Source: an uncultured Winogradskyella sp.
GTDB lineage: Bacteria > Bacteroidota > Bacteroidia > Flavobacteriales > Flavobacteriaceae
DNA length: 64,000 bases
Direction of reading: 5' to 3'
NCBI RefSeq assembly: GCF_947495255.1
Contig: NZ_CANLYI010000004.1
Location: 186,001-250,000 of the forward strand
Shown here: one piece after another, positions 1-64,000 of the stretch
Layout: the number at the start of each line of letters is the position of its first letter
Numbering within the stretch: the stretch's first letter is position 1
Notes under the pieces: model-generated
Told to the model about the DNA's origin: nothing
Databases searched by the model: none
The model's input: the letters and a program-made list of their open reading frames with translations, nothing else
Position numbers and translations under genes: made by a program

Positions 1-2
1 CA

Positions 3-110
3 TTTATTGAATCTGCTACCTTAGTTATTCCTTTTGTAGATGGGTTTGAAGCACCACAAGAAGATAAAACTAAGAATGAGAAAAGGCTAAAAATGAAATG
101 TTTCATGTAA
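3..110 (+). CDS. C-terminal end of a protein cut by the window edge
   Basis: An open frame runs from the first bases of the window to a TAA at 108-110, giving about 35 residues that end in a lysine-rich tail (NEKRLKMKCFM). It converges with the subtilase gene, whose stop lies 18 bases further on. The piece is too short to recognise a family. It is read as the end of a gene starting upstream of the window, but a chance open frame of this length cannot be excluded. Confidence 0.35.
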   Translation, partial: FIESATLVIPFVDGFEAPQEDKTKNEKRLKMKCFM

Positions 111-127
111 AAATATATTTTATAGAA

Positions 128-1726
128 TTATAACTTTGAAGCCATAATTAAAGCATTATAAGCATTAACTATTCTTCCGGTTTTAGACAATTCTGAAAAT
201 GGTTTCACATCAGAAGCATCACCACCTACAACTACTTTAGTTGTTAATGCTAAGCCAGATTCTAAAATCACTTGTTTTACCTGAGAAGCAGTTAATTTTG
301 GATAATAAGAACGCACTAAAGCTGCAACACCAGCAACGGCAGGAGAAGCCATAGAAGTTCCACTTATACTCTTATAATCGTTTTCTGGGAATGTAGAATA
401 AATAGCAGAACCTGGAGCAAATACATCTACGTTGTTTTTTCCGTAGTTAGAAAAACTAGAAACTAATTTAGATCCGTATTTAGATGTTAAAGAACCCACT
501 CTAATGTACGTATTTGAAATCTCTACGAAATCAACATTATCATCAGGGAAATTAGGTTCAACATCTATGTTTTCACTAGAGTTACCTGCTGCATGTACAA
601 ATACAACATCGTTATCTGAAGCATATTTTATAGCATCTCTTACCCATTGAGAATGTGGAGAAAAAGATTTACCAAAACTACCGTTAATTACTTTTGCACC
701 ATTATCTACAGCGTAACGTATTGCTAAGGCAACATCTTTATCATATTCATCGCCATTTGGTACAGCTCTAACAGACATAATTTGTACATTGTTTGCTACA
801 CCATTTGCACCTAAACCATTGTTACGTTCTGCACCAATAATACCAGCAACGTGTGTTCCATGAGATTCAGATTTTTTTACAGGTTTAACGTTTCCGTTAC
901 CATAACCTTTATCAGATAAATCGTTAATATCGTCTCCAGTTTTACGACCATTAAAGTCTTTATTTAAGTTAAAGTTTAAACGTTCGTTAATACTTTCTAA
1001 TGCACCATCAATTTCTACAGTAGCTTCTGCTAAAGTTAAACCATTATCGTTCATACCTTGTGCTACTTGAATAGCTTGCGCTAAAGTTTCATCTTCAGTT
1101 TCTACAGTATTAACTTCTTTAATCGTATAATCACTTTTTCCGAAGTGTTTAGTTAAAGTTTTATGTGCATTTTTTACAGCTTGTGCAATTTGATCGTACT
1201 GTGTTTTACGACCTGTCCATAATTGGTAATCTTTATCGTACTGTGCTTTTGCAGCAGTAAAACTTGGGTTAGAGGTATCACCAGAAGCTAAAATACGTAC
1301 AAATTCTAATTGCTCATCGTAAGCATCTCCTAAGAAATTCCATCCATGGATATCATCTACATAACCATTTTTGTCATCATCAATACCATTGTTTGGTATT
1401 TCTCCTTTGTTTGTCCAGATAACACCATCTAAATCTTCATGATCAATATCAATACCAGAATCTATAACGGCAACAATTACAGTTTTACCTTTTTTATTAT
1501 TAATGATTTCAGCATAAGCTTTATCAACACTCATACCAGGAATCGTATCTTTTACAAGATCTAAATGTCCCCAATTATTCTTTTCTGCATCTGTTAGTTC
1601 TGTTACTTTTAACGGTGAAGTATCTATATTTTCAATTGGAGTAGAAATAATATCTCCTGTACCACAACCGAAAAATAGTGTTCCCGCAAATCCTAAGTAA
1701 GCAACTAGTTTGTAATTAAATTTCAT
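128..1726 (-). CDS. S8 family subtilisin-like serine protease, lipoprotein
   Basis: A 532-residue secreted subtilase. The N-terminus carries a lipoprotein signal with lipobox LFFGC (Cys21), so the enzyme is probably membrane anchored. The catalytic triad is complete: Asp89 in AVIDSGID, His289 in ESHGTHVAG and Ser458 in SGTSMASPAVAG, with the oxyanion Asn382 in HAAGNSS. The stretch between Asp and His is unusually long (about 200 residues). It contains an acidic NNGIDDDKNGYVDD segment, probably calcium binding, and a helical insertion of about 130 residues. No T9SS sorting domain is present. It ends within 18 bases of the partial gene at the window edge. The substrate is unknown; general protein turnover is the family role. 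Confidence 0.93.
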   Translation of the reverse strand: MKFNYKLVAYLGFAGTLFFGCGTGDIISTPIENIDTSPLKVTELTDAEKNNWGHLDLVKDTIPGMSVDKAYAEIINNKKGKTVIVAVIDSGIDIDHEDLDGVIWTNKGEIPNNGIDDDKNGYVDDIHGWNFLGDAYDEQLEFVRILASGDTSNPSFTAAKAQYDKDYQLWTGRKTQYDQIAQAVKNAHKTLTKHFGKSDYTIKEVNTVETEDETLAQAIQVAQGMNDNGLTLAEATVEIDGALESINERLNFNLNKDFNGRKTGDDINDLSDKGYGNGNVKPVKKSESHGTHVAGIIGAERNNGLGANGVANNVQIMSVRAVPNGDEYDKDVALAIRYAVDNGAKVINGSFGKSFSPHSQWVRDAIKYASDNDVVFVHAAGNSSENIDVEPNFPDDNVDFVEISNTYIRVGSLTSKYGSKLVSSFSNYGKNNVDVFAPGSAIYSTFPENDYKSISGTSMASPAVAGVAALVRSYYPKLTASQVKQVILESGLALTTKVVVGGDASDVKPFSELSKTGRIVNAYNALIMASKL

Positions 1727-1744
1727 TTTTTTTGTTTTAAAGCT

Positions 1745-2611
1745 TTAGTTAAATAGTGAGTTTGTTGTAAATGTTTCGTTTAGTCGTACACCTTTTTCAG
1801 TGTGTTTAACTGTTATAATTTCGTTATGAGCATCGTGTTCTAAAAACAGATAGAAGTTGTTATCTGCAGCCATGTTCAAAAATAATTCTTTTTCGTCTAA
1901 TGTTAATAAGGGTCTTGTATCATAACCCATTACAAACGGTAACGGTAAATGACCAACAGTTGGCAATAAATCTGCCATAAAACAAATGGTTTTTCCTTTG
2001 TAGTTTATCATAGGAATCATTTGTTTATCTGTATGTCCATTGGCAAAGAAAATATCAAAGCCTAATGCCGAATTTTTTAACATATGCTGATTAGGTACAT
2101 CAGTAAATTTCAGTTGTCCACTTTCTTCCATAGGGAGTATATTCTCTTTTAAAAATGAAGCAACTTCACGTCTGTTCGGTTTTGTTGCCCAATTCCAATG
2201 ATCTTGGTTACTCCAAAAGTGTGCGTTTTTAAAAGCAGGTTCATAACCTGTTCTATCTTTATTCCACTGAACACTTCCACCACAATGGTCAAAGTGAAGA
2301 TGCGTCATAAATACATCTGTAATATCATCGCGATGAAAACCATAAGACGCTAAAGATTTATCGATGCTATCATCTCCATAAAGAAAATAGTAACCAAAAA
2401 ATTTATCGCTTTGTTTGTTTCCCATACCTGTATCAATTAAAATAAGGCGATCACCATCTTCAATTAATAAACAACGTGCTGCAATATCAATCATGTTGTT
2501 ATTGTCAGCAGGATTGGTACGTTGCCACAAGGATTTTGGAACCACACCAAACATGGCTCCACCATCTAATTTAAAATTTCCGGAATTAATAGGATATAAT
2601 TGCATAGACAA
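1745..2611 (-). CDS. MBL-fold metallo-hydrolase
   Basis: A 288-residue metallo-beta-lactamase-fold hydrolase without a signal peptide, so cytoplasmic. The zinc motif HxHxDH is present as THLHFDHCGG (His104, His106, Asp108, His109). It is preceded by the typical LILIDTGMGN strand, and later metal ligands are likely in FANGHTDKQ and FMADLLPT. The layout resembles the lactonase/hydrolase branch of the superfamily (AHL-lactonase-like), but the substrate cannot be set from sequence. It lies 18 bases upstream of the subtilase gene on the same strand, so the two may be cotranscribed. Confidence 0.85.
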   Translation of the reverse strand: MSMQLYPINSGNFKLDGGAMFGVVPKSLWQRTNPADNNNMIDIAARCLLIEDGDRLILIDTGMGNKQSDKFFGYYFLYGDDSIDKSLASYGFHRDDITDVFMTHLHFDHCGGSVQWNKDRTGYEPAFKNAHFWSNQDHWNWATKPNRREVASFLKENILPMEESGQLKFTDVPNQHMLKNSALGFDIFFANGHTDKQMIPMINYKGKTICFMADLLPTVGHLPLPFVMGYDTRPLLTLDEKELFLNMAADNNFYLFLEHDAHNEIITVKHTEKGVRLNETFTTNSLFN

Positions 2612-2775
2612 GAATTTATAAAGTCTTGCAAATTACTAAAAGCTTTAAAACTAATTGTTGTTAGTTACAATTAATTACAGGATTTTTAACAAATTAGAAC
2701 CAGATAATCTTATATCTATTCTCAAAAAATAATTACATTTATCTATTAAGCTTTATAAACGATTTATTCAAACTC

Positions 2776-3117
2776 ATGAAGACACCCAAACAGAAATCTA
2801 AAAAAAAGTATTTATTGAGTTTTGGTCGTGATTTTAATCCGGATCAAAAAGTAATTTTAAGAGATTATTTAGCTATAGAACGCACACGTTTGGCTAATGA
2901 ACGTACCTTATTATCTTACATTCGTTCTTCGTTGTATTTATTACTTGGAGCAATTGCGTTATATCAACTAAAGGAGTTTGCTAATTTTGAATATTTAGCA
3001 TTAGTAGCGTTAATATTCAGCGTTATCTTTTTTATAATTGGTGTGTATCGTTTTTCACTTTTAAAGCGAAGTTTAAAACGATTATACTATAAAACAGAAT
3101 CGCAAGAAGAGATGTAG
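2776..3117 (+). CDS. DUF202 family small membrane protein
   Basis: A 113-residue protein with the DUF202 (YidH-type) signature: a charged LAIERTRLANERTLLSYIR segment leads into the first membrane helix, SSLYLLLGAIALYQL, followed by a second hydrophobic helix (residues about 75-98). The N-terminus is lysine rich and cytoplasmic. The function of the family is unknown. It converges with the SulP gene, with only 6 bases between the stops, and is divergent from the MBL hydrolase. The 164-base gap upstream holds the promoters of both divergent genes. Confidence 0.8.
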   Translation: MKTPKQKSKKKYLLSFGRDFNPDQKVILRDYLAIERTRLANERTLLSYIRSSLYLLLGAIALYQLKEFANFEYLALVALIFSVIFFIIGVYRFSLLKRSLKRLYYKTESQEEM

Positions 3118-3123
3118 TTTTGG

Positions 3124-5319
3124 TTACTTAGAAATTGCCTGTTTTAAACGTTTACCATAATCAAATAAGGCCTTAACTTCTTTTGTACTTGCTAAACGTT
3201 CTTTACTAAAAACCAACAAACATTTACCATTAGATTCTACGTGGTAATAAGGATTGCTTTCAAAGAAATGAGTGATTTCATCATTAAAAAGTGATTTAAT
3301 AGCCGTTTCATTTTCTCCCAATAAATAGAAACGTTTGTTAAAATCTGAATGTTCTTGAATAGGAATATCCTTATAGCCAGCTAAAGCATATACTTTTTCA
3401 AGAAAACCTTCACGATCTAGAGTGAATTTAGGAATGTTTTTATCTAATGTCATATACAACATCGTAGTTCGTATGGTTTCTTTAGCTATAAATTCACCTT
3501 CAGAAAATTCGATATCAAAAATGCTAATAGCATCATTTTTAGTGGTTAGTTTATTATAAATATGACCAATAGTTTTTGTTCTAAAAAAATGGAATTTATC
3601 TAAAAAGTGAGTTTCTTTTTCGTTCTTAGAATGATAGGATAATTCATAATTTTGAGCAAAATCTTCAAGTGTATTTTGGCGTTTTGTTAAACCGCTTTTA
3701 AGAATACCAGGAACGGGTAATAATCGCCTAAGTGCAAATGGATGCTTAGAATCTGAGTCGTGTAAATCTAAACCAATGACATCAAAATGACCATCTCGTT
3801 TTATAAACAAATCGCGATAGTTATTAAGGTTTTCCATCACTGTATGATCTACAAATTTGCAAAGTGAAAAATCAATAATGACATCACTATTTTCTGGTAC
3901 TGCATCTAGCTTTTCTTTTAACCTATAGAAATTTAAAAAGCTACAAAAGTGTTTTACACTCACATAGTAATTTCCATTGTCTTGTTCTTGATACATTAAG
4001 ACATTGGGTTTTAAAACATTTCTAAAGAATAGTGAAGCACTTTTATTAATAACGATATGAATTAAAAATGTAACAATTACACCAGAAAGAATTCCCGTAA
4101 TAAGACCAACTTTTAAGGTTACAAATAATGTGACTAAAAATATAATAACCTGTTCTTTACCTATCGAAAATATTCTTTTAATGGTTGTTGGTGATGCTAA
4201 TTTGTAACCTGTAAATACTAAAATTGCCATTAAAGCAGGTAAAGGAATCCGAGTTAACTGTGTACTAAATAATACAATAAAGATGACTAAAAACGTAGCA
4301 TGAAAGAAGTTTGAAGACCGATTACTTGCGTTGTTATTAACGTTTACAGAACTTCTTGCTATTACAGTAACGACATTTAAACCACCTAAAAAACCACTAC
4401 CAATAGTTGCTAAGCCTAATGCTTTTAAATCTAAGTTTACGTTAGAGCGTCTTTTCTCTGGATCTAATTTATCTACAGCTTTTATACTTAGTAGAGATTC
4501 AATACTAGCAATTAAGGTTAAAGCTAAAACACTAGACCAAAAAGGAAATGTACCAGCTTTTCCAAAATTTACAGTTGGCAATTGTGCTATGATATCCTTA
4601 AATTCTGGTATACCAGAAATCATGTATAACGAAGAAATAGGATTGGTTTCATGTGCAACCAATTCAAAATAATAACTGAATCCAACAGATAGAATAACAA
4701 TCCACATTGGTGCAGGTATAAGCTGTAAATACTTGTTTCTAATTTTAGGATAGAACACCATAATAATTAAACTTAAAATACCTGCAGCTGCAGCATAAAT
4801 TAAACCGGTTTTATCATAATGAAGTGCATCGTTTATGGTAAATGGAATTTCTATAAGATAATCTATAGTATCTGCACGCTTAATTTTGTGAGCGAGCATA
4901 ATATGAAATTGTTTTCCTAATATAATAAGTCCGATTGCAGCAAGCATACCTTGTATAGCAGAAGAAGGGAAAAAATCAGCTAGTTTTCCCATTCTTAAAA
5001 ATCCTAATACAGCTAAAAGAATTCCAGAACAAATAATAGCAGCATAAGCACTCTCTAAACCTAGTGTTGTTATTGCTACTAAAAGAACACCAACCAATCC
5101 GTTACCAGGACCAGCGATGGTAACATTACTTCCACCGAAAATAGAGACTACAACACCTCCAACTACTGCAGCTATAATACCTGAAATCGGTGGAGCTTCA
5201 CTTGCCATTGCCAAGCCTAAACCTAATGGTAATGCGATAAGACTTACCACAAAACCCGAAAAAATGTTTTTAGGTAATGCCTTAAAAAATGCTTTTAATT
5301 TATTTGGTTTTGGGCTCAT
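3124..5319 (-). CDS. SulP family inorganic anion transporter with STAS domain
   Basis: A 731-residue inner-membrane transporter. Residues about 10-430 hold the SulP membrane domain, starting with the family motif SGFVVSLIALPLGLGLAMAS and including PISGIIAAVVGG and the GPGNGLVG loop. A STAS domain follows at about 440-545 (VIIDFSLCKFVDHTVMENL). A further 170 residues of unrecognised sequence follow the STAS domain, so the protein is longer than the usual 550-600 residues. Members carry sulfate, bicarbonate or other anions; the substrate here is not predictable. Its start codon overlaps the stop of the universal stress protein gene in an ATGA arrangement, implying translational coupling. Confidence 0.9.
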   Translation of the reverse strand: MSPKPNKLKAFFKALPKNIFSGFVVSLIALPLGLGLAMASEAPPISGIIAAVVGGVVVSIFGGSNVTIAGPGNGLVGVLLVAITTLGLESAYAAIICSGILLAVLGFLRMGKLADFFPSSAIQGMLAAIGLIILGKQFHIMLAHKIKRADTIDYLIEIPFTINDALHYDKTGLIYAAAAGILSLIIMVFYPKIRNKYLQLIPAPMWIVILSVGFSYYFELVAHETNPISSLYMISGIPEFKDIIAQLPTVNFGKAGTFPFWSSVLALTLIASIESLLSIKAVDKLDPEKRRSNVNLDLKALGLATIGSGFLGGLNVVTVIARSSVNVNNNASNRSSNFFHATFLVIFIVLFSTQLTRIPLPALMAILVFTGYKLASPTTIKRIFSIGKEQVIIFLVTLFVTLKVGLITGILSGVIVTFLIHIVINKSASLFFRNVLKPNVLMYQEQDNGNYYVSVKHFCSFLNFYRLKEKLDAVPENSDVIIDFSLCKFVDHTVMENLNNYRDLFIKRDGHFDVIGLDLHDSDSKHPFALRRLLPVPGILKSGLTKRQNTLEDFAQNYELSYHSKNEKETHFLDKFHFFRTKTIGHIYNKLTTKNDAISIFDIEFSEGEFIAKETIRTTMLYMTLDKNIPKFTLDREGFLEKVYALAGYKDIPIQEHSDFNKRFYLLGENETAIKSLFNDEITHFFESNPYYHVESNGKCLLVFSKERLASTKEVKALFDYGKRLKQAISK

Positions 5320-6164
5320 TGAATAATTAAAACGTCTGTTGGTAGTTCTGTTAATATGTGTTCAATATCGTGAGGGAAAAGACGATCCCAAAAGGTCATT
5401 TTACTAGGTGAATTCATAATTAATAAGTCGGCTCTTGCAATTTGAGCGTAATGACCAATGGAATACCCTTTTTTACCAAAAATGGGTTGAGATTTTATAA
5501 TAACATCTTTTGTGTGATTCTCCGGAATATCCGCAATTATGGCTTTTACACGTGCATTTTCTCTAAGTTTAATACGTTCTTTAACAATATTTGCCATTCT
5601 TAGAGATTTATCATCTTCTACTTTTACGGCTAATTCATCTTGTGTTATTTCTTCAACAATTGTCACCTTATTAACACTTAAAGCATTTGCAACATAAAAT
5701 GCAGAAGCAATAGTTTCTTTAGTTTTTGGGTCTTTTAATCCGTTAACTACAATATGCTCACAAGGAATTCTTTCTACAGACGGTTTTATAAGCAATAAAA
5801 TAGAACATTTAGCTTGTCGTGTAATTTTTCTGGCAATAGAGCCTACATAGTATTTTAAGAAATTTTCGCGCTGTAGTGCACCTAAAATCAGTAAGTCAAT
5901 ATGTTTTTCTTCTGAAGTTGATAGAATAACATCAACCGGATCTCCTGGCTTAAATACAATTTCTACGTCTAAATTATCATTTAAAAAAGGTTCTAAAATA
6001 GCATTGAATTTAGCTTGCTTTTCAGAGGATTTATCACCAACATGAATTAAAACCAAACACGTTTTAAGCATTTGCGATAACCTTGCAGCTTCATAAATAT
6101 TAGCTTTGAGATTTGGTGAGAAAGTGACACCAATACCTATGGTTTTAAAAGGTTTTAAAGACAA
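5316..6164 (-). CDS. universal stress protein, tandem UspA type
   Basis: A 282-residue cytoplasmic protein made of two UspA-like halves. The first half starts TIGIGVTFSPN and contains DLLILGALQRENFLKYYVGS, a version of the GxxxxxxxxGS nucleotide loop. The second half ends in the ADLLIMNSP...LPTDVLIIQ pattern. Its stop overlaps the start of the SulP transporter by four bases, so both are made from one message. This suggests a regulatory or sensing role linked to anion transport, which is inference. It is divergent from the antiporter gene; the 128-base gap carries both promoters. Confidence 0.87.
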   Translation of the reverse strand: MSLKPFKTIGIGVTFSPNLKANIYEAARLSQMLKTCLVLIHVGDKSSEKQAKFNAILEPFLNDNLDVEIVFKPGDPVDVILSTSEEKHIDLLILGALQRENFLKYYVGSIARKITRQAKCSILLLIKPSVERIPCEHIVVNGLKDPKTKETIASAFYVANALSVNKVTIVEEITQDELAVKVEDDKSLRMANIVKERIKLRENARVKAIIADIPENHTKDVIIKSQPIFGKKGYSIGHYAQIARADLLIMNSPSKMTFWDRLFPHDIEHILTELPTDVLIIQ

Positions 6165-6292
6165 TTTAGTTGTTATTGTTTAGTTAGTCAGTTTTGAAAG
6201 ATAGTAAAATTTAAAAACCTTTAAGTTATAAAACCAATTACTGCACTTTAAAAACTGTATTTATTTAGTATTTTCACAAAAAATGTAATTAG

Positions 6293-8143
6293 ATGTTAGA
6301 ATTAGCAGGAATCATTATACTTGGCATATTAGCACAATGGGTTGCATGGAAATTTAAAATTCCAGCAATTTTACCATTGATATTAATTGGGCTTTTAGTA
6401 GGACCAATTGCAGCAGAGTTTTTAAGTGAAGATGGTACGAAATGGATTGAACCTATTTGGAATGGAACCGAAGGATTATTCCCAGGAGAAAGTCTATTTT
6501 ATTTTGTTTCTCTTGCCATTAGTATTATTCTTTTTGAAGGTGGTTTAACACTAAAATTAAACGAAATAAAGAACGTTGGACCCGTAATTACAAAGTTAAT
6601 CACTATTGGTTCTATCGTTACTTTTTTTGGAGCGTCTTTAGCAGCTCATTTCATTTTTAATTTAAGTTGGGAAATTTCATTTTTATTCTCAGGACTTATT
6701 ATTGTAACGGGTCCTACGGTAATTACTCCGATTTTAAGAAACATACCTTTAAAGAAAGATGTATCTGCCGTTTTAAAATGGGAAGGTATACTTATTGATC
6801 CAATTGGTGCTTTAGTTGCCGTTTTGGTATTTGAATTTATTAGCGTTGATGCAGGTGGAGAATTCACAAAAACGGCGTTAATAGAATTTGGTAAAATTGT
6901 ATTATTCGGTTCTACATTTGGTTTCACTTTTGCACATGCTGTTAATCTTATTTTGAATAAAAAATGGGTGCCACATTATCTTATAAATGTATTCTCTTTA
7001 GCCGCTGTATTAGGTGTTTTTGTTTTATCAGATAGTTTTGCTCATGAGTCTGGTTTATTAGCGGTAGTTGTAATGGGAATGGTTTTAGGTAATTCTAATT
7101 CTCCTCATTTAAAGGATATTCTATATTTTAAAGAATCACTTAGTGTTTTACTAATCTCAATTCTGTTTATTCTTTTAGCTGCAAATATTAATTTTGAAGA
7201 GTTATTATTAATCTATAATTGGAAAACAGCTGTACTTTTCTTAGTCATAGTATTTTTAATACGACCAATAGGTGTGTTTTTAAGTACCTATGGTTCTACA
7301 TTAAAACTAAATGAAAAACTATTTATAAGTTGGGTAGGCCCTCGTGGTATTGTTGCCGCAGGTATTGCTTCACTATTTGGGTTAAAGTTGGCTAGTAAAG
7401 GTGTTACAGGAGCAGAGTATATTACACCTTTGGTATTTGTAATAGTATTAGGAACCGTTTTATTAAATGCCACAACAGCACGATTATTTGCGAGATTAGT
7501 TGGTGTATTTTTAACAAAATCTAACGGAATATTAATTGTTGGCGCTTCTAAAGTATCGCGATTATTAGGTCATTATTTAGAAAGTAACGGAAGGCATGTC
7601 GTATTAATTGACAGCAACCAAAGCAATATTAATAAAGCCAAAGAATTAGGCTTAGAGGCTTTAAGTACTAATATATATTCAGATTCTTTAACGGATAATA
7701 TAGAATTAAATGACGTTGGTTATTTAATGGCAATGACAGGAAACTCAGACATTAACAAATATGCTATTAGTAAATTTAGAAAGCAGTTTGGTGAGAATGG
7801 ATCATTTAGATTAGTGACTCCAGACGAAATGAATAATCCAGAAGATAATCCTAGTGAAGGGTTATTTTCTCAAACAGATGATTTTATTCAACTTTCTGAA
7901 GTAACTAGAAAATACCCATCAATTCAAGAAATACCTTTAGAAGACAAAGCACATTACCTAAGTCTTATTGATATTACTAATAAAAATGAAGACATGATTC
8001 CTTTATTTTTAAAAGATGAAGATGGTGAGTTACATATTATATCTTCAAACAATACCAATATTGATAAAATAGGAGAAGACTATAAATTGGTTTATTTAGG
8101 AAAACCTTTTGATGTTGAAAAAGTTATTTTAGAAGATGCATAA
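6293..8143 (+). CDS. CPA1/CPA2-type cation:proton antiporter with TrkA-N domain
   Basis: A 616-residue inner-membrane protein. Residues 1-400 form the Na+/H+ exchanger domain with about 12 helices; ILFEGGLTLKL and the ILIDPIGALVAVLVFE helix carry the acidic transport residues, and SWVGPRGIVAAGIASL is the usual late helix. From about residue 410 there is a Rossmann TrkA-N/RCK domain (GILIVGASKVSRLLG, VVLIDSNQSN), and a C-terminal extension to 616. RCK domains gate such transporters through nucleotide binding. The gene lies 16 bases upstream of an unrecognised membrane protein on the same strand, probably one operon. The transported ion (Na+ or K+) is not determined. Confidence 0.9.
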   Translation: MLELAGIIILGILAQWVAWKFKIPAILPLILIGLLVGPIAAEFLSEDGTKWIEPIWNGTEGLFPGESLFYFVSLAISIILFEGGLTLKLNEIKNVGPVITKLITIGSIVTFFGASLAAHFIFNLSWEISFLFSGLIIVTGPTVITPILRNIPLKKDVSAVLKWEGILIDPIGALVAVLVFEFISVDAGGEFTKTALIEFGKIVLFGSTFGFTFAHAVNLILNKKWVPHYLINVFSLAAVLGVFVLSDSFAHESGLLAVVVMGMVLGNSNSPHLKDILYFKESLSVLLISILFILLAANINFEELLLIYNWKTAVLFLVIVFLIRPIGVFLSTYGSTLKLNEKLFISWVGPRGIVAAGIASLFGLKLASKGVTGAEYITPLVFVIVLGTVLLNATTARLFARLVGVFLTKSNGILIVGASKVSRLLGHYLESNGRHVVLIDSNQSNINKAKELGLEALSTNIYSDSLTDNIELNDVGYLMAMTGNSDINKYAISKFRKQFGENGSFRLVTPDEMNNPEDNPSEGLFSQTDDFIQLSEVTRKYPSIQEIPLEDKAHYLSLIDITNKNEDMIPLFLKDEDGELHIISSNNTNIDKIGEDYKLVYLGKPFDVEKVILEDA

Positions 8144-8159
8144 TTTTTAGAAAAATAAA

Positions 8160-8885
8160 ATGAGTAATAGCGAAAGTTTAAGAGTAGATTATTCTAAATA
8201 CCAAGTAGATGAAGTATCAGAAACTATTGCTGATGCTTTATTTTTTCCGCTCTATATAGGTAAAGTCTTAGGTACCAATTTGGCTATATTTTGGGTTTTA
8301 CTAACTCTTTTTTGTATATTTTTTATAGATAATACGTTTTTAAGTGTATTGTTTTGGGTGCTCACTTTTGTAATATCAATTCCTTCAATATTGTTGTTCT
8401 CAATAATTAGGTTGTTTAGCACCATTAAGAATGATATTGATAATGTCTTTAAAATTACTCTAGAAACCACAAAGCATGTCTACGAAGATGCTGGATTATT
8501 AAAAGATCAACGTGCAGCTAATTTACCATTAAAAGCAACATTCTCAGATGTTTTTAAAGGTGTTGCAATGTATGTTATAAGACCATCATTAAAAAAAGTA
8601 CTCGAAAAACGAATAAAATATTTTGCTTGGCCATTGACGTTTTTAATAGATTTAATCTTTAAAAAAACGGTAATAAATGGGTCTCCAGAAATAGGAGTAG
8701 AGTTAGATAGTGAAGATCATATTGTATTAAAAGATAACACAACGCTAGGCAAAATTAATAAAGGAGGTGAAAAAACAACCTCAGTAGCTTTTACGGTCGT
8801 TAAGTTTCCGTTTCGCTTAGCGCTAATAATTTATGGTTTGGTAAATTATACAATAGTTTATCTGTTGTATTTATTGTTTAGGTAG
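8160..8885 (+). CDS. membrane protein of unknown function
   Basis: A 241-residue protein not assigned to a known family. Two hydrophobic segments (residues about 37-58 and 60-84) are followed by a soluble region with a helical DNVFKITLETTKHVYEDAG stretch. Another hydrophobic part lies near 155-170 and a last one at the C-terminus (KFPFRLALIIYGLVNYTIVYLL). It begins 16 bases after the antiporter gene, so it may be an accessory of that transporter, which is inference from position only. A hairpin follows directly after the stop. Confidence 0.7.
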   Translation: MSNSESLRVDYSKYQVDEVSETIADALFFPLYIGKVLGTNLAIFWVLLTLFCIFFIDNTFLSVLFWVLTFVISIPSILLFSIIRLFSTIKNDIDNVFKITLETTKHVYEDAGLLKDQRAANLPLKATFSDVFKGVAMYVIRPSLKKVLEKRIKYFAWPLTFLIDLIFKKTVINGSPEIGVELDSEDHIVLKDNTTLGKINKGGEKTTSVAFTVVKFPFRLALIIYGLVNYTIVYLLYLLFR

Positions 8886-8892
8886 CTAGCAA

Positions 8893-8912
8893 ATTCCTGC
8901 GAATGCAGGAAT
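8893..8912 (+). terminator. hairpin after the antiporter operon
   Basis: A perfect 8-bp stem, ATTCCTGC/GCAGGAAT, with loop GAAT lies seven bases after the stop of the membrane protein gene. It is followed by an AT-rich run without a clean T tract, so it is a probable but not ideal terminator. Confidence 0.5.
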
Positions 8913-8972
8913 CTATTTGTTAGATTTCTATAATTAAGATTAAGTAATAAAATTAATAGAACAGTTTATGAG

Positions 8973-8992
8973 ATTCCTTTTTTCAAAGGAAT
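8973..8992 (-). terminator. hairpin downstream of lepA
   Basis: A perfect 8-bp stem, ATTCCTTT/AAAGGAAT, with a 4-base loop lies four bases beyond the lepA stop on its transcribed side. There is no T tract after it on the minus strand. It is the likely 3' end signal of lepA and may also stop readthrough from the opposite side. Confidence 0.45.
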
Positions 8993-8996
8993 TGCT

Positions 8997-10793
8997 TTAA
9001 TCATTCAACTTCAATACAGCCATAAACGCTTGTTGAGGTATTTCTACATTACCAACCTGGCGCATACGTTTCTTACCTTTCTTCTGCTTTTCTAATAACT
9101 TACGTTTACGAGAAATATCACCACCATAACATTTAGCTGTTACATCTTTACGCAAGGCTTTTACAGTTTCACGAGCAATAATTTTTGCTCCAATCGCTGC
9201 TTGGATAGGAATATCAAATTGTTGTCTTGGTATTAATTCCTTTAACTTCTCACACATTTTTTTACCAATATGGTGAGCATTGTCTGCGTGAATTAATGCT
9301 GAAAGCGCATCAACTGGTTGCGCATTTAATAAAACATCTAAACGTACTAGTTTTGATGCTTTCATACCAATTGGATGATAATCAAAAGAGGCATAACCTT
9401 TAGATACCGTTTTTAAACGATCATAAAAATCGAATACAATTTCTGCTAATGGCATTTCAAAAATTAACTCAACACGCTCTGTCGTTAAATACGTTTGGTT
9501 AACAATCATACCACGTTTTTCAATACAAAGGCTCATTACATTACCAACAAAATCAGATTTAGTGATAATAGTTGCTTTTATATATGGTTCTTCAACACGG
9601 TTAACCGTTGTTGGTTCTGGTAAATCACTAGGATTATTTACTATAAATGCTTCGTCTGGGTTCTTATTGGTGTACGCATGGTAAGATACGTTAGGTACTG
9701 TTGTAATAACCGTCATATCAAACTCACGCTCTAGACGTTCTTGAATGATTTCCATGTGTAACATACCTAAGAATCCACAGCGGAATCCAAAACCTAACGC
9801 TGCAGAACTTTCTGGTTGAAATACCAATGACGCATCATTAAGTTGAAGCTTTTCCATAGAGTTTCTCAACTCTTCGTAATCTTCTGTATCAACAGGATAA
9901 ATACCAGCAAAAACCATTGGTTTTACATCTTCAAAACCTTCAACGATATTAGTTGTAGGATTTGCAAAATCTGTAATAGTATCACCTACTTTTACTTCTT
10001 TAGCCGTTTTAATACCTGTAATTAAATACCCAACATCACCAGCTTTTACACTTTGTTTTGGTACTTGATTAAGTTTTAAAGTTCCGACTTCATCAGCAAA
10101 ATATTCTTTTCCTGTCGCAACGAATTTAATTTTTTGACCTTTTTTTATTTCACCATTAAAAACTCTAAAATACGTTTCAATACCTCTAAAAGTATTATAA
10201 ACTGAATCGAAAATTAAGGCTTGAAGCGGTTCATCTACATTACCTTTTGGAGCAGGAACTCGTTCTATAATTGCTTTTAAAATATCACCAACACCAAAAC
10301 CTGTTTTTCCACTGGCATGAATTACTTCTTCTGGATCACATCCTAAAAGATCAACAATATCATCTGTAACTTCTTCTGGGTTTGCACTTGGTAAATCTAC
10401 TTTGTTCAATACCGGAATAATCTCTAAATCATTCTCTAAAGCCAAGTATAAATTAGAAATGGTTTGTGCTTGTATACTTTGGGCAGCATCAACAATAAGT
10501 AATGCACCTTCACAAGCCGCAATTGATCGCGAGACTTCGTAAGAGAAATCTACGTGACCAGGTGTATCAATAAGGTTTAATACATATTTTTCGCCTTCAA
10601 ATTCATAATCCATTTGAATAGCATGAGATTTTATAGTAATACCACGTTCGCGCTCCAAATCCATACTATCTAATAGCTGAGCCTGTTGCTCTCTAGCAGT
10701 AACTGAGCCAGTAAAATCGAGTAAACGATCGGCTAATGTGCTTTTTCCGTGATCAATATGTGCAATGATGCAAAAGTTACGTATGTTCTTCAT
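8997..10793 (-). CDS. lepA: elongation factor 4 (LepA), ribosome back-translocating GTPase
   Basis: A 598-residue translational GTPase of the usual LepA length. The G motifs are intact: G1 [10 protein letters not shown], the switch I region RERGITI, G3 DTPGHVDFS and G4 NKVDLPSA. Domains II, III and V follow, and the C-terminal LepA-specific domain ends [18 protein letters not shown]. LepA acts on stalled or misplaced tRNAs on the ribosome and helps 30S biogenesis. The gene stands alone on the minus strand with its own promoter and is divergent from the outer-membrane receptor gene. This is an ordinary core gene, and its assignment is secure. Confidence 0.98.
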
Positions 10794-10842
10794 GTCTGTT
10801 TATAAGGCAATGAACTTAAAAAAAAGTTCTATATGTAATTTG

Positions 10843-10850
10843 CAAATATA
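10843..10850 (-). promoter_or_regulatory. probable -7 element of the lepA promoter
   Basis: On the minus strand the sequence TATATTTG matches the Bacteroidota -7 consensus TAnnTTTG exactly, about 50 bases before the lepA start codon. A good -33 TTG is not seen at the expected 19-20 base spacing, so this is a moderate call. Confidence 0.4.
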
Positions 10851-10964
10851 ATCGATTTCTTGTGCTTTAAACTATCTATTATTACAATTAAAACAGTGGT
10901 ATTTACGTTAAAACCACAGTGAAAAGTTAAAAACAATTAATATATTGCCATACAATTCTTGCTA

Positions 10965-13370
10965 ATGATATTTAGTTTTCGTTATTATTTTTGTTTTGTG
11001 TGTCTCGCGATATCTTCAGTAATCTTGGCGCAAGAATCGTCTATTTCTGGTAAAGTTGTGGACGCTAATAATAACCCTATTTCATTAGCTAACGTAGTAA
11101 TATTCAGTGAAGATGGTGGTTCGTTTTTAAAAGGTACATCTACTGATGACCAAGGTTTATTTAGAATTAGTAACCTTTCTACTAAAATGTATTTAGTAAA
11201 AATTAGCTTTATTGGTTTTGAAGAATTTCAGCAAAAAATTATCCTAACAGGAAATTTAGATTTGGCAGAAATTCGGCTAAATGAAATTTCTGAAAATTTA
11301 GATGAAGTAACAGTAATTGCTAAAAAACCTACCATAACTCGTAAGCCAGACCGCTTAGTATTTAATGTAGAAAACACAGCCTTAACAGAAGGTTCTACAC
11401 TGGGAGTATTAAAAAGCACACCTGGAATTATAGTTTCAGAAGGAAGCATTAATATTAAAAGTGCACCTGCAACAGTTTTTATTAATAACAGACGTGTACA
11501 ATTAACCTCTGATGAGCTTATTAGTTTACTAGAAAGTGCACCTGCAAATAGTATTAAATCGGTTGAGGTGATTACAAATCCGCCTGCAAGTTACGATGCA
11601 GATTCTGGATCTGTAATCAATATTGTAATGAGTAAAAACTTGGTAACGGGTTATAGAGGAAGTGTGTTTACCAATTATACGCAAGGTGTTTTTCCGAGAT
11701 ATAATGGAGGCACAAGTCACTATTTTAAAAATAATAAAATCAATCTTAATTTAAACTATAGTTATTCTCAGAATAAAATAAATAGAGATCAAGATGATAC
11801 CGTTAATTATTTAGATAATTCTGATGAAATTGAGCAGATTTGGAAATCTAATATCAACAGAAATACATGGTCTCAAACACATAATTTAAATCTTAATTTT
11901 GATTATTATATCAATGATAATAACACGATAAGCTTAACAAGTACAGGTTTATACATACCATATTTTAAATACCAAATAAAGAACAAAACCAATATTACAG
12001 ATCAAAACTTAGATTTCTTAGGTCGTTTTACCGCAGATAATTTATCTAGAGATAACAAGTATAACATTGGAACGGATTTAATTTTTAGACACGATTTTGA
12101 AAATAGTGCAAGTCTTACAGTGAATGCACATTATACAGCATACGATTACAAGCGTAGTCAAAACGTTTTCATTGATAATTTTGATGCTGATGACGTATTT
12201 ATAAATAGTTCAGAATTTAATACTGATGCCGATCAAAAGACCAGTATTATCAATGGTAAAATTGATTATAATTTACCAATAAATGAGACGTCTAGTTTTG
12301 ATGTAGGAGCAAAATACTCTAACGTAAATACAGATAGTGACATTACTAGGTTAGATATTATTGGTGGTACCGAAGTTATAAATACAGATAATACAGATGC
12401 TTTTAAATATGACGAAAAAGTATTAGCAGCCTATTCTAACTACACCAAATCATGGGATAAGTGGGATTTAAGCTTTGGGCTTAGAGTAGAACAAAGTAGT
12501 ATAGAAGGTAAATCTGTAACCTTGTCTGAAGCAAATACTCAAGATTACTTAGATTGGTTTCCTAATGCTAGTTTATCGCATCAAATTTCAGAATCTGTAG
12601 GTATTACAGGAAATTATAAGCGAAGCATTTCAAGACCAAGTTATACTAATTTAAATCCTTTCACTTTCTTTTTAAATGAGAATAACGTAGTTCTAGGTAA
12701 CCCTAATTTAAATCCAACCTATAGAGATCATTTTTATTTAGGAGTTAATTTTTTAGAATACTTTACGGTTTCTTCATACTACGATAATTACGATGGTGAT
12801 ATTGTGGAGTTAGCTCGTCAAGATAACGATACCAACATTATTGCTTACACACCAACCAATCTCGACAAAAAAGTAGAGTTTGGTTTCGATTTTGAATTTA
12901 TCTATGCACCTACAAATACATGGGACTTATATTTTGTAACTTCTTTTTACAATATTGCTGAAGAGGCTAATTTTGAAGAAGGCTTTGTAGAACAAAACCA
13001 ATGGTCTAATTATAGTATTTTGTCCAATAGTTTCTCTTTTTTAGAAGATCGAAGTTTAAATGCTAGTCTCACATTTACATGGGTTGGTAAAAATTTACAA
13101 CAATTTCAAACTATTGATAATAGGTTAGTTTCAGAATTAAGTGTCTCTAAAACTATTTTAAAGAAAAAGGGAATTATCACTTTAGCTGTAGAAGATTTTT
13201 TCAATTTACAAGATTATAAATCTAGAACGCGCTATTTAAATCAATCAAGTTTTGGCAATGTAGATGTAGATAACAGATCCATTAAGTTAGGTTTCCGTTA
13301 CAAATTTGGTAACACAAAATTATCTACCAATGAGCGCACTACTGATGCAGAGGAACGCGAAAGGCTATAA
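10965..13370 (+). CDS. TonB-dependent receptor-like outer-membrane beta-barrel protein
   Basis: The start is placed at the ATG at 10965 rather than the TTG six bases earlier, giving 801 residues with the signal peptide MIFSFRYYFCFVCLAISSV...ILAQ. Residues about 25-105 form a carboxypeptidase-regulatory-like domain (ISGKVVDANNNPISLANVVI). A plug-type region follows (LKSTPGIIVSEGSINIKSAP, SVEVITNPPASYDADSG), and the rest is a beta barrel rich in aromatic strands, ending SIKLGFRYKFGNTK before a charged tail. It belongs to the branch called outer-membrane beta-barrel family proteins. No SusD partner is adjacent, so a nutrient cannot be proposed. Confidence 0.85.
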   Translation: MIFSFRYYFCFVCLAISSVILAQESSISGKVVDANNNPISLANVVIFSEDGGSFLKGTSTDDQGLFRISNLSTKMYLVKISFIGFEEFQQKIILTGNLDLAEIRLNEISENLDEVTVIAKKPTITRKPDRLVFNVENTALTEGSTLGVLKSTPGIIVSEGSINIKSAPATVFINNRRVQLTSDELISLLESAPANSIKSVEVITNPPASYDADSGSVINIVMSKNLVTGYRGSVFTNYTQGVFPRYNGGTSHYFKNNKINLNLNYSYSQNKINRDQDDTVNYLDNSDEIEQIWKSNINRNTWSQTHNLNLNFDYYINDNNTISLTSTGLYIPYFKYQIKNKTNITDQNLDFLGRFTADNLSRDNKYNIGTDLIFRHDFENSASLTVNAHYTAYDYKRSQNVFIDNFDADDVFINSSEFNTDADQKTSIINGKIDYNLPINETSSFDVGAKYSNVNTDSDITRLDIIGGTEVINTDNTDAFKYDEKVLAAYSNYTKSWDKWDLSFGLRVEQSSIEGKSVTLSEANTQDYLDWFPNASLSHQISESVGITGNYKRSISRPSYTNLNPFTFFLNENNVVLGNPNLNPTYRDHFYLGVNFLEYFTVSSYYDNYDGDIVELARQDNDTNIIAYTPTNLDKKVEFGFDFEFIYAPTNTWDLYFVTSFYNIAEEANFEEGFVEQNQWSNYSILSNSFSFLEDRSLNASLTFTWVGKNLQQFQTIDNRLVSELSVSKTILKKKGIITLAVEDFFNLQDYKSRTRYLNQSSFGNVDVDNRSIKLGFRYKFGNTKLSTNERTTDAEERERL

Positions 13371-13409
13371 GTTTTAGATGATAAAGAGATTTCTATTTAC
13401 AGACAATAT

Positions 13410-14525
13410 TTAATCTTGCCACTCAGCAATAAACAAGTTAGTATCTCTTCCTCCTCCATTATTTCTATTAGAAGAAAACGCTAAATACTTACCATCATTA
13501 GAAAAAACAGGGAAGGCATCAAACGTTTCACTATGTGTTACACGCTTTAAATTTTTGCCATCAATATCAATTAAATATAAGTTGAAAGGAAAGCCACGTT
13601 CAGATTCAAAATTAGAAGAGAACAATACTTTATCCCCAGAAGGATGAAAAAACGGACTCCAATTAGCGTTTCCTAAATCGGTTAATTGTCTTAATTCAGA
13701 ACCATCTGCATTACAAATGTAAAGTTCCATTTCTGTTGGTTCTACTAATCCTTCAGCTAATAAATCTTTATAGTTTTTAATTTCTTTTTCAGTTTTAGGA
13801 CGAGAAGAACGAAAGATTAATTTACTACCATCTGGTGAAAAGAAAGCGCCTCCATCGTAACCTAATTCGTGTGTAATTTGCTTAACATCGCTACCATCAA
13901 TATTCATAGTATATAATTCTAAATCACCACTTCTAGTTGAAGTAAATACAATTTTGTCCCCTTTTGGAGATACTGTTGGTTCTGCATCATAACCAACTTC
14001 ATTGGTTAATTGCTTTACAATATTACCCTCTAAATCAGCAACAAAAATATCGTAGCTATCATAGATTGGCCAAATATATTTACCATTTTTCTTAAGAGGT
14101 GCGTCAGGACATTCGTCTTGTACTAAATGCGTAGAAGCGTAGATTATATGTTTGTTATCTGGTAAAAAATAAGCACACGTCGTTCTACCTTTTCCGGTAC
14201 TTAACATTGGTGGTGCAATACTATCTGTAAAAGTTTCATTGGCATTCATTAAAAACATTTGATCACAGCCAACTCCCCATTTTACATTATTAGATTGAAA
14301 CACTAACTGTTTGTCATCAAAACTCCAATAAGCCTCAGCATTATCGCCACCATAAGTGACTTGTCTGATAGATTTAAAGTGCGTTTCTTCTGGGTAGATT
14401 AACGAATCGTATTTTTTAGTTGCTCCAGAGGTTGTATCTGTAGAGTAACCAGAAGCGTCAGAGCTCTCATTTTTACAAGAAGAAAATGTAACAAGTAGAA
14501 TTAAAATAACAGTGATTCTGTTCAT
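13410..14525 (-). CDS. TolB-like PD40 beta-propeller lipoprotein
   Basis: A 371-residue lipoprotein with signal MNRITVILILLVTFSSC (Cys17). The body consists of repeated WD40-like PD40 blades, with recurring phrases such as PTVSPKGDKIVFTSTRSGDL, FFSPDGSKLIFRSSRP and FFHPSGDKVLFSSN. These resemble the propeller of TolB and of prolyl oligopeptidase-type proteins, but no peptidase domain follows. The propeller probably binds a peptide or protein in the periplasm or at the surface. It converges with the receptor gene and is divergent from the M28 peptidase gene. Its exact role is unknown. Confidence 0.8.
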   Translation of the reverse strand: MNRITVILILLVTFSSCKNESSDASGYSTDTTSGATKKYDSLIYPEETHFKSIRQVTYGGDNAEAYWSFDDKQLVFQSNNVKWGVGCDQMFLMNANETFTDSIAPPMLSTGKGRTTCAYFLPDNKHIIYASTHLVQDECPDAPLKKNGKYIWPIYDSYDIFVADLEGNIVKQLTNEVGYDAEPTVSPKGDKIVFTSTRSGDLELYTMNIDGSDVKQITHELGYDGGAFFSPDGSKLIFRSSRPKTEKEIKNYKDLLAEGLVEPTEMELYICNADGSELRQLTDLGNANWSPFFHPSGDKVLFSSNFESERGFPFNLYLIDIDGKNLKRVTHSETFDAFPVFSNDGKYLAFSSNRNNGGGRDTNLFIAEWQD

Positions 14526-14676
14526 AATAAAGAATTATAATAAATGGCTTTTAATGCCTAATTTTGTGTAAAAGTAAGATTTAGTGACGAAATGAGCGAC
14601 TCACAACACTTAAAAATTGACTTGATTTTTAATAGTGAACTACATTTTACTGAATTAATTAAATAGATATTTTGAA

Positions 14677-15921
14677 ATGAAAAATTGGATATTTTTATTC
14701 GTTTTAGTCGGATTGTTATCTTGTAAAAACGAGCCAAAAGTTGCAGAGAATAAGATAAAAGATGATGTTGTCTTTTTAGCTGATGATAAGCTTGAAGGTA
14801 GACAAACAGGTACACAAGGTGAAGTCTTGGCTTCAGAATATCTGATAAAAAGGTTTGAATCTATTGGACTCCAACCAAAGGGAACAGAGGGGTTTTTGCA
14901 ATCATTTTCGTTTAAACCTAAAACGGATCCACATAGTGAAGTTGTATTTACAACCAATGCAGACAGTACAATTACAGGTCATAATGTTATTGGTTTTATT
15001 GATAATAAAGCTAAAACAACCATTGTTATAGGTGCGCACTACGATCACTTAGGTTTTGGTGGTGAAGGATCTTTATATCGTGGAGAAGATAAAGCAATCC
15101 ATAATGGTGCTGATGATAACGCAAGTGGAGTAGCAGTGCTTTTAAATTTAGCAAGCCGATTACAAGTAAAGAATGACCAAGCTGAAATTAAAGATAAAAA
15201 TAACTATTTGTTTATGGCATTTTCTGGAGAAGAAATGGGATTGTTAGGTTCTAATTATTTTTCTAAAAATCCAACTATTGATGCTACATCTATTAATTAC
15301 ATGATTAATATGGATATGGTTGGCAGAATGAAAACAGATAGCACATTAGCAGTTTATGGTACGGGAACGTCACCAATGTTTAAACAAACTTTAAAAGCAA
15401 ATAACGATAAATTTAAAATCGTTGAAAACGAAAGTGGAGTAGGACCAAGTGATCACACCTCTTTTTATTTAATTGATATTCCTGTGTTACATTTTTTTAC
15501 TGGGCAGCATGAAGATTATCATAAACCAGGTGATGATTCAGAGAAGTTGAATTACGACGGAATGAACCTTATTTCGCATTACATTTTTGATATTATTACA
15601 GATTTAGATGATAATGGTGAATTAGCCTTTAGAAAAACGAAAAATGAAAGTGAGGAATCGCCGCGATTTAAAGTAGGATTAGGTGTTGTGCCAGATTATT
15701 TATATGACGGTAAAGGGATGCGCATTGATGGTACTAGAGAAGAAACTCCAGCATTTAATGCTGGCCTAAAGAAAGGCGACGTTGTCTTAAAATTAGGTGA
15801 TAGCACTATAACTGATATGATGAGTTATATGAGAGCTTTATCTGTTTTTGATAATGGTGACGAAGCAGCAATAACAGTAAAACGAGGAGAAGAAATTATA
15901 AATACTAAGGTTAAGTTTTAA
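14677..15921 (+). CDS. M28 family aminopeptidase with C-terminal PDZ domain, lipoprotein
   Basis: A 414-residue exported zinc peptidase. The signal MKNWIFLFVLVGLLSC ends in a lipobox (Cys16). Metal and catalytic residues of M28 are visible: His121 and Asp123 in GAHYDHLG, the Asp146/Asp147 pair in HNGADDNASG, Glu185/Glu186 in FSGEEMG, Asp213 in NMDMVGR and His260 in GPSDHTSF. From about residue 325 a PDZ-like domain follows (PAFNAGLKKGDVVLKLGDS), which usually recruits protein partners. Family members remove N-terminal residues from peptides. The gene appears monocistronic. Confidence 0.92.
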   Translation: MKNWIFLFVLVGLLSCKNEPKVAENKIKDDVVFLADDKLEGRQTGTQGEVLASEYLIKRFESIGLQPKGTEGFLQSFSFKPKTDPHSEVVFTTNADSTITGHNVIGFIDNKAKTTIVIGAHYDHLGFGGEGSLYRGEDKAIHNGADDNASGVAVLLNLASRLQVKNDQAEIKDKNNYLFMAFSGEEMGLLGSNYFSKNPTIDATSINYMINMDMVGRMKTDSTLAVYGTGTSPMFKQTLKANNDKFKIVENESGVGPSDHTSFYLIDIPVLHFFTGQHEDYHKPGDDSEKLNYDGMNLISHYIFDIITDLDDNGELAFRKTKNESEESPRFKVGLGVVPDYLYDGKGMRIDGTREETPAFNAGLKKGDVVLKLGDSTITDMMSYMRALSVFDNGDEAAITVKRGEEIINTKVKF

Positions 15922-16015
15922 AAAAGCCCATATAAACCCTTCCCAAAAAGAAGGACTTTTACTAAATGTTTATTACATAAAATAATAACTTAAGATTCTA
16001 TAGAAGTCAATTAAT

Positions 16016-16489
16016 ATGTTGAAAATAATTCGAATAGTTTTCTATCTAGTATTGTTCTTTTTTATATTAGATATATTCAATTATTTTCAAACTAAACTTA
16101 GCTTTTTTAAGACCTTAATTTATTACAGTGTTTTTTTATTCCCAATTCCGTTACTGGTTATGGAATTTAAAGCAAAACAAGGTATAGCTGAACCCATTTT
16201 AAGAAAAGCAATTCCCGTAGTAACCATCATTGGATTAGTTTATTTAAATCCTTTAAAAATTCTATTTCACGCGCAACCATGGAGAACTCAATCAGTTGAA
16301 CTTATTAATAAAAACAGCAAAAACCATAAGGTCGAATTTCAAAAAAAGGATATAGGAGCTTTAGGATATGCCAAGCGAAACGCTGAAGTTTATTATATAA
16401 CCAAGCATTTTTATTTTGTATTATCTGAGGATTATGACGACAGAAATTTTATTGGAACAAACTGGAAAAGAATAGACTCAAAAAAATAA
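16016..16489 (+). CDS. small membrane protein of unknown function
   Basis: A 157-residue protein that I do not recognise. The first 90 residues contain three hydrophobic helices (about 4-22, 32-48 and 62-78). The C-terminal 70 residues are soluble and positively charged, with tyrosine-rich ends. It is flanked by the M28 peptidase and a lipocalin-like lipoprotein on the same strand, with gaps of about 95 and 41 bases. Nothing in the context suggests a role. Confidence 0.6.
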   Translation: MLKIIRIVFYLVLFFFILDIFNYFQTKLSFFKTLIYYSVFLFPIPLLVMEFKAKQGIAEPILRKAIPVVTIIGLVYLNPLKILFHAQPWRTQSVELINKNSKNHKVEFQKKDIGALGYAKRNAEVYYITKHFYFVLSEDYDDRNFIGTNWKRIDSKK

Positions 16490-16530
16490 TGTAGATTTGT
16501 GGTTCAACAAATAATTAATTCCCAAATAAT

Positions 16531-17124
16531 ATGAAAAAACTTTTATCTCTATTCTGTCTTTTTGCTTTATTAACAGCTTTTACGTGTGAAGATGAACCAT
16601 TAGACGATGGTATAGATACTGGCTCTAATAATGGTGATACTAATGTTGCGCTAATTGGGTCTTGGGACTTAACAGATTTTGATGTAACGCTAATAACATC
16701 TACTGATTTTGATGGACAGAGTATTTCGTCTGATATTGATATACAAAGTACAGAAGAAAACTATGTACTAACTTTTACAGAAAGTAATTTTACTACTAAT
16801 GGCAGTTATACATATAATTCTAACGTTGTAGTTAATGGAGTAACAATGTCTTCAGAGCCATATACTTTAGAGAATGTTAGTGGAAGCGGAACGTATTCTA
16901 CAAGCGGAAACGTAATGACAATTGATGGTTCATTTTTTGAATTTGAATTTGAAGGAATGGATGAAACGTCATTACAAGGAGAGCAAACAACAACATTTTC
17001 AATTTCTGCAGATGGGCAAACACTTACGTTTTCTCAAAACGAAACGGTTACTCAAACTGAGCCAACAACAGGTGCTGTTATAACTAGTACTACAAGTGGA
17101 GGTTCTGTTTGGACTAAACAGTAA
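16531..17124 (+). CDS. lipocalin-like lipoprotein
   Basis: A 197-residue exported protein with signal MKKLLSLFCLFALLTAFTC; the cysteine at 19 with the loose box AFTC suits Bacteroidota lipoproteins. After an acidic low-complexity linker (EDEPLDDGIDTGSNNGDTN) comes a lipocalin-like domain starting LIGSWDLTDFDV and rich in Thr/Ser strands such as YVLTFTESNFTTNGSYTY. Such proteins are common in Flavobacteriia and their ligands are unknown. A TAGATTTG element at 16492-16499 matches the -7 consensus, though no clear -33 element accompanies it. Confidence 0.7.
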   Translation: MKKLLSLFCLFALLTAFTCEDEPLDDGIDTGSNNGDTNVALIGSWDLTDFDVTLITSTDFDGQSISSDIDIQSTEENYVLTFTESNFTTNGSYTYNSNVVVNGVTMSSEPYTLENVSGSGTYSTSGNVMTIDGSFFEFEFEGMDETSLQGEQTTTFSISADGQTLTFSQNETVTQTEPTTGAVITSTTSGGSVWTKQ

Positions 17125-17161
17125 GCTTTTAATCAACATTTAGGGATTGATTTTAGTATAA

Positions 17162-17374
17162 TTACATCATCATACTACCACAAATTCCTAAACTTATTAT
17201 AACATACGTGGCAGCTAGAATAAATAAAATTTTAGCTGCTTTTTTGTTTTTTTTAAGCACTGCGAATCCAATAATTGTTAAAATAATAGCTGGTAAAAAC
17301 ATAATGGCTACAATAACAATGACTATGCCACTTAAGTCCATTCCTCCTGTTGCTTCAATGAGTAAATTTGTCAT
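17162..17374 (-). CDS. two-helix small membrane protein
   Basis: A 70-residue protein with two membrane helices (about residues 14-40 and 49-68) joined by a basic KKNKKAAK loop. The opposite-strand frame is weaker, so the minus frame is chosen. It is the last gene of the minus-strand operon that also holds the radical SAM enzyme and the Lgt-like protein, two bases after the former. The function is unknown; the position suggests a membrane partner of those enzymes. Confidence 0.6.
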   Translation of the reverse strand: MTNLLIEATGGMDLSGIVIVIVAIMFLPAIILTIIGFAVLKKNKKAAKILFILAATYVIISLGICGSMMM

Positions 17375-17376
17375 AG

Positions 17377-18768
17377 TTATATTTCATTTCTAAGTTCTTC
17401 TAATCGTGCTTTTTTGTCATCCCTATAAAAGAGATTCATCGTTTCAAAAGGAATAATTTTATTGTCCTTACCTACAATATGTACACAAGATTTTTTAATC
17501 GCTCTCACATCAAAATTATAAGCGTCAATAAATTGCATAATAATCACTCTAAACAAGTTGTCGTAACCCAAATTTGGTGCATCAATATTGGGCAAGCAGC
17601 ACATAATAGACTTTAAGTTTTCTTCAGCAACCTCAACCGAATTCCCTGTACTAAACAACTCAATCATTTTATCTTGAAGCTGAGAATCCTGCTCATAAAT
17701 AATGGTATTTTTACTATTGTCTAATAAATCGTTCGGATTAATATAACGCGTTAATGGTAACACTTCATCACCTAATTTTAAAGCATAACCCATTACTAAC
17801 GCATCTGGGTTACAAGGTACAGGCAATAAATCATCAGGATTAAAAATATTCGTTTGCTCCATAATTTTGCGACGCACTTCCGTTAAAGTCATGCGATCCG
17901 TTTCTGGATTAAAATTATCTAAGCGACCAGCAATTTGAGTGGGTTGAAGCGTAACACCTCTCACACATTTCTGTTTTAAAGCAAAGTCTATTATTTTTCC
18001 TATTTCGTTATCATTTAAACCTTTTTGAAGCGTAACCACCAAAGTTGTTGATAGGTTTAGTTTATTGAGATTTTCTATCGCTTGCTTTCTTATATCATTT
18101 AAATCTGCTCCTCGTAATTCACGCAATACACTATTTTCAAATGAATCAAATTGGAGATAGATTTCAAAATCTGGAGCGTAGGTTTTCAGTCTTTCAGCAA
18201 AAGCGAAATCTTTAGCAATTTTAATTCCATTGGTATTCAACATTAAATGTCTAATAGGTAAGGATTTTGCATAGTCCATAATTTCCCAAAACTGTGGATG
18301 TATGGTTGGTTCACCTCCAGAAATTTGTACCACATCTGGTTCCTTTTCATTCTTTACAATAGTGTCTAACATGGCCTTAACTTCTTCGAGTGTGCGATGT
18401 CTTCCGTATGTTGGAGAAGAGCCAGCATAACACGTTGGGCATGTTAAATTGCAACGATCTGTTACCTCAATAACCGTTAAGCAACTGTGTTGCTCATGGT
18501 CTGGACACAAACCACAATCGTAAGGGCAACCATAATCTGTTTTGGTATTGAATTTATATGGCGTTTCACTTGGTTTATTGTAGTTTCTTATGTTTTTGTA
18601 ATACTCAATATCGTCTGCAATTAACACCTTAGAATTGCCATGTTCTTTACAGCGTTTTAGCATGTAAACATTATCATTTTCAAATACTATTTTAGCATCA
18701 ATACGTTTTAAACATTCAGGACAAAGGCTTAATGTAAAATCGTAATAAGTGTAGTTTCTAACTGGCAT
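17377..18768 (-). CDS. radical SAM enzyme of the tetraether synthase (Tes)/MJ0619-like family
   Basis: A 463-residue radical SAM protein. The SAM iron-sulfur motif is CNLTCPTC (Cys106, Cys110, Cys113) followed by a GGEP motif (QISGGEPTIHP). The N-terminus has a zinc-ribbon-like pair (Cys16/Cys19 and Cys40 with His43), and a second cysteine cluster GCPYDCGLCPDHEQHSC (Cys81, 85, 88, 96) that is characteristic of the Tes/MJ0619 group. Known members join or modify lipid tails in archaea or methylate methanopterin. That assignment comes from remembered family patterns, not from a search. It overlaps the Lgt-like gene upstream by 11 bases, which suggests a shared lipid-related pathway. Confidence 0.8.
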   Translation of the reverse strand: MPVRNYTYYDFTLSLCPECLKRIDAKIVFENDNVYMLKRCKEHGNSKVLIADDIEYYKNIRNYNKPSETPYKFNTKTDYGCPYDCGLCPDHEQHSCLTVIEVTDRCNLTCPTCYAGSSPTYGRHRTLEEVKAMLDTIVKNEKEPDVVQISGGEPTIHPQFWEIMDYAKSLPIRHLMLNTNGIKIAKDFAFAERLKTYAPDFEIYLQFDSFENSVLRELRGADLNDIRKQAIENLNKLNLSTTLVVTLQKGLNDNEIGKIIDFALKQKCVRGVTLQPTQIAGRLDNFNPETDRMTLTEVRRKIMEQTNIFNPDDLLPVPCNPDALVMGYALKLGDEVLPLTRYINPNDLLDNSKNTIIYEQDSQLQDKMIELFSTGNSVEVAEENLKSIMCCLPNIDAPNLGYDNLFRVIIMQFIDAYNFDVRAIKKSCVHIVGKDNKIIPFETMNLFYRDDKKARLEELRNEI

Positions 18769-19501
18769 TCTTAAGGCTTTGAAAGATGAATTTATAATAG
18801 TATATGTAACAAATTACACATAATAGTTGAATGCTACTTAGTCCGAAGACATAAAATACATTCGGCTTTAAAAATTCTATAAAAAAGCGAAACCCAAAGT
18901 AGCTTAACATAAAGAGTTTAAAAAGGTTTCCATTTTTTAAGTTTGAATTCTTTTTAATATGGTTTAAAATAAAAAATAGAAGGATTAAAAAAGTGAGTTC
19001 ATAAAGTGATGTTGGATGACGGCTTATACCATTGCCTAAGTCCATTCCGAAAATTGAAGTGGTTTCACTCCCATAGGTGAATTCGTTTATTCCAGATAAG
19101 AAACAGCCAATGCGTCCTATAAAAATCCCAAGCACAATAGGAAAGACAAAAAGGTCTCCAGAAGATTGTTTTTCGCCAATAATTTTCTTCGCTAATTCTA
19201 CGCCAAGTAAACCACCAAATAAACCACCTATTATGGTTTTTGTATTAAGTAATTGAAGCAGATTTTGTTGCGTGTATTCAACAAGTGGGTTTTCTAGTAT
19301 ACCAACTAAGCGAGAACCAATTAAAGCACCTAAAGCTGCACCAAGAATAATTGATAAACGATTATTAGAAGAGATAACATCTTTTTGCCTTCGTTTTAAG
19401 AAAATATAATATCTAAAACCAAGAAAAAACGCAGCATACTCTAAAATTAGATGTATGTTAATATGGTAACCAAATATTATAGGTTCAAAAGGAATTTGCA
19501 A
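18758..19501 (-). CDS. prolipoprotein diacylglyceryl transferase-like (Lgt-like) membrane protein
   Basis: A 247-residue polytopic membrane protein resembling Lgt, which moves diacylglyceryl from phosphatidylglycerol to lipoprotein cysteines. Shared elements are GGLFGGLLGVELAKK, FIGRIGCFLSGINE (the Lgt signature arginine), RHPTSLYE and the late GFRFFIEFLKPN. However, the HGG element of Lgt is replaced: the segment reads TIIGGLFGG, without the histidine that is essential in the E. coli enzyme. A paralogue with a different acceptor is therefore plausible. It is translationally overlapped with the radical SAM gene and follows a small lipoprotein gene by 14 bases. Confidence 0.75.
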   Translation of the reverse strand: MQIPFEPIIFGYHINIHLILEYAAFFLGFRYYIFLKRRQKDVISSNNRLSIILGAALGALIGSRLVGILENPLVEYTQQNLLQLLNTKTIIGGLFGGLLGVELAKKIIGEKQSSGDLFVFPIVLGIFIGRIGCFLSGINEFTYGSETTSIFGMDLGNGISRHPTSLYELTFLILLFFILNHIKKNSNLKNGNLFKLFMLSYFGFRFFIEFLKPNVFYVFGLSSIQLLCVICYIYYYKFIFQSLKNAS

Positions 19502-19515
19502 ATTGCTTCTTTAAA

Positions 19516-20049
19516 TTAAACACCTAAAATTTTAGCATCTACTCTAAATTTAGTGTCAATAATAATATCATGAGTTTCACTAATCGTTTCGTCTGTAACG
19601 GTTTTTACACGTAAATTAAAATTATCTTTTTTAATATATGCTTTCAGTTCTTCTCCAAGAACATTTAATTCAACAAGGTTAGAATTGGTATTTTCTAAAT
19701 CGAATACATTGGCAATTTCTAATTCTTCTAAATCCTCAGCTTCAATATAAATATGTACTTCTTTCAAGAAATTGAAATTACCGCTTTCTGGAGCATCAAT
19801 AGTAAGTTTTAAGTTCTTTAATTTAATGCTTTCAATTAAGTCTTTATGCGTGTTGTTACTTTCAAAATTTGAATCTGATTCTGTTGTAACATCTGGAGTA
19901 TCTAAACTAAAAGGTGTGTTTATTATGGTTGTCGCTGCAACGGAATAATTAGTCTGATAGTCTAAATCGAATTTGGTTAAATCATCCACAACATCGCAAC
20001 TATTGAGGACAACAAATGCTAGGAATAATGTAAGTAGGTTGTTTTTCAT
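19516..20049 (-). CDS. lipoprotein of unknown function
   Basis: A 177-residue lipoprotein with signal MKNNLLTLFLAFVVLNSC (Cys18). The mature part is acidic and beta-rich, with strands such as KLKNLKLTIDAPESGNFNFL and KEVHIYIEAEDLEELEIANV. I do not recognise the family. It is the first gene of the minus-strand operon that continues with the Lgt-like protein, the radical SAM enzyme and the two-helix protein. Its own promoter must lie in the 100-base gap shared with the divergent coiled-coil lipoprotein gene. Confidence 0.65.
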   Translation of the reverse strand: MKNNLLTLFLAFVVLNSCDVVDDLTKFDLDYQTNYSVAATTIINTPFSLDTPDVTTESDSNFESNNTHKDLIESIKLKNLKLTIDAPESGNFNFLKEVHIYIEAEDLEELEIANVFDLENTNSNLVELNVLGEELKAYIKKDNFNLRVKTVTDETISETHDIIIDTKFRVDAKILGV

Positions 20050-20132
20050 AAAAAATAGATTTGGACGTAAATATACATTTTATAGTGAAACCACATTATA
20101 ACACTCAAAAAAACAATACAAATTCTAAATTA

Positions 20133-20162
20133 TTGAGGTTAATAAGGTTCATTGTATATTTG
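20133..20162 (+). promoter_or_regulatory. Bacteroidota housekeeping promoter upstream of the coiled-coil lipoprotein and dusB
   Basis: TTG at 20133-20135 is followed, after 19 bases, by TATATTTG at 20155-20162, a perfect match to the TTG-N19/20-TAnnTTTG promoter. It overlaps the upstream end of the longest possible reading frame (20152), which supports the later start at 20191. Confidence 0.7.
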
Positions 20163-20190
20163 CAGCCAAATTAATCTAATTTTAAAATTC

Positions 20191-20844
20191 ATGTTAAAAA
20201 AATCACTTACTATACTTTCGTTGTTTTTAGTACTTTGTTCTTGTTGGAAAGATAAAAGTCCTGAAGATTTAATTCGTTTAAAAGATAAGTTTAAATCTCA
20301 AGTTTCGGATTTTGAAAGTAAGAAAGAGGTTGCCAATAAAAAGGTATCTCAAGGTTTAGAATCTTTAGGTGAGTTAAAATTAGCTTTAGAAGATGCTAAA
20401 AATGAAGACAAGGAATTTGCTAAAGTTTATGGTGATTGGGAAAAAGTAGATAAGCGCGTTAATAACTTAAATAAAGAGTATGAAGATTTAAAAACTAAAG
20501 CTTCAAATTTATTTACAGCAATGGAAACGCAAACCAACAGCTTAAGTGATGAGAAAAGTAGAAACACCTTGTTAAAAGCGATAAATAAAGCCAAAACAAA
20601 GTATAATGTAACCTTAGAAAATACTTCTGAGGCTATTGGTAAATTAAGATTATTACATAAAGATGCTGTTGAAGTGGTTAAAGCTTTAGAAGTGGCAGCA
20701 GCTTTAAATTCGTTCGATTCTATAAACGGACAAATGAAAAGTATTGAAGATAGAGTAGATGGCATTATGCAAGAATTAAATGTTGCAGTTGTTGAGAGTA
20801 AAAAGCTCTACGAGAAAAAAATAACTGAATTAGACAACGACTAA
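20191..20844 (+). CDS. coiled-coil lipoprotein
   Basis: The frame is open from 20152, but that start lies inside the promoter, so the ATG at 20191 is chosen (217 residues). From there the protein has a clear lipoprotein signal, MLKKSLTILSLFLVLCSC (Cys18). The mature part is nearly all helical and charged, with heptad-like spacing over residues about 30-215, so an extended coiled coil is likely. The family is not recognised. It probably shares a message with dusB, which starts 11 bases after its stop. Confidence 0.65.
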   Translation: MLKKSLTILSLFLVLCSCWKDKSPEDLIRLKDKFKSQVSDFESKKEVANKKVSQGLESLGELKLALEDAKNEDKEFAKVYGDWEKVDKRVNNLNKEYEDLKTKASNLFTAMETQTNSLSDEKSRNTLLKAINKAKTKYNVTLENTSEAIGKLRLLHKDAVEVVKALEVAAALNSFDSINGQMKSIEDRVDGIMQELNVAVVESKKLYEKKITELDND

Positions 20845-20855
20845 AAAGAGACAAC

Positions 20856-21851
20856 TTGGTTAAAATAGGCGACATAGAATTACCAGACTTCCCATTGCTT
20901 TTAGCACCTATGGAAGATGTAAGCGATCCTCCATTTAGAGCATTGTGCAAAGAGCAAGGCGCAGATGTGGTGTACACAGAATTTATTTCTAGCGAAGGCT
21001 TAATCCGTGATGCTGCAAAAAGCGTTATGAAATTAGATATCTACGAAAAAGAACGACCAGTTGGTATTCAGATTTTTGGTGCCAATATGGAAAGCATGTT
21101 GCAGACCATTGATATTGTAGAGAAATCTAATCCAGATATTATTGATATAAACTTTGGTTGTCCTGTTAAAAAGGTAGTGTCTAAAGGTGCCGGAGCAGGT
21201 ATCTTAAAAGATATCTGTTTAATGGAACAGCTCACTGCAGAAATGGTAAAAAGGACCAATTTACCAGTTACTGTGAAAACACGTTTAGGTTGGGATCACG
21301 ATTCGATAAGGATTGTTGAGGTTGCAGAACGTTTGCAAGATGTTGGTTGTGCTGCTATTTCTATACATGGCAGAACTAGAGCGCAAATGTATAAAGGTGA
21401 TGCAGATTGGAAACCTATTGCTGAGGTAAAAAATAATCCACGTATGCATATTCCTGTTTTTGGAAATGGAGATATTACGTCGCCAGAAAGAGCAATGGAA
21501 ATGCGAGATTCTTATGGATTAGATGGCGCAATGATTGGTAGAGCAACCATTGGAAATCCGTGGTTTTTTAAACAAGTAAAACACTTTTTCGAAACAGGAG
21601 AACATTTAGCACCAATATCATTAGCAGAACGAGTAGAGGCTGCTAGACGTCATCTTCAAATGGCAATTGATTGGAAAGGCGAAACTTTAGGTGTTTTTGA
21701 AACCCGCAGACATTATACCAACTATTTTAGAGGTATTCCACACTTTAAAGAATATAGAATGAAAATGGTTACTAGCGACGATTCTAAAGATGTATTTGCT
21801 GCTTTTGATGAGGTTTTAGATAAGTTTTCAGACTATCAGTTTACGTCTTAA
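20856..21851 (+). CDS. dusB: tRNA-dihydrouridine synthase B
   Basis: A 331-residue FMN enzyme that reduces specific uridines in the tRNA D loop. Family features are the LLLAPMEDVSDPPFR start of the barrel, the active-site cysteine in INFGCPVKKVVSKGAGAG, the VTVKTRLGWDHDS strand, the SIHGRTRAQMY motif and the FGNGDI phosphate-binding region. The start is a TTG at 20856. The next ATG lies inside the conserved APMEDV segment and would remove an essential strand, so TTG is needed. An AAAGAG sequence lies just upstream. Confidence 0.95.
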   Translation: MVKIGDIELPDFPLLLAPMEDVSDPPFRALCKEQGADVVYTEFISSEGLIRDAAKSVMKLDIYEKERPVGIQIFGANMESMLQTIDIVEKSNPDIIDINFGCPVKKVVSKGAGAGILKDICLMEQLTAEMVKRTNLPVTVKTRLGWDHDSIRIVEVAERLQDVGCAAISIHGRTRAQMYKGDADWKPIAEVKNNPRMHIPVFGNGDITSPERAMEMRDSYGLDGAMIGRATIGNPWFFKQVKHFFETGEHLAPISLAERVEAARRHLQMAIDWKGETLGVFETRRHYTNYFRGIPHFKEYRMKMVTSDDSKDVFAAFDEVLDKFSDYQFTS

Positions 21852-21903
21852 GTATTTTTAAAGGCTCCAAAGTTGAAACGTCAGAAAGGTTTAAAATTCG
21901 TTT

Positions 21904-23106
21904 TTAGCTCTTAATTAGACTAGGTGTAATACGTTGAGAAGCAATTTTAGAAGCTACAATTCCTAGAGCAAAAATCGTTATTAAAACCACAATAACATTA
22001 AAGAAGTTAAGACGCACAGGATAAGCTAAATCTGGCGTTAGCATTACAAACTCAAAATTCTGCTGTAAAAACACTACTAATAAGCCAATTGTAACGCCAA
22101 TAAGTCCACTTACAACAGTCATTAAACTACCTTGTAAAAAGAAGATGGACTTAATGATTTTAGTTTCTGTACCTAAGTGATATAAGGTGTTTAGTGATTT
22201 CTTTTTATCTAAAATCATCATAATAATGGCGCCAATAACATTAAAAAGTGCTATAACAATGACTAGAGTAAAGATGAGGTAAATGGCAAGGTTTTCGGTG
22301 TTTAGCATCTTAAACAAAGCATCATTTAATTCAGCTCTATTTTTAATGATAAACTTATTTCCAAAGGACGCTTCAAGTTGCGCTCTAATGTCATTTTCGT
22401 TACTATTAGGTTTCAATTTAAGTTCGATAGCACTTAATTGTCCGTCAGAATAGCTTAGTAAGCGTTTTGCTAATTCAATATCAGAAAAGATATATTTGTT
22501 ATTCAATTCTTCATTGATTTCAAACAAACCAACATTATTTACAAAAACCGAATTATAATAACCTTTAGGTGTACTCGCTTGTCCTACGCCTACTTTTGGT
22601 ACATAGAGCGATAAAGGTTTAAGATAATTTATAATACCAAAAGAGAGATTGTTAGAAATTCCCCAACCAGAAACCACTTCATTACTTCCTGGTGATATCC
22701 AATTACCTTTGGTTACCATAGAATCAATATTAGTTACTTTTAGGTAATTAGCATCTACGCCTTTTAAAGTAGCAACAAGATTTTTGTTATTAGATTTTAT
22801 GAAGATACGTTCCTCTATAATTTCAGAATAAGAAGCAATACCTTCAATTTTAAGCAATGTTACTTTATCATTTTCTTCCCATTGAAACGATTTTCCTTCC
22901 GATGGTATTATTTTTAAATCTGGATCTACAAATGAAGAATACTGAAGACTAAAATCCTTTAAGCCAGCGAAAACAGACAATACAATAAAAAGTGCTGCAG
23001 ATGCAATAATGACGCCTCCAGAAGCAATTAATGTCATTATATTAATAGCATTATTACTGCTTTTAGAAAACAAATATCGTTTTGCTATATATAAAGGAAA
23101 ATTCAC
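21904..23106 (-). CDS. FtsX/LolC/E-type ABC transporter permease
   Basis: A 400-residue inner-membrane permease with the LolC/E layout. A first helix (about residues 22-48, NIMTLIASGGVIIASAALF) is followed by a periplasmic domain of about 215 residues, then three helices near 275-300, 320-350 and 365-390. LolC/E complexes extract lipoproteins from the inner membrane together with a LolD ATPase, which is not adjacent here. It abuts rbfA directly (stop and start separated by no base), so both are cotranscribed. A role in lipoprotein sorting is likely but not proven. Confidence 0.85.
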   Translation of the reverse strand: MNFPLYIAKRYLFSKSSNNAINIMTLIASGGVIIASAALFIVLSVFAGLKDFSLQYSSFVDPDLKIIPSEGKSFQWEENDKVTLLKIEGIASYSEIIEERIFIKSNNKNLVATLKGVDANYLKVTNIDSMVTKGNWISPGSNEVVSGWGISNNLSFGIINYLKPLSLYVPKVGVGQASTPKGYYNSVFVNNVGLFEINEELNNKYIFSDIELAKRLLSYSDGQLSAIELKLKPNSNENDIRAQLEASFGNKFIIKNRAELNDALFKMLNTENLAIYLIFTLVIVIALFNVIGAIIMMILDKKKSLNTLYHLGTETKIIKSIFFLQGSLMTVVSGLIGVTIGLLVVFLQQNFEFVMLTPDLAYPVRLNFFNVIVVLITIFALGIVASKIASQRITPSLIKS

Positions 23107-23505
23107 TTAAGACTTTTTACGCTTACCTAATAAATCTGGATCTTCTAATGGGTTGTCTTCGCCTTTTAGCGAGCGCTCAATACCATCAATATATTCTAGA
23201 GAATCATCAATAAAAAACTCTAATTGTGGCATACGTCTTAATTGGTGACGCGTACGTTGAGACAACTCGTGTCTTATAAGTGGTTTATTAGACCTAATAC
23301 CTTCTAGTAAAGGTTGTGCTTCTTTATTTGGGAAAATACTAAGATATACCTTAGCCACAGATAGGTCTGTAGTAACATTTACCTTACTCACAGAAATAAT
23401 TACACCACGCAAACCACCATCAGTTGCTGCTTTTTGTAATACTTGTGCTAAGTCTTGTTGGAGTATACCTCCTATTTTTTTTTGTCTTTGTGTAAATTCT
23501 TCCAT
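23107..23505 (-). CDS. rbfA: 30S ribosome-binding factor A
   Basis: A 132-residue KH-fold protein that matures the 5' end of 16S rRNA and helps cold adaptation. The family pattern is present: an N-terminal helix TQRQKKIGGILQQDLAQVL, the strand VIISVSKVNVTTDLSVAKVYLSIF, and RHELSQRTRHQLRRMPQLEF with the C-terminal DDSLEYIDGIERSL. Length is usual. It is the first gene of a two-gene message with the permease. It is an ordinary core gene. Confidence 0.95.
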   Translation of the reverse strand: MEEFTQRQKKIGGILQQDLAQVLQKAATDGGLRGVIISVSKVNVTTDLSVAKVYLSIFPNKEAQPLLEGIRSNKPLIRHELSQRTRHQLRRMPQLEFFIDDSLEYIDGIERSLKGEDNPLEDPDLLGKRKKS

Positions 23506-23649
23506 AATGCCTTTTCTAACTAATCGTCTGCAAAAGTAGATGATATTTAAGGATTATCTTATTTTTGATAGTAGAATTTGACTTTAAGAGTCAATAACAT
23601 GAAGATTTAAGTCACAATTTAAAAGATAACTGCGCTGGCAGGCATAAAC

Positions 23650-24054
23650 ATGAAAAAAATTGAACACATTGGCATTGCTGTGAAAGACCTAGAAAATTCT
23701 AATCACTTGTTTAAGGCTTTATTTGGGAAAAAACATTACAAGATTGAAGATGTAGAGAGTGAAGGTGTTAAAACATCATTTTTTAAATGTGGACCTAATA
23801 AAATTGAATTGCTTCAGGCAACAAATAAAGAGAGTCCTATTGCTAAATTCATTGAGAAAAAAGGAGAAGGTATTCACCATATAGCATTTGCTGTAGATAA
23901 TATTGAAGCGGAAATAGAACGCTTAACAGGTGAAGGTTTTACAATGATTCATGCAAAACCAAAAAAAGGAGCAGATAATAAGTTAATCGCTTTTTTACAC
24001 CCAAAATCTACAAATGGAGTTCTTATTGAGCTATGTCAAGAGATTAAGGAATAA
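23650..24054 (+). CDS. mce: methylmalonyl-CoA epimerase
   Basis: A 134-residue vicinal-oxygen-chelate protein that interconverts the R and S forms of methylmalonyl-CoA in propionate and succinate metabolism. The two beta-alpha-beta-beta-beta repeats carry the metal ligands: KIEHIGIAV at the start, EGIHHIAFAV in the middle and VLIELCQE at the end. Length is that of the family. It lies just before the tRNA and is the last core gene before the island. Confidence 0.93.
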   Translation: MKKIEHIGIAVKDLENSNHLFKALFGKKHYKIEDVESEGVKTSFFKCGPNKIELLQATNKESPIAKFIEKKGEGIHHIAFAVDNIEAEIERLTGEGFTMIHAKPKKGADNKLIAFLHPKSTNGVLIELCQEIKE

Positions 24055-24060
24055 AAATTC

Positions 24061-24091
24061 TTGTAGAGTTTTAAAATATGTAGTAATATTG
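24061..24091 (+). promoter_or_regulatory. promoter of the tRNA gene
   Basis: TTG at 24061-24063, a 20-base spacer and TAATATTG at 24084-24091 fit the TTG-N19/20-TAnnTTTG consensus. Transcription would begin about 40 bases before the tRNA. The first element starts seven bases after the epimerase stop. Confidence 0.6.
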
Positions 24092-24135
24092 CACACTCTT
24101 TTAAATAAGAGATAAAATTAACAGCAATGTTAATT

Positions 24136-24209
24136 GGTCCCATAGCTCAGTTGGTTAGAGCACCTGACTCATAATCAGGTGGTCCTTGGTTCGAGCCCAA
24201 GTGGGACCA
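24136..24209 (+). tRNA. tRNA with CAT anticodon (tRNA-Met or lysidine tRNA-Ile2)
   Basis: A complete 74-base cloverleaf. The acceptor stem is GGTCCCA (24136-24142) paired with TGGGACC (24202-24208), with discriminator A. The anticodon stem is CCTGA/TCAGG around the loop CTCATAA (anticodon CAT at 24170-24172), and the T loop is TTCGAGC. CCA is not encoded. The anticodon fits elongator Met, or Ile2 if C34 is changed to lysidine; the sequence alone does not decide. The 3' end is the integration target of the island that follows. Confidence 0.95.
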
Positions 24210-24314
24210 CTTTAATAAAGACAAGCCTTTCGAGAAATCGAGAGGTTTTCTTTTTTTATACCAGTACAACATATGTACAACAATTGGCCTTTCTTTTGTT
24301 TTTATTTATTCTTA
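24199..24314 (+). repeat. attL-like copy of a 116-bp direct repeat (tRNA 3' end plus terminator)
   Basis: This copy starts in the tRNA T stem (AAGTGGGACCACT) and runs through the terminator to CATTTATTCTTA-like sequence. It recurs in the same orientation at 56361-56476, with only a handful of mismatches and the same length. The repeat brackets the 32-kb island, as expected of integration at a tRNA 3' end. Inside it GTACAACATATGTACAAC forms a short palindrome. Confidence 0.9.
24226..24257 (+). terminator. intrinsic terminator of the tRNA
   Basis: Stem CCTTTCGA/TCGAGAGG with a GAAA tetraloop (24226-24245, one T-G pair) is followed by TTTTCTTTTTTT. It lies inside the direct repeat, and so is duplicated at 56387-56419. 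Confidence 0.85.
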
Positions 24315-24340
24315 ACTCTAAAATCACTTAAATAATCTTT

Positions 24341-24664
24341 ATACTGACGTTCTCCAATGGAGCTAATATTGCTGGTTCAACATTAGTGCTTTATCCCGAT
24401 TTTTTATATGGATCTATTTTGTTTAGGCCTATGCTTCCTTTTAAGAAAATGCCAGCATTTCAAACGACTAAAAAGGTTCCTGTTTTTATTAGTTCAGGAA
24501 ATTTGGATGGCATGGTTAGTACGTCAGAAATTAAAAATTATACAAATTTATTAGAAGAGAATCAATTTAATATAGAGCATCATCAATTAAATACAGGACA
24601 TAATTTAACGGATGAAGATGTGGTACTGGCTGTAAAATGGGTGCATAATAATTTCAAATTATAA
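24341..24664 (+). pseudogene. 5'-truncated alpha/beta hydrolase (carboxylesterase/phospholipase type)
   Basis: The frame can be followed from about 24341 as TFSNGANIAGSTLVLYPD, which is the nucleophile elbow (normally GFSNGA) of a carboxylesterase-type hydrolase. It continues through PVFISSGNLDGMVS, with the acidic residue, and HHQLNTGHNL, with the catalytic histidine. The N-terminal half is missing: homologous sequence begins some 27 bases after the att repeat ends. A GTG at 24386 could start a short peptide, but the fold would be broken. This is a gene cut by the recombination at the tRNA. Confidence 0.75.
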
Positions 24665-24666
24665 CT

Positions 24667-25020
24667 ATGGATTTTAAAATCACAAGGATATATTCAGATA
24701 CCAGAGGCGAAACACACTTTGAGGATCTGAATATTCCTTTAAATAATAAAGGAGATATAGGGTTTCTATCTGAAGCTCAAAAAGCAAATTCCATTATTTT
24801 TAGAAAAGTAACAGAAACCTATGATTATAATTTTCATGTATCACCTTCCCGTCAATATGTTATTTTGTTGGATGGTATAATAGAAGTTGAAACGTCTTTA
24901 GGAGATAAGCGCATTTTTCAATCTGGAGAAATCTTATTGCTTGATGACACAACAGGCAAAGGACACAAAACTAAGAATATACAAACTCAAGTTAGATCGT
25001 CATTATTTATTGAATTATAA
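24667..25020 (+). CDS. cupin-domain protein
   Basis: A 117-residue cytoplasmic protein with a single cupin fold. RGETHFEDLNIPL near the start is followed by the cupin strands SPSRQYVILLDGIIEVETSLGDKRIFQSGEILLLDDTTGKGHKTK. The histidine near the end (GKGHKTK) and one in FHVSPSRQ are possible metal ligands. The substrate is unknown. It starts two bases after the stop of the truncated hydrolase, so the two were once probably cotranscribed. Whether it is still expressed is doubtful because its upstream partner is cut. Confidence 0.7.
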   Translation: MDFKITRIYSDTRGETHFEDLNIPLNNKGDIGFLSEAQKANSIIFRKVTETYDYNFHVSPSRQYVILLDGIIEVETSLGDKRIFQSGEILLLDDTTGKGHKTKNIQTQVRSSLFIEL

Positions 25021-25146
25021 AAAAAATAAAAGCAGATAACTAAGTAAAATTGGTTTAAACGAAGAACGAAGCGAAAATTGGAGAAATGTTAAATGATTAA
25101 CAGAATAGATGATTAAGAAGGAACAAATAATAAATTATTAAAGGAT

Positions 25147-25707
25147 ATGAGAACAGGACGATTAGAAGCATTTAGTGATGGAGTATTTGCTATCATAATT
25201 ACAATAATGGTACTTGAGCTTAAAGTACCTGAAGGCGACACTTTAGAGGCTCTAAAACCTCTACTGCCAACCTTTATAACATATGTATTAAGTTTTATTT
25301 ATTTAGGGATCTATTGGAATAACCATCATCATTTATTGCATGCTTCTAGTTTGGTTAATGGTAAAGTCCTTTAGGCCAATTTACATCTTCTCTTTAGGTT
25401 GTCATTATTTCCTTTTGCGACTGGCTATATGGGAGAAAACCATTTTCAAAAGCTACGAACAGCATTGTATGGATTCGTACTTTTTATGGCTAGTATAGCT
25501 TGGTTTATTTTGATTAAAGTGTTACAGTCAACACATACTAGAGAGACTATATTACATAAATCATATAAAAATAAATCAAAGGATATTCTTTCTATATTAG
25601 CTTATGGTTTTGCAAGCATAATCAGCTTTTGGGAACCTGTTTATTCAGTTATAATATACGTTATGATTGCAATTATTTGGTTTGTACCAAATAAGGATTT
25701 AGAATAA
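25147..25707 (+). pseudogene. TMEM175/DUF1211 family potassium channel, interrupted by an in-frame amber stop
   Basis: The first part (25147-25374) has the family signature MRTGRLEAFSDGVFAIIITI and the second-helix region ITYVLSFIYLGIYWNNHHH. It ends at TAG (25372-25374) where the family has tryptophan (VLWANLHLLFWLS). Reading through in the same frame gives ANLHLLFRLSLFPFATGYMG and three further helices to 25707. A single TGG to TAG change explains the break, with no frameshift. TMEM175 proteins are potassium channels. This copy is probably inactive unless the stop is read through. Confidence 0.8.
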
Positions 25708-25769
25708 TAGAGGATTGTAGTTATCTAATTAACTTTAAAAGAAATATAATTAAAAGTAAAGGTGTTTTC

Positions 25770-25854
25770 TGCTAATAATCAGGTGCTTATTGATTCGAAA
25801 CTAAGTGAGACCACTAATAAAATCAAGTCTTACAGAGATGTAGGGCTTTTTTTA
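25770..25854 (+). repeat. degenerate 3' half of the CAT tRNA with its own terminator-like hairpin
   Basis: Bases 25770-25815 align without gaps to 24166-24211 of the tRNA (anticodon arm to 3' end), matching at 35 of 46 positions; TAATCAGGTG, TTCGA, AAGTG and GACCACT are kept. A hairpin follows in the same place as the tRNA terminator: AGTCTTACA/TGTAGGGCT (25826-25847), loop GAGA, then six T. There is no 5' half. It looks like an old attachment-site scar from an earlier insertion, or a donor tRNA end brought by the island. The surrounding 338 bases (25708-26046) contain no gene. Confidence 0.7.
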
Positions 25855-25998
25855 TCCCAATATTTTATAATTATTATTTAGCTTAAATGTGAAAAATGTT
25901 TAAACCTATAGAAATTATAAATTTTCTCTATTTTTTTTGTCTAAAGGGGTAGATTATTTGAATAAACTTAAGGTTTTATAAGATTTAGACAGACATTT

Positions 25999-26029
25999 AA
26001 ATTCATATTCTGAAAGGAAATATGAATTT
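25999..26029 (-). terminator. inverted repeat at the end of the TRAP operon
   Basis: AAATTCATATT (25999-26009) and AATATGAATTT (26019-26029) form an 11-bp stem with a 9-base loop, 17 bases beyond the dctM stop. The stem is AT-only apart from two pairs and no T tract follows on the minus strand. It is the likely 3' end of the nine-gene operon, with moderate support. Confidence 0.45.
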
Positions 26030-26046
26030 TTGATGACTATAAGTTA

Positions 26047-27342
26047 TTATAAATTAAACAAACTTGGTAACCATAGTGTTAATTGCGGAAAATAGGTTAC
26101 TAAAAACAAAGCCACTATCATTGCTAAAAACAATGGTAATAAAGGTTTCATAACTTTTTGTATGGTGGTTTGAGCGACACCAACTCCTACAAATAAGACG
26201 GAGCCAACAGGTGGAGTACATAGCCCAATACATAAATTAAGAACCATTATTATACCGAACTGAACAGGATCCATTCCTAAATCAACTACAACGGGTAAAA
26301 AAATTGGTGTAAATATTAATACAGCAGGAGTCATATCCATAAAAATTCCTACAAATAGTAATATTAAATTGATAATTAATAAAATGATGATTTTATTATC
26401 ACTTATTGCCAATAAAGATGAACTAATATTCTGAGGTATATTCTCATAAGACATCACCCAAGACATACTCATAGAAGCACCAATTAATAACATTACAACC
26501 GCGGTTGTAACTGACGAATCTAATAGAATTTCTGGTAATGACTTCATGTTTATTTCCTTATAAACGAACCCTAAAACTAAAGTATAAAATACAGCAATTG
26601 CAGAAGCTTCTGTAGCCGTAAAAACACCTGTAACAATACCTCCAATTACAATTACCAAAAGGAATAAGCTTGGTAGAGCATCAATAAATGTTTTAAAGAC
26701 TTCTTTAAACGAACTTCTTTTACCTAGTTTATATCTCTTTTTTTTTGCCCAAAAGGAGGCAACTATCATTAAAAATAACCCTGTTAAAATTCCAGGAATA
26801 TAGCCTGCTAAAAATAAGGCAGCAATAGAAACTCCACCACTGGCTAATGAATACACAATTAACACATTACTAGGTGGAATTATAAGACCGGTTGTTGCAG
26901 AAGTAATGTTTACGGCTGCTCCAAATTCTTTAGAATATCCCTCTTTTTCCATTTCTGGTCCAAGAATACTTCCCATCGCAGAAGCAGAAGCCATTGCCGA
27001 ACCTGCAATTGCGCCCATCAGCATAGCACCGATAACATTAATTAACGCTAAGCCACCAGGCAATGATCCAACTAAGGTTTTTGCAAATGCAATGAGCCTG
27101 TGGGCAATTCCACCTTTGTTCATTAATTGGCCTGAGAGTATGAAAAAGGGTATAGCTAATAGGGCAAAACTATCTAAACCAGTACCCATCCGTTGAGAAA
27201 CTGTTGTAAATGCAGGTAAAGCTGGAATACTTACTAACATCGTTAACACTGATGAAATGGAAATACTCCAAGCCACAGGTGTCCCTATTGAAAGCAGACA
27301 CAGAAAACTAAATATTAAAACTAAAATAGGTATATAATCCAT
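26047..27342 (-). CDS. dctM: TRAP transporter large permease DctM
   Basis: A 431-residue inner-membrane protein with about 12 hydrophobic helices, the large subunit that uses the sodium gradient to move acids into the cell. Family traits include GTPVAWSISISS near the start, the LLAIPFFILSGQLMN helix, ATTGLIIPPSNVLIVYS and the late PPVGSVLFVGVGVA. It is the last gene of the operon from uxuB, one base after dctQ. In this setting the cargo is probably a uronate such as glucuronate or an unsaturated oligouronate, which is inference from the neighbours. Confidence 0.93.
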   Translation of the reverse strand: MDYIPILVLIFSFLCLLSIGTPVAWSISISSVLTMLVSIPALPAFTTVSQRMGTGLDSFALLAIPFFILSGQLMNKGGIAHRLIAFAKTLVGSLPGGLALINVIGAMLMGAIAGSAMASASAMGSILGPEMEKEGYSKEFGAAVNITSATTGLIIPPSNVLIVYSLASGGVSIAALFLAGYIPGILTGLFLMIVASFWAKKKRYKLGKRSSFKEVFKTFIDALPSLFLLVIVIGGIVTGVFTATEASAIAVFYTLVLGFVYKEINMKSLPEILLDSSVTTAVVMLLIGASMSMSWVMSYENIPQNISSSLLAISDNKIIILLIINLILLFVGIFMDMTPAVLIFTPIFLPVVVDLGMDPVQFGIIMVLNLCIGLCTPPVGSVLFVGVGVAQTTIQKVMKPLLPLFLAMIVALFLVTYFPQLTLWLPSLFNL

Positions 27343-27343
27343 A

Positions 27344-27805
27344 CTACTTAATATTTATAATGTCTGAAATTTTATAATAAATGATTAATAACCCACTTAA
27401 AGGAATAGCTAGATAAACCATAGCTAAGGGTATTTGTAATGCTGGAGATTGTTGGTCTAATACATATGTAATATAAACTAATCTACTACCTCCCATTACC
27501 ATAGCAAACAATGCAAATACAACAATAATTACATACACTACTAATTTTAATTTTTTTTGAGTTTTTACAGTTGCTTTCTGTGGTAAAACATCAATAGCGA
27601 CATGCATATTTTTCCCAGATACATAAGCAGCACCCAATATGCCTAACCATATCATTAAATAACGCGCCAACTCATCTGTAAAAGAACTTGGTGTACCCAC
27701 TATAAACCTTGTAAATACTTGCCATAAGACATTTACAACCATTATGCCCATTATTAAAATAAGCAACTTGCTTAAAATGCTATCTATATTTTTTCTGACT
27801 GCCAT
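27344..27805 (-). CDS. dctQ: TRAP transporter small permease DctQ
   Basis: A 153-residue protein with four helices, the small membrane subunit of the TRAP system. The family phrase DELARYLMIWLGILGAAY is present at about residues 43-60. Its start overlaps the last base of the dctP stop and dctM follows one base after its own stop, so the three subunits are translated together. It serves the same uronate uptake system. Confidence 0.92.
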   Translation of the reverse strand: MAVRKNIDSILSKLLILIMGIMVVNVLWQVFTRFIVGTPSSFTDELARYLMIWLGILGAAYVSGKNMHVAIDVLPQKATVKTQKKLKLVVYVIIVVFALFAMVMGGSRLVYITYVLDQQSPALQIPLAMVYLAIPLSGLLIIYYKISDIINIK

Positions 27806-28785
27806 TAGTTGTTATTTTTAATGCGACTTATTAGATCGAGCATATCTTTATCTTCTTTATAGGAATCATAAACAGTGTTAACATTATTAGAAAAGGCCTC
27901 TTTATCCGGCCTTATAATTGTTACTCCAGCTTTTTTAACCTCCTCTATTGCTTCTTTTTCTGCTTCAGCCCAAAGTTTACGTTGATAGGTAACTGAATTA
28001 TTAACTGCTTCTTGTAACCATTTTTTTTCTTGATCTGATAGTTTTTTCCAAATGTGAGTTCCTATAATTAATACATCAGGTAAAACAGTATGTTCATCTA
28101 ATGAATAATATTTACAAACTTCGTAATGTCTAGATAAGTAAAAACTCGGTGGATTATTCTCTGCACCATCAACAACACCTTGTTGTAACGAAGTGTATAA
28201 CTCTCCCCAAGAAATAGGTGTAGCCGAACCGCCAAGACTTTTTACCATATCCATAGCAGTAACGCTTTCCATCACTCTAATCTTTAGACCTTTTAAATCT
28301 TTAGGTGTGTATATGGGTTTGTCTTTGGTATAAAAACTTCTACTACCAGCATCATAATAGCATAGTCCTTTTACCCAATACTGAGTTCCTTCATCTAACA
28401 ATTCTTGTCCAGTTGGACCATCTAAAATACTGAAAGCGTGTTGTTTATCTTTAAATAAATATGGCAAACCAAACACTTTCATTCTTGGTGCAAAGTTTTC
28501 CATAACGCCTACAGAAACTTTTGTCATATCTAGGCTTCCTATTTGAAGTAACTCTATACATTCACGTTCAGTTCCTAATTGTTGACTGGGATAAATTTCT
28601 AAAGCCATTTTACCTCCAGAAATTTCTATTAAATCCTCACCCATTTTAACCATAGCCTTATGAACTGAATGATTAACATCTAATCCATGTGCCAATTTAA
28701 TAGTTTGAGTTTCATCTAAATCCTCGCAACTAAAAACTAAACTAAACACAGCTAAAGCGAATACTATTTTCTGCAATATTTTCAT
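27805..28785 (-). CDS. dctP: TRAP transporter substrate-binding protein DctP, lipoprotein
   Basis: A 326-residue binding protein. The signal MKILQKIVFALAVFSLVFSC ends in a lipobox (Cys20), so it is tethered, whereas most DctP proteins are soluble in the periplasm. Family regions are LAHGLDVNHSVHKAM, GKMALEIYPSQQLGTE, the KDLKGLKIRVMES strand with the arginine that binds the carboxylate, and QQGVVDGAENNP. This arginine-based site fits sugar acids. It is followed at once by the two permease genes and preceded by uxaC, so it probably delivers glucuronate or its unsaturated derivative. Confidence 0.92.
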   Translation of the reverse strand: MKILQKIVFALAVFSLVFSCEDLDETQTIKLAHGLDVNHSVHKAMVKMGEDLIEISGGKMALEIYPSQQLGTERECIELLQIGSLDMTKVSVGVMENFAPRMKVFGLPYLFKDKQHAFSILDGPTGQELLDEGTQYWVKGLCYYDAGSRSFYTKDKPIYTPKDLKGLKIRVMESVTAMDMVKSLGGSATPISWGELYTSLQQGVVDGAENNPPSFYLSRHYEVCKYYSLDEHTVLPDVLIIGTHIWKKLSDQEKKWLQEAVNNSVTYQRKLWAEAEKEAIEEVKKAGVTIIRPDKEAFSNNVNTVYDSYKEDKDMLDLISRIKNNN

Positions 28786-28805
28786 ATAAAGTGAGCTTTT
28801 AATGT

Positions 28806-30215
28806 TTATAAAAAGTTGAAATATGCTTTTGCGTTATTATAGCTAATGTCTGAAACCATTTTGCCTATACATTCCATTTCCTCTTTTGGTAATTCGCCAC
28901 GTTTAACCTCATCACCCAATAGGTTGCATAAAATGCGTCTAAAATAGTCGTGTCTTGGAAAGGATAAGAAACTGCGTGAATCGGTTAACATTCCTATAAA
29001 ACAACTAATCAACCCCATGTTTGACAAAGCGTTTAATTGTTTGGTCATACCATCTTTTTGATCTAAAAACCACCAGCCAGAACCAAATTGGACTTTACCC
29101 TTAACACTGCCATCATTAAAATTACCAATCATAGTGGCCATTACTTCGTTATCTGCAGGATTAAGATTATATATAATAGTTTTACATAGTTTATCCTTAC
29201 TATCTAGGGTGTTTAAAAATGCTGAAAGCTTTTGTGCTTGCGGATAATCACCAATAGAATCCCAACCTGTATCCGGACCTAAAATTGAGTGCATGCGTTT
29301 ATTATTATTACGCAATGCACCAATATGAAATTGCTGAACCCAACCAAACTCGTAATAGGTTTCACATAAAAACAATAGGATGGCTGTTTCAAATTTTAAA
29401 ACTTCAGTGTGTAATAATATTTCACCTTTTCTTTTCTTCTTGAAAATAGTATCTATTTCATTTTCTGTAAAGGTTTCAAAAACCATTTGGCTTATACCAT
29501 GATCACAAAGTCTACAACCGTTAGTATGAAAGTATTCAATTCTACTTCTTAAAGCATCTTTTAAATCGCGATACGTTTCAATGATTGATCCTGTTACTTT
29601 GGCTAGGCTATCTACATAAGCATTGTAACCTTCATTGGCAATTAAGAAGGCCTTGTCTGGCCGAAAAGCGGTATTTACTTTAACTTCAAAATTACTTTTC
29701 GCTAATGCTTTGTGATGTTCTAAGCTATCGATAGGATCTTCCGTTGTACAAACTAATTCAACATTAACTTTACGAAGCAAGTTTCTACAGCTATAAGCGC
29801 TGCTACTTAATTGTTCTGAAGTTGTTTCGTATATTTTTTCAGCTGATTTTTCGTTTAATAAATCAGTAATATCAAAGTATCGAGATAATTCTAAATGTGT
29901 CCAATGATACAATGGATTGCGCATAGTGTAAGGCACTGTTTTTGCCCATTCCATAAACTTTTGTTTATCTGACGCATCACCTGTAATAAACTTTTCCTTT
30001 ACACCTAAAGTACGCATGGCACGCCATTTATAGTGATCACCATTGATCCAAACTTTAGTTAAATTATTATATATTTTATCTTCTAAAATCTCTTGAGGTG
30101 GTAAATGATTATGATAATCTATTATAGGTTGATTTTTAGAGTAGTTATGATATAACTCTTCAGCATATTGATTTTCTAAAAGAAAATTACCGTGTATAAA
30201 ATTTTTATTTATCAT
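28806..30215 (-). CDS. uxaC: glucuronate isomerase
   Basis: A 469-residue cytoplasmic enzyme of standard length that converts D-glucuronate to D-fructuronate (and galacturonate to tagaturonate). The amidohydrolase-like barrel begins with IIDYHNHLPPQEI, with the metal histidines. ELVCTTEDPIDSLEHHKAL, FHIGALRNNN and GSGWWFLDQKDGM are all typical of UxaC. Its start overlaps the stop of the DUF4861 gene by four bases. It gives the first step of the saturated-glucuronate branch that continues with UxuB and UxuA from the same operon. Confidence 0.97.
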   Translation of the reverse strand: MINKNFIHGNFLLENQYAEELYHNYSKNQPIIDYHNHLPPQEILEDKIYNNLTKVWINGDHYKWRAMRTLGVKEKFITGDASDKQKFMEWAKTVPYTMRNPLYHWTHLELSRYFDITDLLNEKSAEKIYETTSEQLSSSAYSCRNLLRKVNVELVCTTEDPIDSLEHHKALAKSNFEVKVNTAFRPDKAFLIANEGYNAYVDSLAKVTGSIIETYRDLKDALRSRIEYFHTNGCRLCDHGISQMVFETFTENEIDTIFKKKRKGEILLHTEVLKFETAILLFLCETYYEFGWVQQFHIGALRNNNKRMHSILGPDTGWDSIGDYPQAQKLSAFLNTLDSKDKLCKTIIYNLNPADNEVMATMIGNFNDGSVKGKVQFGSGWWFLDQKDGMTKQLNALSNMGLISCFIGMLTDSRSFLSFPRHDYFRRILCNLLGDEVKRGELPKEEMECIGKMVSDISYNNAKAYFNFL

Positions 30216-31381
30216 TTTTGAAATTCAATGATTAAAGGTGTTTTTAATTTTTTTGAAAAGTTACTTAAGTAAGCATCCCATTGTTGTTGAGTATTAAATT
30301 GCCCATTTTTTTTCCAACCAAATCCCGCATAATAAACGACTGTATTATTAGCCACGGTTAACTGAGCATATAAATTACTTTCATCATTCTTGGAAGTGAT
30401 ATATTTATCAAAGTCTTTGATGGTATTTATTGCAACTAAACCTAAACCTAATTCAGAATCATCAAAGGGCTCCCAATAACTCATCCAACCTTCATTTAGG
30501 TTGGTTTTACTGATGCCATCTTGTTTATGTAATGTTATTCCTGCAGAAATTGAATCGGTTCCAGAAAGGTGAATTTCAAAACGCGATAGGTTTTGACCAT
30601 AATCTAAAGAAATGTGTTTTGTTTCCTTTATTTCTTTTCCATTGGCAGACCAAGTTGCATATTCTAAGATAAAACTAGTTCGTATTGGTCCTGAGGTTAT
30701 TGTTTTTGATGAGATGAAATTTTTAGAAAAAGCATATGTACTGTCTGTTTTTACGGCAATACCACCTATGCCGCGACTTGCTCCAACATGAAAATTATCT
30801 AAACCTTCACCTGTGTCTTTATGATATGATCCAATGCCAGACGTATGTTTTTTATACCATTTGTTAATAATTGGGTATTCTACTCGTTTTAACCAAGCGT
30901 CTATTCCGCTAGACAGGGTACCGCCTTTAACGCTATCTTCAATCATTTTTTGAGCTGTTGGCCCATAGGTTCTAAAAGCAACTTTATTGTTTTCCCAAGC
31001 GTAATCATCCGTGCGTTCTGGTACAAAACGCGAATAACAACGTATTAAAGTACTGTCTTGTATTTTATTAGTATTTACACCAATAATTTTATAGGTCTTT
31101 GTACGATTTGCAGAAATTTTCGGTTGAAAAAGTAAAACCTCATTAATTCCATCTAGATTATAATCAACCGTTTGAGAAATAATTTCTTCTTTGGTTTCAA
31201 TATCAATAACCTTGTAAAAATCTGATTTTATTGTTGCTAAAATTTGTTCGCTGATTTCAACAGTTTCAAAACTTTTATCGATATCTAGGGTGTTTTGCAC
31301 AGTAAAGAGAATTTCTTTTGATTCTTTTTTATCACATGAAAAACAAATAATAGTTAATAAAATGTATAAGATTTTTTTCAT
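30212..31381 (-). CDS. DUF4861 family lipoprotein
   Basis: A 389-residue exported protein with lipobox signal MKKILYILLTIICFSC (Cys16). The mature domain has the DUF4861 features: an opening LFTVQNTLDIDKSFETVEIS, VDYNLDGINEVLLFQP, the FRTYGPTAQKM segment and a GEGLDNFHVGASRG motif. A beta-sandwich with possible sugar binding is expected. The function of the family is not established. It sits between cytoplasmic uronate enzymes although it is exported, abutting kduD without a gap and overlapping uxaC. It may be a periplasmic enzyme or binding protein for uronate oligosaccharides. Confidence 0.75.
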   Translation of the reverse strand: MKKILYILLTIICFSCDKKESKEILFTVQNTLDIDKSFETVEISEQILATIKSDFYKVIDIETKEEIISQTVDYNLDGINEVLLFQPKISANRTKTYKIIGVNTNKIQDSTLIRCYSRFVPERTDDYAWENNKVAFRTYGPTAQKMIEDSVKGGTLSSGIDAWLKRVEYPIINKWYKKHTSGIGSYHKDTGEGLDNFHVGASRGIGGIAVKTDSTYAFSKNFISSKTITSGPIRTSFILEYATWSANGKEIKETKHISLDYGQNLSRFEIHLSGTDSISAGITLHKQDGISKTNLNEGWMSYWEPFDDSELGLGLVAINTIKDFDKYITSKNDESNLYAQLTVANNTVVYYAGFGWKKNGQFNTQQQWDAYLSNFSKKLKTPLIIEFQK

Positions 31382-32176
31382 TTATAGTTCATTTGAAGGT
31401 TTTCCTATTGTTGCTAAAATTCCACCATCAACATATAAAATATGACCATTAACAAAGTCACTTGCTTTAGAACTTAAGAATATGGCTGCTCCTGCCAAAT
31501 CCTCTGGGTTTCCCCATTTGGCAGCAGGTGTTCGATTTACAATAAAATCATTAAATGGATGTCCATCTACTCGTATTGGTGCTGTTTGAGATGTGGCAAA
31601 ATAGCCTGGCCCAATTCCATTAACTTGTATATTAAATCTAGCCCATTCTGTGGCCATATTTTTAGTCAACATTACTAAACCACCTTTTGCTGCAGCATAA
31701 GCACCAACCGTATTTCTTCCTAATTGACTCATCATAGAACAAATATTTATGATTTTACCTTCTTGGCGTTCCATCATACCTTTTACAACATGTTTGGACA
31801 CTATAAATGGACTTACCAAGTCAATATTTAAAACGTGTTTAAAGTCTTCAACTTCCATTTCTGCTAAAGGTGTGCGTTTTATAATCCCTGCATTATTAAC
31901 TAGGATATCAATAAAACCGACTTCGTTTACAATTTTTGCTAAGTTTTTAATAACATCAGCTTCATCTGCAACATTAAACTTATAACCGATAGCCTTAACT
32001 CCTTCTTTTTTATAGTGAGCAACAGCAGTGTCAATTTTTTCTTGGGAAGAATTTCCATTTACAATGATGGTTGCTCCTGCTTTTCCTAAACCCATGGCCA
32101 TGGCCATACCTAAACCATGTGTACTTCCGGTTATAAGGGCGATTTTTCCTTTTATATTAAATAGTTCTTGCGACAT
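31382..32176 (-). CDS. kduD: 2-deoxy-D-gluconate 3-dehydrogenase / DKII reductase
   Basis: A 264-residue short-chain dehydrogenase. It reduces 3-deoxy-D-glycero-2,5-hexodiulosonate, the product of KduI, to 2-keto-3-deoxygluconate. The NAD-binding TGSTHGLG (residues 16-23), the NNAG motif (VNNAGIIKRTPL) and the catalytic Ser147, Tyr160 and Lys164 (YAAAK) are all present, with the C-terminal GHILYVDGGILA. It is one base from kduI, and the pair acts in sequence. KduD proteins of 250-265 residues are usual, and the neighbours make the assignment firm. Confidence 0.93.
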   Translation of the reverse strand: MSQELFNIKGKIALITGSTHGLGMAMAMGLGKAGATIIVNGNSSQEKIDTAVAHYKKEGVKAIGYKFNVADEADVIKNLAKIVNEVGFIDILVNNAGIIKRTPLAEMEVEDFKHVLNIDLVSPFIVSKHVVKGMMERQEGKIINICSMMSQLGRNTVGAYAAAKGGLVMLTKNMATEWARFNIQVNGIGPGYFATSQTAPIRVDGHPFNDFIVNRTPAAKWGNPEDLAGAAIFLSSKASDFVNGHILYVDGGILATIGKPSNEL

Positions 32177-32177
32177 A

Positions 32178-33017
32178 TTATCTTAAGTCCGTAATTTTTG
32201 CAACATCCATATCATTATAATCTAGATTTTCACCAGCCATTCCCCAAATAAATGTATAGTTTGAAGTACCAGAACCTGAGTGAATAGACCATGGTGGTGA
32301 AATTACAGCTTCATGGTTATGCATCCATATGTGACGCGTTTCCTGTGGTTGTCCCATAAAGTGGCAAACCGCTTGTTCTTTGGGTACATCTAAATAGAAA
32401 TAGATTTCCATTCTGCGATCATGGACATGTGCTGGCATTGTATTCCAAACACTTCCTGTTTTTAATTCTGTCATTCCCATTTGTAATTGGCAGGTGGTAA
32501 TTATTCCTCCAATTATCATTTGGCTAACAGTTCTATGATTAGCTGTTTCTAAACTTCCTAATTCAATTTTATTGGCTTCAGCTAGACTTGTTTTTTTTGT
32601 TGGATAGGCGTTGTGTGCTGGTGCAGAATTCATATAGAATTTAGCAGGATTACTACTGTCATCACTCATAAATATCACCTCTTTTGCTCCTTTACCAATG
32701 TATAAAGCATCTTTGTGATTTACTTTAAAAATGTCTCCATCAACAGAAATACTTCCACTACCACCAACATTAATAATTCCAAGTTCGCGACGCTCTAGAA
32801 AGTAATCAGCTTTTAAGGGATCTATGGTTTCTAGTTTTAAATCTGATGTTGGTACTGCTCCTCCTGCCATATAACGATCGTAATGCGTGTAAACGAATTT
32901 TACTTTGCCGGTCTGCATTAAATCTGGAATTAAAAACTCATCTCGTAATTGTTTAGTGTTGTATTGTTTTACCGCTTTTGGGCTTGATGCGTAACGTGTT
33001 TCAAATATTGTTGACAT
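32178..33017 (-). CDS. kduI: 5-keto-4-deoxyuronate isomerase
   Basis: A 279-residue zinc cupin-type isomerase of family length. It converts the open-chain form of 4-deoxy-L-threo-hex-4-enopyranuronate, released by the GH88 enzyme, to 3-deoxy-D-glycero-2,5-hexodiulosonate. The metal ligands lie in WNTMPAHVHDRRMEIYFYLD (two histidines and a glutamate) and in PPWSIHSGSGTSNYTFIWGM. KduI occurs in pectin, alginate-like and glucuronan pathways wherever a lyase makes unsaturated uronate, so it shows that lyase products are used. Confidence 0.96.
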   Translation of the reverse strand: MSTIFETRYASSPKAVKQYNTKQLRDEFLIPDLMQTGKVKFVYTHYDRYMAGGAVPTSDLKLETIDPLKADYFLERRELGIINVGGSGSISVDGDIFKVNHKDALYIGKGAKEVIFMSDDSSNPAKFYMNSAPAHNAYPTKKTSLAEANKIELGSLETANHRTVSQMIIGGIITTCQLQMGMTELKTGSVWNTMPAHVHDRRMEIYFYLDVPKEQAVCHFMGQPQETRHIWMHNHEAVISPPWSIHSGSGTSNYTFIWGMAGENLDYNDMDVAKITDLR

Positions 33018-33045
33018 ATATATTATTTCTTAAATTAGTATAAAT

Positions 33046-34227
33046 TTATAATGAACGTCTTATTCCAAGCTCCAAACCACGTAATTCGGCAAGTCCGCGT
33101 AAACGTCCGATTCCTGAATAACCAGGGTTTGTTTTCTTCTTTAAATCATCAAGCATTTTATGACCATGATCTGGTCTAAATGGCATCCGCAAATCTTTAC
33201 GACCAGCGTTTACGCGCTTTTGTTGTTCTAAAACCAAAGCTTTAATCACAGCATACATATCTACGTCACCTTCTAAATGATCTGCTTCATGAAAGTTTCC
33301 TTCGATATCACGTTTTGTTGCACGCAAATGAATAAAATGAATACGATCTCCTAACCGCTCAATCATACCTGCTAAATCATTATCGCTTCTAACACCGAAT
33401 GAACCTGTACAAAATGTTAATCCATTATTCGGACTTTTAACCGCATCGTACAAATCGACTATATCTTGCTCAGTACTTACAACTCTTGGTAATCCTAATA
33501 TTGGAAATGGTGGATCATCTGGGTGAATGCACATTAATATTCCAGCACTTTCAGCCGAAGGAATAATTTCAGCCAGAAATGAAAACAAATTTGCTTTTAG
33601 TTCTTTTGGTCCTATATTTTCATATGTAGCTAAAATTCTATTAAATTCCTCTAGCGTATAACCCTCTTCCGCTCCAGGTAAACCTGCAATAATATTTTTT
33701 ATTAATTGTTGTTTTTGTTCACCTTCAAGGTTTTCTAGATAAGCGATAGCTTTCATTTTCTGTTCTTCCGTATACTGGTTTTCAGCACTTGGACGTTTTA
33801 ATAGAAATAATTCGAAAGCAGCAAAAGCAGCAGATTCAAAACGTAATGCTGTTGACTTATCTTCTAACTCATAGTCTAAGTTGGTACGTGTCCAATCTAA
33901 AACAGGCATAAAATTGTAGCATACGATATCAATATCGCACTTGCCAAGATTTAAAAGTGTTTGTTTATAGTTTTCTATGTATGTTTTATAACTGCCTGAT
34001 CTGGTCTTTATGTTTTCATGAATAGGAACACTCTCTACTACAGACCACGTTAATCCAGCGCTTTCAATTTCAGCTTTCCGTTTTTTAATATCATCAATTG
34101 TCCAAATCTCACCATTTGGAATATGGTGTAATGCAGAAACTATGCCTGTTGCACCAGCTTGTTTTATATTTAAGAGAGACACTGGGTCTTTAGGGCCATA
34201 CCATCTCCAAGTTTGTTCTAATTTCAT
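33046..34227 (-). CDS. uxuA: D-mannonate dehydratase
   Basis: A 393-residue enzyme of the usual UxuA length that dehydrates D-mannonate to 2-keto-3-deoxygluconate. The start [18 protein letters not shown] is diagnostic. The barrel carries [34 protein letters not shown] and the end [18 protein letters not shown], with the metal-binding histidines and the catalytic RPDHG region. It lies 28 bases before kduI and 12 bases after uxuB. It closes the branch glucuronate, fructuronate, mannonate, KDG. Confidence 0.97.
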
Positions 34228-34239
34228 ATTTTATATATT

Positions 34240-35067
34240 TTAAACACCACTATATGCTGCAAAGCCTCCGTCTATTGGCACTACAACACCTGTAACAAAT
34301 TTTGAACCTTCACCACATAACCAAAGGGTTGTTCCCACTAAATCTTCGGGTTCTCCATAACGATTCATTGGTGTTTGATCAATAATTTGCTGACCTCTAT
34401 CAGTTAAAGCACCATCTTGATGTGTTAAAAGTGAACGATTTTGATCAGTTAAGAAAAATCCAGGAGCTAAAGCGTTAACACGAATTCCAACTTTTGAAAA
34501 ATGAACTGCTAGCCATTGTGTAAAATTAGATACTGCTGCTTTTGCACCACTATAAGCAGGTATTTTGGTTAAAGGAGTAAAAGCATTCATTGATGAAATA
34601 TTTAGAATACTACAGCCATCTCTGCCAACCATATCTTTAGTAAATATTTGTGTAGGTAATAATGTTCCTAAGAAATTTAAATTGAAGGTAAATTCTATGC
34701 CTTTAGGGTCGAGGTCAAAAAAAGTTTTGAAACCATCGGTGGTATTATTAAGATCTTCCATTTGAAAAAAAGGATTACTTGTTGTTCCCAAGGGATGATT
34801 ACCACCTGCTCCATTTATTAAAATGTCACATTTTCCGAAGGCTAAATTAATTTCTTTTTTGGCTTCAATTAGTGAATTTTTTTCTAAAACGTTGGCTTCA
34901 ATTCCAATAGCGTTTCCACCGTTTTTTATTATTTGATTAGCAACTTGATTTGCAGCTTCTTTTCGTAAATCTAACACTGCTATACGGTAACCTTCTTTTG
35001 CCAATGCTTCTGCAAGTGTACTGCAAAGTATACCTCCAGCACCAGTTAATACAACGACCTTTTTCAT
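34240..35067 (-). CDS. uxuB: SDR-type fructuronate reductase (UxuB-like)
   Basis: A 275-residue short-chain dehydrogenase: TGAGGILCS is a slightly changed NAD motif, INGAGGN replaces the usual NNAG, and the catalytic residues are Ser158, Tyr172 and Lys176 (YSGAK). A long insert with NHPLGTTSNP and FFDLDPKGIE is typical of the SDR family that serves as mannonate oxidoreductase in Gram-positive bacteria and Bacteroidota in place of the long-chain E. coli UxuB. It reduces fructuronate to mannonate. It is the promoter-proximal gene of the nine-gene operon. The enzyme family is sure; the exact substrate rests on context. Confidence 0.85.
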   Translation of the reverse strand: MKKVVVLTGAGGILCSTLAEALAKEGYRIAVLDLRKEAANQVANQIIKNGGNAIGIEANVLEKNSLIEAKKEINLAFGKCDILINGAGGNHPLGTTSNPFFQMEDLNNTTDGFKTFFDLDPKGIEFTFNLNFLGTLLPTQIFTKDMVGRDGCSILNISSMNAFTPLTKIPAYSGAKAAVSNFTQWLAVHFSKVGIRVNALAPGFFLTDQNRSLLTHQDGALTDRGQQIIDQTPMNRYGEPEDLVGTTLWLCGEGSKFVTGVVVPIDGGFAAYSGV

Positions 35068-35375
35068 TAGTAGATAGTTTTATAATCTTTTTAATTAAGA
35101 AATTATTTTATAAATTAAATTTATGGTTAAATAGAAAAACAACAATACGTAATGAGGGGTTTAAAAGTTCATCTTTCTGTTTTTCAGAATATTAGGCTTA
35201 GCTAATGTTTTGTTTTTAATTAGGCTATTGATTTACTGGTATTATTATTGAAAAATGTAAAAGCATTATATTTTTAAGTTTTATGTAAAAAAGGACTATT
35301 GTATCACTTAATTTGAATTATAAAACAATACGATTGAATAACTTTGAGTATTTTACACTTGTTATAATTTTTTAA
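35068..35375. promoter_or_regulatory. divergent control region between the uronate operon and the regulator gene
   Basis: A 308-base gap with no gene, separating divergent transcription units. TAACTTTG at 35339-35346 matches the -7 consensus for the regulator, with a TTTG at 35312-35315 that is slightly too far upstream. On the minus strand a TTG with TAAATTTA 19 bases later (near 35113-35142) is a weak promoter for uxuB. Binding sites of the regulator for the PUL are likely to be here but no clear palindrome was found. Confidence 0.4.
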
Positions 35376-38300
35376 ATGAAAAGGTCTTTTTTAAATTCAA
35401 ATTTTACCTATATGATTAGAGCCTTTTATATAGGTGTATTGACTTTTGCATTAATGAGCAACGTTTATGCTCAAAATTCGAATTATAAATTTAAACAAAT
35501 ATCAACTTCAGAAGGCCTTTCTCAGAGTTCGGTAATAGCCATACATCAAGATAAAATTGGCCAAATGTGGTTTGGTACTAGAGATGGTTTAAATAAATAT
35601 GATGGAAGCAATTTTACTTTATACAGAAATATTAACAATGATTCGCTTTCAATAAGTAATAATGATATTTTATCCATAAAAGATGATAGTGAAGGTTTTA
35701 TTTGGATTGGTACTTATAATGGGTTAAATAGATATAATCCTATCCAAAATAACTTTACTAGATATTACCGCAACAGTAATAACAATTCTTTACGTAGCAA
35801 TACGGTATGGTGTCTTGAAGAAATTGAAAATGAAATTTGGGTTGGTACGACGAATGGTTTATCAATTTATGATAAATCGAAAGATCAATTTAACACTATA
35901 GTTTATCCAGACAATGAAACGGTTAATTTAAGTAACACTTTTATTACTAAGATATTAAAAACCAAAAAAGGAGATGTTTGGGTGGCTACTACAAAAGGGC
36001 TTCATAAGCTTTTAAAAAGAGACGCAAACGATTTTTATTTTAAATCTTATCACTTACAATCAGTTGCAAAAGAACCCAAAAGTGAATTAATGATTCAAGA
36101 TATTTTAGAATCTAAAAATGGTAAGATTTGGGTAGCTACTAAGAATGAAGGCATACTTTTTTATAATTATAAGACAGATGCTTTAGAAAAATTAAACAAT
36201 AAAGCCTTTAAAGAACTTGAATCGAATGATTTTAGAGCATTATCCATTGATAAAAAAGGAAACCTATGGATGGGTGCGAATGATGGTATTTATATATATG
36301 ATTCCAATAAAGAGGTAAAACTACTATCTGGACAACAGAATATAAGTAAAGTTAAATCTTTATACACAGATTCTAGTGGATCTATGTGGGTTGGTACGTA
36401 TTATGGTGGTTTAAGTTTATGGGATGAACATAATTTGAATTTTGCAAATTTACACTATAATGATATAGGTAAAACGCTAAACTATAATGTGGTAAGTTGC
36501 ATTGTTACAGATAATAAACAGAATGTGTATTTAGGAACAGAGGGAGGTGGTATTACTATTTTAGATTCTCTTAATAATAGAAAAAACGTAATAAATCAAG
36601 ATATTTTTAAAGGATTAAAAAGCGATAATGTTAAGTCTTTATTATTTTTAGAAAAGGACTATTTATTAATAGGAACTTTTGGAAATGGATTAACAATTTT
36701 AGATTTAAAATCGAATAAAATTGTTGAAAATTATATTCCAAACAAATTATATAAACTCATAGAAAATGAAAGTGTTTACTGTATAAAAAAAGGATATGAT
36801 AATACCATATGGCTAGGTACTTTTGGACAAGGTTTAATAAAATTAAATATTGAAGACAAATCTTTTAAGGTTTTTAAAAATAAATCTAATGATTTAGAGT
36901 CTTTAACTAGTAATAGAGTAAGGGCAATTTTGGTCGATTCTAAAAAGAGAGTATGGGTTGGTACGCAAAAAGGCTTAAACTTAATGTCGGGTTCAAGTCA
37001 GTTTAATAGTAATTCTATATCTCATTTCTTTTTTAACGAAAACACAAATTCTGGAGATGACATTCTTACTATTTATGAAGATAGCCATAATACTATTTGG
37101 GTAGGAACTAAAGCTCAGGGATTATTTAAATATAATGGTAGTAATTTTAATAGAGTTAAAATTATTAATAAGGATAACAAGGTTGAAATAAAATCAATTC
37201 ATTCAATAGTTGAAGATGATAATAATAATTTATGGTTAGGGTCAAATCAAGGCATTGCTAAGTTTGAGATCAAATCAAACAAAACGGTTATTTATAACCA
37301 AACTGATGGTTTATTAGGTAAAGAGTTTAATGATAATGCAGTACTAAAGATAGCAGCTAATAAATTTTATTTTGGTGGACCATCTGGTGTCACTTATTTT
37401 GAAGCCAATAAAATTCATATTAATGAAAATAGCCCACAGGTTATTTTAACCGATTTTAAAATTAAAAATAAGTCTGTAAGCATTGAAGATAATGGAATTT
37501 TAAAAAAGCATATTTCTTTTACAAAATCGATTTCTTTGACCTATGATAATGCAAACTTTTCAATAAATTTTTCAATACCCAATTTTATAAACTCTGATAA
37601 CAATCTTTATTCTTACAGATTAATTGGTGTTCAAGATGATTGGCTAACTACAAAAAAAAACGAAGCTTTTTATACGATACAAAAACCAGGAACATATGTG
37701 TTTGAAGTAAAAGGCGCTAATAATGATGTCGTTTGGAACGAGCGGCCGACAAAATTAGAAATAATAGTAAGTCCTGCACCTTGGAGAAGTTGGTGGGCAT
37801 TTACAATATATGTTTTATTAATAGTGGCTTCCCTTATGATTTTGATGTGGTTTTTAAAATCTAGAACCAAGTTAAAACACGAGTTAGAGTTAGAGCATGT
37901 AGAAAGTGAGCGGAACGAAGAATTAAACCAGGCAAAATTAGAATTTTTTACAAATATCTCTCACGAATTTAGAACGCCTTTAACACTTATTCTCGGTCCT
38001 TTGCAACAAATTTTAAACGATTACAGAGGTAGTAATAAAATGCATAAAAAATTACTAGTTATTGAAAATAATGCTAATCACTTACTGCATTTAATTAATA
38101 GGTTGATGAATTTTAGAAAGCTAGAAAATAATCAATCAAAACTACAAGCGGCAGAAGGTAATATTGTTAAGTTTTTAAAGGAGATATATTTTTCTTTTAC
38201 CGAACATGCAAAAAATGGTGGTTATGAGTACACTATAGACACAAATAGTGAAGAGATTTTCGTTTTTTATGACCGAGTAAAATTAGAAAGAGTTTTTTAT

Positions 38301-39518
38301 AATCTTTTATCAAATGCTTTTAGATATACAAAAAAAGGAGGTATCATAAAACTTAATATTCTAAAACAGAATAATCAACTTGTGGTAGAAGTTGAAGATA
38401 ATGGTGTTGGAATTTCCGAAGAATATATTGAAAAAATCTTTGACCGTTTTTTTGAAGTACCAATTCATAACGAACCTCAAAAGAATTATAACAAAGGCTC
38501 TGGAATAGGACTTTCAATCGCTAAGAACATTGTTAAATTGCATAAAGGAACTATAACAGTTAAAAATAAAGTTAATGGAGGTGTGGTTTTTAAAGTAGAA
38601 TTACCTTTAGGAAGACTGCATCTTTCTGATGATGAGATAATTTCTGATTTTAAAATTAGCGACGATATAAGTCAGTATAAACCACAATTATCGCAACTTG
38701 AGATAAGTTTAGATGATTCTATTGATGATCAAATTATCGATGCCAATAAATTAACACTACTAATTGTTGAAGATCATGAACCATTACGTTCTTTTATTAA
38801 AAAGCTTCTCAAGAAAGACTATAATGTTTTAGAGGCCGAAAATGGAGAAGTAGCAATGAAAAAAGCTTTAGAAGCTATACCAGATTTAATTGTGAGTGAT
38901 GTTGTAATGCCTGTAATGGTTGGTACAGAACTCTGCGCAAAGATTAAAAGCAACATTAAAACAAGTCATATACCTGTAATTCTACTAACCTCTAGAACAT
39001 CTTTAATTTATAGATTGGAAGGATTAGAAAGTGGCGCAGATGAGTACATTAGTAAACCATTTAACATAAAGGAGTTTTTACTAAAAATAAATAACATTCT
39101 AGACTCTAGTGAAAGGTTGAAAGATAAATTTTCAAGCGAAGACTACCTAACACCTAGTGAAATTACAATGTCATCAATGGATGAAAAACTATTGAAAAAA
39201 GCGTTTGATATTGTAAATAAAAATATTTCAAACGAGCAATTTGATATTTCTACTTTTTGTTCTGAGCTTGGTGTCAGTAGAACAATGTTATTTACCAAAA
39301 TAAAAGCATGGGCTAATGTAACACCTAATGAATTCATTCAGATAACGAGAATGAAAAGAGCAGCTCAGTTACTAGAGCATAATAAGCTTAATATATCTCA
39401 AATATGTTATAAAGTTGGTTTTAAAAATCCAAAATATTTTAGTAAAACGTTTCAAAAAAGATATGGTTTAACACCTACTGATTATAGAAATAAGTTTTTT
39501 GATGATAATTTAGACTAA
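35376..39518 (+). CDS. hybrid two-component system sensor/regulator of the PUL
   Basis: A 1380-residue HTCS protein that senses an oligosaccharide in the periplasm and activates PUL genes. After a signal region, residues about 40-690 form two seven-bladed propellers of reg_prop repeats (WFGTRDGLNKYDG, WIGTYNGLNRY and others), then a Y_Y_Y domain (about 695-800). One helix follows (about 806-828), a HisKA domain with His863 in ISHEFRTPLT, an ATPase domain (NAFRYTKKGG, VEDNGVGI, GSGIGLSI), a receiver domain with Asp1175 in VSDVVMP, and an AraC-type HTH at about 1285-1375. It lies between the two arms and is the only regulator of the locus. Confidence 0.96.
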   Translation: MKRSFLNSNFTYMIRAFYIGVLTFALMSNVYAQNSNYKFKQISTSEGLSQSSVIAIHQDKIGQMWFGTRDGLNKYDGSNFTLYRNINNDSLSISNNDILSIKDDSEGFIWIGTYNGLNRYNPIQNNFTRYYRNSNNNSLRSNTVWCLEEIENEIWVGTTNGLSIYDKSKDQFNTIVYPDNETVNLSNTFITKILKTKKGDVWVATTKGLHKLLKRDANDFYFKSYHLQSVAKEPKSELMIQDILESKNGKIWVATKNEGILFYNYKTDALEKLNNKAFKELESNDFRALSIDKKGNLWMGANDGIYIYDSNKEVKLLSGQQNISKVKSLYTDSSGSMWVGTYYGGLSLWDEHNLNFANLHYNDIGKTLNYNVVSCIVTDNKQNVYLGTEGGGITILDSLNNRKNVINQDIFKGLKSDNVKSLLFLEKDYLLIGTFGNGLTILDLKSNKIVENYIPNKLYKLIENESVYCIKKGYDNTIWLGTFGQGLIKLNIEDKSFKVFKNKSNDLESLTSNRVRAILVDSKKRVWVGTQKGLNLMSGSSQFNSNSISHFFFNENTNSGDDILTIYEDSHNTIWVGTKAQGLFKYNGSNFNRVKIINKDNKVEIKSIHSIVEDDNNNLWLGSNQGIAKFEIKSNKTVIYNQTDGLLGKEFNDNAVLKIAANKFYFGGPSGVTYFEANKIHINENSPQVILTDFKIKNKSVSIEDNGILKKHISFTKSISLTYDNANFSINFSIPNFINSDNNLYSYRLIGVQDDWLTTKKNEAFYTIQKPGTYVFEVKGANNDVVWNERPTKLEIIVSPAPWRSWWAFTIYVLLIVASLMILMWFLKSRTKLKHELELEHVESERNEELNQAKLEFFTNISHEFRTPLTLILGPLQQILNDYRGSNKMHKKLLVIENNANHLLHLINRLMNFRKLENNQSKLQAAEGNIVKFLKEIYFSFTEHAKNGGYEYTIDTNSEEIFVFYDRVKLERVFYNLLSNAFRYTKKGGIIKLNILKQNNQLVVEVEDNGVGISEEYIEKIFDRFFEVPIHNEPQKNYNKGSGIGLSIAKNIVKLHKGTITVKNKVNGGVVFKVELPLGRLHLSDDEIISDFKISDDISQYKPQLSQLEISLDDSIDDQIIDANKLTLLIVEDHEPLRSFIKKLLKKDYNVLEAENGEVAMKKALEAIPDLIVSDVVMPVMVGTELCAKIKSNIKTSHIPVILLTSRTSLIYRLEGLESGADEYISKPFNIKEFLLKINNILDSSERLKDKFSSEDYLTPSEITMSSMDEKLLKKAFDIVNKNISNEQFDISTFCSELGVSRTMLFTKIKAWANVTPNEFIQITRMKRAAQLLEHNKLNISQICYKVGFKNPKYFSKTFQKRYGLTPTDYRNKFFDDNLD

Positions 39519-39578
39519 GATACTTTTAACGTACCACTTTTGAATTTCTATATCCGTTTTAGCTATTATTTTTATGGT

Positions 39579-39668
39579 ATGAAATCTAAACATAAAATAA
39601 ATTCAGTTATGGCTATTCTGATATTAGTAATTATCGGTCTAAGTGCATGGATTATATATTTAATATAG
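39579..39668 (+). CDS. possible 29-residue single-helix membrane peptide
   Basis: An ATG at 39579 opens a 29-codon frame, MKSKHKINSVMAILILVIIG and on to IIYLI, ending at TAG. It has a basic head and one hydrophobic helix, as many real small membrane proteins do. It lies between the HTCS gene and the acetylesterase, 24 bases before the latter. There is no direct evidence of translation and no family is known to me. It may be a real member of the locus or chance. Confidence 0.35.
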   Translation: MKSKHKINSVMAILILVIIGLSAWIIYLI

Positions 39669-39692
39669 ATTTATTATTTATAATTAACGATT

Positions 39693-41141
39693 ATGGTATT
39701 AAGCAAGAAAATTATTTTTATCCTTTTTTTAATTTTAAACTTTTGTTGTTTCTCTCAAACTACGTTACCTGTTTTTTTTAGTGATAATATGGTGTTACAA
39801 CAAAAAGATGATGTTGCGATTTGGGGAAATGATAAGCCAAACACAGTGGTGCATATTGAAACTGATTGGGGAATTATTGATTCTACAAAATCAGATAATA
39901 AAGGCAATTGGAAAATTGAGATTAAAACGCCAATTGCTTCCTATAAAAATTATAGTATTAATATATCAGGAAGTTCTACAATTGCATTAAAAAATGTCTT
40001 AATCGGTGAGGTGTGGTTTTGCTCAGGTCAATCTAATATGGAGATGACCATGCGTGGTTATTCTAATTCTCCTATTAGAGGATCAAATGAGTTTATTTTA
40101 AATTCAGAAAACAAAAACATTAGACTTTTTAAAGCCAAACGGCAAGCAAGTTTAAACCCGTTAGATAATGTTGTAGGCGATTGGAATGAAGCAACACCAT
40201 CTGCAGTTTATAATTTCAGTGCAGTAGGCTATTTATTTGCAAAAAAAATGCAGAAAATACTTCAAATACCTATAGGTATTATTTCCTCTAGTTGGGGAGG
40301 AACAAAGATAAAAGGATGGTCTTCAAAAGAAGCATTAGAAAAGTATGATTTCATTACGTTTCCCACTGAATTACCGGAAAAAGGTAAAAAGGAAAGAGAA
40401 ACACCAACGCTGCTATATAATGGAATGATTCATCCATTTCTTGGGTATAATATTAAAGGCATTTTATGGTATCAAGGAGAAACGGATAGATTTGAATATG
40501 AGAATTATAAAGAATTATTCCCTAACATGGTTAATTCATGGAGACGAGAATGGAATTTAGAAAAAGAAATTCCGTTTTACTATGTTCAAATAGCACCTTA
40601 TGATTATGCCACTAGAGATAAAACAGATAAGCCTAATAGTGCCTTGATTAGAGAGATACAAATGCAATCTTTATCTAAGATTAATAATGCTGGTATGGTC
40701 GTTACTGCAGATGTTGGGGATTGTGAAAATATTCATCCATCAGAAAAGAAAACTGTCGCAACTCGATTAGCATATTTAGCTTTAAAAAACAACTATGGTT
40801 TTACTCAAATTGGTGCACAAAGCCCTATTTATAAAGAAATGAAAATAGTTGGGGAATTTATAGAAATCATTTTTGATGATGAAACAGCAAAATCTGGTAA
40901 TGGGTTGTCGAGTAATCAAAAGGAACTTAGCGGTTTTTTAATTGCTGGTGAAGATAAAATATTTCATCCAGCTACGGTAATAATAACTAAAGATAGAACT
41001 TTAAAGGTTTTTAGTGAAAAAGTAAAATTTCCTATAGCGGTGAGGTATGGTTTTGACAATTGCTTTAAGGCATCTTTATTTAATACTACAAACTTACCAG
41101 TTTCGCCATTTAGAACAGATCAATGGGAAATAAAAGATTAA
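39693..41141 (+). CDS. SASA-type sialate O-acetylesterase (carbohydrate acetylesterase)
   Basis: A 482-residue exported SGNH-type esterase with signal MVLSKKIIFILFLILNFCCF. The nucleophile motif is CSGQSNME (Ser114), block II is SSWGGTKIKGW, and the late dyad lies in GDCENIHPSEK (Asp343, His348). The region KGILWYQGETDR is also conserved in this family. Such enzymes remove O-acetyl groups from sialic acid or plant and algal sugars. Here it fits an acetylated uronic polymer, together with the two deacetylase-like modules downstream. It converges on the PL14/PL20-like gene through a shared terminator. Confidence 0.88.
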   Translation: MVLSKKIIFILFLILNFCCFSQTTLPVFFSDNMVLQQKDDVAIWGNDKPNTVVHIETDWGIIDSTKSDNKGNWKIEIKTPIASYKNYSINISGSSTIALKNVLIGEVWFCSGQSNMEMTMRGYSNSPIRGSNEFILNSENKNIRLFKAKRQASLNPLDNVVGDWNEATPSAVYNFSAVGYLFAKKMQKILQIPIGIISSSWGGTKIKGWSSKEALEKYDFITFPTELPEKGKKERETPTLLYNGMIHPFLGYNIKGILWYQGETDRFEYENYKELFPNMVNSWRREWNLEKEIPFYYVQIAPYDYATRDKTDKPNSALIREIQMQSLSKINNAGMVVTADVGDCENIHPSEKKTVATRLAYLALKNNYGFTQIGAQSPIYKEMKIVGEFIEIIFDDETAKSGNGLSSNQKELSGFLIAGEDKIFHPATVIITKDRTLKVFSEKVKFPIAVRYGFDNCFKASLFNTTNLPVSPFRTDQWEIKD

Positions 41142-41199
41142 TCTTCTCAGAATAAAATAGTCTAAATACATAATAACCAAATATTTTATTCTGAGAAGA
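41142..41199. terminator. bidirectional terminator between convergent genes
   Basis: TCTTCTCAGAATAAAATA (41142-41159) is perfectly inverted at 41182-41199, an 18-bp stem with a 22-base loop. It directly follows the acetylesterase stop and precedes the stop of the convergent lyase gene by seven bases. The stem is AT-rich at the loop end, so each direction ends in A/T-rich sequence. Confidence 0.75.
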
Positions 41200-41206
41200 G
41201 ATTAAT

Positions 41207-42118
41207 TTAATTATATAAATACCATTTTAAATTATCAAAGTAAATAGACTGTGTACCCAAAGAACCACTCCAATCACTATTTCCGCCACCCCTGAAAGTA
41301 CTAAAATAAATATTAGTTATTTTTCGTTTCCATTCCGAAGTACTTCCAGACCATCTCATATTAGAGTCTTCCCATACAGTAGTATAATTTGTTCCATAGT
41401 TAGTGCTTACTTCCATTTTACCATATCCATCATTTGCGTTTCCAGCAGAGTTTGATTTTATAGTTAACCTAACTCTATAATTTGTATTATCCGTTATATT
41501 AAATTGGTTGGTGTTTAGTAATTCATTACCATAGGTTCCTGGCATATCTGCATGATAAATATATGGGAAAAGATAAGTTGAGCCACCATTGTTGGTGTAC
41601 CACATTATTCTAAAACTACCTCCTTCGTGATTTTCAGTAGCGTCTATAGAATTACCACCTGTAACTCCTCGTCCAATTGCATAACCAAAACCCAATTTGC
41701 CGCCTCTAGAGAAGTCAAAACCACTTTGAAATTTAACATCAAAATATAATTGATACCCAAAAGTGTTAGAAACATCAATATTTGCCTTCATACCCTGTCC
41801 ATAAGTTTCGGGTAATTTAAAATTTAACCTCCCTTTGTCTATAGCGTACATTTCTACGCTAGCTAAACCAGAGTCCCAGCCATTAATATCATTATTAAAT
41901 TCTGCCTCAGCATCTAAAGTGGTATTGAGGTCATGATTAAAAGTATTAAAATTTACATTTCCTGTATTGCTAATTGATTTGGCAACTATAATATCTTTTT
42001 CATTTTTTTTATCTGGCTCGTTATTGTCATCTTTTTCGCAACTAAATACAAGAGTAAATAATGAGATTAGACATAGAGCGCTTAACATTTTGGAACTTCT
42101 AATTTTCTGTGATGTCAT
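41207..42118 (-). CDS. PL14/PL20-like polysaccharide lyase lipoprotein
   Basis: A 303-residue lipoprotein. The signal MTSQKIRSSKMLSALCLISL...FSC ends at Cys27, and the acidic EKDDNNEPDKKNEK that follows may act as a surface-export signal. The mature part is a jelly roll with FSRGGKLGFGYAIGRG, SFRIMWYTN and YIYHADMPGTYG, which resemble the beta-sandwich alginate and glucuronan lyases of families PL14 and PL20; the choice between them is not secure. It is the only gene on the minus strand in this arm and is divergent from the T9SS protein gene. It probably cuts the polymer backbone at the cell surface. Confidence 0.6.
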   Translation of the reverse strand: MTSQKIRSSKMLSALCLISLFTLVFSCEKDDNNEPDKKNEKDIIVAKSISNTGNVNFNTFNHDLNTTLDAEAEFNNDINGWDSGLASVEMYAIDKGRLNFKLPETYGQGMKANIDVSNTFGYQLYFDVKFQSGFDFSRGGKLGFGYAIGRGVTGGNSIDATENHEGGSFRIMWYTNNGGSTYLFPYIYHADMPGTYGNELLNTNQFNITDNTNYRVRLTIKSNSAGNANDGYGKMEVSTNYGTNYTTVWEDSNMRWSGSTSEWKRKITNIYFSTFRGGGNSDWSGSLGTQSIYFDNLKWYLYN

Positions 42119-42415
42119 AATTTTAGATTTATAAGTTTATGGTTTAAAGCTAAGATGATTTTAGATTTGAATAATTCAAAATCAGGCAAGTAAATGTTCA
42201 AGTAAATTTAATTTGGTTAAGTATTTTAAAAATTTGAAGAAATAGTGATAACTCTTTCGTTAAACACTAGTCAATAAATAATTTCAAGCAACTGTAATTC
42301 AGTATCTTGTATTATTTTCGCCCTGTTTTTGAACTATTGTAATTGCGTTGCAGATTATTTTTATGAAAACTAATTATATGGTTTTATAAGCAACCATTAA
42401 AAAAAATAAAAAATT
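42119..42415. promoter_or_regulatory. divergent promoter region between the lyase-like lipoprotein and the T9SS protein
   Basis: A 297-base AT-rich gap separates two divergently transcribed secreted-protein genes. It must hold both promoters. Several partial matches to the -7 consensus occur, none with good spacing to a -33 TTG, which fits promoters that depend on the PUL regulator. No gene is seen. Confidence 0.35.
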
Positions 42416-43456
42416 ATGAAAGCAAAACTACAAACAAAGTTTTTTTTACTTTTCTTATTTACAGTACTGATATCACATGCTCAGCAAGTCTCTACTTTGC
42501 CTGCCTATGAGAGTTTTGATTATGACATTGGAACTCAATTAATAGCAGATGATGCTACAATTGGTTTAGGGTTTTGGAGTACTACGGGTCCAAGAGCTGG
42601 TGATGTAATCGTAGCTAGTTCACCTACATGGTCTACAATCACTGGTATTGATTTACCACAAGGAAATGCTATAGAATTTGCAGGCTCTGGGCTTAAGCCA
42701 GAGTTTTTATTTACACCTCAATTAGATTCTGATGATACTACTTATACATCTTGTTTAATTAAAGTAACTGATTTTTCTTCAATTAATGCTTCGGCATCTC
42801 GGTTTTTTGGTTTAGGAAAATTGAATAGTGGTGGTACAGTTTCTGGTGCGACTCACGTTTTTGTCAGAATCGACGCATCAGGAAATGGTTATAATTTAGG
42901 GTTTAATGCAAGTAATTCTAGCACAGGAGTTACTTGGGATTCTACAGTATTTGTTGCAGATCAGGAAGTTATGTTAGTTCTTTATCATGACAACACCAAC
43001 TCTGCTACCGATTCAAAAATATGGATTAATCCAGTTGTTAATGGAACAGAACCAACCCCAACTTGGGTAGGAGGGCCAAGAAACTTAACTGTAGATAGAA
43101 TTCAGATTTACCAACATAGTTCTACAAACACTCCTGCTATGATTTTAGACGAATTAAGAGTTGGTGAAACTTGGGGTGATGCCACTAAACCATCCATTTT
43201 AGGTGTTTCTGACTTAGAGTCTTCTTCTGAATTAAGAATATATCCAAACCCAGTTACAAGTGCAAGAGAATTGTTTATTGAGTCTTCTAATGAAGATAAA
43301 AAAGAGGTAAATATTTATAACCTTCTCGGACAAGAAGTTTTACAGAAAAGTATAGTTTCAGAATCAATTAATTTAACAGATTTAGCTTCAGGAACGTACA
43401 TAATTAAAATTACAGAAAACAATACAACAACCACAAAGAAGTTAGTTCTTCAATAG
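42416..43456 (+). CDS. secreted beta-sandwich protein with T9SS type A sorting domain
   Basis: A 346-residue protein with a signal peptide (MKAKLQTKFFLLFLFTVLIS...HAQ). Residues about 22-262 are beta-rich with GNAIEFAGSGL, LDELRVGETWGDAT and VDRIQIYQH, a pattern seen in many Flavobacterial secreted proteins of unknown binding specificity. The end (about 270-346) is a type IX sorting domain, with ELRIYPNPV, VNIYNLLGQEV and LASGTYIIKI. It is exported and attached to or released from the surface. It lies upstream of the lyase-deacetylase gene and is separated by a strong terminator. It may bind the substrate or cut it; no catalytic motif is recognised. Confidence 0.7.
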   Translation: MKAKLQTKFFLLFLFTVLISHAQQVSTLPAYESFDYDIGTQLIADDATIGLGFWSTTGPRAGDVIVASSPTWSTITGIDLPQGNAIEFAGSGLKPEFLFTPQLDSDDTTYTSCLIKVTDFSSINASASRFFGLGKLNSGGTVSGATHVFVRIDASGNGYNLGFNASNSSTGVTWDSTVFVADQEVMLVLYHDNTNSATDSKIWINPVVNGTEPTPTWVGGPRNLTVDRIQIYQHSSTNTPAMILDELRVGETWGDATKPSILGVSDLESSSELRIYPNPVTSARELFIESSNEDKKEVNIYNLLGQEVLQKSIVSESINLTDLASGTYIIKITENNTTTTKKLVLQ

Positions 43457-43481
43457 TATATATAATACATAGTTGCTAAAG

Positions 43482-43511
43482 ACACATTATTTTTATTAAT
43501 AATGTGTTTTT
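43482..43511 (+). terminator. intrinsic terminator after the T9SS protein gene
   Basis: Stem ACACATTATT/AATAATGTGT (43482-43491 and 43498-43507) with a 6-base loop runs into five T. It lies 25 bases after the stop and 22 bases before the next gene. Confidence 0.7.
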
Positions 43512-43532
43512 AGTTTACTATTACTTATACAA

Positions 43533-45548
43533 ATGAAATTTTCAATCAAGAATTTTTTAGCATTTTTAGTATTACTTATTAGTAATATTACTTATTGTCA
43601 AGTTAATTTAACGGCAGATGGTGTGGGTAATACCTATGAGTTAATTAACAACGTATTAGCGTATGGTTACACCTCTGTAGAAACGCCAGATTGTGGACAT
43701 AGTGAGTATGGTAGGCATATTGAAGAAGTCTGGGACACAGACTTAGAAAAGTATGTTTTTAAGTTTACCATGCATTTATCACCAGATAATGATCGTTGTA
43801 TTAATTTTAATCGTCAAAGAGTAGAAATAAAAACGTATTCTCCCTCTCCCGAAAACCTCAAGGGTACAATTAACGAGACTATAACTTATAAATGGAAATT
43901 TAAACTCGCTAATAATTTTCAGCCCTCATATAATTTTACACATATTCATCATATAAAATCAGTTGGAGGAGATGATGCTTTGCCTCTTTTTACTTTAACA
44001 CCACGTAAGGGTTCTCCTAATAAGTTAGAGCTCATTTATATAAAAGATGAATTTTCAGGAATAGATAAAAAAGCAATTGTAGATTTATCTAATTTTGAAG
44101 GAGAATGGGTAGAGGTTGTTGAAAAAATCAAAGTAGGCGAACATGGATTTTATTCAATTGTAATAGAAAAGGTAAGTGATGGAAATATACTTTTGTCGTA
44201 TAATAACGCTGATATAAGTACAATTAGAGCTGATAACAATTTTATTAGACCAAAATGGGGGATTTACAGAGGTCTTAATACACCTGCAGATTTAAGGGAT
44301 GAATCTGTGCTTTTTGCGGATTTTTCTATAACAGAAGCTCCGAGAAAAATTTTCTTAAAACTAGACGATGTGGTTGTAAATGATCACTCTGCAATGGCTT
44401 CGTCAACTCTTAATTATCTTAGAAATAATGATATAAAAGCAAGTTTTGGTTTAGTAGCAGATAGAAATGATGCATCTACGCTCAGTGTATGGAGTGAATA
44501 TTTAAATGAAAAAGATGATAATGGTAACAGGTTATTTGAAATTTGGAACCATGGCTTTGATCATTTAAATCCTGAATTTGATGGAACTTCTTATGCCTAT
44601 CAGAAAGCGCATTTTGAAAGCGCAGATAGTATTATGAATAATCTACTAAGGTTAAGAATGCACACTTTTGGTGCACCATTTAATCATAATGATGCAATTA
44701 CAAATTTGGTAATATCTGAAAATCCAAATTATAAAGTAACATTTTTTAATAACCCAGCACCAGATCCAACTATTGGAATAATAAACCTAACTAATAGGGT
44801 TAATATGGAAAATGGAACTGGTAATCCTCAATACAATTTTTTTGTATCAAATTATAACACTTATAAAAATACATATATAGATTATATGGTTTTACAAGGT
44901 CATCCAAATGTTTGGGATAGTAATGACCTAATTGAGTTTCAAAATATCATTAATTTTTTAATATCCGAAGGATGTGAATTTATCTTACCGTATGATTATT
45001 ATTTAGAGTTGCATCCAGATGTTTCACAGCCTAATTTATCTCAAAATATTGTTTTTCCAGATATACCGCTAAAGGCTTTAAATGATTTAGATTTTTCCCC
45101 AGAAGCAATGGCAAGTTCTGGTTTAGATGTTCTGTACAATAGTTCTAATCCTGAGGTGGCTATTATTCAAAATGGAGAAATCCATATTGAAAATGTAGGT
45201 TCTTCAATTATAACAGCTTCTCAAATGGGAAATGGCACTTATAAAACTGCAAATTATGTTTCTAGAGTTCTTAATGTAGAAGAGGGTAGCTTAAGTAACA
45301 CTGATATTATAGAGAAAGAAAGAATTGTTTCATATTTTCCTAATCCTACAGATTCAAATCTATTAATTAAAAGCTCTATTCCAATATTATCTGTTAAAGT
45401 ATATAATCTTTTAGGGCAAAAACTTTTAATATCTAATTTTAATGATACTAATGTAAAGGTAGATTTACGAATATTACCTCAATCAATATATCAGATAGTA
45501 ATAGAAACAATAAGAGGAAAAGAAATATTCAAGATAATTAAAGAATAA
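43533..45548 (+). CDS. PL28-like ulvan/glucuronate lyase fused to a polysaccharide deacetylase-like module, with T9SS sorting domain
   Basis: A 671-residue secreted fusion. After the signal, residues about 22-268 resemble PL28 ulvan lyases: ADGVGNTYELINNVLAYGY, VETPDCGHSEYGRHIEEV, DRCINFNRQRVEIKTY and FIRPKWGIYR. Residues about 268-495 are a CE4-type deacetylase-like module with FLKLDDVV (metal aspartates), IWNHGFDH (histidines), TFGAPFNHND and VLQGHPNVWD. An Ig-like linker (about 505-580) and a type IX sorting domain (YFPNPTDSN, VKVYNLLGQK) follow. The pairing suggests cutting and deacetylation of the same chain. PL28 is remembered from its sequence pattern, so treat the family number with care. 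Confidence 0.72.
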   Translation: MKFSIKNFLAFLVLLISNITYCQVNLTADGVGNTYELINNVLAYGYTSVETPDCGHSEYGRHIEEVWDTDLEKYVFKFTMHLSPDNDRCINFNRQRVEIKTYSPSPENLKGTINETITYKWKFKLANNFQPSYNFTHIHHIKSVGGDDALPLFTLTPRKGSPNKLELIYIKDEFSGIDKKAIVDLSNFEGEWVEVVEKIKVGEHGFYSIVIEKVSDGNILLSYNNADISTIRADNNFIRPKWGIYRGLNTPADLRDESVLFADFSITEAPRKIFLKLDDVVVNDHSAMASSTLNYLRNNDIKASFGLVADRNDASTLSVWSEYLNEKDDNGNRLFEIWNHGFDHLNPEFDGTSYAYQKAHFESADSIMNNLLRLRMHTFGAPFNHNDAITNLVISENPNYKVTFFNNPAPDPTIGIINLTNRVNMENGTGNPQYNFFVSNYNTYKNTYIDYMVLQGHPNVWDSNDLIEFQNIINFLISEGCEFILPYDYYLELHPDVSQPNLSQNIVFPDIPLKALNDLDFSPEAMASSGLDVLYNSSNPEVAIIQNGEIHIENVGSSIITASQMGNGTYKTANYVSRVLNVEEGSLSNTDIIEKERIVSYFPNPTDSNLLIKSSIPILSVKVYNLLGQKLLISNFNDTNVKVDLRILPQSIYQIVIETIRGKEIFKIIKE

Positions 45549-45664
45549 CAGTGTAACAAAGGCTTTTTTGCAATGAAAAGTACTATTTCACACCCATTTC
45601 TGTACTATAAAATTCCTTAGATACTCTAGCTTTGAAAGCACAACAATTATTAAACAATAATTAA

Positions 45665-47893
45665 ATGAAGATTAAATTTATCATTTCTATATTACTGGGA
45701 TGTAGCTTATTATTAAATGCTAGCGTTTATAACTGTAAGACAACTGACGATATTATTTCTGCTTTAAAGACGGTAAAGGCAGGAGATGAAATAATAATAG
45801 AACCAGGTACATATATTAAGAAAAGCTTATACAAAAGCGCTTATTTTTATTCAGATGCAAATGGGACACTTAACTCACCTATTGTAATAAAGAGTAGTTC
45901 AGAACTAATTAAGCCCAAACTACAAGGTAATGATATTAAAAAAGGAGCTGTGTTAAGGATAATTGGAGATAATTGGGTGATAGAAAACTTGGATTTTTCG
46001 GTTGGTCTAAAGGGGTTGGTTTTAGATAATTCAAATAATAGTACTATTATTAATTGCAATGTACACAAAATAGGCAATGAAGCTATTCACGTTAGAGATG
46101 GTTCTGATTTTACAGTTATAAATAATTGTAAAATATATAATACAGGGAATGAAAATTCGGGCTACGGAGAAGGTATTTATATTGGAACAGACAGAAAAGG
46201 TTGGGACAAATTTAATCCTAACTGTGATAATACAGTAATTAAAAATTGTGAAATAGGACCATCTGTTAGAGCAGAGGCCATAGATATTAAAGAGGGTACT
46301 CAAAATACCACAATTAATAATAATATTTTTAATGGAGAAGGTATTTCGGGAAGTAATTCAGCTAGCTCATTTATTAGTGTTAAAGGAGCAAAAACCAATA
46401 TATTCGATAATGTATTTTATGCAAATAACGAATTAAACCTTTCTAATGCTATAACAGCAGTTTTTCGAGACACACCATTATCAGGCTATGAAAGTTGCAT
46501 ATATAATAATATATTTAATATGGACGGTGTACAGGGTAATATGGTACAGGCAAATAATGGCACATCTGATATATGTGCTTGGGATAATGTAAGGAATCCA
46601 AAAGGAAATAACTATAGTAAAAAGGTATTAAACTATAAACCAACTTGGTATAACAATGAGGAAGTTGTGGTATATGAAGATAATTTCGATGCTGCTAAAT
46701 TCAGGTTCTTAGGTTCAGCATTAAAAAATATTAATATTTCTGCTCCAAAAAAAGGGGAGGTTAAATTAGAAATGAAACCTGGTACTACATTACCGCCATA
46801 TAGTCCAATAATGTATAGGTTTCCTTCTGCAATTGATTTTTCTAAATCATTAAAAATTGTTGTCAGAGTAAAATCCTCTGAAAGTTTTAAACTAAGATTT
46901 GATTTGCATGATGGCAACAAAGCAACAAATGGAAAAAACGGAAGAGTCTCTCAAACAATACCATCTGGTTTAGATAAATGGACAGATTTAGAATTTACAT
47001 ATTCAGATGTTGCTTTTCTAGATAATAGAGTCAACAAATCAGGTATAGAACGTATAAATATTCAATTAGATTCTGGGAAAGAAAATTTCCCTAGTGCTTT
47101 ATATATTGATTTTATAAGGATTATTGAAACTTCTACTTCGAGATCAATACCAACTAACGACACTAAAGAGAGCACTAAAGTAAATAAACACGTGATTTTA
47201 AAAATGGATGACCTTAGAGCAAATAAAAAGTTATCATATAACGATAATTGGCAAAGGTTTGTTAATACAATTCGCAATCACAAAATAAAAGCTGCTCTTG
47301 GTATAGTTGGGGAAGATCTTCCCAAGGCTTCAAACAAATATAAGGATTCATTAATGTCATGGCATAGTAGCGAAAATTTTGAAATTTGGCATCATGGCTG
47401 GGATCATAAAAGAAAAAATCATCCTCCAGAAAATAGTAATGTAGGTGAGTTTAGTGGTACTCCTTATGGTTTTCAAAAAGAACATTTTGAAAGAAGTATA
47501 AAGTATGCTAAATCCGAGTTAGGAATTGACATGAAAACTTTTGGAGCTCCATTTAATCAAACAGATGAAACGTTCGCAAAAGTTTTAGAAGAGAACCCGG
47601 AGATAAAAGTATGGTTGTATGGTAAAAAGAATACAACGTATTCTGGATTAGTGCTTTCAAGAGGTGCAAAAAACCGGTTAGAATCCTCAACGGGAGTTGT
47701 TAGTTTTGAGAGTTTTTTAACAGCTTATGAAAGTAGTAAAACTCCATATATTGTGCTACAAGGACATCCTGGTAAATGGGACGAACAAAGCTTCATTGAA
47801 TTCGATAAAGTAATTCAATATTTAAAAAAGATAGAGGTCACTTTTATGTTACCATATCAATATTATGAAGAGTTAAATAAAAAAATAAACTAA
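45665..47893 (+). CDS. parallel beta-helix lyase-like protein fused to a polysaccharide deacetylase-like module
   Basis: A 742-residue exported protein (signal MKIKFIISILLGCSLLLNAS). Residues about 22-330 are a right-handed parallel beta-helix with chondroitinase-B/PL6-like opening (DEIIIEPGTYIKKSLYKSAY) and repeated N/I turns such as VINNCKIYNTGNENSGYGEG. A CBM-like sandwich follows (about 340-500). The end (about 510-740) is a deacetylase-like module homologous to that of the preceding gene: LKMDDLRANK, IWHHGWDH, TFGAPFNQTD and VLQGHPGKWD. It lacks a T9SS domain, so its place is the periplasm or surface by another route. The lyase family is not fixed. Confidence 0.7.
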   Translation: MKIKFIISILLGCSLLLNASVYNCKTTDDIISALKTVKAGDEIIIEPGTYIKKSLYKSAYFYSDANGTLNSPIVIKSSSELIKPKLQGNDIKKGAVLRIIGDNWVIENLDFSVGLKGLVLDNSNNSTIINCNVHKIGNEAIHVRDGSDFTVINNCKIYNTGNENSGYGEGIYIGTDRKGWDKFNPNCDNTVIKNCEIGPSVRAEAIDIKEGTQNTTINNNIFNGEGISGSNSASSFISVKGAKTNIFDNVFYANNELNLSNAITAVFRDTPLSGYESCIYNNIFNMDGVQGNMVQANNGTSDICAWDNVRNPKGNNYSKKVLNYKPTWYNNEEVVVYEDNFDAAKFRFLGSALKNINISAPKKGEVKLEMKPGTTLPPYSPIMYRFPSAIDFSKSLKIVVRVKSSESFKLRFDLHDGNKATNGKNGRVSQTIPSGLDKWTDLEFTYSDVAFLDNRVNKSGIERINIQLDSGKENFPSALYIDFIRIIETSTSRSIPTNDTKESTKVNKHVILKMDDLRANKKLSYNDNWQRFVNTIRNHKIKAALGIVGEDLPKASNKYKDSLMSWHSSENFEIWHHGWDHKRKNHPPENSNVGEFSGTPYGFQKEHFERSIKYAKSELGIDMKTFGAPFNQTDETFAKVLEENPEIKVWLYGKKNTTYSGLVLSRGAKNRLESSTGVVSFESFLTAYESSKTPYIVLQGHPGKWDEQSFIEFDKVIQYLKKIEVTFMLPYQYYEELNKKIN

Positions 47894-47919
47894 CTAAACA
47901 ATAACTAAACAATAACTAA

Positions 47920-50900
47920 ATGAGAACTAAAAAGAGTAAAATATTTATTACTGTACAAGTAGTTTTATTGCTGTTTTGTGTTAATTACGTCAGTGCACAA
48001 AAAACGGTTACAGGAACAGTAATGTCTAAAGATTTAAAGCCTATACCAGGTGTTAATATTCTTTTGGAAGATACAAATACTGGTGCAACTACTGATTTTG
48101 ATGGTAACTATAGTATAACAATTAATAAAAGTAAAGCGTTTTTGGTTTTTAGTTATTTGGGATATGTTACTCAACGTGTGGCTATTGGTAGCAAAAGAGA
48201 ACTTGACGTGATCTTGTTGGAAGATACTGAAGCACTAGATGAAGTGGTGTTGATAGGTTATGGGTCTAGTCTAAAGAAAGATCTAACTAGCTCTGTTTCA
48301 GTTATAGATGTGAAGGATTTATCAACTGGACAAACACCTCGTTTTGAGCAAATGTTAACGGGTAGAGCTGCAGGTGTAAATGTTTCAAGTGTAAATACTG
48401 AGCCCGGCGCCGCTTTAAAAATAAGAATTAGGGGAAATAATTCATTAACTGGTGATAATAGCCCATTATTAGTTGTAGATGGTGTTTTAGGAGGAGACTT
48501 TGAAGCTCTCAATCCTAATGACATTGAATCTATGCAAATTCTAAAAGATGCCTCCGCTACTTCAATTTATGGTTCACAAGGTGCTAACGGTGTAATTATA
48601 GTAACTACAAAACAAGGGAAAATAGGGAAATTATCTATTGGTTTTTCATCTACTGGAGGAGTGCAGAAAGTGAGAAAAAAATTGGATCTTCTGACAGCAG
48701 AAGAGCATGTTGCTATATTGCAAGACGATCCTAATTTTGATTTTCCGGGAGATATTGATGGCTTAACAAATCCAATTTTATCAGGAGAAGGAACAGATTG
48801 GCAGGACGAAATATTTCAAACAGCTTCTTATCAAAATTATCACATTGATGTTAAGGGAGGTGTGGGCAATTTAAGGGCTTACACATCCATAGATTATCTG
48901 AATCAAGAAGGCGTTATTAAAGGGTCTGACTACAAAAAATTAAATGGAAGGGCCAACATTAGTTATAGAGCTTCTAATAAATTAACTGTTAAAAATAATC
49001 TTGCTTTTTATAATACAGAATCTAATCAGGTAAGAACTAATGAAGGTTATGGTTCTCTTGGTGGTCCTGTTACTATAAATGCAGCTTCTTTTTCGCCTAT
49101 AATCCCTGTTTTTGCGGAAGATGGAACCTATAATGGACCTTTAAACACAGCTTCAATAAGAGATAACCCTGTAGCGCTTGTTGATAATTTAGATGATTTA
49201 TATACCCAAAATTATTTTAGAAATGTTTTATCTACAAAATGGAAAATGTCTAAAAATTTAACATACGATTTTTCATATACTTTTTCAAACAGAACAATTG
49301 ATAATAAACGTTATACAAGTAAAATATTACGAAGAGCACTTAATTTAGGTGAAGCAAGATTAGATAATAGGCAAATTAACACATGGCAATTAAGAAACTT
49401 ATTGACGTATAAGAAAAATATTGATAATCATAATTTTAGTGTTCTCTTAGGTCATGAAATGTTAGAAAACAAATCTTTTAGAACGATAATTGAAGCTTCT
49501 GGTTTTCCAACAGATGCTTTAGGATATAATGCCATACAACTGGCAGACCAAATTTTAGAGTATTCAACTACAGATTCTGTCAACAGTTTACTTTCTTTTT
49601 TTACTAGATTTACTTACGGATATAAGGATAAATACCTTTTATCTTTTTCAGCCAGAGCAGATGGGTCAAGTAAGTTTGCAGCAAACAATAAATGGGGATA
49701 TTTTTCAGCAGGTTCATTGGCTTGGGTAGCTAGTGAAGAACCTTTTCTAAAAGAGAACTCTACCATTAATTTCTTAAAGTTTAGAACAAGTTATGGCGAA
49801 ACAGGTAGTCAGGCTATTAATCCATACCAATCATTAGCAGCATATAGTTTAGGGCAATTATATTCAGATGGTTCTGGTAGTCTGAATACTAATGGAGCAA
49901 TCATAGATAGAGTAGCAAACCCTAATCTAAAATGGGAAACTACAGTTCAATTTGATTTTGGTTTAGATTTAGAATTGTTTGATGGTAAAATAGGAATTGT
50001 CGCAGATTATTATAATAAACAAACAACAGACCTTTTATTTAATAGAAGGTTATTGCCACATACAGGTATTGCGGATCAAGTTCAAAATATTGGAAGCATG
50101 GAAAATATTGGATATGAATTTGCTTTAGACGCAGTAGTATTTGATAAAGATTTTAAATGGAATACCTCTGGAAATATAAGTATTGTAAAAAATAAAGTTT
50201 TAGACCTTGGTGGGGAAGATGATTTGTTTTTAGTACCACCTAGTGGATCAAGAGGGTCGGGATTTAGTACAACAGGTATTTTAAGAGTAGGAGAGCCTAT
50301 TGGTAATTTCTTTGGATATGTAGCTGATGGTATTTTTAGATCACAAGAAGATTTAGATGCTATTGATCAACCAGGCGGTGTTATAGGTGATGTTAGATAT
50401 AAAGATATTAGTGGTCCAGATGGAGTCCCAGATGGTATAATTGACGACAACGACCGAAAAATTATTGGTAATGCATTACCTGATTTTACATTTGGTTTTA
50501 GTAATGATTTTAGATATAAAAATTTTGAGTTGAATGTTCTAATGCAAGGTTCTATAGGCTTTGATGTTGTAAGATTCGATAAAGGAAGGATTTTAAATAA
50601 AGAAAGATTTGATGGTTGGAGAGAAGATAATACCGATACCAATATTCCACGAAATGGTTTTTTAGGTAATGTTGCTAATTCAAATTATGTTGAAGATGCT
50701 TCTTTTGTTAAATTTAAAAACATATCCATAGGATATAATTTTTCTACATCAACAATTGAAAAACTAGGCCTTAGTTCTTTAAAAATATATGTGTCTGCAA
50801 TAGACGCAATTGTATTAACCAAATACACTGGTTATGACCCAGAAATAAATTCTTATTCAAGTGGAGATAATTTCCAACAGAATGTTTCTATCGGCTACGA

Positions 50901-50958
50901 TTCTGGTGGTTATCCAGGTATCAGTCAGTATGTAATGGGTTTAAATTTATCCTTTTAA
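47920..50958 (+). CDS. susC: SusC-type TonB-linked outer-membrane transporter
   Basis: A 1012-residue importer for oligosaccharides. The signal ends at VSAQ; a carboxypeptidase-regulatory domain (VTGTVMSKDLKPIPGVNILL) and a plug follow. The SusC hallmarks are LTSSVSVIDVKDL, MLTGRAAGVNV, GNNSLTGDNSPLLVVDGV and DIESMQILKDASATSIYGSQ, and the barrel ends VMGLNLSF. It pairs with the SusD gene 27 bases downstream. The 26 bases before its start consist of an 11-base tandem repeat (TAACTAAACAA), beginning at the stop of the preceding gene. It imports the oligosaccharides made by the lyases. Confidence 0.97.
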   Translation: MRTKKSKIFITVQVVLLLFCVNYVSAQKTVTGTVMSKDLKPIPGVNILLEDTNTGATTDFDGNYSITINKSKAFLVFSYLGYVTQRVAIGSKRELDVILLEDTEALDEVVLIGYGSSLKKDLTSSVSVIDVKDLSTGQTPRFEQMLTGRAAGVNVSSVNTEPGAALKIRIRGNNSLTGDNSPLLVVDGVLGGDFEALNPNDIESMQILKDASATSIYGSQGANGVIIVTTKQGKIGKLSIGFSSTGGVQKVRKKLDLLTAEEHVAILQDDPNFDFPGDIDGLTNPILSGEGTDWQDEIFQTASYQNYHIDVKGGVGNLRAYTSIDYLNQEGVIKGSDYKKLNGRANISYRASNKLTVKNNLAFYNTESNQVRTNEGYGSLGGPVTINAASFSPIIPVFAEDGTYNGPLNTASIRDNPVALVDNLDDLYTQNYFRNVLSTKWKMSKNLTYDFSYTFSNRTIDNKRYTSKILRRALNLGEARLDNRQINTWQLRNLLTYKKNIDNHNFSVLLGHEMLENKSFRTIIEASGFPTDALGYNAIQLADQILEYSTTDSVNSLLSFFTRFTYGYKDKYLLSFSARADGSSKFAANNKWGYFSAGSLAWVASEEPFLKENSTINFLKFRTSYGETGSQAINPYQSLAAYSLGQLYSDGSGSLNTNGAIIDRVANPNLKWETTVQFDFGLDLELFDGKIGIVADYYNKQTTDLLFNRRLLPHTGIADQVQNIGSMENIGYEFALDAVVFDKDFKWNTSGNISIVKNKVLDLGGEDDLFLVPPSGSRGSGFSTTGILRVGEPIGNFFGYVADGIFRSQEDLDAIDQPGGVIGDVRYKDISGPDGVPDGIIDDNDRKIIGNALPDFTFGFSNDFRYKNFELNVLMQGSIGFDVVRFDKGRILNKERFDGWREDNTDTNIPRNGFLGNVANSNYVEDASFVKFKNISIGYNFSTSTIEKLGLSSLKIYVSAIDAIVLTKYTGYDPEINSYSSGDNFQQNVSIGYDSGGYPGISQYVMGLNLSF

Positions 50959-50985
50959 TAAAAATAATACTTAAAATAAACACAC

Positions 50986-52494
50986 ATGAGAAATTTTGAT
51001 TATAAGACAATTTTTAAGGTATTAGTTGTTTTTACCTTTATAACAATGTTTATGGGATGTGAAGATTTTTTAGAAGAAAACCCTGAAAGTAATTTAGGGC
51101 CAGAAAATTTTCCTCAATCGGCAGAAGATGCAGATTTAATAGTTGGTGGTATGACAAGACCATTATATCGTTCTGTTTTTGCGAGTAGAGCTTTTGTTTT
51201 TGTTGCAGGTGTTTCTGATGATGAAATGACTGTTTATAACACAAGTGGTGATAGATATGATATGGATCAATACACTTATACTACAGATAATATTCATATC
51301 CGACAAGTTTACGAAACTTGTTATCAGGTGATTAATCAAGCTAATTCACTTGTTGCGTACTTGCCAAGTGATCAGGAATGGGCAAAACCTTATATTGCTA
51401 CTGGCAGGTTCTATAGATCTTGGATGTATTCGTATTTGGTTCGTTTGTATGGACCTTCAATATTGCGTGACACGCCAACAGAAGAGATAGATTTTGATGA
51501 AGAAATCACAAAAGCATCAGAAGAAGAGATTTATAATTTTATAATTAATGATTTAGAGCAAGCTCAAAATGATTTGCCGATAAACTGGACGGGTAATGAT
51601 TCTAGAGATGATGGTAGGCCTACTCAAGGTGCTGCAAAAATGTTATTAGCAAAAATGTATATATCATCTGCAGGTTACCCTGTTAATAATTCTGAAAATT
51701 GGGTAAAAGGGTTAGATAAAGCACAAGAGGTTATAGATTCTGGTGTATATAGCTTAATGCCAGATTTTGAAGACATGTTTTTAATTGCAAATCAAAACAG
51801 GGAAGAAAGTATTTTTTCCATTCAAGTACCAATAACAGAGGGCTTATTGAGCATGTCTTTTAGACCTCGACAAAGAACTAGTGGTATTATTGATAATCAA
51901 GGTTGGTATTTGTTCTGTGGATCGGAAGATCTTTTGGATACTTTTTCAGATAATGATGATAGAAAAGAAGGAACTTTTTTAATAAATCTTGAGCAAGAAC
52001 CAAGCCCTCCTGCAAATTACTTAGATTTTCGTTACAATAGTGCGTATGGACAAGTTCCTGGTGTTCAAAAATATCAAGATTTTGATAGAGATAACATTTC
52101 TGATTATGCATTTAGGTCAGCAATGGGTATTAAAATTTTTAGATACGCAGAGGCTTTTCTAATAAAAGCAGAAGCAGAAAATGAAGTTAATGGACCTACA
52201 GCAGTAGCAATTGAAGCTATAAATGCATTAAGAAGCCGAGCCAATGCAGATCAAATTTCTATTGGTATTTCTCAAGATGAACTTCGCGAAATTATACATG
52301 AAGAATGGACATTTGAGTTTGCGTATGAATTTAAAAGAAGATTCAATATGTTAAGATGGGGTATTATTGATGATGTTTTAAGTTCAGATACTAGAGCAAT
52401 TAATGGTTATGCTCCTTATAAAAAATACTTTCCAATTCCACAATCAGCTTTTGATTCTGGACTTGATCCAAGTTTACAAAACCCAGGATATTAA
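50986..52494 (+). CDS. susD: SusD/RagB family glycan-binding lipoprotein
   Basis: A 502-residue surface lipoprotein with lipobox FMGC (Cys25). TPR-type helices bind the glycan lid over SusC; the family phrases are GRFYRSWMYSYLVRLYG, QGAAKMLLAKMYISSAGYP and the C-terminal EAFLIKAEAENEV and ELREIIHEEWTFEFAYEFKR. It starts 27 bases after susC and the pair works as one pedal-bin complex. Ligand specificity cannot be read from sequence, but the neighbours point to uronate oligosaccharides. Confidence 0.97.
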   Translation: MRNFDYKTIFKVLVVFTFITMFMGCEDFLEENPESNLGPENFPQSAEDADLIVGGMTRPLYRSVFASRAFVFVAGVSDDEMTVYNTSGDRYDMDQYTYTTDNIHIRQVYETCYQVINQANSLVAYLPSDQEWAKPYIATGRFYRSWMYSYLVRLYGPSILRDTPTEEIDFDEEITKASEEEIYNFIINDLEQAQNDLPINWTGNDSRDDGRPTQGAAKMLLAKMYISSAGYPVNNSENWVKGLDKAQEVIDSGVYSLMPDFEDMFLIANQNREESIFSIQVPITEGLLSMSFRPRQRTSGIIDNQGWYLFCGSEDLLDTFSDNDDRKEGTFLINLEQEPSPPANYLDFRYNSAYGQVPGVQKYQDFDRDNISDYAFRSAMGIKIFRYAEAFLIKAEAENEVNGPTAVAIEAINALRSRANADQISIGISQDELREIIHEEWTFEFAYEFKRRFNMLRWGIIDDVLSSDTRAINGYAPYKKYFPIPQSAFDSGLDPSLQNPGY

Positions 52495-52552
52495 AATTAA
52501 CCTTTTGCAATTTCTTTTTATTAGTTAATAGTACCCATTGTTTAGATATAGG

Positions 52553-52587
52553 CTTTTTGTGCAAAATTTGAGTTAGTGCACAAAAAG
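52553..52587 (+). terminator. attenuator-like hairpin between susD and the GH88 gene
   Basis: CTTTTTGTGCA (52553-52563) is inverted at 52577-52587 with a 13-base loop; the surrounding TTTAGA and TCTAAA extend the symmetry. No strong T tract follows, so it may protect the susCD message or reduce readthrough into the GH genes. Confidence 0.5.
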
Positions 52588-52621
52588 TCTAAAGGGTTAT
52601 TATTATATAAAACATAAATTA

Positions 52622-53800
52622 ATGTCTAAAAATTATATTATAACAATACTTTGTTTTGCGGGTTTATTATGTGGTGTAAGCTGCAAGAAAGTTGACGAAG
52701 AACAGTTTGATAAACAGACGAAAACAGATTTACTGGACACAAGGTATAATAGATTTTTGCAGTACCCTTTAGATTCTTTAGCGTTTCCCAGAAGTGCATC
52801 ACTAAATTCACAAAAAATAAAAAAAGTGTCTTCCAGTGATTGGACAAGTGGATTTTTTGCAGGTAATTTTTGGCAAATGTATCAGCTAACAGGTGATGAA
52901 AATTTTAAAAATAAAGCAAAAAAATGGACAGCTTTTATTGAAAAGGAAAAGTTTAATGATCATACGCACGATATGGGTTTTAAAGTTTATTGCAGTTTTG
53001 GTAAGGGCTTAGAAGTTGAAGAAAATGAAGATTATAGACATGTTATAGTAAAAAGCGCTCAAACGCTTTCTACCCGTTTTAACAAGAACATGGAAGTCAT
53101 AAGGTCTTGGGATTTTAATAAAGATAAATGGCAGTTTCCAGTTATAATAGATAATATGATGAATCTAGAACTGCTGTTTGAAGCCACAAAAATCTCAGGT
53201 GATAGTTCTTTTCACAAATTAGCCGTAAAACATGCTAATACAACTTTAAAGAATCATTTTAGATCTGATAATAGCACTTGGCACGTCATAGATTATGACA
53301 CTATAAATTATCAACCAAGATTAAAAATTACACACCAAGGATATAACGACGATTCATCTTGGGCTAGAGGTCAGGCTTGGGCTATTTATGGTTTTACTAT
53401 GGCGTATCGTTATACTAAGGATTCTAATTATTTAGAACAAGCAATAGCTACAGCTAGTTTTTATCTTAATCATAAAAACTTACCAAAGGATGGAATTCCC
53501 TATTGGGATTTTAATGATCCAACAATTCCAAATGCTCCAAGAGATGTATCAGCTGGTGCAATTGTAGCTTCTGCATTTGTAGAATTATATTCTTATACAA
53601 AAAATGAGATTTACTTAGACTATAGCAAAAAACTGGTTAGTAGTTTAACATCTGTTGATTATATACTAAAAGACTCAATTAAAGCGCCCTTTATTCTTGA
53701 TCATAGTACTGGTAATTGGCCTAAAAAAGATGAGGTAGATGAGCCAATCGTTTATGGTGATTATTACTTTTTAGAAACCCTTATTAGACTTAAAAATTAA
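52622..53800 (+). CDS. GH88 unsaturated glucuronyl hydrolase
   Basis: A 392-residue enzyme with a lipoprotein signal (MSKNYIITILCFAGLLCGVSC, Cys21). GH88 enzymes cleave the unsaturated uronate from the non-reducing end of lyase products by hydrating the double bond. The two catalytic aspartates are Asp117 in THDMGFK and Asp177 in VIIDNMMNLELL. GYNDDSSWARGQAWAIYGFT is the family signature, and the alpha6 barrel ends YGDYYFLETLIRL. Its product rearranges to the substrate of KduI, which ties it to the minus-strand arm. It lies seven bases before the GH2 gene. Confidence 0.92.
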   Translation: MSKNYIITILCFAGLLCGVSCKKVDEEQFDKQTKTDLLDTRYNRFLQYPLDSLAFPRSASLNSQKIKKVSSSDWTSGFFAGNFWQMYQLTGDENFKNKAKKWTAFIEKEKFNDHTHDMGFKVYCSFGKGLEVEENEDYRHVIVKSAQTLSTRFNKNMEVIRSWDFNKDKWQFPVIIDNMMNLELLFEATKISGDSSFHKLAVKHANTTLKNHFRSDNSTWHVIDYDTINYQPRLKITHQGYNDDSSWARGQAWAIYGFTMAYRYTKDSNYLEQAIATASFYLNHKNLPKDGIPYWDFNDPTIPNAPRDVSAGAIVASAFVELYSYTKNEIYLDYSKKLVSSLTSVDYILKDSIKAPFILDHSTGNWPKKDEVDEPIVYGDYYFLETLIRLKN

Positions 53801-53807
53801 ACCTACA

Positions 53808-56222
53808 ATGAACAAAATTTCAGTATTAATTCTATCACTATTTTTAATATTTTCTTGCGAAACGGAAAAAACCGAAGGTAATCAATCGCGCAGTAAAACC
53901 AACTTAAATAATCATTGGCAATATTCAGAAAGCGATATAAAGGATATTAGTCAGATAAAAGATAAGGGTGTATGGCAAAATATAAATTTACCACATACTT
54001 GGAATGCCGTAGACGCAACTGATTTAGATCCAGGTTATAGAAGAAGCACTAGTTGGTATAAAAAAGACCTAGAAATACCATCAAAAGTATCTAACCAAAT
54101 TTATCAACTCTATTTTGAAGGCGTAAACATTACAAGTGAAGTATACGTTAATGGGAAGAAAATGGGCAGCCATTTAGGTGGTTATTTAGGTTTTAATATC
54201 GATATTACTGAAGCTGTTACAACAGGTTCTAATGAAATTATGGTGAGAGTTGATAATAGTTATAATCCTGAAATTATTCCTTCTCAAAAAAATGATTTCT
54301 TCATTTTTGGTGGTATTACAAGAGATGTTTGGTTACAAACATTGCCAGTTCAACATATAACTGATTTAAAAATAACGACACCCAACGTTTCTAGTGATAG
54401 TGCAGAATTAAATACAATTGTTTCTATTGCAAATGCTATTGATAATAGCTCATGCAAAGTAAGAGCAAGTTTAATTGATAACGAAGGGCTTAGGGTCAGA
54501 ACAGATATTTTCGATATAGTCAATGAGACTTCTAAAATTCAATTTAAAGACATAAAAAACCCAAAACTTTGGGATACAGATAGCCCTAATTTATACACTT
54601 TAAAAGTTGAACTCATCGAAAATGAAATCATAAAAGATGAGTTTTCTGAAAATTTTGGCTTTAGGTGGTTTGAATTCAAAGAGCATGGTGCCTTTTATCT
54701 CAATGGGAAAAGATTATTGTTAAGAGGAACGCATAGGCATGAAGAGCACGCAGGTGTTGGTGCTGCGATGAGTAATGAACAACATCGCAATGATATGGAA
54801 CTCATAAAAGAAATGGGAGCCAATTTTGTGCGTCTAGCTCATTATCCTCAAGACCCAGAAGTATATAAGGCATGCAATGAGCTAGGAATATTAGTTTGGG
54901 ATGAGCTACCATGGTCTAGAGGAGGTTTGGGTAATGGTCGTTGGAAACAAAACACCAAAACAATGCTAAAAGAAATTATAGAACAAAATTATAATCATCC
55001 TAGTATTATTATTTGGTCGTTAGGAAATGAGATTTATTGGTTGCCAGATTTTGAGAATGGAGATGATGTAGAAAAAATAAATTCTTATTTAAGTGAGCTA
55101 AATGATTATGCTCATCATTTAGATCCATCTCGAAAAACTGCAATTAGAAAATACTATGAAGGAGCAAATATTGTCGATGTTTTTTCTCCATCAATTTGGT
55201 CGGGTTGGTACTCGGGTAGTTATAAGAGTTATCAAAAAGCAATTGATCAATATAAAGCTGAGTATAAACATTTTTTACATGCAGAATATGGTGGGTCCAG
55301 TCATTTAGGTCGTCATACTGAAAATCCTATAACTGGTGAAGGAAAAATTAATGCAGATGGTTGGGAGGAGGCTATTGTACAAACAGATGTTGCAAATATT
55401 GCCCAAATTGGAGATTGGAGCGAAAATTATATTGTAGATCTATTTGATTGGCATTTAAGAATTTCTGAAAACGATTCTACATTCATCGGTAATGCACAAT
55501 GGGCTTTTAAAGATTTTGGAACTCCACTTAGACCCAATAATGCTATTCCTTATATAAATCAAAAAGGTATTGTAGATAGAGCTAATAATCCTAAAGATGC
55601 TTTTTACGTATTTAAGAGTTATTGGAATAAAACAGATCCATTTACCTACATAGAATCGCATACTTGGACAGAAAGACAAGGACCAAAAGACGAGTCTAGA
55701 GATATTAGTGTATATAGTAATTGCCCAGAAGTTGAACTTTTTTTAAATGGAAAAAGTTTAGGGACTAAACAACGAAATACTAAAGTATTTCCAGCAATGG
55801 GTTTAAATTGGGCATTAAATTTTAATGAGGGTGAAAATACATTAGTTGCAATTGGTAAAACTAAAACTGGTAAAACAGTTAAAGATAGTCTTGTGGTTAG
55901 TTATAGATACACTAAAAATCTAAAACCAAAAGAATTAAAGTTAGAATATAAACGACTTGAAAATGGTAATTATTTAATTACTGCTACTGCTATTGATACA
56001 AATAACTTACGCTGTTTAGATTACGAAGACAAAGTTTACTTTCAATGTTTATCTGGAGGAGAATTGCTACGGTATCAGGGAACTCCATATGGATCAGATG
56101 TTATTGATATGGCAAATGGAAAAGCAAGTATTGAGTTAATCCCAAATAAAAACACATCAACTATAAATGTAACAGTTTTAAATCAAGACTTTAAAGGGAC
56201 TTATTTAGAAATAAAATTGTAA
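53808..56222 (+). CDS. GH2 glycoside hydrolase (beta-glucuronidase or beta-galactosidase type)
   Basis: An 804-residue lipoprotein enzyme (signal MNKISVLILSLFLIFSC). The three N-terminal beta domains start LNNHWQYSES and INLPHTWNAVDA; the barrel has RGTHRHEEHAGVG, the acid/base Glu408 in IIWSLGNEIYW and the nucleophile Glu493 in FLHAEYGGSS. A C-terminal sandwich follows from about 620 (VELFLNGKSLG). The family covers beta-glucuronidase, beta-galactosidase and others. In this locus a beta-glucuronidase giving free glucuronate to UxaC is the best guess. It ends 138 bases before the second att repeat, the last gene of the island. Confidence 0.9.
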   Translation: MNKISVLILSLFLIFSCETEKTEGNQSRSKTNLNNHWQYSESDIKDISQIKDKGVWQNINLPHTWNAVDATDLDPGYRRSTSWYKKDLEIPSKVSNQIYQLYFEGVNITSEVYVNGKKMGSHLGGYLGFNIDITEAVTTGSNEIMVRVDNSYNPEIIPSQKNDFFIFGGITRDVWLQTLPVQHITDLKITTPNVSSDSAELNTIVSIANAIDNSSCKVRASLIDNEGLRVRTDIFDIVNETSKIQFKDIKNPKLWDTDSPNLYTLKVELIENEIIKDEFSENFGFRWFEFKEHGAFYLNGKRLLLRGTHRHEEHAGVGAAMSNEQHRNDMELIKEMGANFVRLAHYPQDPEVYKACNELGILVWDELPWSRGGLGNGRWKQNTKTMLKEIIEQNYNHPSIIIWSLGNEIYWLPDFENGDDVEKINSYLSELNDYAHHLDPSRKTAIRKYYEGANIVDVFSPSIWSGWYSGSYKSYQKAIDQYKAEYKHFLHAEYGGSSHLGRHTENPITGEGKINADGWEEAIVQTDVANIAQIGDWSENYIVDLFDWHLRISENDSTFIGNAQWAFKDFGTPLRPNNAIPYINQKGIVDRANNPKDAFYVFKSYWNKTDPFTYIESHTWTERQGPKDESRDISVYSNCPEVELFLNGKSLGTKQRNTKVFPAMGLNWALNFNEGENTLVAIGKTKTGKTVKDSLVVSYRYTKNLKPKELKLEYKRLENGNYLITATAIDTNNLRCLDYEDKVYFQCLSGGELLRYQGTPYGSDVIDMANGKASIELIPNKNTSTINVTVLNQDFKGTYLEIKL

Positions 56223-56360
56223 AAGTTTATTTCGTCAATGATGCCCTAACCATTATAAAGAGATAATATTAATTAACACTTTTTTTGTGTTTTGAACTTA
56301 AGTCTATATTATGCAATGTGAGTCAATAATACGCTTTATTAGTCAAATAGTTTAAAAAGA

Positions 56361-56476
56361 AGTGGGACCACTGCAATAAAGACAAGCCTTTCGAGAAATC
56401 GAGAGGTTTTCTTTTTTTTGCACCAGTACAACATCTGTACAACAATTGGTGTTTCTTTTGTTTTCATTTATTCTTA
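56361..56476 (+). repeat. second copy of the 116-bp tRNA-derived direct repeat
   Basis: The sequence AAGTGGGACCACT then AATAAAGACAAGCC and the terminator, up to ATTTATTCTTA, repeats 24199-24314 with few changes (TT to GC after the core, TAT to GCA after the T tract). Upstream there is no tRNA sequence, so only the acceptor end and terminator were copied. It marks the right end of the PUL island and the left end of the mobilizable element. The 138 bases between the GH2 stop and this copy contain no gene. Confidence 0.9.
56387..56419 (+). terminator. duplicated tRNA terminator in the right repeat
   Basis: Stem CCTTTCGA/TCGAGAGG with GAAA loop (56387-56406), then TTTTCTTTTTTTT. It is identical in its stem to the terminator of the tRNA and isolates the mobile element from transcription of the PUL. 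Confidence 0.8.
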
Positions 56477-56486
56477 TCTTTAGAAT

Positions 56487-57167
56487 GTGGAACGATTAGG
56501 TGAAATATTCGCGAATTGGTTATATCAAAGTAGAAAGGAATTTAAACTTCTCTGGGTAAGATATGGCTTGTTAACCACTGACAAACTTTCTATTGTCGTT
56601 TTAATATTATTTTGCATAATACCATTAACGCTTTATTTTTTAATTTCTACTGTAGCTTATTCCTTGATGCAAATTATTGCAAGCTACATTTTCGTTACAT
56701 TATTATTTAGTTTGTCATTGTTGATGGTGATTACTTGGTTTAAATCTGAAGAATTGTTCAAAAACAATATACAAGGTTTTTCTTTTTTAATGTTGTCTCA
56801 ATCAAGAATCGATACCGTTTTTTTTGATTTTGATAATAATGATGTTGAGAATCTTTTGAGGTTAATCAATGGGCTCCCTGCAGTGCAAAAAATTGTAATA
56901 AGAGAAACTCCTAAGAACAAACAATCTGGAAACATTCGTTTTTTATTTACTTTTTTGGATTTGATAGTGCGTGGAGGGATCTTTAGAATGGAAACCAAAC
57001 CCAAAGAGTCATTAAATATCCTTATGTCGAAACGCTTTACGTTTCAAGACTCAGAAATAAATCAAAATACGCTTCCTTCGAGTTACTCCAAATGGTGTTC
57101 TGCGACCGAAGAAGGGAGTTATGATGATATGCGAAGGGACATTTCAAATGCGTTGGGTATCTCTTAA
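56487..57167 (+). CDS. membrane protein of unknown function at the end of the mobile element
   Basis: A 226-residue protein that I cannot assign. The start is a GTG at 56487, because an in-frame stop (TAG) lies only six bases upstream and the next ATG is inside the membrane region. Two hydrophobic helices (about 33-60 and 64-90) are followed by a soluble part of 130 residues with NDVENLLRLINGLPAVQKIV. It begins ten bases after the att repeat, so its natural promoter may be on the other side of the junction. Similar proteins are likely in other Flavobacterial mobile elements, but that was not checked. Confidence 0.6.
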   Translation: MERLGEIFANWLYQSRKEFKLLWVRYGLLTTDKLSIVVLILFCIIPLTLYFLISTVAYSLMQIIASYIFVTLLFSLSLLMVITWFKSEELFKNNIQGFSFLMLSQSRIDTVFFDFDNNDVENLLRLINGLPAVQKIVIRETPKNKQSGNIRFLFTFLDLIVRGGIFRMETKPKESLNILMSKRFTFQDSEINQNTLPSSYSKWCSATEEGSYDDMRRDISNALGIS

Positions 57168-57323
57168 TATTTATAATCTTTCAATTTATAGGGAAAACTT
57201 AGGGCAATCCTAAAGCAATCGTCATTTCTCTATTGTTTTTACTGTATTTAACGTCATATGTTTGTTCTGTACAATTAAAGTGAAAGGCCTTTTACTCATT
57301 ATTAATTCTTAAACATAAAGATT

Positions 57324-57623
57324 ATGAATGAGCAAGAAAATGTTGTGGAGTTATTGCAGGATATTAAAGGTCTGCTTTCACACAGCAAAAAAGTATTGAA
57401 TGTCAATGACCTTGTCAAATACACAGGTTTGTCCAAGAGTAAAATATACAAACTCTCGCAGTTAAAACTCATACCAACAGGCAACAACAAATACATCCGT
57501 CAACTATTCTTCAGTAAAGCAGAGATTGATGAATGGCTTTTAGGAGAACCCAATCTTTCTGATGAATTCTTGGAATTGCAGTTTAATAAACAGATGCTAC
57601 GAAATAGAAAATCAGGATTATGA
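57324..57623 (+). CDS. excisionase-like helix-turn-helix protein
   Basis: A 99-residue DNA-binding protein with an HTH_17 (MerR-like) domain: KKVLNVNDLVKYTGLSKSKI and YKLSQLKLIPTGNNKYIRQL, followed by FFSKAEIDEWLL. Such proteins are common in Bacteroidota integrative elements and act as excisionases or transcription factors. Its stop overlaps the start of the helicase gene by four bases (ATGA), so both are translated together. The 156 bases upstream include a plausible promoter region for the element's replication and mobilisation operon. Confidence 0.85.
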   Translation: MNEQENVVELLQDIKGLLSHSKKVLNVNDLVKYTGLSKSKIYKLSQLKLIPTGNNKYIRQLFFSKAEIDEWLLGEPNLSDEFLELQFNKQMLRNRKSGL

Positions 57624-58816
57624 ATGACGCAACATACATCCGAGTGGGAACGTCTTATTATAAATCGGTACAAGTGCCAACTATTGCTGGACATTTTAAT
57701 GAAATCATTGTACCATGGACTTTGGAAACAATTCGACAAGATCATGGAAGAAGTTTTATTGGTACCATAAAAAAATATGATGGGTTCACCTGTCTTCCAA
57801 GTCATATTGACTTTCAAAGGGAATGTTATGGTTTCTACAATACGTATGCTCCCTTGCCTCATAAACCTGAAGAGGGTGATTTTCCTTATACTTTAAAACT
57901 ATTGGATCATATTTTTGGTCAGCAGTTGGATATAGGAATGGATTATTTACAGTTATTATTCGAAAAACCCATCCAGATACTACCCATCTTATGTTTGGTG
58001 TCCAAGGAGCGTTCTACAGGTAAGACGACCTTTCTAAAATGGCTAAAAATGATTTTTGACAATAATTTGACTTATCTGACCAATGATAGCTTTAGTAGCC
58101 AATTCAATGCAGATTGGGCCAATAAGCTTTTGATTTGTATAGACGAGGTGCTTTTTAATAAAGAAGAATTGACAGAGCGGATTAAGTACTTGAGCACAAC
58201 CAATTTTAATAAAATTGAAGCTAAAGGAAAAGACAAAAGAGAAGTAGAATTCTTTGGGAAATTTATACTTTGTAGTAATAACGAGGATAACTTTATTAAG
58301 ATAGACAACAATGAAACCCGTTTTTGGGTATTGAGAATACCTTCTTTAAAAAAAGAGGAAACACGATTTCTTGAATACTTGGAATCCGAAATTGCTGCAT
58401 TTCTTTACCATTTACAACATCGTGAATTGATTAGTGTAAATAAAACTCGAATGTGGTTCTCTCCTTCGCAAATTAAGACCAAAGCTTTGGAAAACTTAAT
58501 GCAGAACAACCGAAACCGTGTAGAGAAAGAGCTTGCTAGTATTCTTCTTAGTGCCATGGAGACTTTGGAGACAGAAGAAATATGTTTATGTCCACTAGAT
58601 GCCCTTCAGCTATTGAGCCGCACACGTATCAAAACGGATCTTACCCAATTGAGACATATTCTTAAAAGGGACTGGAAGTTAGTGAATCAAGATAACTCGA
58701 TGTCTTATAGTAAATTAATGATTTGGCAAGACGGAGGATTGGGGTGGATGGATGCCAAGGGGCGATACTATTCTATACATAAGGATTTTCTAACGGAATA
58801 TTTCTGTGAAGCTTAG
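57620..58816 (+). CDS. primase-helicase type ATPase (phage/plasmid SF3-like)
   Basis: A 398-residue protein. An N-terminal domain of about 100 residues precedes a P-loop ATPase with Walker A SKERSTGKTTF (Lys135), a Walker B-like strand KLLICIDEVLFNK and the sensor region KFILCSNNEDNFIKIDNNETRFW. A C-terminal part of 150 residues may bind DNA. It belongs to the helicases that unwind the origin of small mobile elements. It overlaps the HTH gene upstream and is followed by the repeat-rich region, which is probably its target. Confidence 0.8.
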   Translation: MNDATYIRVGTSYYKSVQVPTIAGHFNEIIVPWTLETIRQDHGRSFIGTIKKYDGFTCLPSHIDFQRECYGFYNTYAPLPHKPEEGDFPYTLKLLDHIFGQQLDIGMDYLQLLFEKPIQILPILCLVSKERSTGKTTFLKWLKMIFDNNLTYLTNDSFSSQFNADWANKLLICIDEVLFNKEELTERIKYLSTTNFNKIEAKGKDKREVEFFGKFILCSNNEDNFIKIDNNETRFWVLRIPSLKKEETRFLEYLESEIAAFLYHLQHRELISVNKTRMWFSPSQIKTKALENLMQNNRNRVEKELASILLSAMETLETEEICLCPLDALQLLSRTRIKTDLTQLRHILKRDWKLVNQDNSMSYSKLMIWQDGGLGWMDAKGRYYSIHKDFLTEYFCEA

Positions 58817-59162
58817 AAAACGATGAAATGATGATAAAATGATGATGTGGAAATCTATTATTTACAGGTATTCCAAGAGGTTATGATCAGTTCTCGTAAA
58901 AAAGGCAGATGAAAAGAAAAACACATTACCATATTAGACTTTTTTTGATGAAACGATGACAGATAGTGCTAAAGCTAGTAAAAGCAAGGGATAAGGTTGT
59001 CATCAAACTGTCATCATTTTGTCATCAAAAAAATAATGATGACCGATTACTGTAAAAATACACGAATAGTGAAATGTGATTAAAACGATAATACCTAGAC
59101 CTAATAAGAATAGGTCTTGAGGGTGTTGTTATCATATAAAATATTTTAAAACATATTGGCTT
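58817..59162 (+). repeat. non-coding repeat-rich region, candidate replication origin
   Basis: This 346-base stretch has no gene but many copies of TGATGA and its complement. Three contiguous 11-base units, TTGTCATCAAA, CTGTCATCATT and TTGTCATCAAA, fill 58997-59029. Inverted-orientation copies (GATGA at 58822, 58830, 58841, 58947 and 58955; ATGATGACC at 59036) lie around them. The array between helicase and primase genes is typical of iteron origins. An inverted repeat AGACCTA/TAGGTCT (59097-59117) lies just upstream of the primase gene. Confidence 0.6.
59097..59117. promoter_or_regulatory. inverted repeat upstream of the primase-mobilisation genes
   Basis: AGACCTA (59097-59103) is inverted at 59111-59117 (TAGGTCT), with a 7-base loop. 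Imperfect symmetry extends outwards (GATAATACC on one side, GGGTGTTGTTATC on the other). It could be an operator, an oriT arm or part of the origin. Confidence 0.4.
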
Positions 59163-60023
59163 ATGAAAAGAAAAATAAACTGTGAAAGAGCCCGAGCTTT
59201 TTCCATCGAAAAAGCGCTGGCAAAACTCGGGCACTTTCCAAAAAAGACAACGGAAAAAGAAGCTTGGTTTCTAAGTCCTTTCAGGTCAGAAACCCAAGCC
59301 TCTTTTAAAGTTTCTAAAATAAGGAACCGATGGTATGATCACGGCGAGGGTGTAGGTGGAAACGTAATAGACTTGGTTTGCAGAATTTTAAAGTGTTCAA
59401 TTAAAGAAGCTTTGGTATTCTTGAGTGAAAATATAGCGACTAAATCACTCTTATTAGACGAAATTTCAAATGAAGAAGTTTCATGTATTGTAGTCACAAA
59501 CGTAAAGAAGATAACACATCCTGCTTTGATCCAATATTTAAATAATAGAGGTATTCCATTGAGAATTGCCAAATTCTATTGTAAAGAAGTTTGGTACATG
59601 TTTAATAACTCCAAGTTTTTTGCCATTGGTTTAAAGAACAATAAGGATGGTTGGGAATTGCGTAACAAGATTTTTAAAAATAGTTGCAGCCCAAAATTCT
59701 ATACATATCTTCAAAGAAATAAATGTCAATTAATCATGTTGGAAGGGATGTTCGATTTATTATCCTTGGCGGTTTTAAATGAAACACTATTAAAAGATTC
59801 TGATGTGTTGATTTTAAATTCCATTTCATTTATAAAAAATATAGAGACGAGAATTTTGAATTATCAAGCTGTTCATCTCTACTTAGATTGTGATTCAGCT
59901 GGACAAAATGCGGCTCAATATTTAACGACAAAATACAGTCATGTTAAGGACAAAAGTGACTTCTATAAAAACCTTAAAGACTTAAACGAATTTTTGTGCC
60001 ATGAGAAAAGAAGAAATCATTAG
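59163..60023 (+). CDS. CHC2/Toprim-type DNA primase of a mobile element
   Basis: A 286-residue primase. The N-terminal part has FRSETQASFKVSKIRNRWYD followed by GEGVGGNVIDLVCRIL, the CHC2-type fold seen in element-encoded primases without the cysteine set. A Toprim domain carries the catalytic glutamate in MLEGMFDLLSL (about residue 195) and the acidic motif LDCDSAGQ (about 240). It starts the element's own replication together with the helicase. Its end overlaps the start of the MobC-like gene by 23 bases. Confidence 0.82.
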   Translation: MKRKINCERARAFSIEKALAKLGHFPKKTTEKEAWFLSPFRSETQASFKVSKIRNRWYDHGEGVGGNVIDLVCRILKCSIKEALVFLSENIATKSLLLDEISNEEVSCIVVTNVKKITHPALIQYLNNRGIPLRIAKFYCKEVWYMFNNSKFFAIGLKNNKDGWELRNKIFKNSCSPKFYTYLQRNKCQLIMLEGMFDLLSLAVLNETLLKDSDVLILNSISFIKNIETRILNYQAVHLYLDCDSAGQNAAQYLTTKYSHVKDKSDFYKNLKDLNEFLCHEKRRNH

Positions 60024-60513
60024 TTCAGTTGATCAACAGAAGCAGGATCTAAAGATTCCTACTGAATTACTAAAACATTCTGATACTTTGGATTTGGATT
60101 TAAAAATGGATGCAACCGGTAGGGAAATTGTTTTGGGTAGGAATTCAAGATGTGTGTCTGTGGACACATTCTTGTTTGCTCCCGATGGTCGCAAAGAAAA
60201 AAAAGGAGTGTTTACGGCGAAAAAAGCCCTCGTTAAATTTAGATGTTCTGTATATGAGAAGAAGCTTTTAAGTATTAAAGCAGCAGCAGCAGGATTGAGC
60301 CTGAGTGAGTATATCCGACGTGCTGTATTTGAAAAGGAAATCAAAGAACGTTTTAAGGAAGAGCATATTGCAATCTATAAAATGCTCATTAAGTATCATA
60401 ACAATTTTAAGGCCATTGGAAATATGTACAGAAAACGAAATCCCAAGTTGACAGAAGCGGTCTATGATTTGGCGAATGAAATAAAGACTCATCTTAAAAA
60501 AATTCAACAATGA
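60001..60513 (+). CDS. MobC/MbpB-like relaxosome protein
   Basis: A 170-residue protein. The C-terminal part (about 75-165) has FRCSVYEKKLLSIKAAAAGL and SLSEYIRRAVFEKEIKERF, a ribbon-helix-helix pattern of plasmid mobilisation proteins that bind oriT and recruit the relaxase. An N-terminal region of 70 residues is unrecognised. It starts within the primase gene and its stop overlaps the start of the relaxase gene by four bases (ATGA), the usual MobC-MobA order. Confidence 0.78.
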   Translation: MRKEEIISSVDQQKQDLKIPTELLKHSDTLDLDLKMDATGREIVLGRNSRCVSVDTFLFAPDGRKEKKGVFTAKKALVKFRCSVYEKKLLSIKAAAAGLSLSEYIRRAVFEKEIKERFKEEHIAIYKMLIKYHNNFKAIGNMYRKRNPKLTEAVYDLANEIKTHLKKIQQ

Positions 60514-61379
60514 TAGGAAAGGGTAAAAGTATATCACATACCAAAGCATCGATGTCTTATGGTTGGAATCAAGAAAAGGATGCAGAAATTGTATTGAAAG
60601 AGTTTCTTCATGGAGATTCACCAGCTGAAATCACTCAAGAATTTAAAATGCTCCAGGACCAAAATTACCATTGCTCAAAAAACACGTTATCATTTGTAAT
60701 AAGCCCGACCATAGACGATGGGAAAAAATTGGATAAAGCGAAATTACATAACATCACAAAACAGTTTATCAACGAAATGAAGCTTCGAGAACGACAGGCT
60801 ATAGCTTTTGTTCATCAAGATAAAGATCACAAGCACATTCATTTGTATGTCAATCGTATTGATTTTAAAGGTGTAGCTTATAATGATAGTTTTATAGGAA
60901 AGCGAAGTCAATTAGCAGCAGAAAAAGTAGCTGAATATATGGGCTTAACTACGGTAAAGCAAGTGCAATTTGAAAAGGAATTCAATCTAAAAGAAATACG
61001 AACTGAAATCAAACGTAGACATGATCTAAGCATGAGACAGTTTAAACCGAAATCTTTTGATGACTATATAAAGGCAATGGAGACCAATAAGGTTAAAGTC
61101 ATTCCAACGATAAACAATCAAAACAAATTACAAGGGTTTCGGTTTGAATTTCAAGGACATAATCTAAAGGGCAGTGAAGTGCACCGAAACATGTCTATAG
61201 GTAATGTAGGGAAGCAAATAGCAGGCATTGAAGGTGCGCAAATCTTAAAGGGTACAACGGCAGGTGTTCAAATAGCAGGTAAAATGGTTGATCTCACGCC
61301 AAACATCGCTTTAAAATTGTCCAAATTCATATTGAAAAAAGTAATTAAGAAGGCGATACAAATAGGCACTTCATATTAA
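60510..61379 (+). CDS. MobA-type relaxase
   Basis: A 289-residue relaxase/mobilisation nuclease. The N-terminus ISHTKASMSYGWNQEKD carries the possible catalytic tyrosine. The metal motif is HQDKDHKHIHLYVNRI (three-histidine HxH cluster), and a later RRHDLSMRQFKPKSFDDYIK segment is typical of the Bacteroidota mobilisation relaxases. It nicks oriT to start transfer by a helper conjugative element, since no conjugation genes are visible. It is followed 17 bases later by a small coiled-coil protein. Confidence 0.85.
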   Translation: MIGKGKSISHTKASMSYGWNQEKDAEIVLKEFLHGDSPAEITQEFKMLQDQNYHCSKNTLSFVISPTIDDGKKLDKAKLHNITKQFINEMKLRERQAIAFVHQDKDHKHIHLYVNRIDFKGVAYNDSFIGKRSQLAAEKVAEYMGLTTVKQVQFEKEFNLKEIRTEIKRRHDLSMRQFKPKSFDDYIKAMETNKVKVIPTINNQNKLQGFRFEFQGHNLKGSEVHRNMSIGNVGKQIAGIEGAQILKGTTAGVQIAGKMVDLTPNIALKLSKFILKKVIKKAIQIGTSY

Positions 61380-61396
61380 ATTAAAAAGATAGAATC

Positions 61397-61708
61397 ATGA
61401 AAAAACTAGAAGAACAAATGACACTAATGGTTAATGAGATTAACGATTTTAGAAATGGTGTAGAGCAGTTAGAAAAAATAAAGGATCAATTGAAAGCAAC
61501 CAAAATCAAAATGGATTTAGCAGACTATAAAACTACTATTGAAATCCATAAGCAGCAAATGACATCTTGCTTAAAATCTATAAAAAGCTTTGAAAACCGT
61601 TTTGAGAATACGATTATGCAGGCTAAAATTTATCCGAACTGGGCTGTGGTGATGTTCGTTGTTAGTGTTATAGGCAATGTAGTACTAGTTTTATATCTGT
61701 TTATGTAG
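61397..61708 (+). CDS. small coiled-coil membrane protein
   Basis: A 103-residue protein. Residues 1-75 form a charged helix (MKKLEEQMTLMVNEI and further heptads) and the C-terminus is one membrane helix (WAVVMFVVSVIGNVVLVLYL). It closes the mobilisation operon and converges with the HEPN-linked gene, with 19 bases between the stops. Many mobilisation operons end with such a small helical protein; its function is unknown. Confidence 0.65.
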   Translation: MKKLEEQMTLMVNEINDFRNGVEQLEKIKDQLKATKIKMDLADYKTTIEIHKQQMTSCLKSIKSFENRFENTIMQAKIYPNWAVVMFVVSVIGNVVLVLYLFM

Positions 61709-61727
61709 TAATTCACATTAATATAGG

Positions 61728-62054
61728 TTATCTTATTGAGTCTTTATGCTTCAATAAAATATTCACATTATCTAAAAACTCACCTTCATCAAAGGGCAGT
61801 AATTTATTGGCTAATTGTAAGGTCTTACGAATATCCAATCCATCATCTTCAGTTCCATTAGAGTTATTGACATGACTGGCCATTATACAGACATTAATTA
61901 ACGATTCAATGGTAATAAATAAATCGAGATAGCCGTCGAACTGTAAAAAAGAGGCTTTAAACTTACCCGTTTGTACATTAGAAGGTTCTAATGTTATTAA
62001 TTTATATTTAGCTGATCTTATCAGCTTTTCAAGGTCTTTTCTTTTTGGTTTCAT
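61728..62054 (-). CDS. small protein sharing the C-terminal domain of the HEPN protein (copy 3)
   Basis: The frame is open from 62153, but the ATG at 62054 is chosen (108 residues) because the longer form would overlap the preceding gene by 89 bases. It has a basic head (MKPKRKDLEKLIRSAKYKLI), then a helix YLDLFITIESLINVCIMAS and a second helix TLQLANKLLPFDEGEFLDNV. Both match the C-terminal domain of the HEPN protein (residues about 300-385) and the gene before it. The domain is not known to me. It is the last gene of the operon. Confidence 0.65.
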   Translation of the reverse strand: MKPKRKDLEKLIRSAKYKLITLEPSNVQTGKFKASFLQFDGYLDLFITIESLINVCIMASHVNNSNGTEDDGLDIRKTLQLANKLLPFDEGEFLDNVNILLKHKDSIR

Positions 62055-62064
62055 ATCGTCGTAT

Positions 62065-62409
62065 TTAAGGTTTCGGTTTTTTGAGTTCCTGTGCAGAAAG
62101 GATTTCAGTGATCTTATCCAAACAGAACATTTGGTCGTGAGGCAAGAGATCAATAACCATCTCTAGCACCTTGGTTACGCTAGTTGTTGGCGTCCTATTG
62201 CTATGTTTAGGAGATACGAAAACCCCATTGCCATCTAGTGCGTAATAGCACAATTCTAAAAGTGCAGAAATACTGCTGGTTATGTCCTCATGGTCAGAGA
62301 CCTCAAAACGTATGGTCTTTCTTGTTCTATTGCCATGTGGATCTAAACTTACTCCAGGGAAATTTTTAATGTGCTTCTTTATTGCCTTTAATTTCTTTTT
62401 TTCTTTCAT
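62065..62409 (-). CDS. small protein sharing the C-terminal domain of the HEPN protein (copy 2)
   Basis: A 114-residue basic protein, unrecognised. Its middle, EDITSSISALLELCYYALD, and its end, KVLEMVIDLLPHDQMFCLD, align with the HEPN protein C-terminus (YLDTSFMISNLLKVCITAMD, VLGYVLDMIPHNEMEVLD). The start overlaps the stop of the HEPN gene by four bases, and the next gene starts ten bases after its stop. The three genes are therefore made from one message. It may be an antitoxin or a subunit of a complex, which is inference. Confidence 0.68.
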   Translation of the reverse strand: MKEKKKLKAIKKHIKNFPGVSLDPHGNRTRKTIRFEVSDHEDITSSISALLELCYYALDGNGVFVSPKHSNRTPTTSVTKVLEMVIDLLPHDQMFCLDKITEILSAQELKKPKP

Positions 62410-63572
62410 AAGCTGTTCCTTTTCGGGTTTAAAACTATATCCTTAATGCCATCCAAAACTTCCATTTCATTATGGGGTATCATGTCTAATACATATCCTA
62501 AAACTTCTTTGATATTATGCTCTGGATTGGGAATGGATCGTGTAGAGCAGTGGTCTGTATCCATAGCTGTGATACATACCTTTAATAGATTTGAAATCAT
62601 GAAGGATGTGTCCAAATAACCTTCAGTTAGGACATCGATAGTATATAGCCCTTTTTTATGAGGATAGGGTTTTAGGGTTGAAAAGTCATTTATAGAAAGT
62701 GAATTAATAAACTTAGACAATTCTGTATCATTTGGCTGAGAAGATTCTTTTTTCGGAATACTAACATCGTTTGGATTTAATTCGTGCTTTATACAATCGT
62801 CCAACTTATTTTTAAATAACAACGTGGCTATTAATTCAATTTTAGTAGCTTTCTCTATTATTCTATGAATTTGTTCATTGTTAATATGGTAATTGTTTTC
62901 ATAACGTGTAGTGATATAGGCATCATCCAATAATTTTAAAAGGTGTTTCTCTTCTTCTATTTCCGTATTGAAAAGATTACCAAGTTCAGCTGAAAATGTT
63001 TTTAGATATGTTTGAAGCTCTTTGAGACTATGACTTTTTCGTTCTTTACCCATTAAAATAAGGGCAGTGTAGCGAAACCACAATTCTATATATTGGTGGA
63101 GCATAAAAGCCGCTTGATGAAGATTACTTTTTTCGACAAAAAACTTAGCACCATCCATAAATGCAGCCATTTTATAATGTTCTTTTTCGAAAATTGACTG
63201 TATCTGATTTAGCGTTTTTCCTGTTGCATAATACTCATGAAAATTATCTAATTCTGAATTTGGATTATAGAAGATTTGTTTTTCCCATGAGCAGCCATGA
63301 ACAAAGAATAAGTTTTCTTCTTTTAACTGGTGATGGGCATATTCAAAAGAAAATATTCGGTATAAGAATTCTGTTTCCTCTTGAAATATTTTAGCAACCA
63401 TCGCTGATAATTCTTTGGTTAAGGAAGAACAATTTCCTTGCAGTATTATAATTAATAACGATTTGAGATATTTTCCTCCTTCGACTTTTGATTTATATAC
63501 ATACCTAATTTCTAAAAGAGATTTTAGTTTGTCTATGATGTGTTTTTGTTTAGTTTGAATTTTAGCATACAT
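62406..63572 (-). CDS. HEPN-domain protein, putative RNase toxin or abortive-infection effector
   Basis: A 388-residue protein in three parts. Residues 1-130 are unrecognised, with GGKYLKSLLIIILQGNCSSL. Residues about 135-250 form a helical HEPN domain, with QAAFMLHQYIELWFRYTAL and the catalytic-type motif Arg223-YENNY-His229, the R-x5-H pattern of HEPN ribonucleases. Residues about 300-385 carry a domain repeated in the two following genes. HEPN ribonucleases act in toxin-antitoxin and phage defence systems. It is divergent from an XRE-type regulator and belongs to the accessory part of the mobile element. Confidence 0.72.
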   Translation of the reverse strand: MYAKIQTKQKHIIDKLKSLLEIRYVYKSKVEGGKYLKSLLIIILQGNCSSLTKELSAMVAKIFQEETEFLYRIFSFEYAHHQLKEENLFFVHGCSWEKQIFYNPNSELDNFHEYYATGKTLNQIQSIFEKEHYKMAAFMDGAKFFVEKSNLHQAAFMLHQYIELWFRYTALILMGKERKSHSLKELQTYLKTFSAELGNLFNTEIEEEKHLLKLLDDAYITTRYENNYHINNEQIHRIIEKATKIELIATLLFKNKLDDCIKHELNPNDVSIPKKESSQPNDTELSKFINSLSINDFSTLKPYPHKKGLYTIDVLTEGYLDTSFMISNLLKVCITAMDTDHCSTRSIPNPEHNIKEVLGYVLDMIPHNEMEVLDGIKDIVLNPKRNSL

Positions 63573-63766
63573 AATTCTCTCTCTTTTTTTAGTTATCTAA
63601 GACGATTTCTCATCACTTTATAGTATAAAATAGTATCTATTAATTACACGTTAGTATTGAAAATCATTACTAATGTATTTAAAATAAATCCAAATTCAAA
63701 ACAAAAGTGTAATTATTTTATACAAGAGTATATACTTTCTATATTTAAATATTCAAAAGATGTGTT
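63573..63766. promoter_or_regulatory. divergent control region of the HEPN operon and the XRE regulator
   Basis: The 194-base gap holds nested inverted repeats: TAATTACAC (63641-63649) with GTGTAATTA (63707-63715), and inside them TTAGTA (63651-63656) with TACTAA (63668-63673). These are candidate operators for the regulator. No gene is seen here. Confidence 0.45.
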
Positions 63767-63988
63767 ATGACTAATCTAGGATTATATTTAATTAAAAAAT
63801 CTATAAATAAGGCTGAAGTGGCTAGAAGAACAGGTATAAGCAAATCTCGATTGAGTCAATTAAGTGGAAATGAATCAACTAAATTGCGAGCAGATGAGCT
63901 TTACTTAATTGCTTTAGCTATTGATGAAGACCCATGTGAATTATTAAATGAGGTATGTAAAGACCTTAAACTTCCGAAAGAATGTTGA
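63767..63988 (+). CDS. XRE family helix-turn-helix regulator
   Basis: A 73-residue DNA-binding protein consisting of one Cro/CI-type domain: NKAEVARRTGISKSRLSQLS is the HTH, followed by ELYLIALAIDEDPCELLNEV. It is divergent from the HEPN operon and probably represses that operon and itself, acting on the inverted repeats between them. Stand-alone XRE domains of this size often serve as antitoxins or element repressors. The gene ends 12 bases before the window edge. Confidence 0.8.
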   Translation: MTNLGLYLIKKSINKAEVARRTGISKSRLSQLSGNESTKLRADELYLIALAIDEDPCELLNEVCKDLKLPKEC

Positions 63989-64000
63989 TCAATAGATCAT

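Follow-up and report, generated by a model that had tools for sequence, protein, structure and literature searches.

The window, the whole 64,000-nucleotide stretch analysed here, comes from an uncultured Winogradskyella sp. and contains a tRNA-Met gene followed by a 30-kb gene set for polysaccharide utilisation and the first part of a mobilizable element. Its features are as follows; the assignments of element ends are predictions.

24136-24210, + strand: tRNA-Met(CAT), the integration target (ARAGORN)
24211-24322, + strand: copy 1 of the repeat, putative left end of relic element A (terminator and integrase arm pair), 91% to copy 2
24264-24281, + strand: arm pair GTACAACATATGTACAAC, 96 nt from the core start, an offset that the lone element in genome G063 also has
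24341-25707, + strand: body of relic A, with a 5'-truncated hydrolase (Abhydrolase_2), an ORF without Pfam match and a stop-interrupted TMEM175-like gene (Pfam)
25772-25814, + strand: decayed 43-nt tRNA copy, putative right core of A, 34/43 identity
25815-25909, + strand: putative left end of the PUL island, with terminator (25815-25856, -13.2 kcal/mol) and degenerate arm motif (25896-25909, 11/14)
26047-28785, - strand: TRAP transporter DctM, DctQ, DctP (Pfam)
28806-35067, - strand: uronate catabolism genes UxaC, DUF4861 (BT3233 family), SDR/KduD-like, KduI, UxuA and D-mannonate oxidoreductase
35376-39518, + strand: hybrid two-component regulator (Pfam)
39693-47893, no single strand: SASA esterase, PL14/alginate-lyase-like protein (on -), T9SS-tailed proteins, lyase/beta-helix proteins
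47920-52494, + strand: SusC-like and SusD-like pair
52622-56222, + strand: GH88-type unsaturated glucuronyl hydrolase and GH2 enzyme
56241-56359, + strand: putative right end of the PUL island, with degenerate arm motif (56241-56254, 11/14) and an end sequence common to G016
56360-56371, + strand: 12-nt tRNA 3' end, putative right core of the PUL island, with element B directly after
56372-56482, + strand: copy 2, putative left end of element B (terminator; arm pair 56426-56443), near-identical to the left end of the G063 lone element at the tRNA
56487-64000, + strand: element B, with AlpA/HTH, DUF5906, toprim primase, NikA, MobA relaxase and HEPN, continuing to extended coordinate 77875

The SusC/SusD pair, the regulator and the carbohydrate-active enzymes together make the gene set a polysaccharide utilisation locus (PUL), which is predicted to digest a uronic-acid polysaccharide. 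PULs vary among close relatives, and their movement is often inferred from gene trees. No other genome was found to hold this PUL as a block, and the closest other SusC in 60 same-genus genomes stood at 41%. A contig search with the 671-aa lyase-like protein gave nine loci, and 25 of 349 family genomes, the source genome included, had matches; outside the source genome the matches were partial only. One Flavobacterium fluvii locus has relatives of both this protein (59%) and the GH2 enzyme (68%). The nine loci have a few other PUL genes nearby, namely GH2 enzymes (68% at L094, 39% at L095), KduI (51% at L098), and KduD-like and SASA relatives (L092), and are therefore other PULs with parts in common. 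The intergenic DNA from the tRNA marks to the TRAP genes showed no conservation across the genomes compared.

Possibly the uronate half of the PUL is not cargo but has long been present at the site in this clade. UxuA and mannonate oxidoreductase genes are present in the tRNA-pdxA zone of G005, G016, G063 and G033 (82-85%), with identical operon order and strand in G005 and G063. However, the zones of G031 and G080, the two closest genomes at the gene before the tRNA, contain none, and the best UxuA relatives (G030 88%, G004 86%, G080 86%) lie outside the zones of those genomes; on these two grounds a vertically resident operon was discarded as a full account. The UxaC copies in the zones are, moreover, of another type (~52-55%), and we regard an old residency as decidedly unlikely.

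Copy 1 (24199-24322) and copy 2 (56360-56482) align over ~123 nt with 91% identity, including a 59-nt block of 97%. Both consist of the last 12 nt of tRNA-Met, a terminator hairpin (-17.5 kcal/mol in copy 1, -22.3 kcal/mol in copy 2) and the paired motif GTACAACATNTGTACAAC, which occurs three times genome-wide (reversed control, 0). The direct repeat of tRNA 3' end and terminator named in the preliminary description is thus real, with coordinates about one base away from those claimed, and the mobilizable element said to begin right after it does so, as Pfam places the start of the NikA/MobA element past copy 2.

Integrase and relaxase genes were sought between the two copies. None was present among the 22 of 28 ORFs (at least 80 aa) scanned with Pfam, the other six being 81-96 aa long and overlapping larger ORFs, and a search with integrase HMMs likewise yielded no integrase in this interval, as had been stated. 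The PUL island (25815-56371) is also CIME-like, as proposed: by Pfam and the integrase HMM its integration and transfer genes have been lost. Its putative end marks are 12-nt tRNA copies (left 11/12, right 12/12), with candidate arm motifs matching at 11/14 positions at each end.

Past the window, element B encodes Cas9-Cas1-Cas2, a CRISPR array, AbiE and a tyrosine integrase (extended 76472-77680), followed by a perfect tRNA copy (extended 77833-77875, 43/43) as outer right core; the suggested search beyond 64 kb thus found both an integrase and a third tRNA copy. With its own integrase and relaxase, and no mating-pore genes seen, this 21.5-kb element is by gene content an IME. The spacers of the source genome had no match elsewhere among the sequences compared. 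In a relative, G063, element B stands by itself at this tRNA, flanked on each side by a full core, and is 95-97% identical in three aligned DNA blocks. The left 43-nt core is made up of tRNA positions 33-75 (24168-24210), and the arm-to-core offsets of the outer pair here, 96 and 135 nt, are those of the lone element.

The inner copy at 25772-25814 matches the tRNA at 34/43 positions, against a best of 27/43 among 100 null sequences, and its last 12 nt (25803-25814, one mismatch) double as the left core of the PUL island. This decayed copy between the repeat copies, and the perfect 43-nt copy with its integrase past the window, had both gone unnoticed. When the two pieces of the ORF at 25148-25708 in relic A were searched separately, the first piece alone matched TMEM175. 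Four modules of tRNA fragment and terminator, at 24199, 25772, 56360 and 77833, share a single orientation, and every layer opens with a piece of the tRNA 3' end and has a terminator to itself, which bears out the idea of tRNA-anchored tandem accretion.

Read from their sequence, the repeat copies are the left ends of two mobilizable elements, each with the tRNA-Met 3' end, and not the two termini of the PUL. They had been taken for the attL and attR of a PUL excisable by itself through the integrase of its neighbour, and the arm pair of the B integrase is indeed present in both. Two left ends, however, do not make a left and a right. In a related element of G016, the three bases that vary in the right-hand tRNA copy point to exchange 5' of position 51 for the integrase clade of B; copy 2 retains tRNA positions 64-75 only, without positions 33-63, and B's integrase should therefore not cut it. 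A CIME bounded by copies 1 and 2 would need an exchange site that copy 2 does not hold, and excision of the interval between them as a unit is highly improbable. The functional-looking pair is instead 24168-24210 with 77833-77875, which encloses both the PUL and the mobilizable element.

The outer cores match at 43/43 and have cognate arms at the offsets seen in G063, as far as a comparison of sequences can tell. Of 43 positions, nine differ from the tRNA in the inner core and none in the outer right core (Fisher p = 0.002), a comparison that as an age argument presumes equal decay of two short sequences. Given a perfect outer pair with the spacing of the lone element, and decay of the marks inside it, we take the 53.7-kb composite (24168-77875) as the likely unit of movement. 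The PUL island, which has no integrase that we could find, is bounded by 12-nt tRNA-Met copies and sits between the left end of one mobilizable element and that of another, would thus probably move, if at all, within this composite, whose excision by B's integrase is predicted.

Comparison of the site across relatives yielded the empty sites that had been anticipated. In G080 the tRNA is followed directly by DNA matching 77833-77922 (88% over 90 nt), that is, past the outer right core, and in G031 DNA that starts here at extended 87869 comes within 0.2 kb of the tRNA; the whole stack is absent from both. The site holds only 1.1-1.3 kb in 16 of 34 measured same-genus genomes and 116 kb in the source genome, and the stack lies within this variable zone, with further sugar-use gene sets past it.

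The probable order of events is that element B integrated first, into the tRNA via the 43-nt core, that the PUL island then entered at the last 12 nt of the tRNA by means of an integrase of another clade, not self-encoded, and that element A came last, via the 43-nt core, and decayed to its left end. The contrast between a perfect outer pair and decayed inner marks makes it probable that the assembled composite was excised and re-integrated as a single unit. Alternatively, the layers may have come singly and never moved jointly, B having taken the place of an older relative at the far end through recombination inside the elements, so that the right core is young. The occurrence of B alone in G063 and the location inside a variable zone with more sugar-use gene sets would fit a stationary stack, but this requires an extra replacement step, and the arms of copy 1 are intact though the adjacent core has decayed; we hold it to be somewhat unlikely. 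Elements of this kind need a helper conjugative element for transfer. Loss of the PUL as a unit is possible through RecA recombination between copies 1 and 2, the product having the arrangement found in G063.

Integrases are known to use different parts of tRNA genes. Right ends related to that of the PUL island occur at tRNA-Met in other species, most clearly in G016, and short-core right ends of the island type were found in 5/45 genomes (the source genome, G004, G016, G431 and G032). Their summed anchored similarity, over a short stretch noticed post hoc, was 228, whereas 400 shuffles gave 55 on average and 108 at most. Between pairs, the similarity of the source genome to G016 was clear (reached by 0/400 shuffles), that to G004 (19/400) and G431 (42/400) weak, and that to G032 absent (400/400). 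Both ends of the G016 element, and the right ends in G032 and G431, carry exact copies of the arm motif ATGCTCAAACCTTT; it was not found at either G004 end or at the G032 left end. With up to three mismatches on the same strand it has 18 matches in 162 kb, two of them at the two ends of the PUL island, where each copy differs at 3/14 positions.

The integrase of the G016 element is 40% and 35% identical to two integrases beside short cores (G019, G022) and 22% identical to that of B. A CIME would have a related element that bears an integrase, and the G016 element is such a one: its right end is similar, each of its ends has the exact arm motif, and its integrase belongs to the short-core clade. 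The tyrosine integrases at eight other places in the source genome include none closely similar to the short-core integrase of G016, the best giving ~33% over 43 aa and 23% over the full length.

Copy 2 might instead be the 12 nt that a deletion left of a 43-nt core, the integrase end of the PUL element having been lost with the rest; that element would then have belonged to the long-core family of A and B. This would fit the failure to find an integrase in the PUL island, and the relic at 24.3-25.7 kb is evidence of deletions at the site. Against this, tRNA stubs of 12-15 nt with a terminator behind them are repeatedly found in other species, some sharing sequence on the left, and those in G019 and G022 adjoin integrases, a pattern not expected from random deletion. 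The recurring stubs and the right-end test led us to drop a truncated core as the main model, and we judge it unlikely.

A more speculative reading, which we consider less likely than not, is that the PUL island is one of a family of shuttles that lack integrases (in the source genome, in G431 with another PUL, in G004 and in G032; in G431, for which 20 kb was examined, an integrase could be further left). These would have only their ends and a 12-nt tRNA core in common, would be integrated in trans by a G016-type short-core integrase, and would later be removed by long-core mobilizable elements using a second register of the same tRNA.

PMC5704250 describes composite excision for CIME-IME tandems, in which, as at this locus, a CIME lacks integration and transfer genes and adjoins a mobilizable element at a tRNA 3' end; such a CIME also keeps its end marks, for which the 12-nt copies are the candidates here. 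The PUL island differs in having a 12-nt core of another integrase clade between two long-core-clade ends, degenerate arms and a PUL as cargo. The same paper presents NBU1 and NBU2 as Bacteroidota IMEs with a tRNA 3' end target, a tyrosine integrase and MobP; element B likewise has a tyrosine integrase, a relaxase and a tRNA 3' target, but carries Cas9-Cas1-Cas2, a CRISPR array and AbiE, and its target is tRNA-Met. Successive 3' end copies in one orientation and empty sites in relatives are also found in tRNA-anchored accretion hot spots, whereas here there are two core registers (43 nt and 12-15 nt) and two integrase clades at one tRNA gene. We recognised no matching report in the open-licence PMC literature, which need not reflect all that is in print.

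A direct repeat at a tRNA gene thus need not delimit the DNA between its copies, which here are the left ends of neighbours. The end marks of the PUL island, the order of the layers, relatives free of the stack, the neighbouring element on its own in another species and an element with related ends and an integrase can all be seen together, and the route of this PUL is therefore testable by simple PCR. If the proposed shuttle family is real, a single tRNA gene would act as a loading dock with two registers for gene sets of sugar degradation.

The direct repeat reported in the preliminary description is real: its two copies are 91% identical over approximately 123 nt, with a 59-nt block at 97% inside the alignment. 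An intact tRNA-Met gene precedes copy 1, and only the last 12 nucleotides of the tRNA precede copy 2. The features are as follows, the window being G000:C4:186001–250000 and coordinates above 64000 continuing along the same contig.

24136–24210, intact tRNA-Met gene
24199–24322, copy 1, with relic element A behind it
25815–56371, PUL island, between 12-nt tRNA 3′ marks (25803–25814 and 56360–56371)
56360–56482, copy 2; mobilizable CRISPR-Cas9 element B runs from here to 77875
76472–77680, tyrosine integrase gene of B
77833–77875, 43/43 copy of tRNA positions 33–75 (long core)

Both copies contain a terminator hairpin and a paired motif, GTACAACATNTGTACAAC, which was found 7 times in 68 same-genus genomes (a grouping given by the search tool), against 0 for its reversed control. 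Three occurrences are in the genome under study and two each in relatives G063 and G010. The third of our own, at 77698, lies beside B's integrase gene, and the long-core copy adjoins both; the paired motif is probably the arm site of this integrase. As a caution on assembly, the repeats are about 120 bp, all on one contig. The two G010 copies of this same arm pair, GTACAACATATGTACAAC, are separated by 32 kb (locus L130:3531 to L131), the first adjoining a different tRNA-Met gene; these sites probably represent a related element.

In G063 an element occupies the same tRNA between two full cores, with no PUL between tRNA and element. It matches our sequence at 95.3% (56362–72247), 97.0% (73890–75847) and 94.8% (75837–77877), its first 14.9 kb being 96.5% identical; some 1.6 kb (72248–73889) has no match in it. 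Because the left end of this lone element is near-identical to copy 2, copy 2 is the start of element B. Copy 1 is a diverged left end of this type that has lost its body: a hydrolase gene lacking its start lies within about 20 nt of where the similarity stops, followed by an ORF with no Pfam hit and a stop-interrupted gene with a TMEM175 match in its first part. B carries Cas9, Cas1, Cas2 and a CRISPR array of 12 repeats (65444–72247; L009:2445–9250), and the 95% identical G063 element an array of 48 repeats with zero spacers in common; the differing arrays suggest an active, travelling type II system. After AbiEii, a 32-residue piece (75838–75933) is 81% identical to B's own integrase and is likely a remnant of another.

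The 43-nt core starts at the anticodon loop. G016 carries a related element with an integrase 49% identical to B's, and its right-hand tRNA copy differs from the tRNA at positions 51, 61 and 65, matching the type of other relatives. We infer that the long-core integrase would exchange strands 5′ of position 51, in which case copy 2, with positions 64–75, could not serve as its exchange site.

Scanning 45 genomes (1.63 Mb, some tRNA-to-pdxA zones in part) for 12-nt tRNA 3′ ends outside the 43-nt copies gave stubs followed by terminators in our genome (56360), G004, G016, G431, G019 and G022. G032 has a decayed stub below the cut-off, and the DNA downstream of it directly follows the tRNA in G005 (88% over 767 bp). 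Set aside were a few near-matches without terminator (G029, G431, G436, own) and stubs about 100 nt after the tRNA with different sequence in front (G017, G434, G436); the latter are preceded by related GAGAAGT..GAGC-type sequence. In a five-genome grouping picked after looking (own, G004, G016, G431, G032), sequence left of the stubs gave a summed anchored score of 228; the 400 shuffles averaged 55 and reached at most 108. The observed pair score was reached by 0 shuffles for own–G016, G004–G016, G004–G431, G004–G032 and G016–G431, by 2 for G431–G032, 19 for own–G004, 42 for own–G431, 54 for G016–G032 and all 400 for own–G032. The G019 and G022 flanks are alike (0 shuffles), and cross-group pairs were reached by 25 to 400.

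Exact copies of the motif ATGCTCAAACCTTT lie at each end of a G016 element, 69 nt in from its left border and 117 nt in from its right, and G032 and G431 also have one at their right ends. Its reversed control gave 0 matches, and one-mismatch matches occurred at three places elsewhere (G002, G018, G071). The PUL island has 11/14 matches 82 nt inside its left mark and 119 nt inside its right. Over 162 kb this strand holds 18 matches of that quality, these 2 included, and the opposite strand 19; with windows chosen post hoc, the probability of both falling there is about 1e-5. No motif of this type was found at the two ends in G004 or the left end in G032.

In G019 and G022 a tyrosine integrase gene lies approximately 165–178 nt from the stub, and the G016 element with ATGCTCAAACCTTT ends contains one as well. 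These three integrases are 35–40% identical mutually and 22–25% identical to B's, which shares its 49% with the other G016 integrase; the integrase clades thus appear to match the two core registers, the 43-nt long core and the 12-nt short core. The integrase HMM gave no hit in the PUL island, the G004 and G032 zones or the 20 kb read of G431, and none of our genome's eight Phage_integrase places is close to the short-core clade.

The island encodes a TRAP transporter, UxaC, UxuA, mannonate oxidoreductase, KduI, an SDR protein, a hybrid regulator, PL14/alginate-lyase-like proteins, SusC, SusD, a GH88-type unsaturated glucuronyl hydrolase and GH2; the predicted substrate is one with uronic acids. 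T9SS tails, together with SusC/SusD, suggest Bacteroidota. Elsewhere in the genome (G000:C1:320678–322078) is another UxaC, with 83% identity to that of the island. No other genome was found to carry the PUL as a block. Among 60 same-genus genomes the closest other SusC has 41% identity, and in a Flavobacterium fluvii locus relatives of the island's lyase-like protein (59%) and GH2 enzyme (68%) lie close together. G431 has a gene set that ends at a stub of this kind and comprises a SusC/SusD pair, a regulator and a glucoamylase-family protein; this set is another PUL, since its SusC is only 29% identical to the island's.

The segment that comprises the tRNA and the gene preceding it was matched whole in 36 of 36 same-genus relatives compared, and pdxA was found in 67 of 68 genomes. 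The tRNA-to-pdxA distance, measurable in 34 of 37 (separate contigs in G014, G009 and G027), was about 1.1–1.3 kb in 16, 2–4 kb in 4, 10–36 kb in 6 and over 40 kb in 8; our own is 115.7 kb. Closest at the segment before the tRNA, among genomes compared, are G080 (89%, 736 bits) and G031 (88%, 700 bits). In G031 the tRNA joins within 0.2 kb DNA that in our genome starts at 87869. In G080 (26.2 kb to pdxA) the tRNA and following DNA match 77833–77922 (88% over 90 nt), and our 24211–77832 has no match to its 40-kb stretch at E 1e-20. These junctions therefore indicate that what lies to the right of the outer core is the old flank of the tRNA. Two more sugar-use gene sets come next, at 77955–87603 (LacI, TonB receptor, glycerate kinase; not shared with G031) and 88012–103685 (GH3, SusD; shared with G031). 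In G033, UxuA, KduI, two SDR genes and an RND efflux set lie between two perfect 43-nt tRNA copies (L057:37–15998), the UxuA/KduI/SDR stretch having 79% DNA identity to our 31371–35054. No integrase was found by HMM in the 80 kb read, and the stretch appears to be another integrase-less island at this tRNA.

By position, B would have arrived at the tRNA first, then the PUL island, then A; the island is placed after B because its 12-nt mark directly adjoins the left end of B. However, A's right core shows 9 changes in 43 positions and B's shows none (Fisher p = 0.002), the arm pair of copy 1 is intact, and the arm-to-core offsets of the outer pair (96 and 135 nt) are the same as in the lone G063 element. 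The simplest reading is that a recent integration of all DNA between 24168 and 77875 would have re-made the outer core pair. PMC5704250 describes CIME-IME structures in tandem as well as composite excision. The integrase-less cargo island first proposed at this tRNA thus stands as to kind, and its borders and likely vehicle are revised: the PUL island is bounded by putative 12-nt marks that belong to a different integrase clade, and at present it lies within a composite whose excision by B's integrase is predicted.
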